Source of the DNA: Sipunculus nudus
Taxonomy: Eukaryota > Annelida > Sipuncula > Golfingiida > Sipunculidae
DNA length: 64,000 nucleotides
Assembly (NCBI GenBank): GCA_026874595.1
Contig: CM049306.1
Location: forward strand, 3,982,019-4,046,018
Reading direction: 5' to 3'
Below are positions 1 to 64,000 of this stretch, in pieces. How positions within the stretch are numbered: the stretch's first letter is position 1; each line of letters starts with the position of its first letter. The notes under the pieces were generated by a model. That model did no database searches. It saw nothing but the letters and a program-made list of their open reading frames with translations, and was not told where the DNA came from. Position numbers and translations under genes: made by a program.

Positions 1-2508
1 AAGACACCTACCTATTTATGCTTCAGTATTAGTTTGTGGCCAAAGTAGATAAGACACCTACCTATTTATGCTTCAGTATTAGTTTGTGGCCAAAGTAGAT
101 AAGACACCTACCTCTTAATGCTTCAGTACTTAGTACGTGGCCAAAGTAGATAAGACACCTACCTCTTAATGCATCAGTATTAGTTTGTGGCCAAAGTAGA
201 TAAGACACCTACCTATTTATGCTTCAGTATTAGTTTGTGGCCAAAGTAGATAAGACACCTACCTATTTATGCTTCAGTATTAGTTTGTGGCCAAAGTAGA
301 TAAGACACCTACCTCTTAATGCTTCAGTACTTAGTACGTGGCCAAAGTAGATAAGACACCTACCTCTTTATGCTTCAGTATTAGTTTGTGACCAAAGTAG
401 ATAAGACACCTATTTCTGTATGCTTCAGTATTAGTTTGTGGCCAAAGTAGATAAGACACCTATTTCTGTATGCTTCAGTATTAGTTTTTGGCCAAAGTAG
501 ATAAGACACCTACCTCTTTATGCTTCAGTATTAGTTTGTGGCCAAAGTAGATAAGACACCTATTTCTGTATGCTTCAGTATTAGTTTGTGGCCAAAGTAG
601 ATAAGACACCTACCTCTTAATGCTTCAGTATTAGTTTGTGGCCAAAGTAGATAAGACACCTACCTCTTAATGCTTCAGTATTAGTACGTGGCCAAAGTAG
701 ATAAGACACCTACCTCTTTATGCTTCAGTATTAGTTTGTGACCAAAGTAGATAAGACACCTATTTCTGTATGCTTCAGTATTAGTTTGTGGCCAAAGTAG
801 ATAAGACACCTACCTCTTAATGCTTCAGTATTAGTTTGTGACCAAAGTAGATAAGACACCTACCTCTTAATGCTTCAGTACTTAGTACGTGGCCAAAGTA
901 GATAAGACACCTACCTCTTTATGCTTCAGTATTAGTTTGTGGCCAAAGTAGATAAGACACCTACCTATTTATGCTTCAGTATTAGTTTGTGGCCAAAGTA
1001 GATAAGACACCTACCTCTTTATGCTTCAGTATTAGTTTGTGGCCAAAGTAGATAAGACACCTACCTATTTATGCTTCAGTATTAGTTTGTGGCCAAAGTA
1101 GATAAGACACCTACCTATTTATGCTTCAGTATTAGTTTGTGGCCAAAGTAGATAAGAAACCTACCTCTTAATGCTTCAGTACTTAGTACGTGGCCAAAGT
1201 AGATAAGACACCTACCTCTTTATGCTTCAGTATTAGTTTGTGGCCAAAGTAGATAAGACACCTACCTATTTATGCTTCAGTATTAGTTTGTGGCCAAAGT
1301 AGATAAGACACCTACCTATTTATGCTTCAGTATTAGTTTGTGGCCAAAGTAGATAAGACACCTACCTCTTAATGCTTCAGTACTTAGTACGTGGCCAAAG
1401 TAGATAAGACACCTACCTCTTAATGCATCAGTATTAGTTTGTGGCCAAAGTAGATAAGACACCTACCTATTTATGCTTCAGTATTAGTTTGTGGCCAAAG
1501 TAGATAAGACACCTACCTATTTATGCTTCAGTATTAGTTTGTGGCCAAAGTAGATAAGACACCTACCTCTTAATGCTTCAGTACTTAGTACGTGGCCAAA
1601 GTAGATAAGACACCTACCTCTTTATGCTTCAGTATTAGTTTGTGACCAAAGTAGATAAGACACCTATTTCTGTATGCTTCAGTATTAGTTTGTGGCCAAA
1701 GTAGATAAGACACCTATTTCTGTATGCTTCAGTATTAGTTTTTGGCCAAAGTAGATAAGACACCTACCTCTTTATGCTTCAGTATTAGTTTGTGGCCAAA
1801 GTAGATAAGACACCTATTTCTGTATGCTTCAGTATTAGTTTGTGGCCAAAGTAGATAAGACACCTACCTCTTAATGCTTCAGTATTAGTTTGTGGCCAAA
1901 GTAGATAAGACACCTACCTCTTAATGCTTCAGTATTAGTACGTGGCCAAAGTAGATAAGACACCTACCTCTTTATGCTTCAGTATTAGTTTGTGACCAAA
2001 GTAGATAAGACACCTATTTCTGTATGCTTCAGTATTAGTTTGTGGCCAAAGTAGATAAGACACCTACCTCTTAATGCTTCAGTATTAGTTTGTGACCAAA
2101 GTAGATAAGACACCTACCTCTTAATGCTTCAGTACTTAGTACGTGGCCAAAGTAGATAAGACACCTACCTCTTTATGCTTCAGTATTAGTTTGTGGCCAA
2201 AGTAGATAAGACACCTACCTATTTATGCTTCAGTATTAGTTTGTTGCCAAAGTAGATAAGACACCTACCTCTTTATGCTTCAGTATTAGTTTGTGGCCAA
2301 AGTAGATAAGACACCTACCTATTTATGCTTCAGTATTAGTTTGTGGCCAAAGTAGATAAGACACCTACCTATTTATGCTTCAGTATTAGTTTGTGGCCAA
2401 AGTAGATAAGAAACCTACCTCTTAATGCTTCAGTACTTAGTACGTGGCCAAAGTAGATAAGACACCTACCTCTTTATGCTTCAGTATTAGTTTGTGGCCA
2501 AAGTAGAA
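1..2508. repeat. Tandem higher-order duplication, period 1254 bp
   Basis: Two consecutive copies of a 25-monomer block. The GCATCAG variant at 171 recurs at 1425, and the rare TTAGTTTTTGGCC variant at 481 recurs at 1735, both exactly 1254 bp apart. The order of 50-bp, 51-bp and TATTTCTG monomers between them matches. The length equals 25 x 50 plus four extra bases from 51-bp monomers. Confidence 0.85.
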
Positions 2509-4430
2509 AAGACACCTACCTCTTAATGCTTCAGTACTTAGTACGTGGCCAAAGTAGATAAGACACCTACCTCTTAATGCTTCAGTATTAGTTTGTGGCC
2601 AAAGTAGATAAGACACCTACCTATTTATGCTTCAGTATTAGTTTGTGGCCAAAGTAGATAAGACACCTACCTCTTAATGCTTCAGTACTTAGTACGTGGC
2701 CAAAGTAGATAAGACACCTACCTCTTAATGCTTCAGTATTAGTTTGTGGCCAAAGTAGATAAGACACCTACCTATTTATGCTTCAGTATTAGTTTGTGGC
2801 CAAAGTAGATAAGACACCTACCTCTTAATGCTTCAGTACTTAGTACGTGGCCAAAGTAGATAAAACACCTACCTCTTTATGCTTCAGTACTTAGTACGTG
2901 GCCAAAGTAGATAAGACACCTACCTATTTATGCTTCAGTATTAGTTTGTGGCCAAAGTAGATGAGACACCTACCTCTTAATGCTTCAGTATTAGTACGTG
3001 GCCAAAGTAGATAAGACACCTACCTCTTTATGCTTCAGTATTAGTTTGTGACCAAAGTAGATAAGACACCTGTTTCTGTATGCTTCAGTATTAGTTTGTG
3101 GCCAAAGTAGATAAGACACCTACCTCTTAATGCTTCAGTATTAGTTTGTGGCCAAAGTAGATAAGACACCTATTTCTGTATGCTTCAGTATTAGTTTGTG
3201 GCTAAAGTAGATAAGACACCTACCTCTTAATGCTTCAGTATTAGTTTGTGGCCAAAGTAGATAAGACACCTATTTCTGTATGCTTCAGTATTAGTTTGTG
3301 GCCAAAGTAGATAAGACACCTATTTCTGTATGCTTCAGTATTAGTTTGTGACCAAAGTAGATAAGACACCTGTTTCTGTATGCTTCAGTATTAGTTTGTG
3401 GCCAAAGTAGATAAGACACCTACCTCTTAATTCTTCAGTATTAGTTTGTGGCCAAAGTAGATAAGACACCTATTTCTGTATGCTTCAGTATTAGTTTGTG
3501 GCCAAAGTAGATAAGACACCTACCTCTTAATGCTTCAGTATTAGTTTGTGGCCAAAGTAGATAAGACACCTACCTCTTAATGCTTCAGTATTAGTTTGTG
3601 GCCAAAGTAGATAAGACACCTACCTCTTAATGCTTCAGTATTAGTTTGTGGCCAAAGTAGATAAGACACCTATTTCTGTATGCTTCAGTATTAGTTTGTG
3701 GCCAAAGTAGATAAGACACCTATTTCTGTATGCTTCAGTATTAGTTTGTGGCCAAAGTAGATAAGACACCTATTTCTGTATGCTTCAGTATTAGTTTGTG
3801 GCCAAAGTAGATAAGACACCTACCTCTTAATGCTTCAGTATTAGTTTGTGGCCAAAGTAGATAAGAAACCTACCTCTTAATGCTTCAGTACTTAGTACGT
3901 GGCCAAAGTAGATAAGACACCTACCTCTTTATGCTTCAGTATTAGTTTGTGGCCAAAGTAGAAAAGACACCTACCTCTTAATGCTTCAGTACTTAGTACG
4001 TGGCCAAAGTAGATAAGACACCTACCTCTTAATGCTTCAGTATTAGTTTGTGGCCAAAGTAGATAAGACACCTACCTATTTATGCTTCAGTATTAGTTTG
4101 TGGCCAAAGTAGATAAGACACCTACCTCTTAATGCTTCAGTACTTAGTACGTGGCCAAAGTAGATAAGACACCTACCTCTTAATGCTTCAGTATTAGTTT
4201 GTGGCCAAAGTAGATAAGACACCTACCTATTTATGCTTCAGTATTAGTTTGTGGCCAAAGTAGATAAGACACCTACCTCTTAATGCTTCAGTACTTAGTA
4301 CGTGGCCAAAGTAGATAAAACACCTACCTCTTTATGCTTCAGTACTTAGTACGTGGCCAAAGTAGATAAGACACCTACCTATTTATGCTTCAGTATTAGT
4401 TTGTGGCCAAAGTAGATAAGACACCTACCT
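2400..4430. repeat. Higher-order duplication, offset 1455 bp
   Basis: The series AAGAAACC monomer, TAGAAAAGACACC monomer, then alternating 50- and 51-bp units at about 2.41-2.97 kb is repeated at about 3.86-4.43 kb. The anchor AAGTAGAAAA lies at 2501 and 3956. Between the two copies is a run of TATTTCTGTATG monomers that includes two TGTTTCTG variants. Confidence 0.75.
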
Positions 4431-6179
4431 CTTAATGCTTCTGTATTAGTTTGTGGCCAAAGTAGATAAGACACCTACCTCTTAATGCATCAGTATTAGT
4501 TTGTGGCCAAAGTAGATAAGACACCTACCTATTTATGCTTCAGTATTAGTTTGTGGCCAAAGTAGATAAGACACCTACCTATTTATGCTTCAGTATTAGT
4601 TTGTGGCCAAAGTAGATAAGACACCTACCTCTTAATGCTTCAGTACTTAGTTTGTGGCCAAAGTAGATAAGACACCTAACTATTTATGCTTCAGTATTAG
4701 TTAGTGGCCAAAGTAGATAAGACACCTACCTATTTATGCTTCAGTATTAGTTTGTGGTCAAAGTAGATAAGACACCTACCTCTTAATGCTTCAGTACTTA
4801 GTACGTGGTCAAAGTAGATAAGACACCTACCTCTTAATACTTCAGTACTTAGTACGTGGCCAAAGTAGATAAGACACCTACCTATTTATGCTTCAGTATT
4901 AGTTTGTGGCCAAAGTAGATAAGACACCTACCTATTTATGCTTCAGTATTAGTTTGTGGCCAAAGTAGATAAGACACCTACCTCTTAATGCTTCAGTATT
5001 AGTTTATGACCAAAGTAGATAAGACACCTACCTCTTAATGCTTCAGTACTTAGTACGTGGCCAAAGTAGATAAGACACCTACCTCTTAATGCTTCAGTAT
5101 TAGTTTGTGACCAAAGTAGATAAGACACCTACCTCTTAATGCTTCAGTACTTAGTACGTGGCCAAAGTAGATAAGACACCTACCTATTTATGCTTCAGTA
5201 TTAGTTTGTGGCCAAAGTAGATAAGACACCTACCTCTTAATGCTTCAGTATTAGTTTGTGGCCAAAGTAGATAAGACACCTACCTCTTAATGCTTCAGTA
5301 TTAGTACGTGGCCAAAGTAGATAAGACACCTACCTCTTAATACTTCAGTACTTAGTACGCGGCCAAAGGAGATAAGACACCTACCTCTTAATGCTTCAGT
5401 ACTTACTAGGTGGCCAAAGTAGATAAGACACCTACCTCTTAATGCTTCAGTATTAGTTTGTGGCCAAAGTAGATAAGACACCTACCTATTTATGCTTCAG
5501 TATTAGTTTGTGGCCAAAGTAGATAAGACACCTACCTCTTAATGCTTCAGTACTTAGTACGTGGCCAAAGTAGATAAGACACCTACCTCTTTATGCTTCA
5601 GTACTTAGTACGTGGCCAAAGTAGATAAGACACCTACCTATTTATGCTTCAGTACTTAGTACGTGGCCAAAGTAGATAAGACACCTACCTCTTTATGCTT
5701 CAGTACTTAGTACGTGGCCAAAGTAGATAAGACACCTATTTCTGTATGCTTCAGTATTAGTTTGTGGCCAAAGTAGATAAGACACCTACCTCTTTATGCT
5801 TCAGTATTAGTTTGTGGCCAAAGTAGATAAGACACCTACCTCTTAATGCTTCAGTATTAGTTTGTGACCAAAGTAGATAAGACACCTATTTCTGTATGCT
5901 TCAGTATTAGTTTGTGGCCAAAGTAGATAAGACACATATTTCTGTATGCTTCAGTATTAGTTTGTGGCCAAAGTAGATAAGACACCTACCTCTTTATGCT
6001 TCAGTATTAGTTTGTGGCCAAAGTAGATAAGACACCTATTTCTGTATGCTTCAGTATTAGTTTGTGGCCAAAGTAGATAAGACACCTACCTCTTAATGCT
6101 TCAGTATTAGTTTGTGGCCAAAGTAGATAAGACACCTACCTCTTAATGCTTCAGTATTAGTACGTGGCCAAAGTAGATA

Positions 6180-8560
6180 AGACACCTACCTCTTTATGCT
6201 TCAGTATTAGTTTGTGACCAAAGTAGATAAGACACCTATTTCTGTATGCTTCAGTATTAGTTTGTGGCCAAAGTAGATAAGACACCTACCTCTTTATGCT
6301 TCAGTATTAGTTTGTGGCCAAAGTAGATAAGACACCTACCTATTTATGCTTCAGTATTAGTATGTGGCCAAAGTAGATAAGACACCTACCTATTTATGCT
6401 TCAGTATTGGTATGTGGCCAAAGTAGATAAGACACCTACCTCTTAATGCTTCAGTATTAGTTTGTGACCAAAGTAGATAAGACACCTACCTCTTAATGCT
6501 TCAGTACTTAGTACGTGGCCAAAGTAGATAAGACACCTACCTCTTTATGCTTCAGTATTAGTTTGTGGCCAAAGTAGATAAGACACCTACCTATTTATGC
6601 TTCAGTATTAGTTTGTGGCCAAAGTAGATAAGACACCTACCTATTTATGCTTCAGTATTAGTTTGTGGCCAAAGTAGATAAGACACCTACCTCTTAATGC
6701 TTCAGTACTTAGTACGTGGCCAAAGTAGATAAGACACCTACCTCTTAATGCATCAGTATTAGTTTGTGGCCAAAGTAGATAAAACACCTACCTATTTATG
6801 CTTCAGTATTAGTTTGTGGCCAAAGTAGATAAGACACCTACCTCTTTATGCTTCAGTATTAGTTTGTGGCCAAAGTAGATAAGACACCTACCTATTTATG
6901 CTTCAGTATTAGTTTGTGGCCAAAGTAGATAAGACACCTACCTATTTATGCTTCAGTATTAGTTTGTGGCCAAAGTAGATAAGACACCTACCTCTTAATG
7001 CTTCAGTACTTAGTACGTGGCCAAAGTAGATAAGACACCTACCTCTTTATGCTTCAGTATTAGTTTGTGGCCAAAGTAGAAAAGACACCTACCTCTTAAT
7101 GCTTCAGTACTTAGTACGTGGCCAAAGTAGATAAGACACCTACCTCTTAATGCTTCAGTATTAGTTTGTGGCCAAAGTAGATAAGACACCTACCTATTTA
7201 TGCTTCAGTATTAGTTTGTGGCCAAAGTAGATAAGACACCTACCTCTTAATGCTTCAGTACTTAGTACGTGGCCAAAGTAGATAAGACACCTACCTCTTA
7301 ATGCTTCAGTATTAGTTTGTGGCCAAAGTAGATAAGACACCTACCTATTTATGCTTCAGTATTAGTTTGTGGCCAAAGTAGATATGACACCTACCTCTTA
7401 ATGCTTCAGTACTTAGTACGTGGCCAAAGTAGATAAGACACCTACCTCTTTATGCTTCAGTACTTAGTACGTGGCCAAAGTAGATAAGACACCTACCTAT
7501 TTATGCTTCAGTATTAGTTTGTGGCCAAAGTAGATAAGACACCTACCTCTTAATGCTTCAGTATTAGTTTGTGGCCAAAGTAGATAAGACACCTACCTCT
7601 TAATGCTTCAGTATTAGTACGTGGCCAAAGTAGATAAGACACCTACCTCTTTATGCTTCAGTATTAGTTTGTGACCAAAGTAGATAAGACACCTACCTCT
7701 TAATGCTTCAGTATTAGTTTGTGGCCAAAGTAGATAAGACACCTATTTCTGTATGCTTCAGTATTAGTTTGTGGCCAAAGTAGATAAGACACCTATTTCT
7801 GTATGCTTCAGTATTAGTTTGTGGCCAAAGTAGATAAGACACCTACCTCTTTATGCTTCAGTATTAGTTTGTCACCAAAGTAGATAAGACACCTATTTCT
7901 GTATGCTTCAGTATTAGTTTGTGGCCAAAGTAGATAAGACACCTACCTCTTAATGCTTCAGTATTAGTACGTGGCCAAAGTAGATAAGACACCTACCTCT
8001 TTATGCTTCAGTATTAGTTTGTGACCAAAGTAGATAAGACACCTATTTCTGTATGCTTCAGTATTAGTTTGTGGCCAAAGTAGATAAGACACCTACCTCT
8101 TTATGCTTCAGTATTAGTTTGTGGCCAAAGTAGATAAGACACCTACCTATTTATGCTTCAGTATTAGTATGTGGCCAAAGTAGATAAGACACCTACCTAT
8201 TTATGCTTCAGTATTGGTATGTGGCCAAAGTAGATAAGACACCTACCTCTTAATGCTTCAGTATTAGTTTGTGACCAAAGTAGATAAGACACCTACCTCT
8301 TAATGCTTCAGTACTTAGTACGTGGCCAAAGTAGATAAGACACCTACCTCTTTATGCTTCAGTATTAGTTTGTGGCCAAAGTAGATAAGACACCTACCTA
8401 TTTATGCTTCAGTATTAGTTTGTGGCCAAAGTAGATAAGACACCTACCTATTTATGCTTCAGTATTAGTTTGTGGCCAAAGTAGATAAGACACCTACCTC
8501 TTAATGCTTCAGTACTTAGTACGTGGCCAAAGTAGATAAGACACCTACCTCTTAATGCAT
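6180..8560. repeat. Higher-order duplication, offset ~1807 bp
   Basis: The rare TATTGGTATGTGG monomer at 6405 recurs at 8212, and GCATCAG at 6750 recurs at 8558. Flanking monomer order also matches. A related block is seen again about 2760 bp after the first copy (GCATCAG at 9510), so this unit has been copied more than once. Confidence 0.75.
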
Positions 8561-8640
8561 CAGTATTAGTTTGTGGCCAAAGTAGATAAGACACCTACCT
8601 ATTTATGCTTCAGTATTAGTTTGTGGCCAAAGTAGATAAG

Positions 8641-9190
8641 ACATCTACTTCTTTATGCTTCAGTATTAGTTTGTGGCCAAAGTAGATAAGACACCTACCT
8701 CTTTATGCTTCAGTATACGTTTGTGGCCAAAGTAGATAAGACACCTACCTCTTTATGCTTCAGTATTAGTTTGTGGCCAAAGTAGATAAGACACCTACCT
8801 CTTAATGCTTCAGTATTAGTTTGTGGCCAAAGTAGATAAGACACCTACCTATTTATGCTTCAGTATTAGTTTGCGGCCAAAGTAGATAAGACACCTATAT
8901 ATTTATGCTTCAGGATTGGTTTGTGGCCAAAGTAGATAAGACATCTACCTATTTATGCTTCAGTATTAGTTTCTGGCCAAAGTAGATAAGACACCTACCT
9001 CTTTATGCTTCAGTATTAGTTTGCGGCCACAGAAGATAAGACACCTACCTCTTTATGCTTCAGTATTAGTTTGTGGCCAAAGTAGATAAGACACCTACCT
9101 CTTTATGCTTCAGTATTAGTTTGTGGCCAAAGTAGATAAGACACCTACCTCTTTATGCTTCAGTATTAGTTTGTGGCCAAAGTAGATAAG
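8641..9190. repeat. Satellite island of subtype 2, with a LINE-free insertion-site neighbourhood
   Basis: Within subtype 1 lies a short stretch of diverged monomers: TATATATTT with CAGGATTGG, then GACATCTACC with TTTCTGGCC, then TTTGCGGCCACAG. This is the same order found immediately upstream of every LINE copy. Here the series runs through AGAAGATAAG at 9031-9040 straight into ACACCTACC, with no LINE. The stretch is therefore a related empty version of the insertion site. Confidence 0.85.
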
Positions 9191-10300
9191 ACACCTACCT
9201 CTTAATGCTTCAGTACTTAGTACGTGGCCAAAGTAGATAAGACACCTACCTCTTAATGCTTCAGTACTTAGTACGTGGCCAAAGTAGATAAGACACCTAC
9301 CTCTTTATGCTTCAGTATTAGTTTGTGGCCAAAGTAGATAAGACACCTACCTATTTATGCTTCAGTATTAGTTTGTGGCCAAAGTAGATAAGACACCTAC
9401 CTATTTATGCTTCAGTATTAGTTTGTGGCCAAAGTAGATAAGACACCTACCTCTTAATGCTTCAGTACTTAGTACGTGGCCAAAGTAGATAAGACACCTA
9501 CCTCTTAATGCATCAGTATTAGTTTGTGGCCAAAGTAGATAAGACACCTACCTATTTATGCTTCAGTATTAGTTTGTGGCCAAAGTAGATAAAACACCTA
9601 CCTCTTTATGCTTCAGCATTAGTTTGTGGCCAAAGTAGATAAGACACCTACCTATTTATGCTTCAGTATTAGTTTGTGGCCAAAGTAGATAAGACACCTA
9701 CCTATTTATGCTTCAGTATTAGTTTGTGGCCAAAGTAGATAAGAAACCTACCTCTTAATGCTTCAGTACTTAGTACGTGGCCAAAGTAGATAATACACCT
9801 ACCTCTTTATGCTTCAGTATTAGTTTGTGGCCAAAGTAGAAAAGACACCTACCTCTTAATGCTTCAGTACTTAGTACGTGGCCAAAGTAGATAAGACACC
9901 TACCTCTTAATGCTTCAGTATTAGTTTGTGGCCAAAGTAGATAAGACACCTACCTATTTATGCTTCAGTATTAGTTTGTGGCCAAAGTAGATAAGACACC
10001 TACCTCTTAATGCTTCAGTACTTAGTACGTGGCCAAAGTAGATAAGACACCTACCTCTTAATGCTTCAGTATTAGTTTGTGGCCAAAGTAGATAAGACAC
10101 CTACCTATTTATGCTTCAGTATTAGTTTGTGGCCAAAGTAGATAAGACACCTACCTCTTAATGCTTCAGTACTTAGTACGTGGCCAAAGTAGATAAGACA
10201 CCTACCTCTTTATGCTTCAGTACTTAGTACGTGGCCAAAGTAGATAAGACACCTACCTATTTATGCTTCAGTATTAGTTTGTGGCCAAAGTAGATAAGAC
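9191..10300. repeat. Satellite array, subtype 1 resumed
   Basis: 51-bp CTTAGTACGTGG monomers return, with GCATCAG at 9510 and a TAGAAAAG variant near 9839. The block resembles 6.43-7.54 kb at an offset of about 2760 bp, so it is probably a copied segment. No gene. Confidence 0.9.
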
Positions 10301-13300
10301 ACCTACTTCCCATGCTTCAGTATTAGTTTGTGGCCAAAGTAGATAAGACACCTTCCTCTTTATGCTTCAGTATAAGTTTGTGGCCAAAGTAGATAAGAAA
10401 CCTACCTCTTTATGCTTCAGTATTAGTTTGTGGCCAAAGTAGATAAGACACCTACCTATTTATGCTTCAGTATTAGTTTGTGGCCAAAGTAGATAAGACA
10501 CCTACCTCTTAATGCTTCAGTATTAGTTTGTGGCCAAAGTAGATAAGACACCTACCTCTTTATGCTTCAGTATAAGTTTGTGGCCAAAGTAGATAAGAAA
10601 CCTACCTCTTTATGCTTCAGTATAAGTTTGTGGCCAAAGTAGATAAGAAACCTACCTCTTTATGCTTCAGTATTAGTTTGTGGCCAAAGTAGATAAGACA
10701 CCTACCTCTTAATGCTTCAGTATTAGTTTGTGGCCAAAGTAGATAAGACACCTACCTATTTATGCTTCAGTATTAGTTTGCGGCCAAAGTAGATAAGACA
10801 CCTACCTCTTAATGCTTCAGTACTTAGTATGTGTCAAAAGCTTATAAGCCACCTACCTGTTTATGCTTCAGTATTAGTTTGTGGCCAAAGTAGATAAGAC
10901 ACCTACCTCTTCATGCTTCAGTATTAGTTTGTGGCCACAGTAGATAAGACACCTACCTATTTAGGCTTCAGTATTAGTTTGTGACCAAAGTAGATAAGAC
11001 ACCTACCTCTTTATGCTTCAGTATTAGTTTGTGGCCAAAGTAGATAAGACACCTACCTATTTATGCTTCAGTATTAGTTTGTGGCCAAAGTAGATAAGAC
11101 ACCTACCTCTTTATGCTTCAGTATTAGTTTGCGGCCACAGTAGATAAGACACCTACCTATTTATGCTTCAGTATTAGTTTGTGGCCAAAGTAGATAAGAC
11201 ACCTACCTCTTTGTGCTTCAGTATTAGTTTGTGGCCAAAGTAGATAAAACACCTACCTCTTTATGCTTCAGTATTAGTTTGTGGCCAAAGTAGATAAGAC
11301 ACCTACCTCTTTATGCTTCAGTATTAGTTTGTGGCCAAAGTAGATAGGACACCTACCTCTTTATGCTTCAGTATTAGTGTGTGGCCAAAGTAGATAAAAC
11401 ACCTACCTCTTTATACTTCAGTATTAGTTTGTGGCCAAAGTAGATAAGACACCTACCTCTTTATGCTTCAGTTTTAGTTTGTGGCCAAAGTAGATAAGAC
11501 ACCTATATATTTATGATTCAGGATTAGTTTGTGGCCAAAGTAGATAAGACATCTACCTATTTATGCTTCAGTGTCAGTTTGTGGCCAAAGTAGATAAGAC
11601 ACCTACCTCTTCATGCTTCAGTATTAGTTTGTGGCCAAAGTAGATAAGACACCTACCTATTTATGCTTCAGTATTAGTTTGTGGCCAAAGTAGATAAGAC
11701 ACCTACCTCTTCATGCTTCAGTATTAGTATGTGTCAAAAGCTTATAAGCCACCTACCTGTTTATGCTTCAGTATTAGTTTGTGGCCAAAGTAGATAAGAC
11801 ACCTACCTCTTCATGCTTCAGTATTAGTTTGTGGCCACAGTAGATAAGACACCTACCTATTTAGGCTTCAGTATTAGTTTGTGACCAAAGTAGATAAGAC
11901 ACCTACCTCTTTATGCTTCAGTATTAGTTTGTGGCCAAAGTAGATAAGACACCTACCTATTTATGCTTCAGTATTAGTTTGTGGCCAAAGTAGATAAGAC
12001 ACCTACCTCTTTATGCTTCAGTATTAGTTTGCGGCCACAGTAGATAAGACACCTACCTATTTATGCTTCAGTATTAGTTTGTGGCCAAAGTAGATAAGAC
12101 ACCTACCTCTTTGTGCTTCAGTATTAGTTTGTGGCCAAAGTAGATAAAACACCTACCTCTTTATGCTTCAGTATTAGTTTGTGGCCAAAGTAGATAAGAC
12201 ACCTACCTCTTTATGCTTCAGTATTAGTTTGTGGCCAAAGTAGATAGGACACCTACCTCTTTATGCTTCAGTATTAGTGTGTGGCCAAAGTAGATAAAAC
12301 ACCTACCTCTTTATACTTCAGTATTAGTTTGTGGCCAAAGTAGATAAGACACCTACCTCTTTATGCTTCAGTTTTAGTTTGTGGCCAAAGTAGATAAGAC
12401 ACCTATATATTTATGATTCAGGATTAGTTTGTGGCCAAAGTAGATAAGACATCTACCTATTTATGCTTCAGTGTCAGTTTGTGGCCAAAGTAGATAAGAC
12501 ACCTACCTCTTCATGCTTCAGTATTAGTTTGTGGCCAAAGTAGATAAGACACCTACCTATTTATGCTTCAGTATTAGTTTGTGGCCAAAGTAGATAAGAC
12601 ACCTACTTCTCTATGCTTCAGTATTAGTTTGTGGCCAAAGTAGATAAGACACCTTCCTCTTTATGCTTCAGTATAAGTTTGTGGCCAAAGTAGATAAGAA
12701 ACCTACCTCTTTATGCTTCAGTATTAGTTTGTGGCCAAAGTAGATAAGACACCTACCTATTTATGCTTCAGTATTAGTTTGTGGCCAAAGTAGATAAGAC
12801 ACCTACCTCTTAATGCTTCAGTATTAGTTTGTGGCCAAAGTAGATAAGACACCTACCTCTTTATGCTTCAGTATAAGTTTGTGGCCAAAGTAGATAAGAA
12901 ACCTACCTCTTTATGCTTCAGTATAAGTTTGTGGCCAAAGTAGATAAGAAACCTACCTCTTTATGCTTCAGTATTAGTTTGTGGCCAAAGTAGATAAGAC
13001 ACCTACCTCTTAATGCTTCAGTATTAGTTTGTGGCCAAAGTAGATAAGACACCTACCTATTTATGCTTCAGTATTAGTTTGCGGCCAAAGTAGATAAGAC
13101 ACCTACCTCTTAATGCTTCAGTACTTAGTATGTGTCAAAAGCTTATAAGCCACCTACCTGTTTATGCTTCAGTATTAGTTTGTGGCCAAAGTAGATAAGA
13201 CACCTACCTCTTCATGCTTCAGTATTAGTTTGTGGCCACAGTAGATAAGACACCTACCTATTTAGGCTTCAGTATTAGTTTGTGACCAAAGTAGATAAGA

Positions 13301-13800
13301 CACCTACCTCTTTATGCTTCAGTATTAGTTTGTGGCCAAAGTAGATAAGACACCTACCTCTTTATGCTTCAGTATTAGTATGTGGCCAAAGTAGATAAGA
13401 CACCTACCTATTTATGCTTCAGTATTAGTTTGTGGCCAAAGTAGATAAGACACCTACCTCTTAATGCTTCAGTATTAGTTTGTGGCCAAAGTAGATAAGA
13501 CACCTACCTATTTATGCTTCAGTATTAGTTTGCGGCCAAAGTAGATAAGACACCTACCTCTTAATGCTTCAGTACTTAGTATGTGTCAAAAGCTTATAAG
13601 CCACCTACCTGTTTATGCTTCAGTATTAGTTTGTTGCCAAAGTAGATAAGACACCTATATATTTATGCTTCAGGATTGGTTTGTGGCCAAAGTAGATAAG
13701 ACATCTACCTATTTATGATTCAGTATTAGTTTCTGGCCAAAGTAGATAAGACACCTACCTCTTTATGCTTCAGTATTAGTTTGCGGCCACAGTAGATAAG
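10301..13800. repeat. Satellite array, subtype 2, upstream of the first LINE copy
   Basis: The CTTAGTACGTGG 51-bp class disappears. Typical variants are CAGTATAAG with AAGAAACC, TTTGCGGCCACAG, GTGTGTGGCC, TTTATACTTCAG, and an AAGCTT-bearing monomer at 10838, 11738, 13139 and 13590. The block 10.30-11.0 kb recurs at 12.60-13.3 kb at an offset of 2301 bp. The last three monomers before 13801 are the diverged flank shared by all LINE copies. No gene. Confidence 0.93.
10838..12637. repeat. Tandem duplication of 18 monomers (900 bp)
   Basis: The AAGCTTATAAGCC monomer at 10838 recurs at 11738, exactly 900 bp later. All private variants between them recur in order: TTAGGCTTC, TTTGTGCTTC, GATAGGACACC, CAGTTTTAG and GTGTCAG. 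At 11.70-11.74 kb the AAGCTT monomer is a hybrid: its first half reads CTTCATGCTTCAGTATTAG instead of CTTAATGCTTCAGTACTTAG. That marks the exchange point. Confidence 0.9.
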
Positions 13801-13833
13801 GGATATGATGATATGATATGATATGATATGATA
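13801..13833 (-). repeat. LINE 3' pentanucleotide microsatellite tail
   Basis: On the plus strand this reads as GGATATGATG followed by ATATG units. On the element strand it is a TATCA/ATATC tail. CR1- and L2-type LINEs typically end in short tandem repeats rather than poly(A). Across the ten copies the tail is 33, 38, 43, 38, 38, 48, 38, 43, 48 and 38 nt, always in steps of 5. Confidence 0.85.
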
Positions 13834-13847
13834 GAGTTCATTTATAA

Positions 13848-13878
13848 AGCGCAAATATAATATACATTTCTATGCGCT
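13848..13878 (-). other. Inverted repeat in the LINE 3' UTR
   Basis: AGCGCA at 13848-13853 pairs with TGCGCT at 13873-13878 around a 19-nt AT-rich loop that contains further weaker pairing. It lies between the stop codon and the microsatellite tail. A stem-loop near the 3' end that the RT recognises is known for several LINE clades, so this may be the old recognition hairpin. It is present in all ten copies (63895-63925 in the last). Confidence 0.6.
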
Positions 13879-13889
13879 GATACAAAGGT

Positions 13890-14367
13890 TTAAGAAAATA
13901 AGTATGTCTTGAGAGCACGCTTAAATGATTCAATATGTGTACACGCTCTAACAGAGTCTGGTAAAGAATTCCATGCGGTGGCAGCGTACTTGGAAAATTG
14001 TCTGTCACCATATACATTATGGGAGCGAGGTACACAGACTATCCTGTGAGCATCAGAAGAACGAAGAGACCTGCGGGGAGAATATTCCACAAACAGTTTG
14101 CGCAAATACAGTGGATACAGGCTATCATTCAGCGCTTTATACACCTGTGTGAGGACTTTAAATGTGATTCTCTTTTCGACAGGCAGCCAGTGAAGCTGTC
14201 TTAGAACAGGTCCAATGCTGTCGTACTTCCTGGACCTTGTAAGTAATCGGGCTGATGCGTTTTGTGCAAGTTGGAGGCGATGGATGTTAGCATTGGAAGT
14301 TCCAGTTAGCAGGCTGTTGTTGTTGTCCAATCTTGATGTAATCAGTGCGTTGATGGTCTTTGCAGCT
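13890..14367 (-). pseudogene. LINE reverse transcriptase ORF, C-terminal remnant (copy 1)
   Basis: About 158 codons are open from the truncation point to a TAA stop. Motifs in order: AKTINALITSRL at the start, matching the region after the RT core of CR1/L2 ORF2 proteins; RLQLAQNASARLL (~30-42); SIGPVLRQLHWLPV (~50-63); SPRRSLRSSD (~96-105); YGDRQFSKYAATAWNSLP (~119-136); ESFKRALKTYLFS at the end. This C-terminal region follows the RT domain in the family, and its function is poorly known. The catalytic YxDD motif and endonuclease are absent. There is no ATG in frame: the apparent start at 14330 is TTG, and an upstream in-frame stop lies in the adjacent satellite. It is therefore a fossil fragment. 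The unbroken frame more likely reflects recent copying than selection. Confidence 0.87.
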
Positions 14368-14419
14368 GATAAGACACCTACCTATTTATGCTTCAGTATT
14401 AGTTTGTGGCCAAAGTAGA

Positions 14420-15120
14420 TAAGACACCTACCTCTTTATGCTTCAGTATTAGTTTGTGGCCAAAGTAGATAAAACACCTACCTCTTTATGCTTCAGTATT
14501 AGTTTGTGGCCAAAGTAGATAAGACACCTACCTCTTTATGCTTCAGTATTAGTTTGTGGCCAAAGTAGATAAGACACCTACCTATTTATGCTTCAGTATT
14601 AGTGTGTGGCCAAAGTAGATAAGACACCTACCTCTTTATACTTCAGTATTAGTTTGTGGCCAAAGTAGATAAGACACCTACCTCTTTAGGCTTCAGTATA
14701 AGTTTGTGGCCAAAGTAGATAAAACACCTACTTCTTTATGCTTCAGTATTAGTTTGTGGCCAAAGTAGATAAGACACCTACCTCTTTATGCTTCAGTATT
14801 AGTTTGTGGCCAAAGTAGATAAAACACCTACCTCTTTATGCTTCAGTATTAGTTTGTGGCCAAAGTAGATAAGACACCTACCTCTTTATGCTTCAGTATT
14901 AGTTTGTGGCCAAAGTAGATAAGACACCTACCTATTTATGCTTCAGTATTAGTGTGTGGCCAAAGTAGATAAGACACCTACCTCTTTATACTTCAGTATT
15001 AGTTTGTGGCCAAAGTAGATAAGACACCTACCTCTTTAGGCTTCAGTATTAGTTTGTGGCCAAAGTAGATAAAACACCTACTTCTTTATGCTTCAGTATT
15101 AGTTTGTGGCCAAAGTAGAT
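14420..15120. repeat. Tandem duplication of 7 monomers (350 bp) after LINE copy 1
   Basis: The AGTGTGTGGC variant at 14601 recurs at 14951, and the TTTATACTTC, TTTAGGCTTC and GATAAAACACC monomers around it repeat in the same order. The same pair of blocks follows LINE copy 2 (29741 and 30091), so the duplication predates separation of these two copies. Confidence 0.85.
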
Positions 15121-17399
15121 AAGACACCTACCTCTTTATGCTTCAGTATAAGTTTATGGCCAAAGTAGATAAGAAACCTACCTCTTTATGCTTCAGTATA
15201 AGTTTGTGGCCAAAGTAGATAAGAAACCTACCTCTTTATGCTTCAGTATAAGTTTGTGGCCAAAGTAGATAAGAAACCTACCTCTTTATGCTTCAGTATT
15301 AGTTTGTGGCCAAAGTAGATAAGACACCTACCTCTTAATGCTTCAGTATTAGTTTGTGGCCAAAGTAGATAAGACACCTACCTATTTATGCTTCAGTATT
15401 AGTTTGCGGCCAAAGTAGATAAGACACCTACCTCTTAATGCTTCAGTACTTAGTATGTGTCAAAAGCTTATAAGCCACCTACCTGTTTATGCTTCAGTAT
15501 TAGTTTGTGGCCAAAGTAGATAAGACACCTACCTCTTCATGCTTCAGTATTAGTTTGTGGCCACAGTAGATAAGACACCTACCTATTTATGCTTCAGTAT
15601 TAGTTTGTGGCCAAAGTAGATAAGACACCTACCTCTTTATGCTTCAGTATTAGTTTGTGGCCAAAGTAGATAAGACACCTACCTATTTATGCTTCAGTAT
15701 TAGTGTGTGGCCAAAGTAGATAAGACACCTACCTCTTTATACTTCAGTATTAGTTTGTGGCCAAAGTAGATAAGACACCTACCTCTTTATGCTTCAGTAT
15801 TAGTTTGTGGCCAACGTAGATAAGATTCCTATATATTTATGATTCAGGATTAGTTTGTGGCCAAAGTAGATAAGACATCTACCTATTTATGCTTCAGTAT
15901 TAGTTTGTGGCCAAAGTAGATAAGATACCTACCTCTTCATGCTTCAGTATTAGTTTGTGGCCAAAGTAGATAAGACACCTACCTATTTATGCTTCAGTAT
16001 TAGTTTGTGGCCAAAGTAGATAAGACACCTACTTCTTTATGCTTCAGTATTAGTTTGTGGCCAAAGTAGATAAGACACCTACCTCTTTATGCTTCAGTAT
16101 AAGTTTGTGGCCAAAGTAGATAAGAAACCTACCTCTTTATGCTTCAGTATTAGTTTGTGGCCAAAGTAGATACCTCTTAATGCTTCAGTATTAGTTTGTG
16201 GCCAAAGTAGATAAGACACCTACCTATTTATGCTTCAGTATTAGGTTGCGGCCAAAGTAGATAAGACACCTACCTCTTAATGCTTCAGTACTTAGTATGT
16301 GTCAAAAGCTTATAAGCCACCTACCTGTTTATACTTCAGTATTAGTTTGTGGCCAAAGTAGATAAGACACCTACCTCTTCATGCTTCAGTATTAGTTTGT
16401 GGCCACAGTAGATAAGACACCTACCTATTTATGCTTCAGTATTAGTTTGTGGCCAAAGTAGATAAGACACCTACCTCTTCATGCTTCAGTATTAGTTTGT
16501 GGCCAAAGTAGATAAGACACCTACCTATTTATGCTTCAGTATTAGTGTGTGGCCAAAGTAGATAAGACACCTACCTGTTTATACTTCAGTATTAGTTTGT
16601 GGCCAAAGTAGATAAGACACCTACCTCTTTATGCTTCAGTATTAGTTTGTGGCCAAAGGAGATAAGACACCTATATATTTCTGATTTAGGATTAGTTTGT
16701 GGCCAAAGTAGATAAGACATCTACCTATTTATGCTTCAGTATTAGTTTGTGACCAAAGTAGATAAGACACCTACCTCTTCATGCTTCAGTATTAGTTTGT
16801 GGCCAAAGTAGATAAGACACCTACTTATTTATGCTTCAGTATTAGTTTGTGGCCAAAGTAGATAAGACACCTACCTCTTTATGCTTCAGTATTAGTTTGT
16901 GGCCAAAGTAGATAAGACACCTACCTATTTATGCTTCAGTATTAGTTTGTGGCCAAAGCAGATAAGACATCTACTTCTTTATGCTTCAGTATTAGTTTGT
17001 GGCCAAAGTAGATAAGACACCTACCTCTTTATGCTTCAGTATACGTTTGTGGCCAAAGTAGATAAGAAACCTACCTCTTTATGCTTCAGTATTAGTTTGT
17101 GGCCAACGTAGATAAGACACCTATATATTTATGATTCAGGATTAGTTTGTGGCCAAAGTAGATAAGACATCTACCTATTTATGCTTCAGTATTAGTTTGT
17201 GGCCAAAGTAGATAAGATACCTACCTCTTCATGCTTCAGTATTAGTTTGTGGCCAAAGTAGATAAGACACCTACCTATTTATGCTTCAGTATTAGTTTGT
17301 GGCCAAAGTAGATAAGACACCTACTTCTTTATGCTTCAGTATTAGTTTGTGGCCAAAGTAGATAAGACACCTACCTCTTTATGCTTCAGTATAAGTTTT

Positions 17400-20300
17400 T
17401 TGGCCAAAGTAGATAAGAAACCTACCTCTTTATGCTTCAGTATTAGTTTGTGGCCAAAGTAGATACCTCTTAATGCTTCAGTATTAGTTTGTGGCCAAAG
17501 TAGATAAGACACCTACCTTTTTATGCTTCAGTATTAGTTTGCGGCCAAAGTAGATAAGACACCTACCTCTTAATGCTTCAGTACTTAGTATGTGTCAAAA
17601 GCTTATAAGCCACCTACCTGTTTATGCTTCAGTATTAGTTTGTGGCCAAAGAAGATAAGACACCTACCTCTTCATGCTTCAGTATTAGTTTGTGGCCAGA
17701 GTAGATAAGACACCTACCTATTTATGCTTCAGTATTAGTTTGTGGCCAAAGTAGATAAGACACCTACCTCTTTATGCTTCAGTATTAGTTTGTGGCCAAA
17801 GTAGATAAGACACCTACCTATTTATGCTTCAGTATTAGTGTGTGGCCAAAGTAGATAAGACACCTACCTCTTTATACTTCAGTATTAGTTTGTGGCCAAA
17901 GTAGATAAGACACCTACCTCTTTATGCTTCAGTATTAGTTTGTGGCCAAAGTAGATAAGACACCTACCTCTTTATGCTTCAGTATACGTTTGTGGCCAAA
18001 GTAGATAAGAAACCTACCTCTTTATGCTTCAGTATTAGTTTGTGGCCAAAGTAGATAAGACACCTACCTCTTAATGCTTCAGTATTAGTTTGTGGCCAAA
18101 GTAGATAAGACACCTACCTATTTATGCTTCAGTATTAGTTTGTGGCCAAAGTAGATAAGACATCTACTTCTTTATGCTTCAGTATTAGTTTGTGGCCAAA
18201 GAAGATAAGACACCTACCTATTTATGCTTCAGTATTAGTTTGTGGCCAAAGTAGATAAGACACCTACCTATTTATGCTTCAGTATTAGTTTGTGGCCAAA
18301 GTAGATAAGACATCTACTTCTTTATGCTTCAGTATTAGTTTGTGGCCAAAGTAGATAAGACACCTACCTCTTTATGCTTCAGTATACGTTTGTGGCCAAA
18401 GTAGATAAGAAACCTACCTCTTTATGCTTCAGTATTAGTTTGTAGCCAAAGTAGATAAGACACCTACCTCTTAATGCTTCATTATTAGTTTGTGGCCAAA
18501 GTAGATAAGACACCTACCTATTTATGCTTCAGTATTAGTGCGTGGCCAAAGTAGATAAGACACCTACCTCTTCATGCTTCAGTATTAGTTTGTGGCCAAA
18601 GTAGATAAGACACCTACCTATTTATGCTTCAGTATTAGTTTGTGGCCAAAGTAGATAAGACACCTACCTCTTTATGCTTCAGTATTAGTTTGTGGCCAAA
18701 GTAGATAAGACACCTATCTATTTATGCTTCAGTATTAGTTTGTGGCCAAAGCAGATAAGACATGTACTTCTTTATGCTTCAGTATTAGTTTGTGGCCAAA
18801 GTAGATAAGACACCTACCTCTTTATGCTTCAGTATACGTTTGTGGCCAAAGTAGATAAGAAACCTACCTCTTTATGCTTCAGTATTAGTTTGTGGCCAAC
18901 GTAGATAAGACACCTATATATTTATGATTCAGGATTAGTTTGTGGCCAAAGTAGATAAGATACCTACCTCTTCATGCTTCAGTATTAGTTTGTGGCCAAA
19001 GTAGATAAGAAACCTACCTCTTTATGCTTCAGTATTAGTTTGTGGCCAAAGTAGATACCTCTTAATGCTTCAGTATTAGTTTGTGGCCAAAGTAGATAAG
19101 ACACCTACCTTTTTATGCTTCAGTATTAGTTTGCGGCCAAAGTAGATAAGACACCTACCTCTTAATGCTTCAGTACTTAGTATGTGTCAAAAGCTTATAA
19201 GCCACCTACCTGTTTATGCTTCAGTATTAGTTTGTGGCCAAAGAAGATAAGACACCTACCTCTTCATGCTTCAGTATTAGTTTGTGGCCAGAGTAGATAA
19301 GACACCTACCTATTTATGCTTCAGTATTAGTTTGTGGCCAAAGTAGATAAGACACCTACCTCTTTATGCTTCAGTATTAGTTTGTGGCCAAAGTAGATAA
19401 GACACCTACCTATTTATGCTTCAGTATTAGTGTGTGGCCAAAGTAGATAAGACACCTACCTCTTTATACTTCAGTATTAGTTTGTGGCCAAAGTAGATAA
19501 GACACCTACCTCTTTATGCTTCAGTATTAGTTTGTGGCCAAAGTAGATAAGACACCTACCTCTTTATGCTTCAGTATACGTTTGTGGCCAAAGTAGATAA
19601 GAAACCTACCTCTTTATGCTTCAGTATTAGTTTGTGGCCAAAGTAGATAAGACACCTACCTCTTAATGCTTCAGTATTAGTTTGTGGCCAAAGTAGATAA
19701 GACACCTACCTATTTATGCTTCAGTATTAGTTTGTGGCCAAAGTAGATAAGACATCTACTTCTTTATGCTTCAGTATTAGTTTGTGGCCAAAGAAGATAA
19801 GACACCTACCTATTTATGCTTCAGTATTAGTTTGTGGCCAAAGTAGATAAGACACCTACCTATTTATGCTTCAGTATTAGTTTGTGGCCAAAGTAGATAA
19901 GACATCTACTTCTTTATGCTTCAGTATTAGTTTGTGGCCAAAGTAGATAAGACACCTACCTCTTTATGCTTCAGTATACGTTTGTGGCCAAAGTAGATAA
20001 GAAACCTACCTCTTTATGCTTCAGTATTAGTTTGTAGCCAAAGTAGATAAGACACCTACCTCTTAATGCTTCATTATTAGTTTGTGGCCAAAGTAGATAA
20101 GACACCTACCTATTTATGCTTCAGTATTAGTGCGTGGCCAAAGTAGATAAGACACCTACCTCTTCATGCTTCAGTATTAGTTTGTGGCCAAAGTAGATAA
20201 GACACCTACCTATTTATGCTTCAGTATTAGTTTGTGGCCAAAGTAGATAAGACACCTACCTCTTTATGCTTCAGTATTAGTTTGTGGCCAAAGTAGATAA

Positions 20301-20580
20301 GACACCTATCTATTTATGCTTCAGTATTAGTTTGTGGCCAAAGCAGATAAGACATGTACTTCTTTATGCTTCAGTATTAGTTTGTGGCCAAAGTAGATAA
20401 GACACCTACCTCTTTATGCTTCAGTATACGTTTGTGGCCAAAGTAGATAAGAAACCTACCTCTTTATGCTTCAGTATTAGTTTGTGGCCAACGTAGATAA
20501 GACACCTATATATTTATGATTCAGGATTAGTTTGTGGCCAAAGTAGATAAGATACCTACCTCTTCATGCTTCAGTATTAG
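17400..20580. repeat. Tandem higher-order duplication, period 1592 bp
   Basis: The private GACATGTACTTC monomer occurs at 18761 and 20353, and the AAGCTT monomer at 17599 and 19191, both 1592 bp apart. The 41-bp monomer, the GCCAGAG variant, TTCATTATTAG and TTTGTAGCC repeat at the same spacing. The period is 32 x 50 minus 8, fitting one 41-bp and one 51-bp monomer in the block. Confidence 0.9.
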
Positions 20581-21199
20581 TTTGTGGCCAAAGTAGATAA
20601 GACACCTACCTATTTATGCTTCAGTATTAGTTTGTGGCCAAAGTAGATAAGATACCTACCTCTTCATGCTTCAGTATTAGTTTGTGGCCAAAGTAGATAA
20701 GCCACCTACCTATTTATGCTTCAGTATTAGTTTGTGGCCAAAGTAGATAAGACACCTACTTCTTTATGCTTCAGTATTAGTTTGTGGCCAAAGTAGATAA
20801 GACACCTACCTCTTTATGCTTCAGTATAAGTTTGTGGCCAAAGTAGATAAGAAACCTACCTCTTTATGCTTCAGTATTAGTTTGTGGCCAAAGTGGATAC
20901 CTCTTAATGCTTCAGTATTAGTTTGTGGCCAAAGTAGATAAGACACCTACCTATTTATGCTTCAGTATTAGTTTGCGGCCAAAGTAGATAAAACACCTAC
21001 CTATTTATGCTTCAGTATTAGTGTGTGGCCAAAGTAGATAAGAAACCTACCTCTTTATACTTCAGTATTAGTTTGTGGCCAAAGTAGATAAGACACCTAC
21101 CTCTTTATGCTTCAGTATTAGTTTGTGGCCAAAGTAGATAAGACACCTATATATTTATGATTTAGGATTAGTTTGTGGCCAAAGTAGATAAGACATCTA

Positions 21200-23500
21200 C
21201 CTATTTATGCTTCAGTATTAGTTTGTGACCAAAGTAGATAAGACACCTACCTCTTCATGCTTCAGTATTAGTTTGTGGCCAAAGTAGATAAGACACCTAC
21301 CTATTTATGCTTCAGTATTAGTTTGTGGCCAAAGTAGATAAGACACCTACCTCTTTATGCTTCAGTATTAGTTTGTGGCCAAAGTAGATAAGACACCTAC
21401 CTATTTATGCTTCAGTATTAGTTTGTGGCCAAAGCAGATAAGACATCTACTTCTTTATGCTTCAGTATTAGTTTGTGGCCAAAGTAGATAAGACACCTAC
21501 CTCTTTATGCTTCAGTATACGTTTGTGGCCAAAGTAGATAAGAAACCTACCTCTTTATGCTTCAGTATTAGTTTGTGGCCAAAGTAGATAAGACACCTAC
21601 CTATTTATGCTTCAGTATTAGTTTGTGGCCAAAGTAGATAAGACATCTACTTCTTTATGCTTCAGTATTAGTTTGTGGCCAAAGTAGATAAGACACCTAC
21701 CTCTTTATGCTTCAGTATACGTTTGTGGCCAAAGTAGATAAGAAACCTACCTCTTTATGCTTCAGTATTAGTTTGTGGCCAAAGTAGATAAGACACCTAC
21801 CTCTTAATGCTTCAGTATTAGTTTGTGGCCAAAGTAGATAAGACACCTACCTATTTATGCTTCAGTATTAGTTTGTGGCCAAAGTAGATAAGACATCTAC
21901 TTCTTTATGCTTCAGTATTAGTTTGTGGCCAAAGAAGATAAGACACCTACCTATTTATGCTTCAGTATTAGTTTGTGGCCAAAGTAGATAAGACACCTAC
22001 CTATTTATGCTTCAGTATTAGTTTGTGGCCAAAGTAGATAAGACATCTACTTCTTTATGCTTCAGTATTAGTTTGTGGCCAAAGTAGATAAGACACCTAC
22101 CTCTTTATGCTTCAGTATACGTTTGTGGCCAAAGTAGATAAGAAACCTACCTCTTTATGCTTCAGTATTAGTTTGTGGCCAAAGTAGATAAGACACCTAC
22201 CTCTTAATGCTTCATTATTAGTTTGTGGCCAAAGTAGATAAGACACCTACCTCTTTATGCTTCAGTATTAGTTTGTGGCCAAAGTAGATAAGACACCTAC
22301 CTCTTTATGCTTCAGTATTAGTTTGTGGCCAAAGTAGATAAGACACCTACCTATTTATGCTTCAGTATTAGTTTGTGACCAAAGTAGATAAGACACCTAC
22401 CTCTTCATGCTTCAGTATTAGTTTGTGGCCAAAGTAGATAAGACACCTACCTATTTATGCTTCAGTATTAGTTTGTGGCCAAAGTAGATAAGACACCTAC
22501 CTCTTTATGCTTCAGTATTAGTTTGTGGCCAAAGTAGATAAGACACCTACCTATTTATGCTTCAGTATTAGTTTGTGGCCAAAGCAGATAAGACATCTAC
22601 TTCTTTATGCTTCAGTATTAGTTTGTGGCCAAAGTAGATAAGACACCTACCTCTTTATGCTTCAGTATACGTTTGTGGCCAAAGTAGATAAGAAACCTAC
22701 CTCTTTATGCTTCAGTATTAGTTTGTGGCCAAAGTAGATAAGACACCTACCTATTTATGCTTCAGTATTAGTTTGTGGCCAAAGTAGATAAGACATCTAC
22801 TTCTTTATGCTTCAGTATTAGTTTGTGGCCAAAGTAGATAAGACACCTACCTCTTTATGCTTCAGTATACGTTTGTGGCCAAAGTAGATAAGAAACCTAC
22901 CTCTTTATGCTTCAGTATTAGTTTGTGGCCAAAGTAGATAAGACACCTACCTCTTAATGCTTCAGTATTAGTTTGTGGCCAAAGTAGATAAGACACCTAC
23001 CTATTTATGCTTCAGTATTAGTTTGTGGCCAAAGTAGATAAGACATCTACTTCTTTATGCTTCAGTATTAGTTTGTGGCCAAAGAAGATAAGACACCTAC
23101 CTATTTATGCTTCAGTATTAGTTTGTGGCCAAAGTAGATAAGACACCTACCTATTTATGCTTCAGTATTAGTTTGTGGCCAAAGTAGATAAGACATCTAC
23201 TTCTTTATGCTTCAGTATTAGTTTGTGGCCAAAGTAGATAAGACACCTACCTCTTTATGCTTCAGTATACGTTTGTGGCCAAAGTAGATAAGAAACCTAC
23301 CTCTTTATGCTTCAGTATTAGTTTGTGGCCAAAGTAGATAAGACACCTACCTCTTAATGCTTCATTATTAGTTTGTGGCCAAAGTAGATAAGACACCTAC
23401 CTCTTTATGCTTCAGTATAAGTTTGTGGCCAAAGTAGATAAGACACCTACCTCTTTATGCTTCAGTATTAGTTTGTGGCCAAAGTAGATAAGACACCTAC
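21200..23500. repeat. Tandem duplication of 23 monomers (1150 bp)
   Basis: The TTTGTGACC variant at 21221 and the AAAGCAGATA variant at 21431 recur at 22371 and 22581. Both are exactly 1150 bp later, and the monomer order between them is the same. Confidence 0.88.
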
Positions 23501-24389
23501 CTATTTATGCTTCAGTATTAGTTTGTGGCCAAAGTAGATAAGACATCTACTTCTTTATGCTTCAGTATTAGTTTGTGGCCAAAGTAGATAAGACACCTAC
23601 CTCTTTATGCTTCAGTATACGTTTGTGGCCAAAGTAGATAAGAAACCTACCTCTTTATGCTTCAGTATTAGTTTGTGGCCAAAGTAGATAAGACACCTAC
23701 CTCTTAATGCTTCAGTATTAGTTTGTGGCCAAAGTAGATAAGACACCTACCTCTTTATGCTTCAGTATAAGTTTGTGGCCAAAGTAGATAAGACACCTAC
23801 CTATTTATGCTTCTGTATTAGTTTGTGGCCAAAGTAGATAAGACACCTACCTCTAAATGCTTCAGTATTAGTTTGTGGCCAAAGTAGATAAGAAACCTAC
23901 CTCTTTATGCTTCAGTATTAGTTTGTGGCCAAAGTAGATAAGACACCTACCTCTTAATGCTTCATTATTAGTTTGTGGCCAAAGTAGATAAGACACCTAC
24001 CTCTTTATGCTTCAGTATTAGTTTGTGGCCAAAGTAGATAAGACACCTACCTCTTTAGGCTTCAGTATTAGTTTGTGGCCAAAGTAGATAAGACACCTAC
24101 CTATTTATGCTTCAGTATTAGTTTGTGGCCAAAGTAGATAAGACATCTACTTCTTTATGCTTCAGTATTAGTTTGTGGCCAAAGTAGATAAGACACCTAC
24201 CTCTTTATGCTTCAGTATACGTTTGTGGCCAAAGTAGATAAGAAACATACCTCTTTATGCTTCAGTATTAGTTTGTGGCCAAAGTAGATAAGACACCTAC
24301 CTCTTAATGCTTCAGTATTAGTTTGTGGCCAAAGTAGATAAGACACCTACCTCTTTATGCTTCAGTATAAGTTTGTGGCCAAAGTAGAT

Positions 24390-25620
24390 AAGACACCTAC
24401 CTATTTATGCTTCAGTATTAGTTTGTGGCCAAAGTAGATAAGACACCTACCTCTTAATGCTTCAGTATTAGTTTGTGGCCAAAGTAGATAAGACACCTAC
24501 CTCTTTATGCTTCAGTATAAGTTTGTGGCCAAAGTAGATAAGAAACCTACCTCTTTATGCTTCAGTATTAGTTTGTGGTCAAAGTAGATAAGACACCTAC
24601 CTCTTTATGCTTCAGTATTAGTTTGTGGCCAAAGTAGATAAGACACCTACCTATTTATGCTTCAGTATTAGTATGTGGCCAAAGTAGATAAGACACCTAT
24701 TTCTTTATGCTTCAGTATTAGTTTGTTGCCAAAGTAGATAAAACACCTACATAGTTATGCTTCTGTATTAGTTTGTGGCCAAAGTAGATAAGACACCTAC
24801 CTCTTTATGCTTCAGTATAAGTTTGTGGCCAAAGTAGATAAGAAACCTACCTCTTTATGCTTCAGTATAAGTTTGTGACCAAAGTAGATAAGACACCTAC
24901 CTCTTTATGCTTCAGTATTAGTTTGTGGCCAAAGTAGATAAGACACCTACCTCTTAATGCTTCAGTATTAGTTTGTGGCCAAAGTAGATAAGACACCTAC
25001 CTCTTTATGCTTCAGTATAAGTTTGTGGCCAAAGTAGATAAGACACCTACCTATTTATGCTTCAGTATTAGTTTGTGGCCAAAGTAGATAAGACACCTAC
25101 CTCTTAATGCTTCAGTATTAGTTTGTGGCCAAAGTAGATAAGACACCTACCTCTTTATGCTTCAGTATAAGTTTGTGGCCAAAGTAGATAAGAAACCTAC
25201 CTCTTTATGCTTCAGTATTAGTTTGTGGTCAAAGTAGATAAGACACCTACCTCTTTATGCTTCAGTATTAGTTTGTGGCCAAAGTAGATAAGACACCTAC
25301 CTATTTATGCTTCAGTATTAGTATGTGGCCAAAGTAGATAAGACACCTATTTCTTTATGCTTCAGTATTAGTTTGTTGCCAAAGTAGATAAACACCTACA
25401 TAGTTATGCTTCTGTATTAGTTTGTGGCCAAAGTAGATAAGACACCTACCTCTTTATGCTTCAGTATAAGTTTGTGGCCAAAGTAGATAAGAAACCTACC
25501 TCTTTATGCTTCAGTATAAGTTTGTGACCAAAGTAGATAAGACACCTACCTCTTTATGCTTCAGTATTAGTTTGTGGCCAAAGTAGATAAGACACCTACC
25601 TCTTAATGCTTCAGTATTAG
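24390..25620. repeat. Tandem duplication of 13 monomers (650 bp)
   Basis: GTTTGTGGTC at 24571 recurs at 25221. The CATAGTTATGCTTCTG monomer also recurs, but the second copy has GATAAACACC (25387-25396) instead of GATAAAACACC, a 1-bp deletion. The deletion must have arisen after the duplication. Confidence 0.88.
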
Positions 25621-28600
25621 TTTGTGGCCAAAGTAGATAAGACACCTACCTATTTATGCTTCAGTATTAGTTTGTGGCCAAAGTAGATAAGACATCTACT
25701 TCTTTATGCTTCAGTATTAGTTTGTGGCCAAAGAAGATAAGACACCTACCTATTTATGCTTCAGTATTAGTTTGTGGCCAAAGTAGATAAGACACCTACA
25801 TATTTATGCTTCAGTATTAGTTTGTGGCCAAAGTAGATAAGACACCTACCTCTTTATGCTTCAGTATTAGTTTGTGGCCAACGTAGATAAGACACCTATA
25901 TATTTATGATTCAGGATTAGTTTGTGGCCAAAGTAGATAAGATACCTACCTCTTCATGCTTCAGTATTAGTTTGTGGCCAAAGTAGATAAGACACCTACC
26001 TATTTATGCTTCAGTATTAGTTTGTGGCCAAAGTAGATAAGATACCTACCTCTTCATGCTTCAGTATTAGTTTGTGGCCAAAGTAGATAAGACACCTACC
26101 TATTTATGCTTCAGTATTAGTTTGTGGCCAAAGTAGATAAGACACCTACTTCTTTATGCTTCAGTATTAGTTTGTGGCCAAAGTAGATAAGACACCTACC
26201 TCTTTATGCTTCAGTATAAGTTTGTGGCCAAAGTAGATAAGAAACCTACCTCTTTATGCTTCAGTATTAGTTTGTGGCCAAAGTAGATACCTCTTAATGC
26301 TTCAGTATTAGTTTGTGGCCAAAGTAGATAAGACACCTACCTATTTATGCTTCAGTATTAGTTTGCGGCCAAAGTAGATAAGACACCTACCTCTTAATGC
26401 TTCAGTACTTAGTATGTGTCAAAAGCTTATAAGCCACCTACCTGTTTATGCTTCAGTATTAGTTTGTGGCCAAAGTAGATAAGACACCTACCTCTTCATG
26501 CTTCAGTATTAGTTTGTGGCCACAGTAGATAAGACACCTACCTATTTATGCTTCAGTATTAGTTTGTGGCCAAAGTAGATAAGACACCTACCTCTTTATG
26601 CTTCAGTATTAGTTTGTGGCCAAAGTAGATAAAACACCTACCTATTTATGCTTCAGTATTAGTGTGTGGCCAAAGTAGATAAGACACCTACCTCTTTATA
26701 CTTCAGTATTAGTTTGTGGCCAAAGTAGATAAGACACCTACCTCTTTATGCTTCAGTATTAGTTTGTGGCCAAAGTAGATAAGACACCTATATATTTATG
26801 ATTTAGGATTAGTTTGTGGCCAAAGTAGATAAGACATCTACCTATTTATGCTTCAGTATTAGTTTGTGACCAAAGTAGATAAGACACCTACCTCTTCATG
26901 CTTCAGTATTAGTTTGTGGCCAAAGTAGATAAGACACCTACCTATTTATGCTTCAGTATTAGTTTGTGGCCAAAGTAGATAAGACACCTACCTCTTTATG
27001 CTTCAGTATTAGTTTGTGGCCAAAGTAGATAAGACACCTACCTATTTATGCTTCAGTATTAGTTTGTGGCCAAAGCAGATAAGACATCTACTTCTTTATG
27101 CTTCAGTATTAGTTTGTGGCCAAAGTAGATAAGACACCTACCTCTTTATGCTTCAGTATACGTTTGTGGCCAAAGTAGATAAGAAACCTACCTCTTTATG
27201 CTTCAGTATTAGTTTGTGGCCAAAGTAGATAAGACACCTACCTATTTATGCTTCAGTATTAGTTTGTGGCCAAAGTAGATAAGACATCTACTTCTTTATG
27301 CTTCAGTATTAGTTTGTGGCCAAAGTAGATAAGACACCTACCTCTTTATGCTTCAGTATACGTTTGTGGCCAAAGTAGATAAGAAACCTACCTCTTTATG
27401 CTTCAGTATTAGTTTGTGGCCAAAGTAGATAAGACACCTACCTCTTAATGCTTCAGTATTAGTTTGTGGCCAAAGTAGATAAGACACCTACCTATTTATG
27501 CTTCAGTATTAGTTTGTGGCCAAAGTAGATAAGACATTTACTTCTTTATGCTTCAGTATTAGTTTGTGGCCAAAGAAGATAAGACACCTACCTATTTATG
27601 CTTCAGTATTAGTTTGTGGCCAAAGTAGATAAGACATCTACTTCTTTATGCTTCAGTATTAGTTTGTGGCCAAAGTAGATAAGACACCTACCTCTTTATG
27701 CTTCAGTATACGTTTGTGGCCAAAGTAGATAAGAAACCTACCTCTTTATGCTTCAGTATTAGTTTGTGGCCAAAGTAGATAAGACACCTACCTCTTAATG
27801 CTTCATTATTAGTTTGTGGCCAAAGTAGATAAGACACCTACCTCTTTATGCTTCAGTATAAGTTTGTGGCCAAAGTAGATAAGACACCTACCTCTTTATG
27901 CTTCAGTATTAGTTTGTGGCCAAAGTAGATAAGACACCTACCTATTTATGCTTCAGTATTAGTTTGTGGCCAAAGTAGATAAGACATCTACTTCTTTATG
28001 CTTCAGTATTAGTTTGTGGCCAAAGTAGATAAGACACCTACCTCTTTATGCTTCAGTATACGTTTGTGGCCAAAGTAGATAAGAAACATACCTCTTTATG
28101 CTTCAGTATTAGTTTGTGGTCAAAGTAGATAAGACACCTACCTCTTTATGCTTCAGTATTAGTTTGTGGCCAAAGTAGATAAGACACCTACCTATTTATG
28201 CTTCAGTATTAGTATGTGGCCAAAGTAGATAAGACACCTATTTCTTTATGCTTCAGTATTAGTTTGTTGCCAAAGTAGATAAAACACCTACATAGTTATG
28301 CTTCTGTATTAGTTTGTGGCCAAAGTAGATAAGACACCTACCTCTTTATGCTTCAGTATAAGTTTGTGGCCAAAGTAGATAAGAAACCTACCTCTTTATG
28401 CTTCAGTATAAGTTTGTGACCAAAGTAGATAAGACACCTACCTCTTTATGCTTCAGTATTAGTTTGTGGCCAAAGTAGATAAGACACCTACCTCTTTATG
28501 CTTCAGTATTAGTATGTGGCCAAAGTAGATAAGACACCTACCTATTTATGCTTCAGTATTAGTTTGTGGCCAAAGTAGATAAGACACCTACCTCTTAATG

Positions 28601-28934
28601 CTTCAGTATTAGTTTGTGGCCAAAGTAGATAAGACACCTACCTATTTATGCTTCAGTATTAGTTTGCGGCCAAAGTAGATAAGACACCTACCTCTTAATG
28701 CTTCAGTACTTAGTATGTGTCAAAAGCTTATAAGCCACCTACCTGTTTATGCTTCAGTATTAGTTTGTTGCCAAAGTAGATAAGACACCTATATATTTAT
28801 GCTTCAGGATTGGTTTGTGGCCAAAGTAGATAAGACATCTACCTATTTATGATTCAGTATTAGTTTCTGGCCAAAGTAGATAAGACACCTACCTCTTTAT
28901 GCTTCAGTATTAGTTTGCGGCCACAGTAGATAAG

Positions 28935-29506
28935 GGATATGATGATATGATATGATATGATATGATATGATAGAGTTCATTTATAAAGCGCAAATATAAT
29001 ATACATTTCTATGCGCTGATACAAAGGGTTAAGAAAATAAGTATGTCTTGAGAGCACGCTTAAATGATTCAATATGTGTACACGCTCTAACAGATTCTGG
29101 TAAAGAATTCCATGCGGTGGCAGCGTACTTGGAAAATTGTCTGTCACCATATACATTATGGGAGCGAGGTACACAGACTATCCTGTGAGCATCAGAAGAA
29201 CGAAGAGACCTGCGGGGAGAATATTCCACAAACAGTTTGCGCAAATACAGTGGATACAGGCTATCATTCAGCGCTTTATACACCTGTGTGAGGACTTTAA
29301 ATGTGATTCTCTTTTCGACAGGCAGCCAGTGAAGCTGTCTTAGAACAGGTCCAATGCTGTCGTACTTCCTGGACCTTGTAAGTAATCGGGCTGATGCGTT
29401 TTGTGCAAGTTGGAGGCGATGGATGTTAGCATTGGAAGTTCCAGTTAGCAGGCTGTTGTTGTTGTCCAATCTTGATGTAATCAGTGCGTTGATGATCTTT
29501 GCAGCT
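28935..29506 (-). mobile_element. LINE fragment, copy 2 (type A junction)
   Basis: A 572-bp insert between GATAAG at 28929-28934 and 29507-29512, with a 38-nt tail. Private changes are AGATTCTGG near the C-terminal end of the frame (Glu instead of Asp) and GATGATC near the 5' truncation. The first insert base after GATAAG is G. The downstream array matches copy 1 for at least 700 bp. Confidence 0.88.
29029..29506 (-). pseudogene. LINE reverse transcriptase C-terminal remnant (copy 2)
   Basis: The frame is open for ~158 codons to TAA at 29029-29031, with the same motif order as copy 1. The one coding difference I see in the C-terminal half is NSLPES for NSLPDS. There is no ATG and no catalytic core. 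It is a dead fragment carried by the satellite. Confidence 0.86.
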
Positions 29507-32500
29507 GATAAGACACCTACCTATTTATGCTTCAGTATTAGTTTGTGGCCAAAGTAGATAAGACACCTACCTCTTTATGCTTCAGTATTAGTTTGTGGCC
29601 AAAGTAGATAAAACACCTACCTCTTTATGCTTCAGTATTAGTTTGTGGCCAAAGTAGATAAGACACCTACCTCTTTATGCTTCAGTATTAGTTTGTGGCC
29701 AAAGTAGATAAGACACCTACCTATTTATGCTTCAGTATTAGTGTGTGGCCAAAGTAGATAAGACACCTACCTCTTTATACTTCAGTATTAGTTTGTGGCC
29801 AAAGTAGATAAGACACCTACCTCTTTAGGCTTCAGTATTAGTTTGTGGCCAAAGTAGATAAAACACCTACTTCTTTATGCTTCAGTATTAGTTTGTGGCC
29901 AAAGTAGATAAGACACCTACCTCTTTATGCTTCAGTATTAGTTTGTGGCCAAAGTAGATAAAACACCTACCTCTTTATGCTTCAGTATTAGTTTGTGGCC
30001 AAAGTAGATAAGACACCTACCTCTTTATGCTTCAGTATTAGTTTGTGGCCAAAGTAGATAAGACACCTACCTATTTATGCTTCAGTATTAGTGTGTGGCC
30101 AAAGTAGATAAGACACCTACCTCTTTATACTTCAGTATTAGTTTGTGGCCAAAGTATATAAGACACCTACCTCTTTAGGCTTCAGTATTAGTTTGTGGTC
30201 AAAGTAGATAAGACACTTACCTCTTTATGCTTCAGTATTAGTTTGTGACCAAAGTAGATAAGACACCTACCTCTTTATGCTTCAGTATTAGTTTGTGGCC
30301 AAAGTAGATAAGACACCTACCTATTTATGCTTCAGTATTAGTTTGTGGCCAAAGTAGATAAGACACCTATTTCTTTATGCTTCAGTATTAGTTTGTTGCC
30401 AAAGTAGATAAAACACCTACATAGTTATGCTTCTGTATTAGTTTGTGGCCAAAGTAGATAAGACATCTACTTCTTTATGCTTCAGTATTAGTTTGTGGCC
30501 AAAGAAGATAAGACACCTACCTATTTATGCTTCAGTATTAGTTTGTGGCCAAAGCAGATAAGACACCTACCTATTTATGCTTCAGTATTAGTTTGTGGCC
30601 AAAGTAGATAAGACATCTACTTCTTTATGCTTCAGTATTAGTTTGTGGCCAAAGTAGATAAGACACCTACCTCTTTATGCTTCAGTATACGTTTGTGGCC
30701 AAAGTAGATAAGAAACCTACCTCTTTATGCTTCAGTATTAGTTTGTGGCCAAAGTAGATAAGACACCTACCTCTTAATGCTTCATTATTAGTTTGTGGCC
30801 AAAGTAGATAAGACACCTACCTCTTTATGCTTCAGTATAAGTTTGTGGCCAAAGTAGATAAGACACCTACCTCTTTATGCTTCAGTATTAGTTTGTGGCC
30901 AAAGTAGATAAGACACCTACCTATTTATGCTTCAGTATTAGTTTGTGGCCAAAGTAGATAAGACATCTACTTCTTTATGCTTCAGTATTAGTTTGTGGCC
31001 AAAGTAGATAAGACACCTACCTCTTTATGCTTCAGTATACGTTTGTGGCCAAAGTAGATAAGAAACATACCTCTTTATGCTTCAGTATTAGTTTGTGGCC
31101 AAAGTAGATAAGACACCTACCTCTTTATGCTTCAGTATTAGTTTGTGGCCAAAGTAGATAAGACACCTACCTATTTATGCTTCAGTATTAGTGTGTGGCC
31201 AAAGTAGATAAGACACCTACCTCTTTATACTTCAGTATTAGTTTGTGGCCAAAGTAGATAAGACACCTACCTCTTTAGGCTTCAGTATTGGTTTGTGGCC
31301 AAAGTAGATAAAACACCTACTTCTTTATGCTTCAGTATTAGTTTGTGGCCAAAGTAGATAAGACACCTACCTCTTTATGCTTCAGTATTAGTTTGTGCCC
31401 AAAGTAGATAAAACACCTACCTCTTTATGCTTCAGTATTAGTTTGTGGCCAAAGTAGATAAGACACCTACCTCTTTATGCTTCAGTATTAGTTTGTGGCC
31501 AAAGTAGATAAGACACCTACCTATTTATGCTTCAGTATTAGTGTGTGGCCAAAGTAGATAAGACACCTACCTCTTTATACTTCAGTATTAGTTTGTGGCC
31601 AAAGTATATAAGACACCTACCTCTTTAGGCTTCAGTATTAGTTTGTGGTCAAAGTAGATAAGACACCTACCTCTTTATGCTTCAGTATTAGTTTGTGACC
31701 AAAGTAGATAAGACACCTACCTCTTTATGCTTCAGTATTAGTTTGTGGCCAAAGTAGATAAGACACCTACCTATTTATGCTTCAGTATTAGTTTGTGGCC
31801 AAAGTAGATAAGACACCTATTTCTTTATGCTTCAGTATTAGTTTGTGGCCAAAGTAGATAAGACACCTACCTATTTATGCTTCAGTATTAGTGTGTGGCC
31901 AAAGTAGATAAGACACCTACCTCTTTATACTTCAGTATTAGTTTGTGGCCAAAGTATATAAGACACCTACCTCTTTAGGCTTCAGTATTAGTTTGTGGTC
32001 AAAGTAGATAAGACACCTACCTCTTTATGCTTCAGTATTAGTTTGTGACCAAAGTAGATAAGACACCTACCTCTTTATGCTTCAGTATTAGTTTGTGGCC
32101 AAAGTAGATAAGACACCTACCTATTTATGCTTCAGTATTAGTTTGTGGCCAAAGTAGATAAGACACCTATTTCTTTATGCTTCAGTATTAGTTTGTTGCC
32201 AAAGTAGATAAAACACCTACATAGTTATGCTTCTGTATTAGTTTGTGGCCAAAGTAGATAAGACATCTACTTCTTTATGCTTCAGTATTAGTTTGTGGCC
32301 AAAGAAGATAAGACACCTACCTATTTATGCTTCAGTATTAGTTTGTGGCCAAAGCAGATAAGACACCTACCTATTTATGCTTCAGTATTAGTTTGTGGCC
32401 AAAGTAGATAAGACATCTACTTCTTAATGCTTCAGTATTAGTTTGTGGCCAAAGTAGATAAGACACCTACCTCTTTATGCTTCAGTATACGTTTGTGGCC

Positions 32501-34113
32501 AAAGTAGATAAGAAACCTACCTCTTTATGCTTCAGTATTAGTTTGTGGCCAAAGTAGATAAGACACCTACCTCTTTATGCTTCAGTATTAGTTTGTGGCC
32601 AAAGTAGATAAGACACCTACCTCTTTATGCTTCAGTATACGTTTGTGGCCAAAGTAGATAAGAAACCTACCTCTTTATGATTCAGTATTAGTTTGTGGCC
32701 AAAGTAGATAAGACACCTACCTCTTAATGCTTCATTATTAGTTTGTGGCCAAAGTAGATAAGACACCTACCTCTTTATGCTTCAGTATTAGTTTGTGGCC
32801 AAAGTAGATAAGACACCTACCTCTTTATGCTTCAGTATTAGTTTGTGGCCAAAGTAGATAAGACATCTACTTCTTTATGCTTCAGTATTAGTTTGTGGCC
32901 AAAGTAGATAAGACACCTACCTCTTTATGCTTCAGTATACGTTTGTGGCCAAAGTAGATAAGAAACATACCTCTTTATGCTTCAGTATTAGTTTGTGGCC
33001 AAAGTAGATAAGAAACATACCTCTTTATGCTTCAGTATTAGTTTGTGGCCAAAGTAGATAAGACACCTACCTCTTAATGCTTCAGTATTAGTTTGTGGCC
33101 AAAGTAGATAAGACACCTACCTCTTTATGCTTCAGTATAAGTTTGTGGCCAAAGTAGATAAGACACCTACCTATTTATGCTTCAGTATTAGTTTGTGGCC
33201 AAAGTAGATAAGACACCTACCTCTTAATGCTTCAGTATAAGTTTGTGGCCAAAGTAGATAAGAAACCTACCTCTTTATGCTTCAGTATTAGTTTGTGGTC
33301 AAAGTAGATAAGACACCTACCTCTTTATGCTTCAGTATTAGTTTGTGGCCAAAGTAGATAAGACACCTACCTATTTATGCTTCAGTATTAGTATGTGGCC
33401 AAAGTAGATAAGACACCTATTTTTTTATGCTTCAGTATTAGTTTGTTGCCAAAGTAGATAAAACACCTACATAGTTATGCTTCTGTATTAGTTTGTGGCC
33501 AAAGTAGATAAGACACCTACCTCTTTATGCTTCAGTATAAGTTTGTGGCCAAAGTAGATAAGAAACCTACCTCTTTATGCTTCAGTATAAGTTTGTGACC
33601 AAAGTAGATAAGACACCTACCTCTTTATGCTTCAGTATTAGTTTGTGGCCAAAGTAGATAAGACACCTACCTCTTTATGCTTCAGTATTAGTATGTGGCC
33701 AAAGTAGATAAGACACCTACCTATTTATGCTTCAGTATTAGTTTGTGGCCAAAGTAGATAAGACACCTACCTATTTATGCTTCAGTATTAGTTTGTGGCC
33801 AAAGTAGATAAGACACCTACCTTTTTATGCTTCAGTATTAGTTTGCGGCCAAAGTAGATAAGACACCTACCTCTTAATGCTTCAGTACTTAGTATGTGTC
33901 AAAAGCTTATAAGCCACCTACCTGTTTATGCTTCAGTATTAGTTTGTTGCCAAAGTAGATAAGACACCTATATATTTATGCTTCATAATTGGTTTGTGGC
34001 CAAAGTAGATAAGACATCTACCTATTTATGATTCAGTATTAGTTTCTGGCCAAAGTAGATAAGACACCTACCTCTTTATGCTTCAGTATTAGTTTGCGGC
34101 CACAGTAGATAAG
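29507..34113. repeat. Satellite array between LINE copies 2 and 3
   Basis: Begins with the post-LINE block shared with copy 1. It then contains the GTATATAAG and TTTAGGCTTC monomer group three times (near 30.15, 31.6 and 31.95 kb). It ends with the shared flank and AAGCTT at 33903. A private CTATTTTTTTATG monomer sits at 33418, and CTTCATAATTGG near 33982 is private to this copy's flank. No gene. Confidence 0.95.
31500..32220. repeat. Tandem duplication of 7 monomers (350 bp)
   Basis: AAAGTATATA at 31601 recurs at 31951, with the same order of GTGTGTGG, TTTATACTTC, TTTAGGCTTC, GTGGTC, GTGACC and TATTTCTTTATG monomers. The pair reappears at 51.05 and 51.40 kb inside the 19.4-kb duplication. 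Confidence 0.88.
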
Positions 34114-34690
34114 GGATATGATGATATGATATGATATGATATGATATGATATGATAGAGTTCATTTATAAAGCGCAAATATAATATACATTTCTATGCGC
34201 TGATACAAAGGGTTAAGAAAATAAGTATGTCTTGAGAGCACGCTTAAATGATTCAATATGTGTACACGCTCTAACAGAGTCTGGTAAAGAATTCCATGCG
34301 GTGGCAGCGTACTTGGAAAATTGTCTGTCACCATATACATTATGGGAGCGAGGTACACAGACTATCCTGTGAGCATCAGAAGAACGAAGAGACCTGCGGG
34401 GAGAATATTCCACAAACAGTTTGCGCAAATACAGTGGATACAGGCTATCATTCAGCGCTTTATACACCTGTGTGAGGACTTTAAATGTGATTCTCTTTTC
34501 GACAGGCAGCCAGTGAAGCTGTCTTAGAACAGGTCCAATGCTGTCGTACTTCCTGGACCTTGTAAGTAATCGGGCTGATGCGTTTTGTGCAAGTTGGAGG
34601 CGATGGATGTTAGCATTGGAAGTTCCAGTTAGCAGGCTGTTGTTGTTGTCCAATCTTGATGTAATCAGTGCGTTGATGGTCTTTGCAGCT
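34114..34690 (-). mobile_element. LINE fragment, copy 3 (type A junction)
   Basis: A 577-bp insert between GATAAG at 34108-34113 and 34691-34696, with a 43-nt tail like copy 8. The upstream flank has the private CTTCATAATTGG in place of CTTCAGGATTGG. One monomer is missing downstream compared with copies 6, 8 and 9. Confidence 0.88.
34213..34690 (-). pseudogene. LINE reverse transcriptase C-terminal remnant (copy 3)
   Basis: Open for ~158 codons to TAA at 34213-34215. The protein is identical to the majority version in copies 4, 5, 7 and 8, and it has no ATG in frame. Identical frames across most copies point to recent duplication. Confidence 0.86.
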
Positions 34691-36694
34691 GATAAGACAC
34701 CTACCTATTTATGCTTCAGTATTAGTTTGTGGCCAAAGTAGATAAGACACCTACCTCTTTATGCTTCAGTATTAGTTTGTGGCCAAAGTAGATAAAACAC
34801 CTACCTCTTTATGCTTCAGTATTAGTTTGTGGCCAAAGTAGATAAGACACCTACCTCTTTATGCTTCAGTATTAGTGTGTGGCCAAAGTAGATAAGACAC
34901 CTACCTCTTTATACTTCAGTATTAGTTTGTGGCCAAAGTAGATAAGACACCTACCTCTTTAGGCTTCAGTATTAGTTTGTGGCCAAAGTAGATAAAACAC
35001 CTACTTCTTTATGCTTCAGTATTAGTTTGTGGCCAAAGTAGATAAGACACCTTCCTAGTTATGCTTCAGTATTAGTCTGTGGCCAAAGTAGATAAGACAC
35101 CTACCTATTTATGCTTCAATATTAGTCTGTGGCCAAAGTAGATAAGACACCTACCTCTTTATGCTTCAGTATTAGTTTGTGACCAAAGTATATAAGACAC
35201 CTACCTCTTTATGCTTCAGTATTAGTTTGTGGCCAAAGAAGATAAGACACCTACCTATTTATGCTTCAGTATTAGTTTGTGGCCAAAGTAGATAAGACAC
35301 CTACCTATTAATGCTTCAGTATTAGTTTGTGGCCAAAGTAGATAAGACGTCTACCTCTTTATGCTTCAGTATTAGTTTGTGGCCAAAGTAGATAAGACAC
35401 CTTCCTCTTTATGCTTCAGTATTAGTTTGTGGCCAAAGTAGATAAGACACCTGCCTATTTATGCTTCAGTATTAGTTTGTGGCCAAAGTAGATAAGACAC
35501 CTACCTCTTTATGCTTCAGTATTAGTCTGTGGCCAAAGTAGATAAGACACCTACCTCTCTATGCTTCAGTATTAGTTTTTGGCCAAAGTAGATAAGACAC
35601 CTACCTCTTTATGCTTCAGTATTAGTTTGTGGCCAAAGTAGATAAGACACCTACCTCTTTATGCTTCAGTATTAGTTTGTGACCAAAGTAGATAAGACAC
35701 CTACCTCTTTATGCTTCAGTATTAGTTTGTGACCAAAGTAGATAAGACACCTAACTCTTTATGCTTCAGTATTAGTCTGTGGCCAAAGTAGATACACCTA
35801 CCTCTTTATGCTTCAGTATTAGTATGTGGCCAAAGTAGATAAAACACCTACCTCTTTATGCTTCAGTATTAGTTTGTGACCAAAGTAGATAAGACACCTA
35901 CCTCTTTATGCTTCAGTATTAGTTTGTGGCCAAAGTAGATAAGACACCTACCTATTTATGCTTCAGTATTAGTTTGTGGCCAAAGTAGATAAGACACCTA
36001 TTTCTTTATGCTTCAGTATTAGTTTGTTGCCAAAGTAGATAAAACACCTACATAGTTATGCTTCTGTATTAGTTTGTGGCCAAAGTAGATAAGACACCTA
36101 CCTCTTTATGCTTCAGTATAAGTTTGTGGCCAAAGTAGATAAGAAACCTACCTCTTTATGCTTCAGTATAAGTTTGTGACCAAAGTAGATAAGACACCTA
36201 CCTCTTTATGCTTCAGTATTAGTTTGTGGCCAAAGTAGATAAGACACCTACCTCTTTATGCTTCAGTATTAGTATGTGGCCAAAGTAGATAAGACACCTA
36301 CCTATTTATGCTTCAGTATTAGTTTGTGGCCAAAGTAGATAAGACACCTACCTCTTAATGCTTCAGTATTAGTTTGTGGCCAAAGTAGATAAGACACCTA
36401 CCTATTTATGCTTCAGTATTAGTTTGCGGCCAAAGTAGATAAGACACCTACCTCTTAATGCTTCAGTACTTAGTATGTGTCAAAAGCTTATAAGCCACCT
36501 ACCTGTTTATGCTTCAGTATTAGTTTGTTGCCAAAGTAGATAAGACACCTATATATTTATGCTTCAGGATTGGTTTGTGGCCAAAGTAGATAAGATATCT
36601 ACCTATTTATGATTCAGTATTAGTTTCTGGCCAAAGTAGATAAGACACCTACCTCTTTATGCTTCAGTATTAGTTTGCGGCCACAGTAGATAAG
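34691..36694. repeat. Satellite array between LINE copies 3 and 4
   Basis: About 2.0 kb of monomers, no gene. Marker variants are CCTTCCTAGTTATG (~35050), CTTCAATATTAG, GACGTCTACC, CACCTGCC, CTCTCTATG and a 47-bp monomer with GATACACC near 35793. The block corresponds to 47.6-49.6 kb and 61.8-63.8 kb, but is one monomer (50 bp) shorter. The segment from ~35.04 kb is also copied at ~38.3 kb. Confidence 0.95.
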
Positions 36695-37266
36695 TGATAT
36701 GATGATATGATATGATATGATATGATATGATAGAGTTCATTTATAAAGCGCAAATATAATATACATTTCTATGCGCTGATACAAAGGGTTAAGAAAATAA
36801 GTATGTCTTGAGAGCACGCTTAAATGATTCAATATGTGTACACGCTCTAACAGAGTCTGGTAAAGAATTCCATGCGGTGGCAGCGTACTTGGAAAATTGT
36901 CTGTCACCATATACATTATGGGAGCGAGGTACACAGACTATCCTGTGAGCATCAGAAGAACGAAGAGACCTGCGGGGAGAATATTCCACAAACAGTTTGC
37001 GCAAATACAGTGGATACAGGCTATCATTCAGCGCTTTATACACCTGTGTGAGGACTTTAAATGTGATTCTCTTTTCGACAGGCAGCCAGTGAAGCTGTCT
37101 TAGAACAGGTCCAATGCTGTCGTACTTCCTGGACCTTGTAAGTAATCGGGCTGATGCGTTTTGTGCAAGTTGGAGGCGATGGATGTTAGCATTGGAAGTT
37201 CCAGTTAGCAGGCTGTTGTTGTTGTCCAATCTTGATGTAATCAGTGCGTTGATGGTCTTTGCAGCT
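36695..37266 (-). mobile_element. LINE fragment, copy 4 (type B junction)
   Basis: A 572-bp insert between GATAAG at 36689-36694 and 37267-37272. It is type B: the first insert base is T (GATAAG then TGATATG), not G. The tail is 38 nt. The upstream flank carries GATAAGATATCTACC near 36590, shared with copies 7 and 10. The first monomer after the insert has TATTATTTTGTGACC, which is typical of type B. Confidence 0.88.
36789..37266 (-). pseudogene. LINE reverse transcriptase C-terminal remnant (copy 4)
   Basis: Open for ~158 codons to TAA at 36789-36791. The predicted protein is the majority version. No ATG, no RT core. Confidence 0.86.
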
Positions 37267-40200
37267 GATAAGACACCTACCTATTTATGCTTCAGTATTA
37301 TTTTGTGACCAAAGTAGATAAGACACCTACCTCTTTATGCTTCAGTATTAGTTTGTGGCCAAAGTAGATACACCTACCTATTCATGCTTCAGTATTAGTT
37401 TGTGGCCAAACTAGATAAGACACCTACCTCTTTATGCTTCAGTATTAGTATGTGGCCAAAGTAGATAAGACACCTACCTCTTTATGCTTCAGTATTAGTT
37501 TGTGGCCAAAGTAGATAAGACACCTACCTCTTTATGCTTCAGTATTAATTTGTGACCAAAGTAGATAAGACACCTACCTCTTTATGCTTCAGTATTAGTT
37601 TGTGACCAAAGTAGATAAGACATCTACCTCTTTATGCTTCATTATTAGTATTTGGCCAAAGTAGATAAGACACCTACCTCTTTATGCTTCAGTATTAGTT
37701 TGTTGCCAAAGTAGATAAGACACCTACCTCTTTATGCTTCAGTATTAGTCTGTGGCCAAAGTAGATACACCTACCTATTTATGCTTCAGTTTTAGTATGT
37801 GGCCAAAGTAGATAAGACACCTACCTCTTTATGCTTCAGTATTAGTTTGTGGCCAAAGTAGATAAGACACCTACCTCTTTATGCTTCAGTATTAGTCTGT
37901 GGCCAAAGTAGATACACCTACCTCTTTATGCTTCAGTATTAGTATGTGGCCAAAGTAGATAAGACACCTACCTCTTTATGCTTCAGTATTAGTCTGTGGC
38001 CAAAGTAGATACACCTACCTATTTATGCTTCAGTATTAGTATGTGGCCAAAGTAGATAAGACACCTACCTCTTTATGCTTCAGTATTAGTTTGTGACCAA
38101 AGTAGATAAGACACCTAACTCTTTATGCTTCAGTATTAGTCTGTGGCCAAAGTAGATACACCTACCTCTTTATGCTTCAGTATTAGTATGTGGCCAAAGT
38201 AGATAAAACACCTACCTCTTTATGCTTCAGTATTAGTTTGTGGCCAAAGTAGATACACCTACCTATTCATGCTTCAGTATTAGTTTGTTGCCAAAGTAGA
38301 TAAGACACCTTCCTAGTTATGCTTCAGTATTAGTCTGTGGCCAAAGTAGATAAGACACCTACCTATTTATGCTTCAATATTAGTCTGTGGCCAAAGTAGA
38401 TAAGACACCTACCTCTTTATGCTTCAGTATTAGTTTGTGACCAAAGTATATAAGACACCTACCTCTTTATGCTTCAGTATTAGTTTGTGGCCAAAGAAGA
38501 TAAGACACCTACCTATTTATGCTTCAGTATTAGTTTGTGGCCAAAGTAGATAAGACACCTACCTATTAATGCTTCAGTATTAGTTTGTGGCCAAAGTAGA
38601 TAAGACGTCTACCTCTTTATGCTTCAGTATTAGTTTGTGGCCAAAGTAGATAAGACACCTTCCTCTTTATGCTTCAGTATTAGTTTGTGGCCAAAGTAGA
38701 TAAGACACCTGCCTATTTATGCTTCAGTATTAGTTTGTGGCCAAAGTAGATAAGACACCTACCTCTTTATGCTTCAGTATTAGTCTGTGGCCAAAGTAGA
38801 TAAGACACCTACCTCTCTATGCTTCAGTATTAGTTTTTGGCCAAAGTAGATAAGACACCTACCTCTTTATGCTTCAGTATTAGTTTGTGGCCAAAGTAGA
38901 TAAGACACCTACCTCTTTATGCTTCAGTATTAGTTTGTGACCAAAGTAGATAAGACACCTACCTCTTTATGCTTCAGTATTAGTACGAGGCAAAAGTAGA
39001 TAAGACACCTACCTATTTATGCTTCAGTATTAGTACGTGGCCAAAGTAGATAAGACACCTACCTATTTATGCTTCAGTATTAGTACGTGGCCAAAGTAGA
39101 TAAGACACCTACCTGTTTGTGCTTCAGTATTAGTTTGTGGCCAAAGTAGATAAGACACCTACCTCTTTATGCTTCAGTATTAGTACGTGGCCAAAGTAGA
39201 TAAGACACCTACCTATTTGTGCTTCAGTATTAGTTTGTGGCCAAAGTAGATAAGACACCTACATATTTATGCTTCAGTATTAGTTTGTGACCAAAGTATA
39301 TAAGACACCTACCTCTTTATGCTTCAGTATTAGTTTGTGACCAAAGTAGATAAGACACCTACCTCTTAATGCTTCAGTATTAGTTTGTGGCCAAAGTAGA
39401 TAAGACACCTATTTCTTTATGCTTCAGTATTAGTTTGTGGCCAAAGTAGATAAGACACCTACCTCTTTATGCTTCAGTATTATTTTGTGACCAAAGTAGA
39501 TAAGACACCTCCCTCTTTATGCTTCAGTATTAGTTTGTGGCCAAAGTAGATAAGACACCTATTTCTTTATGCTTCAGTATTAGTTTGTGGCCAAAGTAGA
39601 TAAGACACCTACCTCTTTATGCTTCAGTATTATTTTGTGACCAAAGTAGATAAGACACCTCCCTCTTTATGCTTCAGTATTAGTTTGTGGCCAAAGTAGA
39701 TAAGACACCTACCTCTTTATGCTTCAGTATTAGTATGTGGCCAAAGTAGATAAGACACCTACCTCTTTATGCTTCAGTATTAGTTTGTGGCCAAAGTAGA
39801 TAAGACACCTACCTATTTATGCTTCAGTATTAGTTTGTGGCCAAAGTAGATAAGACACCTATTTCTTTATGCTTCAGTATTAGTTTGTTGCCAAAGTAGA
39901 TAAAACACCTACATAGTTATGCTTCTGTATTAGTTTGTGGCCAAAGTAGATAAGACACCTACCTCTTTATTCTTCAGTATAAGTTTGTGGCCAAAGTAGA
40001 TAAGAAACCTACCTCTTTATGCTTCAGTATAAGTTTGTGACCAAAGTAGATAAGACACCTACCTCTTTATGCTTCAGTATTAGTTTGTGGCCAAAGTAGA
40101 TAAGACACCTACCTCTTTATGCTTCAGTATTAGTATGTGGCCAAAGTAGATAAGACACCTACCTATTTATGCTTCAGTATTAGTTTGTGGCCAAAGTAGA

Positions 40201-40555
40201 TAAGACACCTACCTCTTAATGCTTCAGTATTAGTTTGTGGCCAAAGTAGATAAGACACCTACCTATTTATGCTTCAGTATTAGTTTGCGGCCAAAGTAGA
40301 TAAGACACCTACCTCTTAATGCTTCAGTACTTAGTATGTGTCAAAAGCTTATAAGCCACCTACCTGTTTATGCTTCAGTATTAGTTTGTTGCCAAAGTAG
40401 ATAAGACACCTATATATTTATGCTTCAGGATTGGTTTGTGGCCAAAGTAGATAAGACATCTACTTATTTATGATTCAGTATTAGTTTCTGGCCAAAGTAG
40501 ATAAGACACCTACCTCTTTATGCTTCAGTATTAGTTTGCGGCCACAGTAGATAAG
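37267..40555. repeat. Satellite array between LINE copies 4 and 5
   Basis: About 3.3 kb, no gene. The first kilobase (AAACTAGATAAG, ATTAATTTGTGACC, CATTATTAGTATTTGG, CAGTTTTAGTATG, several 47-bp GATACACC monomers) recurs after copies 5 and 7. The segment at 38.30-38.96 kb copies 35.04-35.70 kb. TACGAGG and TACGTGG monomers with an even 50-bp length appear at 38.99-39.2 kb. Confidence 0.95.
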
Positions 40556-41127
40556 TGATATGATGATATGATATGATATGATATGATATGATAGAGTTCA
40601 TTTATAAAGCGCAAATATAATATACATTTCTATGCGCTGATACAAAGGGTTAAGAAAATAAGTATGTCTTGAGAGCACGCTTAAATGATTCAATATGTGT
40701 ACACGCTCTAACAGAGTCTGGTAAAGAATTCCATGCGGTGGCAGCGTACTTGGAAAATTGTCTGTCACCATATACATTATGGGAGCGAGGTACACAGACT
40801 ATCCTGTGAGCATCAGAAGAACGAAGAGACCTGCGGGGAGAATATTCCACAAACAGTTTGCGCAAATACAGTGGATACAGGCTATCATTCAGCGCTTTAT
40901 ACACCTGTGTGAGGACTTTAAATGTGATTCTCTTTTCGACAGGCAGCCAGTGAAGCTGTCTTAGAACAGGTCCAATGCTGTCGTACTTCCTGGACCTTGT
41001 AAGTAATCGGGCTGATGCGTTTTGTGCAAGTTGGAGGCGATGGATGTTAGCATTGGAAGTTCCAGTTAGCAGGCTGTTGTTGTTGTCCAATCTTGATGTA
41101 ATCAGTGCGTTGATGGTCTTTGCAGCT
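40556..41127 (-). mobile_element. LINE fragment, copy 5 (type B junction)
   Basis: A 572-bp insert between GATAAG at 40550-40555 and 41128-41133, type B, with a 38-nt tail. Its upstream flank reads CATCTACTTATTTATG near 40458 and lacks the GATATCTACC change of the other type B copies. It therefore branched before that change or was converted. Confidence 0.88.
40650..41127 (-). pseudogene. LINE reverse transcriptase C-terminal remnant (copy 5)
   Basis: Open for ~158 codons to TAA at 40650-40652, majority protein version, no ATG. Confidence 0.86.
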
Positions 41128-44100
41128 GATAAGACACCTACCTATTTATGCTTCAGTATTATTTTGTGACCAAAGTAGATAAGACACCTACCTCTTTATG
41201 CTTCAGTATTAGTTTGTGGCCAAAGTAGATACACCTACCTATTCATGCTTCAGTATTAGTTTGTGGCCAAACTAGATAAGACACCTACCTCTTTATGCTT
41301 CAGTATTAGTATGTGGCCAAAGTAGATAAGACACCTACCTCTTTATGCTTCAGTATTAGTTTGTGGCCAAAGTAGATAAGACACCTACCTCTTTATGCTT
41401 CAGTATTAATTTGTGACCAAAGTAGATAAGACACCTACCTCTTTATGCTTCAGTATTAGTTTGTGACCAAAGTAGATAAGACACTTACCTCTTTATGCTT
41501 CAGTATTAGTTTGTTGCCAAAGTAGATAAGAAACCTACCTCTTTATGCTTCAGTATTAGTCTGTGGCCAAAGTAGATACACCTACCTATTTATGCTTCAG
41601 TTTTAGTATGTGGCCAAAGTAGATAAGACACCTACCTCTTTATGCTTCAGTATTAGTTTGTGGCCAAAGTAGATAAGACACCTACCTCTTTATGCTTCAG
41701 TATTAGTCTGTGGCCAAAGTAGATACACCTACCTCTTTATGCTTCAGTATTAGTATGTGGCCAAAGTAGATAAGACACCTACCTCTTTATGCTTCAGTAT
41801 TAGTCTGTGGCCAAAGTAGATACACCTACCTATTTATGCTTCAGTATTAGTATGTGGCCAAAGTAGATAAGACACCTACCTCTTTATGCTTCAGTATTAG
41901 TTTGTGACCAAAGTAGATAAGACACCTAACTCTTTATGCTTCAGTATTAGTCTGTGGCCAAAGTAGATACACCTACCTCTTTATGCTTCAGTATTAGTAT
42001 GTGGCCAAAGTAGATAAAACACCTACCTCTTTATGCTTCAGTATTAGTTTGTGGCCAAAGTAGATACACCTACCTATTCATGCTTCAGTATTAGTTTGTT
42101 GCCAAAGTAGATAAGACACCTACCTATTTATGCTTCAGTATTAGTCTGTGGCCAAAGTAGATAAGACACCTACCTATTTATGCTTCAGTATTAGTCTGTG
42201 GCCAAAGTAGATAAGACACCTACCTCTTTATGCTTCAGTATTAGTTTGTGACCAAAGTAGATAAGACACCTACCTCTTTATGCTTCAGTATTAGTTTGTG
42301 GCCAAAGAAGATAAGACACCTACCTATTTATGCTTCAGTATTAGTTTGTGGCCAAAGTAGATAAGACACCTACCTCTTTATGCTTCAGTATTAGTACGAG
42401 GCCAAAGTAGATAAGACACCTACCTATTTATGCTTCAGTATTAGTACGTGGCCAAAGTAGATAAGACACCTACCTATTTATGCTTCAGTATTAGTACGTG
42501 GCCAAAGTAGATAAGACACCTACCTGTTTGTGCTTCAGTATTAGTTTGTGGCCAAAGTAGATAAGACACCTACCTCTTTATGCTTCAGTATTAGTACGTG
42601 GCCAAAGTAGATAAGACACCTACCTATTTGTGCTTCAGTATTAGTTTGTGGCCAAAGTAGATAAGACACCTACATATTTATGCTTCAGTATTAGTTTGTG
42701 ACCAAAGTAGATAAGACACCTACCTCTTTATGCTTCAGTATTAGTTTGTGACCAAAGTAGATAAGACACCTACCTCTTAATGCTTCAGTATTAGTTTGTG
42801 GCCAAAGTAGATAAGACACCTATTTCTTTATGCTCCAGTATTAGTTTGTGGCCAAAGTAGATAAGACACCTACCTCTTTATGCTTCAGTATTATTTTGTG
42901 ACCAAAGTAGATAAGACACCTCCCTCTTTATGCTTCAGTATTAGTTTGTGGCCAAAGTAGATAAGACACCTATTTCTTTATGCTTCAGTATTAGTTTGTG
43001 GCCAAAGTAGATAAGACACCTACCTCTTTATGCTTCAGTATTATTTTGTGACCAAAGTAGATAAGACACCTCCCTCTTTATGCTTCAGTATTAGTTTGTG
43101 GCCAAAGTAGATAAGACACCTACCTCTTTATGCTTCAGTATTAGTATGTGGCCAAAGTAGATAAGACACCTACATATTTATGCTTCAGTATTAGTTTGTG
43201 GCCAAAGTAGATAAGACACCTACCTATTTATGCTTCAGTATTATTACGTGGCCAAAGTAGATAAGACACCTACCTCTTTATGCTTAAGTATTAGTACGTG
43301 GCGAAAGTAGATAAGACACCTACCTCTTTATGCTTCAGTATTAATTTGTGACCAAAGTAGATAAGACACCTACCTCTTTATGCTTCAGTATTAGTTTGTG
43401 ACCAAAGTAGATAAGACATCTACCTCTTTATGCTTCATTATTAGTATTTGGCCAAAGTAGATAAGACACTTACCTCTTTATGCTTCAGTATTAGTTTGTG
43501 GCCAAAGTAGATAAGACACCTACCTCTTTATGCTTCAGTATTAGTCTGTGGCCAAAGTAGATACACCTACCTATTTATGCTTCAGTTTTAGTATGTGGCC
43601 AAAGTAGATAAGACACCTACCTCTTTATGCTTCAGTATTAGTTTGTGGCCAAAGTAGATAAGACACCTACCTCTTTATGCTTCAGTATTAGTCTGTGGCC
43701 AAAGTAGATACACCTACCTCTTTATGCTTCAGTATTAGTATGTGGCCAAAGTAGATAAGACACCTACCTCTTTATGCTTCAGTATTAGTCTGTGGCCAAA
43801 GTAGATACACCTACCTATTTATGCTTCAGTATTAGTATGTGGCCAAAGTAGATAAGACACCTACCTCTTTATGCTTCAGTATTAGTTTGTGACCAAAGTA
43901 GATAAGACACCTAACTCTTTATGCTTCAGTATTAGTCTGTGGCCAAAGTAGATACACCTACCTCTTTATGCTTCAGTATTAGTATGTGGCCAAAGTAGAT
44001 AAAACACCTACCTCTTTATGCATCAGTATTAGTTTGTGGCCAAAGTAGATACACCTACCTATTCATGCTTCAGTATTAGTTTGTTGCCAAAGTAGATAAG

Positions 44101-47001
44101 ACACCTACCTATTTATGCTTCAGTATTAATCTGTGGCCAAAGTAGATAAGACACCTACCTATTTATGCTTCAGTATTAGTCTGTGGCCAAAGTAGATAAG
44201 ACACCTACCTCTTTATGCTTCAGTATTAGTTTGTGACCAAAGTAGATAAGACACCTACCTCTTTATGCTTCAGTATTAGTTTGTGGCCAAAGAAGATAAG
44301 ACACCTACCTATTTATGCTTCAGTATTAGTTTGTGGCCAAAGTAGATAAGACACCTACCTCTTTATGCTTCAGTATTAGTACGAGGCCAAAGTAGATAAG
44401 ACACCTACCTATTTATGCTTCAGTATTAGTACGTGGCCAAAGTAGATAAGACACCTACCTATTTATGCTTCAGTATTAGTACGTGGCCAAAGTAGATAAG
44501 ACACCTACCTGTTTGTGCTTCAGTATTAGTTTGTGGCCAAAGTAGATAAGACACCTACCTCTTTATGCTTCAGTATTAGTACGTGGCCAAAGTAGATAAG
44601 ACACCTACCTATTTGTGCTTCAGTATTAGTTTGTGGCCAAAGTAGATAAGACACCTACATATTTATGCTTCAGTATTAGTTTGTGACCAAAGTAGATAAG
44701 ACACCTACCTCTTTATGCTTCAGTATTAGTTTGTGACCAAAGTAGATAAGACACCTACCTCTTAATGCTTCAGTATTAGTTTGTGGCCAAAGTAGATAAG
44801 ACACCTATTTCTTTATGCTCCAGTATTAGTTTGTGGCCAAAGTAGATAAGACACCTACCTCTTTATGCTTCAGTATTATTTTGTGACCAAAGTAGATAAG
44901 ACACCTACCTCTTTATGCTTCAGTATTAGTTTGTGACCAAAGTAGATAAGACACCTACCTCTTTATGCTTCAGTATTAGTTTGTGGCCAAAGTAGATAAG
45001 ACACCTACCTATTTATTCTTCAGTATTAGTTTGTGGCCAAAGTAGATAAGACACCTATTTCTTTATGCTTCAGTATTAGTTTGTTGCCAAAGTAGATAAA
45101 ACACCTACATAGTTATGCTTCTGTATTAGTTTGTGGCCAAAGTAGATAAGACATCTACTTCTTTATGCTTCAGTATTAGTTTGTGGCCAAAGAAGATAAG
45201 ACACCTACTTCTTTATGCTTCAGTATTAGTTTGTGGCCAAAGCAGATAAGACACCTACCTATTTATGCTTCAGTATTAGTTTGTGGCCAAAGTAGATAAG
45301 ACATCTACTTCTTAATGCTTCAGTATTAGTTTGTGGCCAAAGTAGATAAGACACCTACCTCTTTATGCTTCAGTATACGTTTGTGGCCAAAGTAGATAAG
45401 AAACCTACCTCTTTATGCTTCAGTATTAGTTTGTGGCCAAAGTAGATAAGACACCTACCTCTTTATGCTTCAGTATTAGTTTGTGGCCAAAGTAGATAAG
45501 ACACCTACCTCTTTATGCTTCAGTATACGTTTGTGGCCAAAGTAGATAAGACACCTACCTCTTTATGATTCAGTATTAGTTTGTGGCCAAAGTAGATAAG
45601 ACACCTACCTCTTAATGCTTCATTATTAGTTTGTGGCCAAAGTAGATAAGACACCTACCTCTTTATGCTTCAGTATTAGTTTGTGGCCAAAGTAGATAAG
45701 ACACCTACCTCTTTATGCTTCAGTATTAGTTTGTGGCCAAAGTAGATAAGACATCTACTTCTTTATGCTTCAGTATTAGTTTGTGGCCAAAGTAGATAAG
45801 ACACCTACCTCTTTATGCTTCAGTATACGTTTGTGGCCAAAGTAGATAAGAAACATACCTCTTTATGCTTCAGTATTAGTTTGTGGCCAAAGTAGATAAG
45901 AAACATACCTCTTTATGCTTCAGTATTAGTTTGTGGCCAAAGTAGATAAGACACCTACCTCTTAATGCTTCAGTATTAGTTTGTGGCCAAAGTAGATAAG
46001 ACACCTACCTCTTTATGCTTCAGTATAAGTTTGTGGCCAAAGTAGATAAGACACCTACCTATTTATGCTTCAGTATTAGTTTGTGGCCAAAGTAGATAAG
46101 ACACCTACCTCTTAATGCTTCAGTATAAGTTTGTGGCCAAAGTAGATAAGAAACCTACCTCTTTATGCTTCAGTATTAGTTTGTGGTCAAAGTAGATAAG
46201 ACACCTACCTCTTTATGCTTCAGTATTAGTTTGTGGCCAAAGTAGATAAGACACCTACCTATTTATGCTTCAGTATTAGTATGTGGCCAAAGTAGATAAG
46301 ACACCTATTTCTTTATGCTTCAGTATTAGTTTGTTGCCAAAGTAGATAAAACACCTACATAGTTATGCTTCTGTATTAGTTTGTGGCCAAAGTAGATAAG
46401 ACACCTACCTCTTTATGCTTCAGTATAAGTTTGTGGCCAAAGTAGATAAGAAACCTACCTCTTTATGCTTCAGTATAAGTTTGTGACCAAAGTAGATAAG
46501 ACACCTACCTCTTTATGCTTCAGTATTAGTTTGTGGCCAAAGTAGATAAGACACCTACCTCTTTATGCTTCAGTATTAGTATGTGGCCAAAGTAGATAAG
46601 ACACCTACCTATTTATGCTTCAGTATTAGTTTGTGGCCAAAGTAGATAAGACACCTACCTATTTATGCTTCAGTATTAGTTTGTGGCCAAAGTAGATAAG
46701 ACACCTACCTTTTTATGCTTCAGTATTAGTTTGCGGCCAAAGTAGATAAGACACCTACCTCTTAATGCTTCAGTACTTAGTATGTGTCAAAAGCTTATAA
46801 GCCACCTACCTGTTTATGCTTCAGTATTAGTTTGTTGCCAAAGTAGATAAGACACCTATATATTTATGCTTCAGGATTGGTTTGTGGCCAAAGTAGATAA
46901 GACATCTACCTATTTATGATTCAGTATTAGTTTCTGGCCAAAGTAGATAAGACACCTACCTCTTTATGCTTCAGTATTAGTTTGCGGCCACAGTAGATAA
47001 G
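41128..47001. repeat. Satellite array between LINE copies 5 and 6
   Basis: About 5.9 kb, no gene. An internal tandem duplication has an offset of 1985 bp: CAGTTTTAG at 41598 and 43583, and TTAGTACGAGG at 42391 and 44376. It spans about 41.4-42.9 kb and 43.3-44.9 kb. The first copy has lost one monomer near 41.48 kb. Rare CTCCAG variants lie at 42834 and 44818. Confidence 0.94.
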
Positions 47002-47583
47002 GGATATGATGATATGATATGATATGATATGATATGATATGATATGATAGAGTTCATTTATAAAGCGCAAATATAATATACATTTCTATGCGCTGATACA
47101 AAGGGTTAAGAAAATAAGTATGTCTTGAGAGCACGCTTAAATGATTCAATATGTGTACACGCTCTAACAGAGTCTGGTAAAGAATTCCATGCGGTGGCAG
47201 CGTACTTGGAAAATTGTCTGTCACCATATACATTATGGGAGCGAGGTACACAGACTATCCTGTGAGCATCAGAAGAACGAAGAGACCTGCGGGGAGAATA
47301 TTCCACAAACAGTTTGCGCAAATACAGTGGATACAGGCTATCATTCAGCGCTTTATACACCTGTGTGAGGACTTTAAATGTGATTCTCTTTTCGACAGGC
47401 AGCCAGTGAAGCTGTCTTAGAACAGGTCCAATGCTGTCGTACTTCCTGGACCTTGTAAGTAATCGGGCTGATGCGTTTTGTGCAAGTTGGAGGCGATGGA
47501 TGTTAGCATTGGAAGTTCCAGTTAGCAGGCTGTTGTTGTTGTCCAATCTTGATGTAATCAGTGCGTTGAGGGTCTTTGCAGCT
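47002..47583 (-). mobile_element. LINE fragment, copy 6 (type A junction)
   Basis: A 582-bp insert between GATAAG at 46996-47001 and 47584-47589. The tail is 48 nt, the longest class and shared only with copy 9. A private GTTGAGGGTC replaces GTTGATGGTC near the truncation end, also shared only with copy 9. Confidence 0.88.
47106..47583 (-). pseudogene. LINE reverse transcriptase C-terminal remnant (copy 6)
   Basis: Open for ~158 codons to TAA at 47106-47108. The GAGGGTC change alters a residue in the first few codons after the truncation (AKT-L in place of AKT-I), upstream of the TTG. No ATG. Confidence 0.85.
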
Positions 47584-49637
47584 GATAAGACACCTACCTA
47601 TTTATGCTTCAGTATTAGTTTGTGGCCAAAGTAGATAAGACACCTACCTCTTTATGCTTCAGTATTAGTTTGTGGCCAAAGTAGATAAAACACCTACCTC
47701 TTTATGCTTCAGTATTAGTTTGTGGCCAAAGTAGATAAGACACCTACCTCTTTATGCTTCAGTATTAGTTTGTGGCCAAAGTAGATAAGACACCTACCTA
47801 TTTATGCTTCAGTATTAGTGTGTGGCCAAAGTAGATAAGACACCTACCTCTTTATACTTCAGTATTAGTTTGTGGCCAAAGTAGATAAGACACCTACCTC
47901 TTTAGGCTTCAGTATTAGTTTGTGGCCAAAGTAGATAAAACACCTACTTCTTTATGCTTCAGTATTAGTTTGTGGCCAAAGTAGATAAGACACCTTCCTA
48001 GTTATGCTTCAGTATTAGTCTGTGGCCAAAGTAGATAAGACACCTACCTATTTATGCTTCAATATTAGTCTGTGGCCAAAGTAGATAAGACACCTACCTC
48101 TTTATGCTTCAGTATTAGTTTGTGACCAAAGTATATAAGACACCTACCTCTTTATGCTTCAGTATTAATTTGTGGCCAAAGAAGATAAGACACCTACCTA
48201 TTTATGCTTCAGTATTAGTTTGTGGCCAAAGTAGATAAGACACCTACCTATTAATGCTTCAGTATTAGTTTGTGGCCAAAGTAGATAAGACGTCTACCTC
48301 TTTATGCTTCAGTATTAGTTTGTGGCCAAAGTAGATAAGACACCTTCCTCTTTATGCTTCAGTATTAGTTTGTGGCCAAAGTAGATGAGACACCTGCCTA
48401 TTTATGCTTCAGTATTAGTTTGTGGCCAAAGTAGATAAGACACCTACCTCTTTATGCTTCAGTATTAGTCTGTGGCCAAAGTAGATAAGACACCTACCTC
48501 TCTATGCTTCAGTATTAGTTTTTGGCCAAAGTAGATAAGACACCTACCTCTTTATGCTTCAGTATTAGTTTGTGGCCAAAGTAGATAAGACACCTACCTC
48601 TTTATGCTTCAGTATTAGTTTGTGACCAAAGTAGATAAGACACCTACCTCTTTATGCTTCAGTATTAGTTTGTGACCAAAGTAGATAAGACACCTAACTC
48701 TTTATGCTTCAGTATTAGTCTGTGGCCAAAGTAGATACACCTACCTCTTTATGCTTCAGTATTAGTATGTGGCCAAAGTAGATAAAACACCTACCTCTTT
48801 ATGCTTCAGTATTAGTTTGTGACCAAAGTAGATAAGACACCTACCTCTTTATGCTTCAGTATTAGTTTGTGGCCAAAGTAGATAAGACACCTACCTATTT
48901 ATGCTTCAGTATTAGTTTGTGGCCAAAGTAGATAAGACACCTATTTCTTTATGCTTCAGTATTAGTTTGTTGCCAAAGTAGATAAAACACCTACATAGTT
49001 ATGCTTCTGTATTAGTTTGTGGCCAAAGTAGATAAGACACCTACCTCTTTATGCTTCAGTATAAGTTTGTGGCCAAAGTAGATAAGAAACCTACCTCTTT
49101 ATGCTTCAGTATAAGTTTGTGACCAAAGTAGATAAGACACCTACCTCTTTATGCTTCAGTATTAGTTTGTGGCCAAAGTAGATAAGACACCTACCTCTTT
49201 ATGCTTCAGTATTAGTATGTGGCCAAAGTAGATAAGACACCTACCTATTTATGCTTCAGTATTAGTTTGTGGCCAAAGTAGATAAGACACCTACCTCTTA
49301 ATGCTTCAGTATTAGTTTGTGGCCAAAGTAGATAAGACACCTACCTATTTATGCTTCAGTATTAGTTTGCGGCCAAAGTAGATAAGACACCTACCTCTTA
49401 ATGCTTCAGTACTTAGTATGTGTCAAAAGCTTATAAGCCACCTACCTGTTTATGCTTCAGTATTAGTTTGTTGCCAAAGTAGATAAGACACCTATATATT
49501 TATGCTTCAGGATTGGTTTGTGGCCAAAGTAGATAAGATATCTACCTATTTATGATTCAGTATTAGTTTCTGGCCAAAGTAGATAAGACACCTACCTCTT
49601 TATGCTTCAGTATTAGTTTGCGGCCACAGTAGATAAG
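47584..49637. repeat. Satellite array between LINE copies 6 and 7
   Basis: About 2.05 kb, no gene. Same block as 34.7-36.7 kb plus one monomer, and the same as 61.8-63.8 kb at an offset of 14,207. Markers are ATTAATTTGTGGCC with AAAGAAG near 48.17 kb and GATGAGACACC near 48.38 kb. Confidence 0.95.
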
Positions 49638-50209
49638 TGATATGATGATATGATATGATATGATATGATATGATAGAGTTCATTTATAAAGCGCAAATAT
49701 AATATACATTTCTATGCGCTGATACAAAGGGTTAAGAAAATAAGTATGTCTTGAGAGCACGCTTAAATGATTCAATATGTGTACACGCTCTAACAGAGTC
49801 TGGTAAAGAATTCCATGCGGTGGCAGCGTACTTGGAAAATTGTCTGTCACCATATACATTATGGGAGCGAGGTACACAGACTATCCTGTGAGCATCAGAA
49901 GAACGAAGAGACCTGCGGGGAGAATATTCCACAAACAGTTTGCGCAAATACAGTGGATACAGGCTATCATTCAGCGCTTTATACACCTGTGTGAGGACTT
50001 TAAATGTGATTCTCTTTTCGACAGGCAGCCAGTGAAGCTGTCTTAGAACAGGTCCAATGCTGTCGTACTTCCTGGACCTTGTAAGTAATCGGGCTGATGC
50101 GTTTTGTGCAAGTTGGAGGCGATGGATGTTAGCATTGGAAGTTCCAGTTAGCAGGCTGTTGTTGTTGTCCAATCTTGATGTAATCAGTGCGTTGATGGTC
50201 TTTGCAGCT
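49638..50209 (-). mobile_element. LINE fragment, copy 7 (type B junction)
   Basis: A 572-bp insert between GATAAG at 49632-49637 and 50210-50215, type B first base T, with a 38-nt tail. The upstream flank has GATAAGATATCTACC near 49534. It is 2626 bp after copy 6. Copies 9 and 10 show the same spacing. Confidence 0.88.
49732..50209 (-). pseudogene. LINE reverse transcriptase C-terminal remnant (copy 7)
   Basis: Open for ~158 codons to TAA at 49732-49734, majority protein version, no ATG. Confidence 0.86.
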
Positions 50210-53200
50210 GATAAGACACCTACCTATTTATGCTTCAGTATTATTTTGTGACCAAAGTAGATAAGACACCTACCTCTTTATGCTTCAGTATTAGTTTGTG
50301 GCCAAAGTAGATACACCTACCTATTCATGCTTCAGTATTAGTTTGTGGCCAAACTAGATAAGACACCTACCTCTTTATGCTTCAGTATTAGTATGTGGCC
50401 AAAGTAGATAAGACACCTACCTCTTTATGCTTCAGTATTAGTTTGTGGCCAAAGTAGATAAGACACCTACCTCTTTATGCTTCAGTATTAATTTGTGACC
50501 AAAGTAGATAAGACACCTACCTCTTTATGCTTCAGTATTAGTTTGTGACCAAAGTAGATAAGACATCTACCTCTTTATGCTTCATTATTAGTATTTGGCC
50601 AAAGTAGATAAGACACTTACCTCTTTATGCTTCAGTATTAGTTTGTTGCCAAAGTAGATAAGACACCTACCTCTTTATGCTTCAGTATTAGTCTGTGGCC
50701 AAAGTAGATACACCTACCTATTTATGCTTCAGTTTTAGTATGTGGCCAAAGTAGATAAGACACCTACCTCTTTATGCTTCAGTATTAGTTTGTGGCCAAA
50801 GTAGATAAGACACCTACCTCTTTATGCTTCAGTATTAGTCTGTGGCCAAAGTAGATACACCTACCTCTTTATGCTTCAGTATTAGTATGTGGCCAAAGTA
50901 GATAAGACACCTACCTCTTTATGCTTCAGTATTAGTTTGTGGCCAAAGTAGATAAGACACCTACCTATTTATGCTTCAGTATTAGTGTGTGGCCAAAGTA
51001 GATAAGACACCTACCTCTTTATACTTCAGTATTAGTTTGTGGCCAAAGTATATAAGACACCTACCTCTTTAGGCTTCAGTATTAGTTTGTGGTCAAAGTA
51101 GATAAGACACCTACCTCTTTATGCTTCAGTATTAGTTTGTGACCAAAGTAGATAAGACACCTACCTCTTTATGCTTCAGTATTAGTTTGTGGCCAAAGTA
51201 GATAAGACACCTACCTATTTATGCTTCAGTATTAGTTTGTGGCCAAAGTAGATAAGACACCTATTTCTTTATGCTTCAGTATTAGTTTGTGGCCAAAGTA
51301 GATAAGACACCTACCTATTTATGCTTCAGTATTAGTGTGTGGCCAAAGTAGATAAGACACCTACCTCTTTATACTTCAGTATTAGTTTGTGGCCAAAGTA
51401 TATAAGACACCTACCTCTTTAGGCTTCAGTATTAGTTTGTGGTCAAAGTAGATAAGACACCTACCTCTTTATGCTTCAGTATTAGTTTGTGACCAAAGTA
51501 GATAAGACACCTACCTCTTTATGCTTCAGTATTAGTTTGTGGCCAAAGTAGATAAGACACCTACCTATTTATGCTTCAGTATTAGTTTGTGGCCAAAGTA
51601 GATAAGACACCTATTTCTTTATGCTTCAGTATTAGTTTGTTGCCAAAGTAGATAAAACACCTACATAGTTATGCTTCTGTATTAGTTTGTGGCCAAAGTA
51701 GATAAGACATCTACTTCTTTATGCTTCAGTATTAGTTTGTGGCCAAAGAAGATAAGACACCTACCTATTTATGCTTCAGTATTAGTTTGTGGCCAAAGCA
51801 GATAAGACACCTACCTATTTATGCTTCAGTATTAGTTTGTGGCCAAAGTAGATAAGACATCTACTTCTTAATGCTTCAGTATTAGTTTGTGGCCAAAGTA
51901 GATAAGACACCTACCTCTTTATGCTTCAGTATACGTTTGTGGCCAAAGTAGATAAGAAACCTACCTCTTTATGCTTCAGTATTAGTTTGTGGCCAAAGTA
52001 GATAAGACACCTACCTCTTTATGCTTCAGTATTAGTTTGTGGCCAAAGTAGATAAGACACCTACCTCTTTATGCTTCAGTATACGTTTGTGGCCAAAGTA
52101 GATAAGAAACCTACCTCTTTATGATTCAGTATTAGTTTGTGGCCAAAGTAGATAAGACACCTACCTCTTAATGCTTCATTATTAGTTTGTGGCCAAAGTA
52201 GATAAGACACCTACCTCTTTATGCTTCAGTATTAGTTTGTGGCCAAAGTAGATAAGACACCTACCTCTTTATGCTTCAGTATTAGTTTGTGGCCAAAGTA
52301 GATAAGACATCTACTTCTTTATGCTTCAGTATTAGTTTGTGGCCAAAGTAGATAAGACACCTACCTCTTTATGCTTCAGTATACGTTTGTGGCCAAAGTA
52401 GATAAGAAACATACCTCTTTATGCTTCAGTATTAGTTTGTGGCCAAAGTAGATAAGAAACATACCTCTTTATGCTTCAGTATTAGTTTGTGGCCAAAGTA
52501 GATAAGACACCTACCTCTTAATGCTTCAGTATTAGTTTGTGGCCAAAGTAGATAAGACACCTACCTCTTTATGCTTCAGTATAAGTTTGTGGCCAAAGTA
52601 GATAAGACACCTACCTATTTATGCTTCAGTATTAGTTTGTGGCCAAAGTAGATAAGACACCTACCTCTTAATGCTTCAGTATAAGTTTGTGGCCAAAGTA
52701 GATAAGAAACCTACCTCTTTATGCTTCAGTATTAGTTTGTGGTCAAAGTAGATAAGACACCTACCTCTTTATGCTTCAGTATTAGTTTGTGGCCAAAGTA
52801 GATAAGACACCTACCTATTTATGCTTCAGTATTAGTATGTGGCCAAAGTAGATAAGACACCTATTTTTTTATGCTTCAGTATTAGTTTGTTGCCAAAGTA
52901 GATAAAACACCTACATAGTTATGCTTCTGTATTAGTTTGTGGCCAAAGTAGATAAGACACCTACCTCTTTATGCTTCAGTATAAGTTTGTGGCCAAAGTA
53001 GATAAGAAACCTACCTCTTTATGCTTCAGTATAAGTTTGTGACCAAAGTAGATAAGACACCTACCTCTTTATGCTTCAGTATTAGTTTGTGGCCAAAGTA
53101 GATAAGACACCTACCTCTTTATGCTTCAGTATTAGTATGTGGCCAAAGTAGATAAGACACCTACCTATTTATGCTTCAGTATTAGTTTGTGGCCAAAGTA

Positions 53201-53557
53201 GATAAGACACCTACCTATTTATGCTTCAGTATTAGTTTGTGGCCAAAGTAGATAAGACACCTACCTTTTTATGCTTCAGTATTAGTTTGCGGCCAAAGTA
53301 GATAAGACACCTACCTCTTAATGCTTCAGTACTTAGTATGTGTCAAAAGCTTATAAGCCACCTACCTGTTTATGCTTCAGTATTAGTTTGTTGCCAAAGT
53401 AGATAAGACACCTATATATTTATGCTTCAGGATTGGTTTGTGGCCAAAGTAGATAAGACATCTACCTATTTATGATTCAGTATTAGTTTCTGGCCAAAGT
53501 AGATAAGACACCTACCTCTTTATGCTTCAGTATTAGTTTGCGGCCACAGTAGATAAG
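50210..53557. repeat. Satellite array between LINE copies 7 and 8
   Basis: About 3.3 kb, no gene. To ~50.93 kb it follows the order seen after copy 4 (37.27-37.98 kb). It then switches to the order found at 31.49 kb and keeps it to copy 8. The 350-bp pair lies at 51.05 and 51.40 kb, and the CTATTTTTTTATG monomer at ~52.86 kb. Confidence 0.95.
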
Positions 53558-54134
53558 GGATATGATGATATGATATGATATGATATGATATGATATGATA
53601 GAGTTCATTTATAAAGCGCAAATATAATATACATTTCTATGCGCTGATACAAAGGGTTAAGAAAATAAGTATGTCTTGAGAGCACGCTTAAATGATTCAA
53701 TATGTGTACACGCTCTAACAGAGTCTGGTAAAGAATTCCATGCGGTGGCAGCGTACTTGGAAAATTGTCTGTCACCATATACATTATGGGAGCGAGGTAC
53801 ACAGACTATCCTGTGAGCATCAGAAGAACGAAGAGACCTGCGGGGAGAATATTCCACAAACAGTTTGCGCAAATACAGTGGATACAGGCTATCATTCAGC
53901 GCTTTATACACCTGTGTGAGGACTTTAAATGTGATTCTCTTTTCGACAGGCAGCCAGTGAAGCTGTCTTAGAACAGGTCCAATGCTGTCGTACTTCCTGG
54001 ACCTTGTAAGTAATCGGGCTGATGCGTTTTGTGCAAGTTGGAGGCGATGGATGTTAGCATTGGAAGTTCCAGTTAGCAGGCTGTTGTTGTTGTCCAATCT
54101 TGATGTAATCAGTGCGTTGATGGTCTTTGCAGCT
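53558..54134 (-). mobile_element. LINE fragment, copy 8 (type A junction)
   Basis: A 577-bp insert between GATAAG at 53552-53557 and 54135-54140, with a 43-nt tail shared only with copy 3. It has GTTGATGGTC, the majority state. Confidence 0.88.
53657..54134 (-). pseudogene. LINE reverse transcriptase C-terminal remnant (copy 8)
   Basis: Open for ~158 codons to TAA at 53657-53659, majority protein version, no ATG. Confidence 0.86.
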
Positions 54135-57100
54135 GATAAGACACCTACCTATTTATGCTTCAGTATTAGTTTGTGGCCAAAGTAGATAAGACACCTACCT
54201 CTTTATGCTTCAGTATTAGTTTGTGGCCAAAGTAGATAAAACACCTACCTCTTTATGCTTCAGTATTAGTTTGTGGCCAAAGTAGATAAGACACCTACCT
54301 CTTTATGCTTCAGTATTAGTTTGTGGCCAAAGTAGATAAGACACCTACCTATTTATGCTTCAGTATTAGTGTGTGGCCAAAGTAGATAAGACACCTACCT
54401 CTTTATACTTCAGTATTAGTTTGTGGCCAAAGTAGATAAGACACCTACCTCTTTAGGCTTCAGTATTAGTTTGTGGCCAAAGTAGATAAAACACCTACTT
54501 CTTTATGCTTCAGTATTAGTTTGTGGCCAAAGTAGATAAGACACCTTCCTAGTTATGCTTCAGTATTAGTCTGTGGCCAAAGTAGATAAGACACCTACCT
54601 ATTTATGCTTCAATATTAGTCTGTGGCCAAAGTAGATAAGACACCTACCTCTTTATGCTTCAGTATTAGTTTGTGACCAAAGTATATAAGACACCTACCT
54701 CTTTATGCTTCAGTATTAGTTTGTGGCCAAAGAAGATAAGACACCTACCTATTTATGCTTCAGTATTAGTTTGTGGCCAAAGTAGATAAGACACCTACCT
54801 ATTAATGCTTCAGTATTAGTTTGTGGCCAAAGTAGATAAGACGTCTACCTCTTTATGCTTCAGTATTAGTTTGTGGCCAAAGTAGATAAGACACCTTCCT
54901 CTTTATGCTTCAGTATTAGTTTGTGGCCAAAGTAGATAAGACACCTGCCTATTTATGCTTCAGTATTAGTTTGTGGCCAAAGTAGATAAGACACCTACCT
55001 CTTTATGCTTCAGTATTAGTCTGTGGCCAAAGTAGATAAGACACCTACCTCTCTATGCTTCAGTATTAGTTTTTGGCCAAAGTAGATAAGACACCTACCT
55101 CTTTATGCTTCAGTATTAGTTTGTGGCCAAAGTAGATAAGACACCTACCTCTTTATGCTTCAGTATTAGTTTGTGACCAAAGTAGATAAGACACCTACCT
55201 CTTTATGCTTCAGTATTAGTTTGTGACCAAAGTAGATAAGACACCTAACTCTTTATGCTTCAGTATTAGTCTGTGGCCAAAGTAGATACACCTACCTCTT
55301 TATGCTTCAGTATTAGTATGTGGCCAAAGTAGATAAAACACCTACCTCTTTATGCTTCAGTATTAGTTTGTGACCAAAGTAGATAAGACACCTACCTCTT
55401 TATGCTTCAGTATTAGTTTGTGGCCAAAGTAGATAAGACACCTACCTATTTATGCTTCAGTATTAGTTTGTGGCCAAAGTAGATAAGACACCTATTTCTT
55501 TATGCTTCAGTATTAGTATGTGGCCAAAGTAGATAAGACACCTACCTCTTTATGCTTCAGTATTAGTTTGTGGCCAAAGTAGATAAGACACCTACCTCTT
55601 TATGCTTCAGTATTAATTTGTGACCAAAGTAGATAAGACACCTACCTCTTTATGCTTCAGTATTAGTTTGTGACCAAAGTAGATAAGACACTTACCTCTT
55701 TATGCTTCAGTATTAGTTTGTTGCCAAAGTAGATAAGAAACCTACCTCTTTATGCTTCAGTATTAGTCTGTGGCCAAAGTAGATACACCTACCTATTTAT
55801 GCTTCAGTTTTAGTATGTGGCCAAAGTAGATAAGACACCTACCTCTTTATGCTTCAGTATTAGTTTGTGGCCAAAGTAGATAAGACACCTACCTCTTTAT
55901 GCTTCAGTATTAGTCTGTGGCCAAAGTAGATACACCTACCTCTTTATGCTTCAGTATTAGTATGTGGCCAAAGTAGATAAGACACCTACCTCTTTATGCT
56001 TCAGTATTAGTCTGTGGCCAAAGTAGATACACCTACCTATTTATGCTTCAGTATTAGTATGTGGCCAAAGTAGATAAGACACCTACCTCTTTATGCTTCA
56101 GTATTAGTTTGTGACCAAAGTAGATAAGACACCTAACTCTTTATGCTTCAGTATTAGTCTGTGGCCAAAGTAGATACACCTACCTCTTTATGCTTCAGTA
56201 TTAGTATGTGGCCAAAGTAGATAAAACACCTACCTCTTTATGCTTCAGTATTAGTTTGTGGCCAAAGTAGATACACCTACCTATTCATGCTTCAGTATTA
56301 GTTTGTTGCCAAAGTAGATAAGACACCTACCTATTTATGCTTCAGTATTAGTCTGTGGCCAAAGTAGATAAGACACCTACCTATTTATGCTTCAGTATTA
56401 GTCTGTGGCCAAAGTAGATAAGACACCTACCTCTTTATGCTTCAGTATTAGTTTGTGACCAAAGTAGATAAGACACCTACCTCTTTATGCTTCAGTATTA
56501 GTTTGTGGCCAAAGAAGATAAGACACCTACCTATTTATGCTTCAGTATTAGTTTGTGGCCAAAGTAGATAAGACACCTACCTCTTTATGCTTCAGTATTA
56601 GTACGAGGCCAAAGTAGATAAGACACCTACCTATTTATGCTTCAGTATTAGTACGTGGCCAAAGTAGATAAGACACCTACCTATTTATGCTTCAGTATTA
56701 GTACGTGGCCAAAGTAGATAAGACACCTACCTGTTTGTGCTTCAGTATTAGTTTGTGGCCAAAGTAGATAAGACACCTACCTCTTTATGCTTCAGTATTA
56801 GTACGTGGCCAAAGTAGATAAGACACCTACCTATTTGTGCTTCAGTATTAGTTTGTGGCCAAAGTAGATAAGACACCTACATATTTATGCTTCAGTATTA
56901 GTTTGTGACCAAAGTAGATAAGACACCTACCTCTTTATGCTTCAGTATTAGTTTGTGACCAAAGTAGATAAGACACCTACCTCTTAATGCTTCAGTATTA
57001 GTTTGTGGCCAAAGTAGATAAGACACCTATTTCTTTATGCTCCAGTATTAGTTTGTGGCCAAAGTAGATAAGACACCTACCTCTTTATGCTTCAGTATTA

Positions 57101-60100
57101 TTTTGTGACCAAAGTAGATAAGACACCTCCCTCTTTATGCTTCAGTATTAGTTTGTGGCCAAAGTAGATAAGACACCTATTTCTTTATGCTTCAGTATTA
57201 GTTTGTGGCCAAAGTAGATAAGACACCTACCTCTTTATGCTTCAGTATTATTTTGTGACCAAAGTAGATAAGACACCTCCCTCTTTATGCTTCAGTATTA
57301 GTTTGTGGCCAAAGTAGATAAGACACCTACCTCTTTATGCTTCAGTATTAGTATGTGGCCAAAGTAGATAAGACACCTACATATTTATGCTTCAGTATTA
57401 GTTTGTGGCCAAAGTAGATAAGACACCTACCTATTTATGCTTCAGTATTATTACGTGGCCAAAGTAGATAAGACACCTACCTCTTTATGCTTAAGTATTA
57501 GTACGTGGCGAAAGTAGATAAGACACCTACCTCTTTATGCTTCAGTATTAATTTGTGACCAAAGTAGATAAGACACCTACCTCTTTATGCTTCAGTATTA
57601 GTTTGTGACCAAAGTAGATAAGACATCTACCTCTTTATGCTTCATTATTAGTATTTGGCCAAAGTAGATAAGACACTTACCTCTTTATGCTTCAGTATTA
57701 GTTTGTGGCCAAAGTAGATAAGACACCTACCTCTTTATGCTTCAGTATTAGTCTGTGGCCAAAGTAGATACACCTACCTATTTATGCTTCAGTTTTAGTA
57801 TGTGGCCAAAGTAGATAAGACACCTACCTCTTTATGCTTCAGTATTAGTTTGTGGCCAAAGTAGATAAGACACCTACCTCTTTATGCTTCAGTATTAGTC
57901 TGTGGCCAAAGTAGATACACCTACCTCTTTATGCTTCAGTATTAGTATGTGGCCAAAGTAGATAAGACACCTACCTCTTTATGCTTCAGTATTAGTCTGT
58001 GGCCAAAGTAGATACACCTACCTATTTATGCTTCAGTATTAGTATGTGGCCAAAGTAGATAAGACACCTACCTCTTTATGCTTCAGTATTAGTTTGTGAC
58101 CAAAGTAGATAAGACACCTAACTCTTTATGCTTCAGTATTAGTCTGTGGCCAAAGTAGATACACCTACCTCTTTATGCTTCAGTATTAGTATGTGGCCAA
58201 AGTAGATAAAACACCTACCTCTTTATGCATCAGTATTAGTTTGTGGCCAAAGTAGATACACCTACCTATTCATGCTTCAGTATTAGTTTGTTGCCAAAGT
58301 AGATAAGACACCTACCTATTTATGCTTCAGTATTAATCTGTGGCCAAAGTAGATAAGACACCTACCTATTTATGCTTCAGTATTAGTCTGTGGCCAAAGT
58401 AGATAAGACACCTACCTCTTTATGCTTCAGTATTAGTTTGTGACCAAAGTAGATAAGACACCTACCTCTTTATGCTTCAGTATTAGTTTGTGGCCAAAGA
58501 AGATAAGACACCTACCTATTTATGCTTCAGTATTAGTTTGTGGCCAAAGTAGATAAGACACCTACCTCTTTATGCTTCAGTATTAGTACGAGGCCAAAGT
58601 AGATAAGACACCTACCTATTTATGCTTCAGTATTAGTACGTGGCCAAAGTAGATAAGACACCTACCTATTTATGCTTCAGTATTAGTACGTGGCCAAAGT
58701 AGATAAGACACCTACCTGTTTGTGCTTCAGTATTAGTTTGTGGCCAAAGTAGATAAGACACCTACCTCTTTATGCTTCAGTATTAGTACGTGGCCAAAGT
58801 AGATAAGACACCTACCTATTTGTGCTTCAGTATTAGTTTGTGGCCAAAGTAGATAAGACACCTACATATTTATGCTTCAGTATTAGTTTGTGACCAAAGT
58901 AGATAAGACACCTACCTCTTTATGCTTCAGTATTAGTTTGTGACCAAAGTAGATAAGACACCTACCTCTTAATGCTTCAGTATTAGTTTGTGGCCAAAGT
59001 AGATAAGACACCTATTTCTTTATGCTCCAGTATTAGTTTGTGGCCAAAGTAGATAAGACACCTACCTCTTTATGCTTCAGTATTATTTTGTGACCAAAGT
59101 AGATAAGACACCTACCTCTTTATGCTTCAGTATTAGTTTGTGACCAAAGTAGATAAGACACCTACCTCTTTATGCTTCAGTATTAGTTTGTGGCCAAAGT
59201 AGATAAGACACCTACCTATTTATTCTTCAGTATTAGTTTGTGGCCAAAGTAGATAAGACACCTATTTCTTTATGCTTCAGTATTAGTTTGTTGCCAAAGT
59301 AGATAAAACACCTACATAGTTATGCTTCTGTATTAGTTTGTGGCCAAAGTAGATAAGACATCTACTTCTTTATGCTTCAGTATTAGTTTGTGGCCAAAGA
59401 AGATAAGACACCTACTTCTTTATGCTTCAGTATTAGTTTGTGGCCAAAGCAGATAAGACACCTACCTATTTATGCTTCAGTATTAGTTTGTGGCCAAAGT
59501 AGATAAGACATCTACTTCTTAATGCTTCAGTATTAGTTTGTGGCCAAAGTAGATAAGACACCTACCTCTTTATGCTTCAGTATACGTTTGTGGCCAAAGT
59601 AGATAAGAAACCTACCTCTTTATGCTTCAGTATTAGTTTGTGGCCAAAGTAGATAAGACACCTACCTCTTTATGCTTCAGTATTAGTTTGTGGCCAAAGT
59701 AGATAAGACACCTACCTCTTTATGCTTCAGTATACGTTTGTGGCCAAAGTAGATAAGACACCTACCTCTTTATGATTCAGTATTAGTTTGTGGCCAAAGT
59801 AGATAAGACACCTACCTCTTAATGCTTCATTATTAGTTTGTGGCCAAAGTAGATAAGACACCTACCTCTTTATGCTTCAGTATTAGTTTGTGGCCAAAGT
59901 AGATAAGACACCTACCTCTTTATGCTTCAGTATTAGTTTGTGGCCAAAGTAGATAAGACATCTACTTCTTTATGCTTCAGTATTAGTTTGTGGCCAAAGT
60001 AGATAAGACACCTACCTCTTTATGCTTCAGTATACGTTTGTGGCCAAAGTAGATAAGAAACATACCTCTTTATGCTTCAGTATTAGTTTGTGGCCAAAGT

Positions 60101-61208
60101 AGATAAGAAACATACCTCTTTATGCTTCAGTATTAGTTTGTGGCCAAAGTAGATAAGACACCTACCTCTTAATGCTTCAGTATTAGTTTGTGGCCAAAGT
60201 AGATAAGACACCTACCTCTTTATGCTTCAGTATAAGTTTGTGGCCAAAGTAGATAAGACACCTACCTATTTATGCTTCAGTATTAGTTTGTGGCCAAAGT
60301 AGATAAGACACCTACCTCTTAATGCTTCAGTATAAGTTTGTGGCCAAAGTAGATAAGAAACCTACCTCTTTATGCTTCAGTATTAGTTTGTGGTCAAAGT
60401 AGATAAGACACCTACCTCTTTATGCTTCAGTATTAGTTTGTGGCCAAAGTAGATAAGACACCTACCTATTTATGCTTCAGTATTAGTATGTGGCCAAAGT
60501 AGATAAGACACCTATTTCTTTATGCTTCAGTATTAGTTTGTTGCCAAAGTAGATAAAACACCTACATAGTTATGCTTCTGTATTAGTTTGTGGCCAAAGT
60601 AGATAAGACACCTACCTCTTTATGCTTCAGTATAAGTTTGTGGCCAAAGTAGATAAGAAACCTACCTCTTTATGCTTCAGTATAAGTTTGTGACCAAAGT
60701 AGATAAGACACCTACCTCTTTATGCTTCAGTATTAGTTTGTGGCCAAAGTAGATAAGACACCTACCTCTTTATGCTTCAGTATTAGTATGTGGCCAAAGT
60801 AGATAAGACACCTACCTATTTATGCTTCAGTATTAGTTTGTGGCCAAAGTAGATAAGACACCTACCTATTTATGCTTCAGTATTAGTTTGTGGCCAAAGT
60901 AGATAAGACACCTACCTTTTTATGCTTCAGTATTAGTTTGCGGCCAAAGTAGATAAGACACCTACCTCTTAATGCTTCAGTACTTAGTATGTGTCAAAAG
61001 CTTATAAGCCACCTACCTGTTTATGCTTCAGTATTAGTTTGTTGCCAAAGTAGATAAGACACCTATATATTTATGCTTCAGGATTGGTTTGTGGCCAAAG
61101 TAGATAAGACATCTACCTATTTATGATTCAGTATTAGTTTCTGGCCAAAGTAGATAAGACACCTACCTCTTTATGCTTCAGTATTAGTTTGCGGCCACAG
61201 TAGATAAG
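54135..61208. repeat. Satellite array between LINE copies 8 and 9
   Basis: About 7.1 kb, no gene. To ~55.5 kb it follows the post-LINE order of copies 3 and 6. From ~55.51 kb it equals 41.30-47.0 kb at an offset of 14,207, including the internal 1985-bp duplication (55.7-59.1 kb). The switch happens inside one hybrid monomer. Confidence 0.94.
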
Positions 61209-61790
61209 GGATATGATGATATGATATGATATGATATGATATGATATGATATGATAGAGTTCATTTATAAAGCGCAAATATAATATACATTTCTATGCGC
61301 TGATACAAAGGGTTAAGAAAATAAGTATGTCTTGAGAGCACGCTTAAATGATTCAATATGTGTACACGCTCTAACAGAGTCTGGTAAAGAATTCCATGCG
61401 GTGGCAGCGTACTTGGAAAATTGTCTGTCACCATATACATTATGGGAGCGAGGTACACAGACTATCCTGTGAGCATCAGAAGAACGAAGAGACCTGCGGG
61501 GAGAATATTCCACAAACAGTTTGCGCAAATACAGTGGATACAGGCTATCATTCAGCGCTTTATACACCTGTGTGAGGACTTTAAATGTGATTCTCTTTTC
61601 GACAGGCAGCCAGTGAAGCTGTCTTAGAACAGGTCCAATGCTGTCGTACTTCCTGGACCTTGTAAGTAATCGGGCTGATGCGTTTTGTGCAAGTTGGAGG
61701 CGATGGATGTTAGCATTGGAAGTTCCAGTTAGCAGGCTGTTGTTGTTGTCCAATCTTGATGTAATCAGTGCGTTGAGGGTCTTTGCAGCT
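61209..61790 (-). mobile_element. LINE fragment, copy 9 (type A junction)
   Basis: A 582-bp insert between GATAAG at 61203-61208 and 61791-61796. It shares the 48-nt tail and GTTGAGGGTC with copy 6, as expected for its 14.2-kb duplicate. Confidence 0.88.
61313..61790 (-). pseudogene. LINE reverse transcriptase C-terminal remnant (copy 9)
   Basis: Open for ~158 codons to TAA at 61313-61315. It has the same near-truncation change as copy 6. No ATG. Confidence 0.85.
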
Positions 61791-63844
61791 GATAAGACAC
61801 CTACCTATTTATGCTTCAGTATTAGTTTGTGGCCAAAGTAGATAAGACACCTACCTCTTTATGCTTCAGTATTAGTTTGTGGCCAAAGTAGATAAAACAC
61901 CTACCTCTTTATGCTTCAGTATTAGTTTGTGGCCAAAGTAGATAAGACACCTACCTCTTTATGCTTCAGTATTAGTTTGTGGCCAAAGTAGATAAGACAC
62001 CTACCTATTTATGCTTCAGTATTAGTGTGTGGCCAAAGTAGATAAGACACCTACCTCTTTATACTTCAGTATTAGTTTGTGGCCAAAGTAGATAAGACAC
62101 CTACCTCTTTAGGCTTCAGTATTAGTTTGTGGCCAAAGTAGATAAAACACCTACTTCTTTATGCTTCAGTATTAGTTTGTGGCCAAAGTAGATAAGACAC
62201 CTTCCTAGTTATGCTTCAGTATTAGTCTGTGGCCAAAGTAGATAAGACACCTACCTATTTATGCTTCAATATTAGTCTGTGGCCAAAGTAGATAAGACAC
62301 CTACCTCTTTATGCTTCAGTATTAGTTTGTGACCAAAGTATATAAGACACCTACCTCTTTATGCTTCAGTATTAATTTGTGGCCAAAGAAGATAAGACAC
62401 CTACCTATTTATGCTTCAGTATTAGTTTGTGGCCAAAGTAGATAAGACACCTACCTATTAATGCTTCAGTATTAGTTTGTGGCCAAAGTAGATAAGACGT
62501 CTACCTCTTTATGCTTCAGTATTAGTTTGTGGCCAAAGTAGATAAGACACCTTCCTCTTTATGCTTCAGTATTAGTTTGTGGCCAAAGTAGATGAGACAC
62601 CTGCCTATTTATGCTTCAGTATTAGTTTGTGGCCAAAGTAGATAAGACACCTACCTCTTTATGCTTCAGTATTAGTCTGTGGCCAAAGTAGATAAGACAC
62701 CTACCTCTCTATGCTTCAGTATTAGTTTTTGGCCAAAGTAGATAAGACACCTACCTCTTTATGCTTCAGTATTAGTTTGTGGCCAAAGTAGATAAGACAC
62801 CTACCTCTTTATGCTTCAGTATTAGTTTGTGACCAAAGTAGATAAGACACCTACCTCTTTATGCTTCAGTATTAGTTTGTGACCAAAGTAGATAAGACAC
62901 CTAACTCTTTATGCTTCAGTATTAGTCTGTGGCCAAAGTAGATACACCTACCTCTTTATGCTTCAGTATTAGTATGTGGCCAAAGTAGATAAAACACCTA
63001 CCTCTTTATGCTTCAGTATTAGTTTGTGACCAAAGTAGATAAGACACCTACCTCTTTATGCTTCAGTATTAGTTTGTGGCCAAAGTAGATAAGACACCTA
63101 CCTATTTATGCTTCAGTATTAGTTTGTGGCCAAAGTAGATAAGACACCTATTTCTTTATGCTTCAGTATTAGTTTGTTGCCAAAGTAGATAAAACACCTA
63201 CATAGTTATGCTTCTGTATTAGTTTGTGGCCAAAGTAGATAAGACACCTACCTCTTTATGCTTCAGTATAAGTTTGTGGCCAAAGTAGATAAGAAACCTA
63301 CCTCTTTATGCTTCAGTATAAGTTTGTGACCAAAGTAGATAAGACACCTACCTCTTTATGCTTCAGTATTAGTTTGTGGCCAAAGTAGATAAGACACCTA
63401 CCTCTTTATGCTTCAGTATTAGTATGTGGCCAAAGTAGATAAGACACCTACCTATTTATGCTTCAGTATTAGTTTGTGGCCAAAGTAGATAAGACACCTA
63501 CCTCTTAATGCTTCAGTATTAGTTTGTGGCCAAAGTAGATAAGACACCTACCTATTTATGCTTCAGTATTAGTTTGCGGCCAAAGTAGATAAGACACCTA
63601 CCTCTTAATGCTTCAGTACTTAGTATGTGTCAAAAGCTTATAAGCCACCTACCTGTTTATGCTTCAGTATTAGTTTGTTGCCAAAGTAGATAAGACACCT
63701 ATATATTTATGCTTCAGGATTGGTTTGTGGCCAAAGTAGATAAGATATCTACCTATTTATGATTCAGTATTAGTTTCTGGCCAAAGTAGATAAGACACCT
63801 ACCTCTTTATGCTTCAGTATTAGTTTGCGGCCACAGTAGATAAG
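61791..63844. repeat. Satellite array between LINE copies 9 and 10
   Basis: About 2.05 kb, no gene. Equals 47.58-49.64 kb at an offset of 14,207, with ATTAATTTGTGGCC near 62.37 kb, GATGAGACACC near 62.59 kb and AAGCTT at 63634. Confidence 0.95.
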
Positions 63845-64000
63845 TGATATGATGATATGATATGATATGATATGATATGATAGAGTTCATTTATAAAGCG
63901 CAAATATAATATACATTTCTATGCGCTGATACAAAGGGTTAAGAAAATAAGTATGTCTTGAGAGCACGCTTAAATGATTCAATATGTGTACACGCTCTAA
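63845..64000 (-). mobile_element. LINE fragment, copy 10 (type B junction, cut by window end)
   Basis: The left junction follows GATAAG at 63839-63844 and has the type B first base T. The tail is 38 nt. Only the tail, 3' UTR and the last ~20 codons (stop at 63939-63941) are visible. It lies 2626 bp after copy 9 and pairs with copy 7. Confidence 0.87.
63939..64000 (-). pseudogene. LINE reverse transcriptase C-terminal remnant (copy 10, partial)
   Basis: Only the last ~20 codons and the TAA stop are inside the window. They match the other copies. Confidence 0.8.

Follow-up and report, generated by a model that had tools for sequence, protein, structure and literature searches.

The window, that is, the whole stretch of 64,000 nucleotides of Sipunculus nudus DNA that was analysed, lies inside a single 50-bp satellite array of 228 kb on contig C1 (C1:3,897,379-4,125,646), and the 232 kb of sequence that spans this array is gapless (0 N). 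A single 5'-truncated LINE end, present in 18 copies, accounts for every interruption of at least 30 bp in the whole array, and the domain that bears these copies is the central 78 kb. Ten of these inserts touch the window, nine of them complete and one cut at the window end, while eight more lie just outside; in all copies touching the window the LINE is antisense to the + strand. The features are the following, in window positions:

1-64000, + strand: 50-bp satellite array (TRF period 50 over 1-63844; full array extent mapped)
11099-11198, + strand: empty target site, 0 mismatches to joined insert flanks, GATAAG once
11999-12098, + strand: second empty target site, 0 mismatches to joined flanks
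13590-13595, + strand: AAGCTT of the variant monomer, 211 bp upstream of insert 1
13801-14367, - strand: LINE insert copy 1, class A, 567 bp; GATAAG at 13795-13800 and 14368-14373
28935-29506, - strand: LINE insert copy 2, class A, 572 bp
34114-34690, - strand: LINE insert copy 3, class B, 577 bp
36695-37266, - strand: LINE insert copy 4, class C1, 572 bp
40556-41127, - strand: LINE insert copy 5, class C2, 572 bp
41222-55638, + strand: first copy of a 14.2-kb tandem duplication, carrying inserts 6-8
47002-47583, - strand: LINE insert copy 6, class B, 582 bp
49638-50209, - strand: LINE insert copy 7, class C1, 572 bp
53558-54134, - strand: LINE insert copy 8, class B, 577 bp
61209-61790, - strand: LINE insert copy 9, class B, 582 bp
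63845-64000, - strand: LINE insert copy 10, class C1, running past the window end to C1:4,046,434

The window corresponds to approximately 1,270 repeat lengths of the satellite and contains GATAAG 1,052 times, indicating that this motif is present in most monomers. A monomer pattern allowing at most 3 mismatches in 33 bases, a tolerance at which more diverged monomers are missed, yielded 3,906 matches in the whole 1.43-Gb assembly, of which 3,906 fall in this array; similarly, with a 300-bp satellite query all of the matches listed (40 of 143 candidates being scored) came from it. The array is the sole locus of the 50-bp satellite found in the assembly. Monomer variants stand in order within it, and its description as featureless in the original prediction was therefore wrong.

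Each insert is composed of the last 535 bp of the LINE (the body) followed by a short ATATC microsatellite tail. The body is identical in 14 of the 18 copies, with 4 variable sites and a pi of 0.00101, and the base at body position 382 never varies among the array copies and is missing from all 19 dispersed relatives examined. When both junctions were searched genome-wide as patterns with at most 2 mismatches, the right junction (22 bases) matched 18 times in forward orientation, invariably at C1:3,996,375-4,073,755, and 0 times in reverse orientation or as a control, and the left junction (26 bases) likewise gave 18, 0 and 0. GATAAG stands on both flanks in 18/18 copies, and in 18/18 an AAGCTT starts exactly 211 bp upstream of the insert. 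The common truncation, orientation, GATAAG and AAGCTT that had been predicted for ten copies are thus borne out, and apply to 18; the search of the rest of the genome for the LINE-satellite junction that was proposed together with them places every match to either junction in this array. AAGCTT also occurs at eight sites in the central array with no LINE 211 bp downstream (26 sites in total, 3,992,856-4,072,962), with three additional sites at or beyond the right edge of the array, and in view of the eight LINE-free sites it represents a linked variant and not a LINE-specific mark.

Relatives of the insert outside the array were sought among the 40 candidates scored out of 166, which comprised the 18 array copies and 22 copies elsewhere, 19 of which were examined (longer 5' extensions in 4 of them). 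These dispersed copies differ by 0.2-1.1% from the array insert, a divergence that is biased low because they are a sample of best matches, and the 2-base gap of one of them, L023, was scored as two differences. All 19 run 5' beyond the array truncation point and have other 3' flanks. None of the 19 lies in satellite context or shares the array truncation, a partial test of the original prediction that came out in its favour, as copies with other truncations in the same satellite setting had been named as evidence against it; within the complete array there is no other insert of the same LINE family, no second truncation and no second phase. One dispersed copy (the C4 relative) contains a long endonuclease-reverse transcriptase reading frame (RVT_1, E 4.5e-27; Exo_endo_phos, 9.3e-11), and it is solely via this longer copy that the family was recognised, as a Pfam scan of the inserted piece alone (a 159-residue C-terminal piece) returned no match. 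The source family, which we take to be a non-LTR retrotransposon with an AP-like endonuclease and reverse transcriptase of the CR1/L2-like group, is young, judging by the dispersed copies examined.

The inserts fall into haplotype classes, which along the 18 copies read A A B C1 C2 B C1 B B C1 B C1 C2 B C1 B C1 C2. Their spacing is irregular (17 intervals, 1,279 to 15,134 bp), and the order B-C1-C2 is complete three times, the classes recurring as a three-insert super-unit of approximately 13 kb with intervals of 2,481-2,781 bp from B to C1 (6/6), 3,861-3,911 bp from C1 to C2 (3/3) and 6,446 bp from C2 to B (2/2). Among the features of a regular higher-order repeat, recurrent ordered sub-units are therefore present and a constant unit length is absent. 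The longest duplication found is the 14.2-kb tandem duplication, whose second copy starts at 55,429, extends past the window end and carries inserts 9-11; its period is 14,207 and 20 of 14,417 positions differ (0.139%). To the left of the inserts, ungapped similarity extends for at least 600 bp in every pair of the 18 copies, while to the right similarity between classes stops after about 50-60 bp. Diversity (pi) is 0.00468 in the 211 bp upstream and 0.023 in the 50 bp that adjoin the inserts on the right, and the latter value, far above that of the body, means that monomer exchange is needed besides simple copying.

Since GATAAG is found in most monomers, its presence on both sides of an insert does not in itself prove a target duplication, and the comparison with empty sites is more informative. 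The 232 kb contain 34 GCGGCCACAG monomers, 16 of which are unoccupied, 3 to the left and 13 to the right of the LINE domain. When the flanks (50+50 bp) of inserts 1-3, the three tested, were joined, they matched two empty sites left of the LINE domain with 0 mismatches in 100 bp, and the next best four, right of the domain, with 1 mismatch (144 kb searched). Over long flanks, empty and filled sites differ by at least 19 mismatches in 411 bp, which means that the precise parental site was either rearranged or has disappeared; an empty-site relative at C1:3,990,959 aligns somewhat better when one right-hand monomer is skipped (3 versus 4 mismatches in 200). The empty-site comparison supports a target duplication; one base is ambiguous at the truncation point, where the LINE itself would continue with a G as well. 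Two other readings of the flanks were considered, namely that the apparent GATAAG duplication is an artefact of monomers most of which contain GATAAG anyway, and that the target duplication measures 56 bp (one monomer plus 6). In inserts 1-3 the two monomers at the insert differ from each other at three positions, and these differences, together with the exact 100-bp match, favour a duplication of 5-6 bp. In three dispersed, apparently 5'-truncated copies no clear duplication was seen by eye beside the ends, so that a 6-bp duplication cannot be taken as an established trait of this family.

Junctions, truncation, diagnostic base and flank variants common to 18/18 copies, together with the surviving empty sites, point to one insertion followed by copying, and strongly support the single insertion and amplification that had been predicted. 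Common junctions, copied flank variants and a surviving pre-insertion allele are also what characterises a transposable element insertion duplicated by satellite expansion, and all three were found here. A 5'-truncated LINE would have inserted once, in antisense orientation and probably by target-primed reverse transcription, into the monomer variant GCGGCCACAG, leaving a putative 5-6-bp target duplication (GATAAG). The occupied segment would then have been copied with its neighbours by unequal exchange (sister or homologous), perhaps accompanied by gene conversion, in steps of approximately 2.6, 3.9 and 6.4 kb, as the ~13-kb super-unit and in the recent 14.2-kb tandem duplication, giving rise to 18 copies within 78 kb of one array. 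Unequal exchange is the most likely route of this copying, the others being conversion and re-insertion of circular DNA. As a whole, this explanation, including a LINE fragment that was copied passively with its surroundings, is very probably correct.

It has been demonstrated in Cuscuta europaea that L1-CS LINEs target CUS-TR24 monomers (excerpt of PMC8091179), and the identical monomer phase at all insert sites could likewise be taken to mean that a LINE with a preference for a motif of the satellite monomer inserted here many times. Such targeted repeated insertion is already contradicted and hardly credible, as 18/18 inserts share an identical 5' truncation and near-identical sequence, every pair shares left-flank similarity of at least 600 bp, the diagnostic base is common to the inserts and the whole array offers no second truncation or phase, whereas the Cuscuta inserts are described in that excerpt as heterogeneous and without a conserved common arrangement. 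Satellite arrays are also difficult to assemble, and an assembly error might have inflated or arranged the copy number. We regard this as very improbable, given that the array is without gaps, that inserts carry private changes, that tail lengths follow the haplotype classes and that even the longest duplication still shows 20 differences.

A somewhat stronger competitor, although still an unlikely one, concerns the role of the LINE itself, which may have been not passive and may have driven the expansion of the central domain by promoting register-correct exchange or by marking a recombination centre. Copy 15 joins the left side of class C to another right side, switching inside the insert or at most 34 bp right of it, and is the single source of a four-gamete violation at the inserts; moreover, diversity is low in the insert body (0.00101 versus 0.00468 in the 211 bp upstream), and near-identical 1-kb windows are, in raw counts, somewhat more frequent in the LINE domain (56/77) than in the LINE-free parts to its left (64/98) and right (32/51). 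However, this last difference is small, long near-identical duplications also occur in LINE-free parts, one recombinant copy does not constitute a hotspot, and monomer swapping can explain the raised flank diversity. The insert as a recombination anchor, a 570-bp block with no out-of-register pairing in a 50-bp repeat at which exchanges would pair, is accordingly given little weight; if true, the inserted domain would turn over in steps of 2.6-14 kb and not by small monomer slippage, and the insert would shape the higher-order structure of the array. Because LINE-free satellite duplicates in a similar way, the fragment looks like a passive passenger that serves as a useful marker, and the view that it has been domesticated lacks support. 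Other terms of the original prediction need qualification: "dead retrotransposon" suits the truncated fragment and overstates the case for a young family with a long endonuclease-reverse transcriptase frame in a dispersed copy; "fixed module of a higher-order repeat" agrees with the recurring class order and not with the irregular spacing of 1.3-15.1 kb; and a "datable" marker it is in relative terms only.

The principle is not new, since duplicated insertions that trace satellite growth are already in use for human satellites (excerpts of PMC12350169). According to the same excerpts, human alpha-satellite higher-order arrays contain duplicated mobile element insertions, such as L1HS in D2Z1 of chromosome 2, with approximately three L1HS insertions or duplications per array on average, varying among people, compared with 18 copies in the 228 kb of this one 50-bp satellite array, as seen in a single assembly of S. 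nudus. Unique Alu insertions in human Yq12 have been used to follow satellite duplications (PMC12350169, in part), and there, as here, a retroelement insertion makes tandem duplication of a satellite visible, although element, satellite and organism differ and the marker here has itself been multiplied to 18. A single LINE insertion is reported for human cenX (excerpt of PMC8336445). In plants, the compound satellite Sobo of Solanum bulbocastanum resembles the present array in that part of a retrotransposon and a tandem repeat were amplified jointly, but Sobo is one homogenised 4.7-kb monomer (PMC8091179, in part), while here insert spacing is irregular and the array is otherwise one of short monomers. 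LINEs are also interspersed in satellite in the case of CUS-TR24/L1-CS, through targeted, recurrent and heterogeneous insertions (PMC8091179, in part) as opposed to one insertion that was copied. As the insert is unique, oriented and common to the copies, it breaks the symmetry of the satellite, so that an order can be given to copies, empty sites and haplotype classes, and exchange breakpoints that are normally hidden by short near-identical monomers can be placed. This gapless array, found at one locus and having 18 target monomers that are marked and 16 that are not, offers models of how satellites grow a clean test.

The window lies wholly within a single array of a 50-bp satellite, whose limits on contig C1 (CM049306.1) are C1:3,897,379-4,125,646, roughly 3.9 Mb into this 110.9-Mb contig, in one orientation throughout and with no N across the 232 kb holding the array and its edges. 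A search of the assembly (1.43 Gb, 153 contigs) with a 33-base monomer pattern at up to three mismatches gave 3,906 forward and no reverse matches, and all 3,906 fall within these 232 kb; thus, at that stringency, the satellite is a single-locus array in the assembly, and more diverged relatives may exist elsewhere. Nothing recognisable as this satellite was found in the open-licence literature with general words rather than by sequence, and it may have been published elsewhere. The left end (C1:3,898,262-3,904,222) has its own regular, LINE-free pattern, with variant monomers every ~855 bp.

Over the full array and its edges, the sole interruptions of at least 30 bp are 18 copies of one 5'-truncated LINE end, located within C1:3,995,819-4,073,744, all antisense to the forward strand and 567-582 bp long. 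Ten of them touch the window, as the original prediction had correctly seen, and its description of AAGCTT starting 211 bp upstream and GATAAG on both sides holds for all 18. Fourteen of the 18 copies share an identical 535-bp body; across all 18, four of its sites are variable, and length differs only in the microsatellite tail (32, 37, 42 or 47 bp). Genome-wide, the left-junction and right-junction patterns each gave 18 forward matches, every one in the array, with none in reverse and none for the control.

The insert encodes the end of a reading frame with its stop; behind this come a short 3' end and a tail of ATATC type. The inserted piece alone has no Pfam match; organisation and tail suggest a LINE of what we take to be the CR1/L2 group. 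Nineteen dispersed copies of the family were fetched. Against the array body each shows 1-6 differences in 535 positions, and among themselves the average divergence is 0.83%, figures that are biased low because the copies were chosen as best matches. The nearest of them, L048 (C4:34,883,900-34,888,460), differs at 1 of 535 positions. Its adjoining 5' part has a 906-residue open stretch, reaching the end of the fetched piece, in which endonuclease and reverse transcriptase domains are encoded. On this comparison the family is young and, given L048, has probably been active recently, so that the earlier wording of a dead retrotransposon fits the inserted fragment but need not extend to the family. 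Another family copy, L022 (C1:5,519,480-5,523,520), lies on the same contig ~1.4 Mb past the array, outside the satellite, and extends 5' beyond the array truncation point.

The proposal of a single insertion followed by amplification is borne out by the common junctions and truncation, by a private body base and by empty sites. All 19 fetched dispersed copies run 5' past the point at which the array copies are truncated, are flanked differently on the 3' side and lack one body base that is constant in the 18 array copies, and no satellite was found near them within the 4 kb fetched. When each of inserts 1-3 was left out and its flanks joined, with GATAAG counted once, a search over 144 kb gave two sites that matched exactly.

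Empty target sites (joined flanks, 100 bp)
Window 11,099-11,198: 0 mismatches
Window 11,999-12,098: 0 mismatches

Four further sites, which lie to the right of the LINE domain, differ from the joined flanks by a single mismatch. Of the 34 occurrences of the target variant GCGGCCACAG in the 232 kb, 18 hold an insert; the other 16 are empty, with 3 on the left side of the LINE domain and 13 on its right. The flanking GATAAG pair alone is weak evidence of target duplication, because this motif is present in most monomers, but the empty-site match supports a duplication, which would be of 5 or 6 bp owing to one ambiguous base at the truncation point. Against this, an empty relative at C1:3,990,959 fits one mismatch better when a right-hand monomer is skipped, and by eye no clear target duplication was seen at three other family copies. 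Over 411 bp, no empty site in the 144 kb searched is fewer than 19 mismatches from the filled sites; on such comparisons the exact parent site is reshuffled or lost.

Variants in the insert and near flanks define four haplotype classes, which run along the array in the order A A B C1 C2 B C1 B B C1 B C1 C2 B C1 B C1 C2.

Haplotype classes of the LINE inserts
Class A: copies 1, 2
Class B: copies 3, 6, 8, 9, 11, 14, 16
Class C1: copies 4, 7, 10, 12, 15, 17
Class C2: copies 5, 13, 18

Tail length tracks these classes over inserts 1-18, and so behaves here as a slowly changing marker and not as a fast microsatellite. Intervals recur from B to C1 (2,481-2,781 bp, 6/6), from C1 to C2 (3,861-3,911 bp, 3/3) and from C2 to B (6,446 bp, 2/2); those from C1 to B are 3,920, 3,920 and 1,279 bp, that from B to B is 7,651 bp, and those starting at class A are 15,134 and 5,179 bp. 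This recurrence of order and intervals defines a ~13-kb B-C1-C2 super-unit with three full occurrences inside an irregular pattern, so that the regular higher-order module originally proposed is recovered as a recurring unit but not as regular spacing. A 14,207-bp tandem duplication has carried copies 6-8 into copies 9-11, and its two halves differ by 20 changes over 14,417 bp. Copy 15 (C1:4,065,502-4,066,073, beyond the window) looks recombinant: its left side is of class C1, its right flank is of another type, and the next insert is only 1,279 bp away. The switch would lie inside the insert or no more than 34 bp past it; a swapped right-hand monomer would look just the same. Class order, intervals and duplication are what one would expect if repeated unequal exchange had multiplied the copies at several scales, and copying may also have proceeded through re-insertion of circles.

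The insert is most plausibly a passenger, since LINE-free satellite has amplified nearly alike: as raw counts, and excluding 1-kb windows that straddle domain edges, a partner at least 99.5% identical elsewhere in the array exists for 56 of 77 windows within the LINE domain, for 64 of 98 on the left side and for 32 of 51 on the right. For the suggested domestication, accordingly, support was not found. A Cuscuta study sets compound amplification, for which Sobo is cited, against targeted LINE insertion, the reading favoured there for Cuscuta (PMC8091179). The Sipunculus array belongs to the kind, already known from human alpha-satellite arrays (PMC12350169), in which a single mobile element insertion is multiplied by satellite array expansion, and its LINE insert provides a tidy tracer of array growth.
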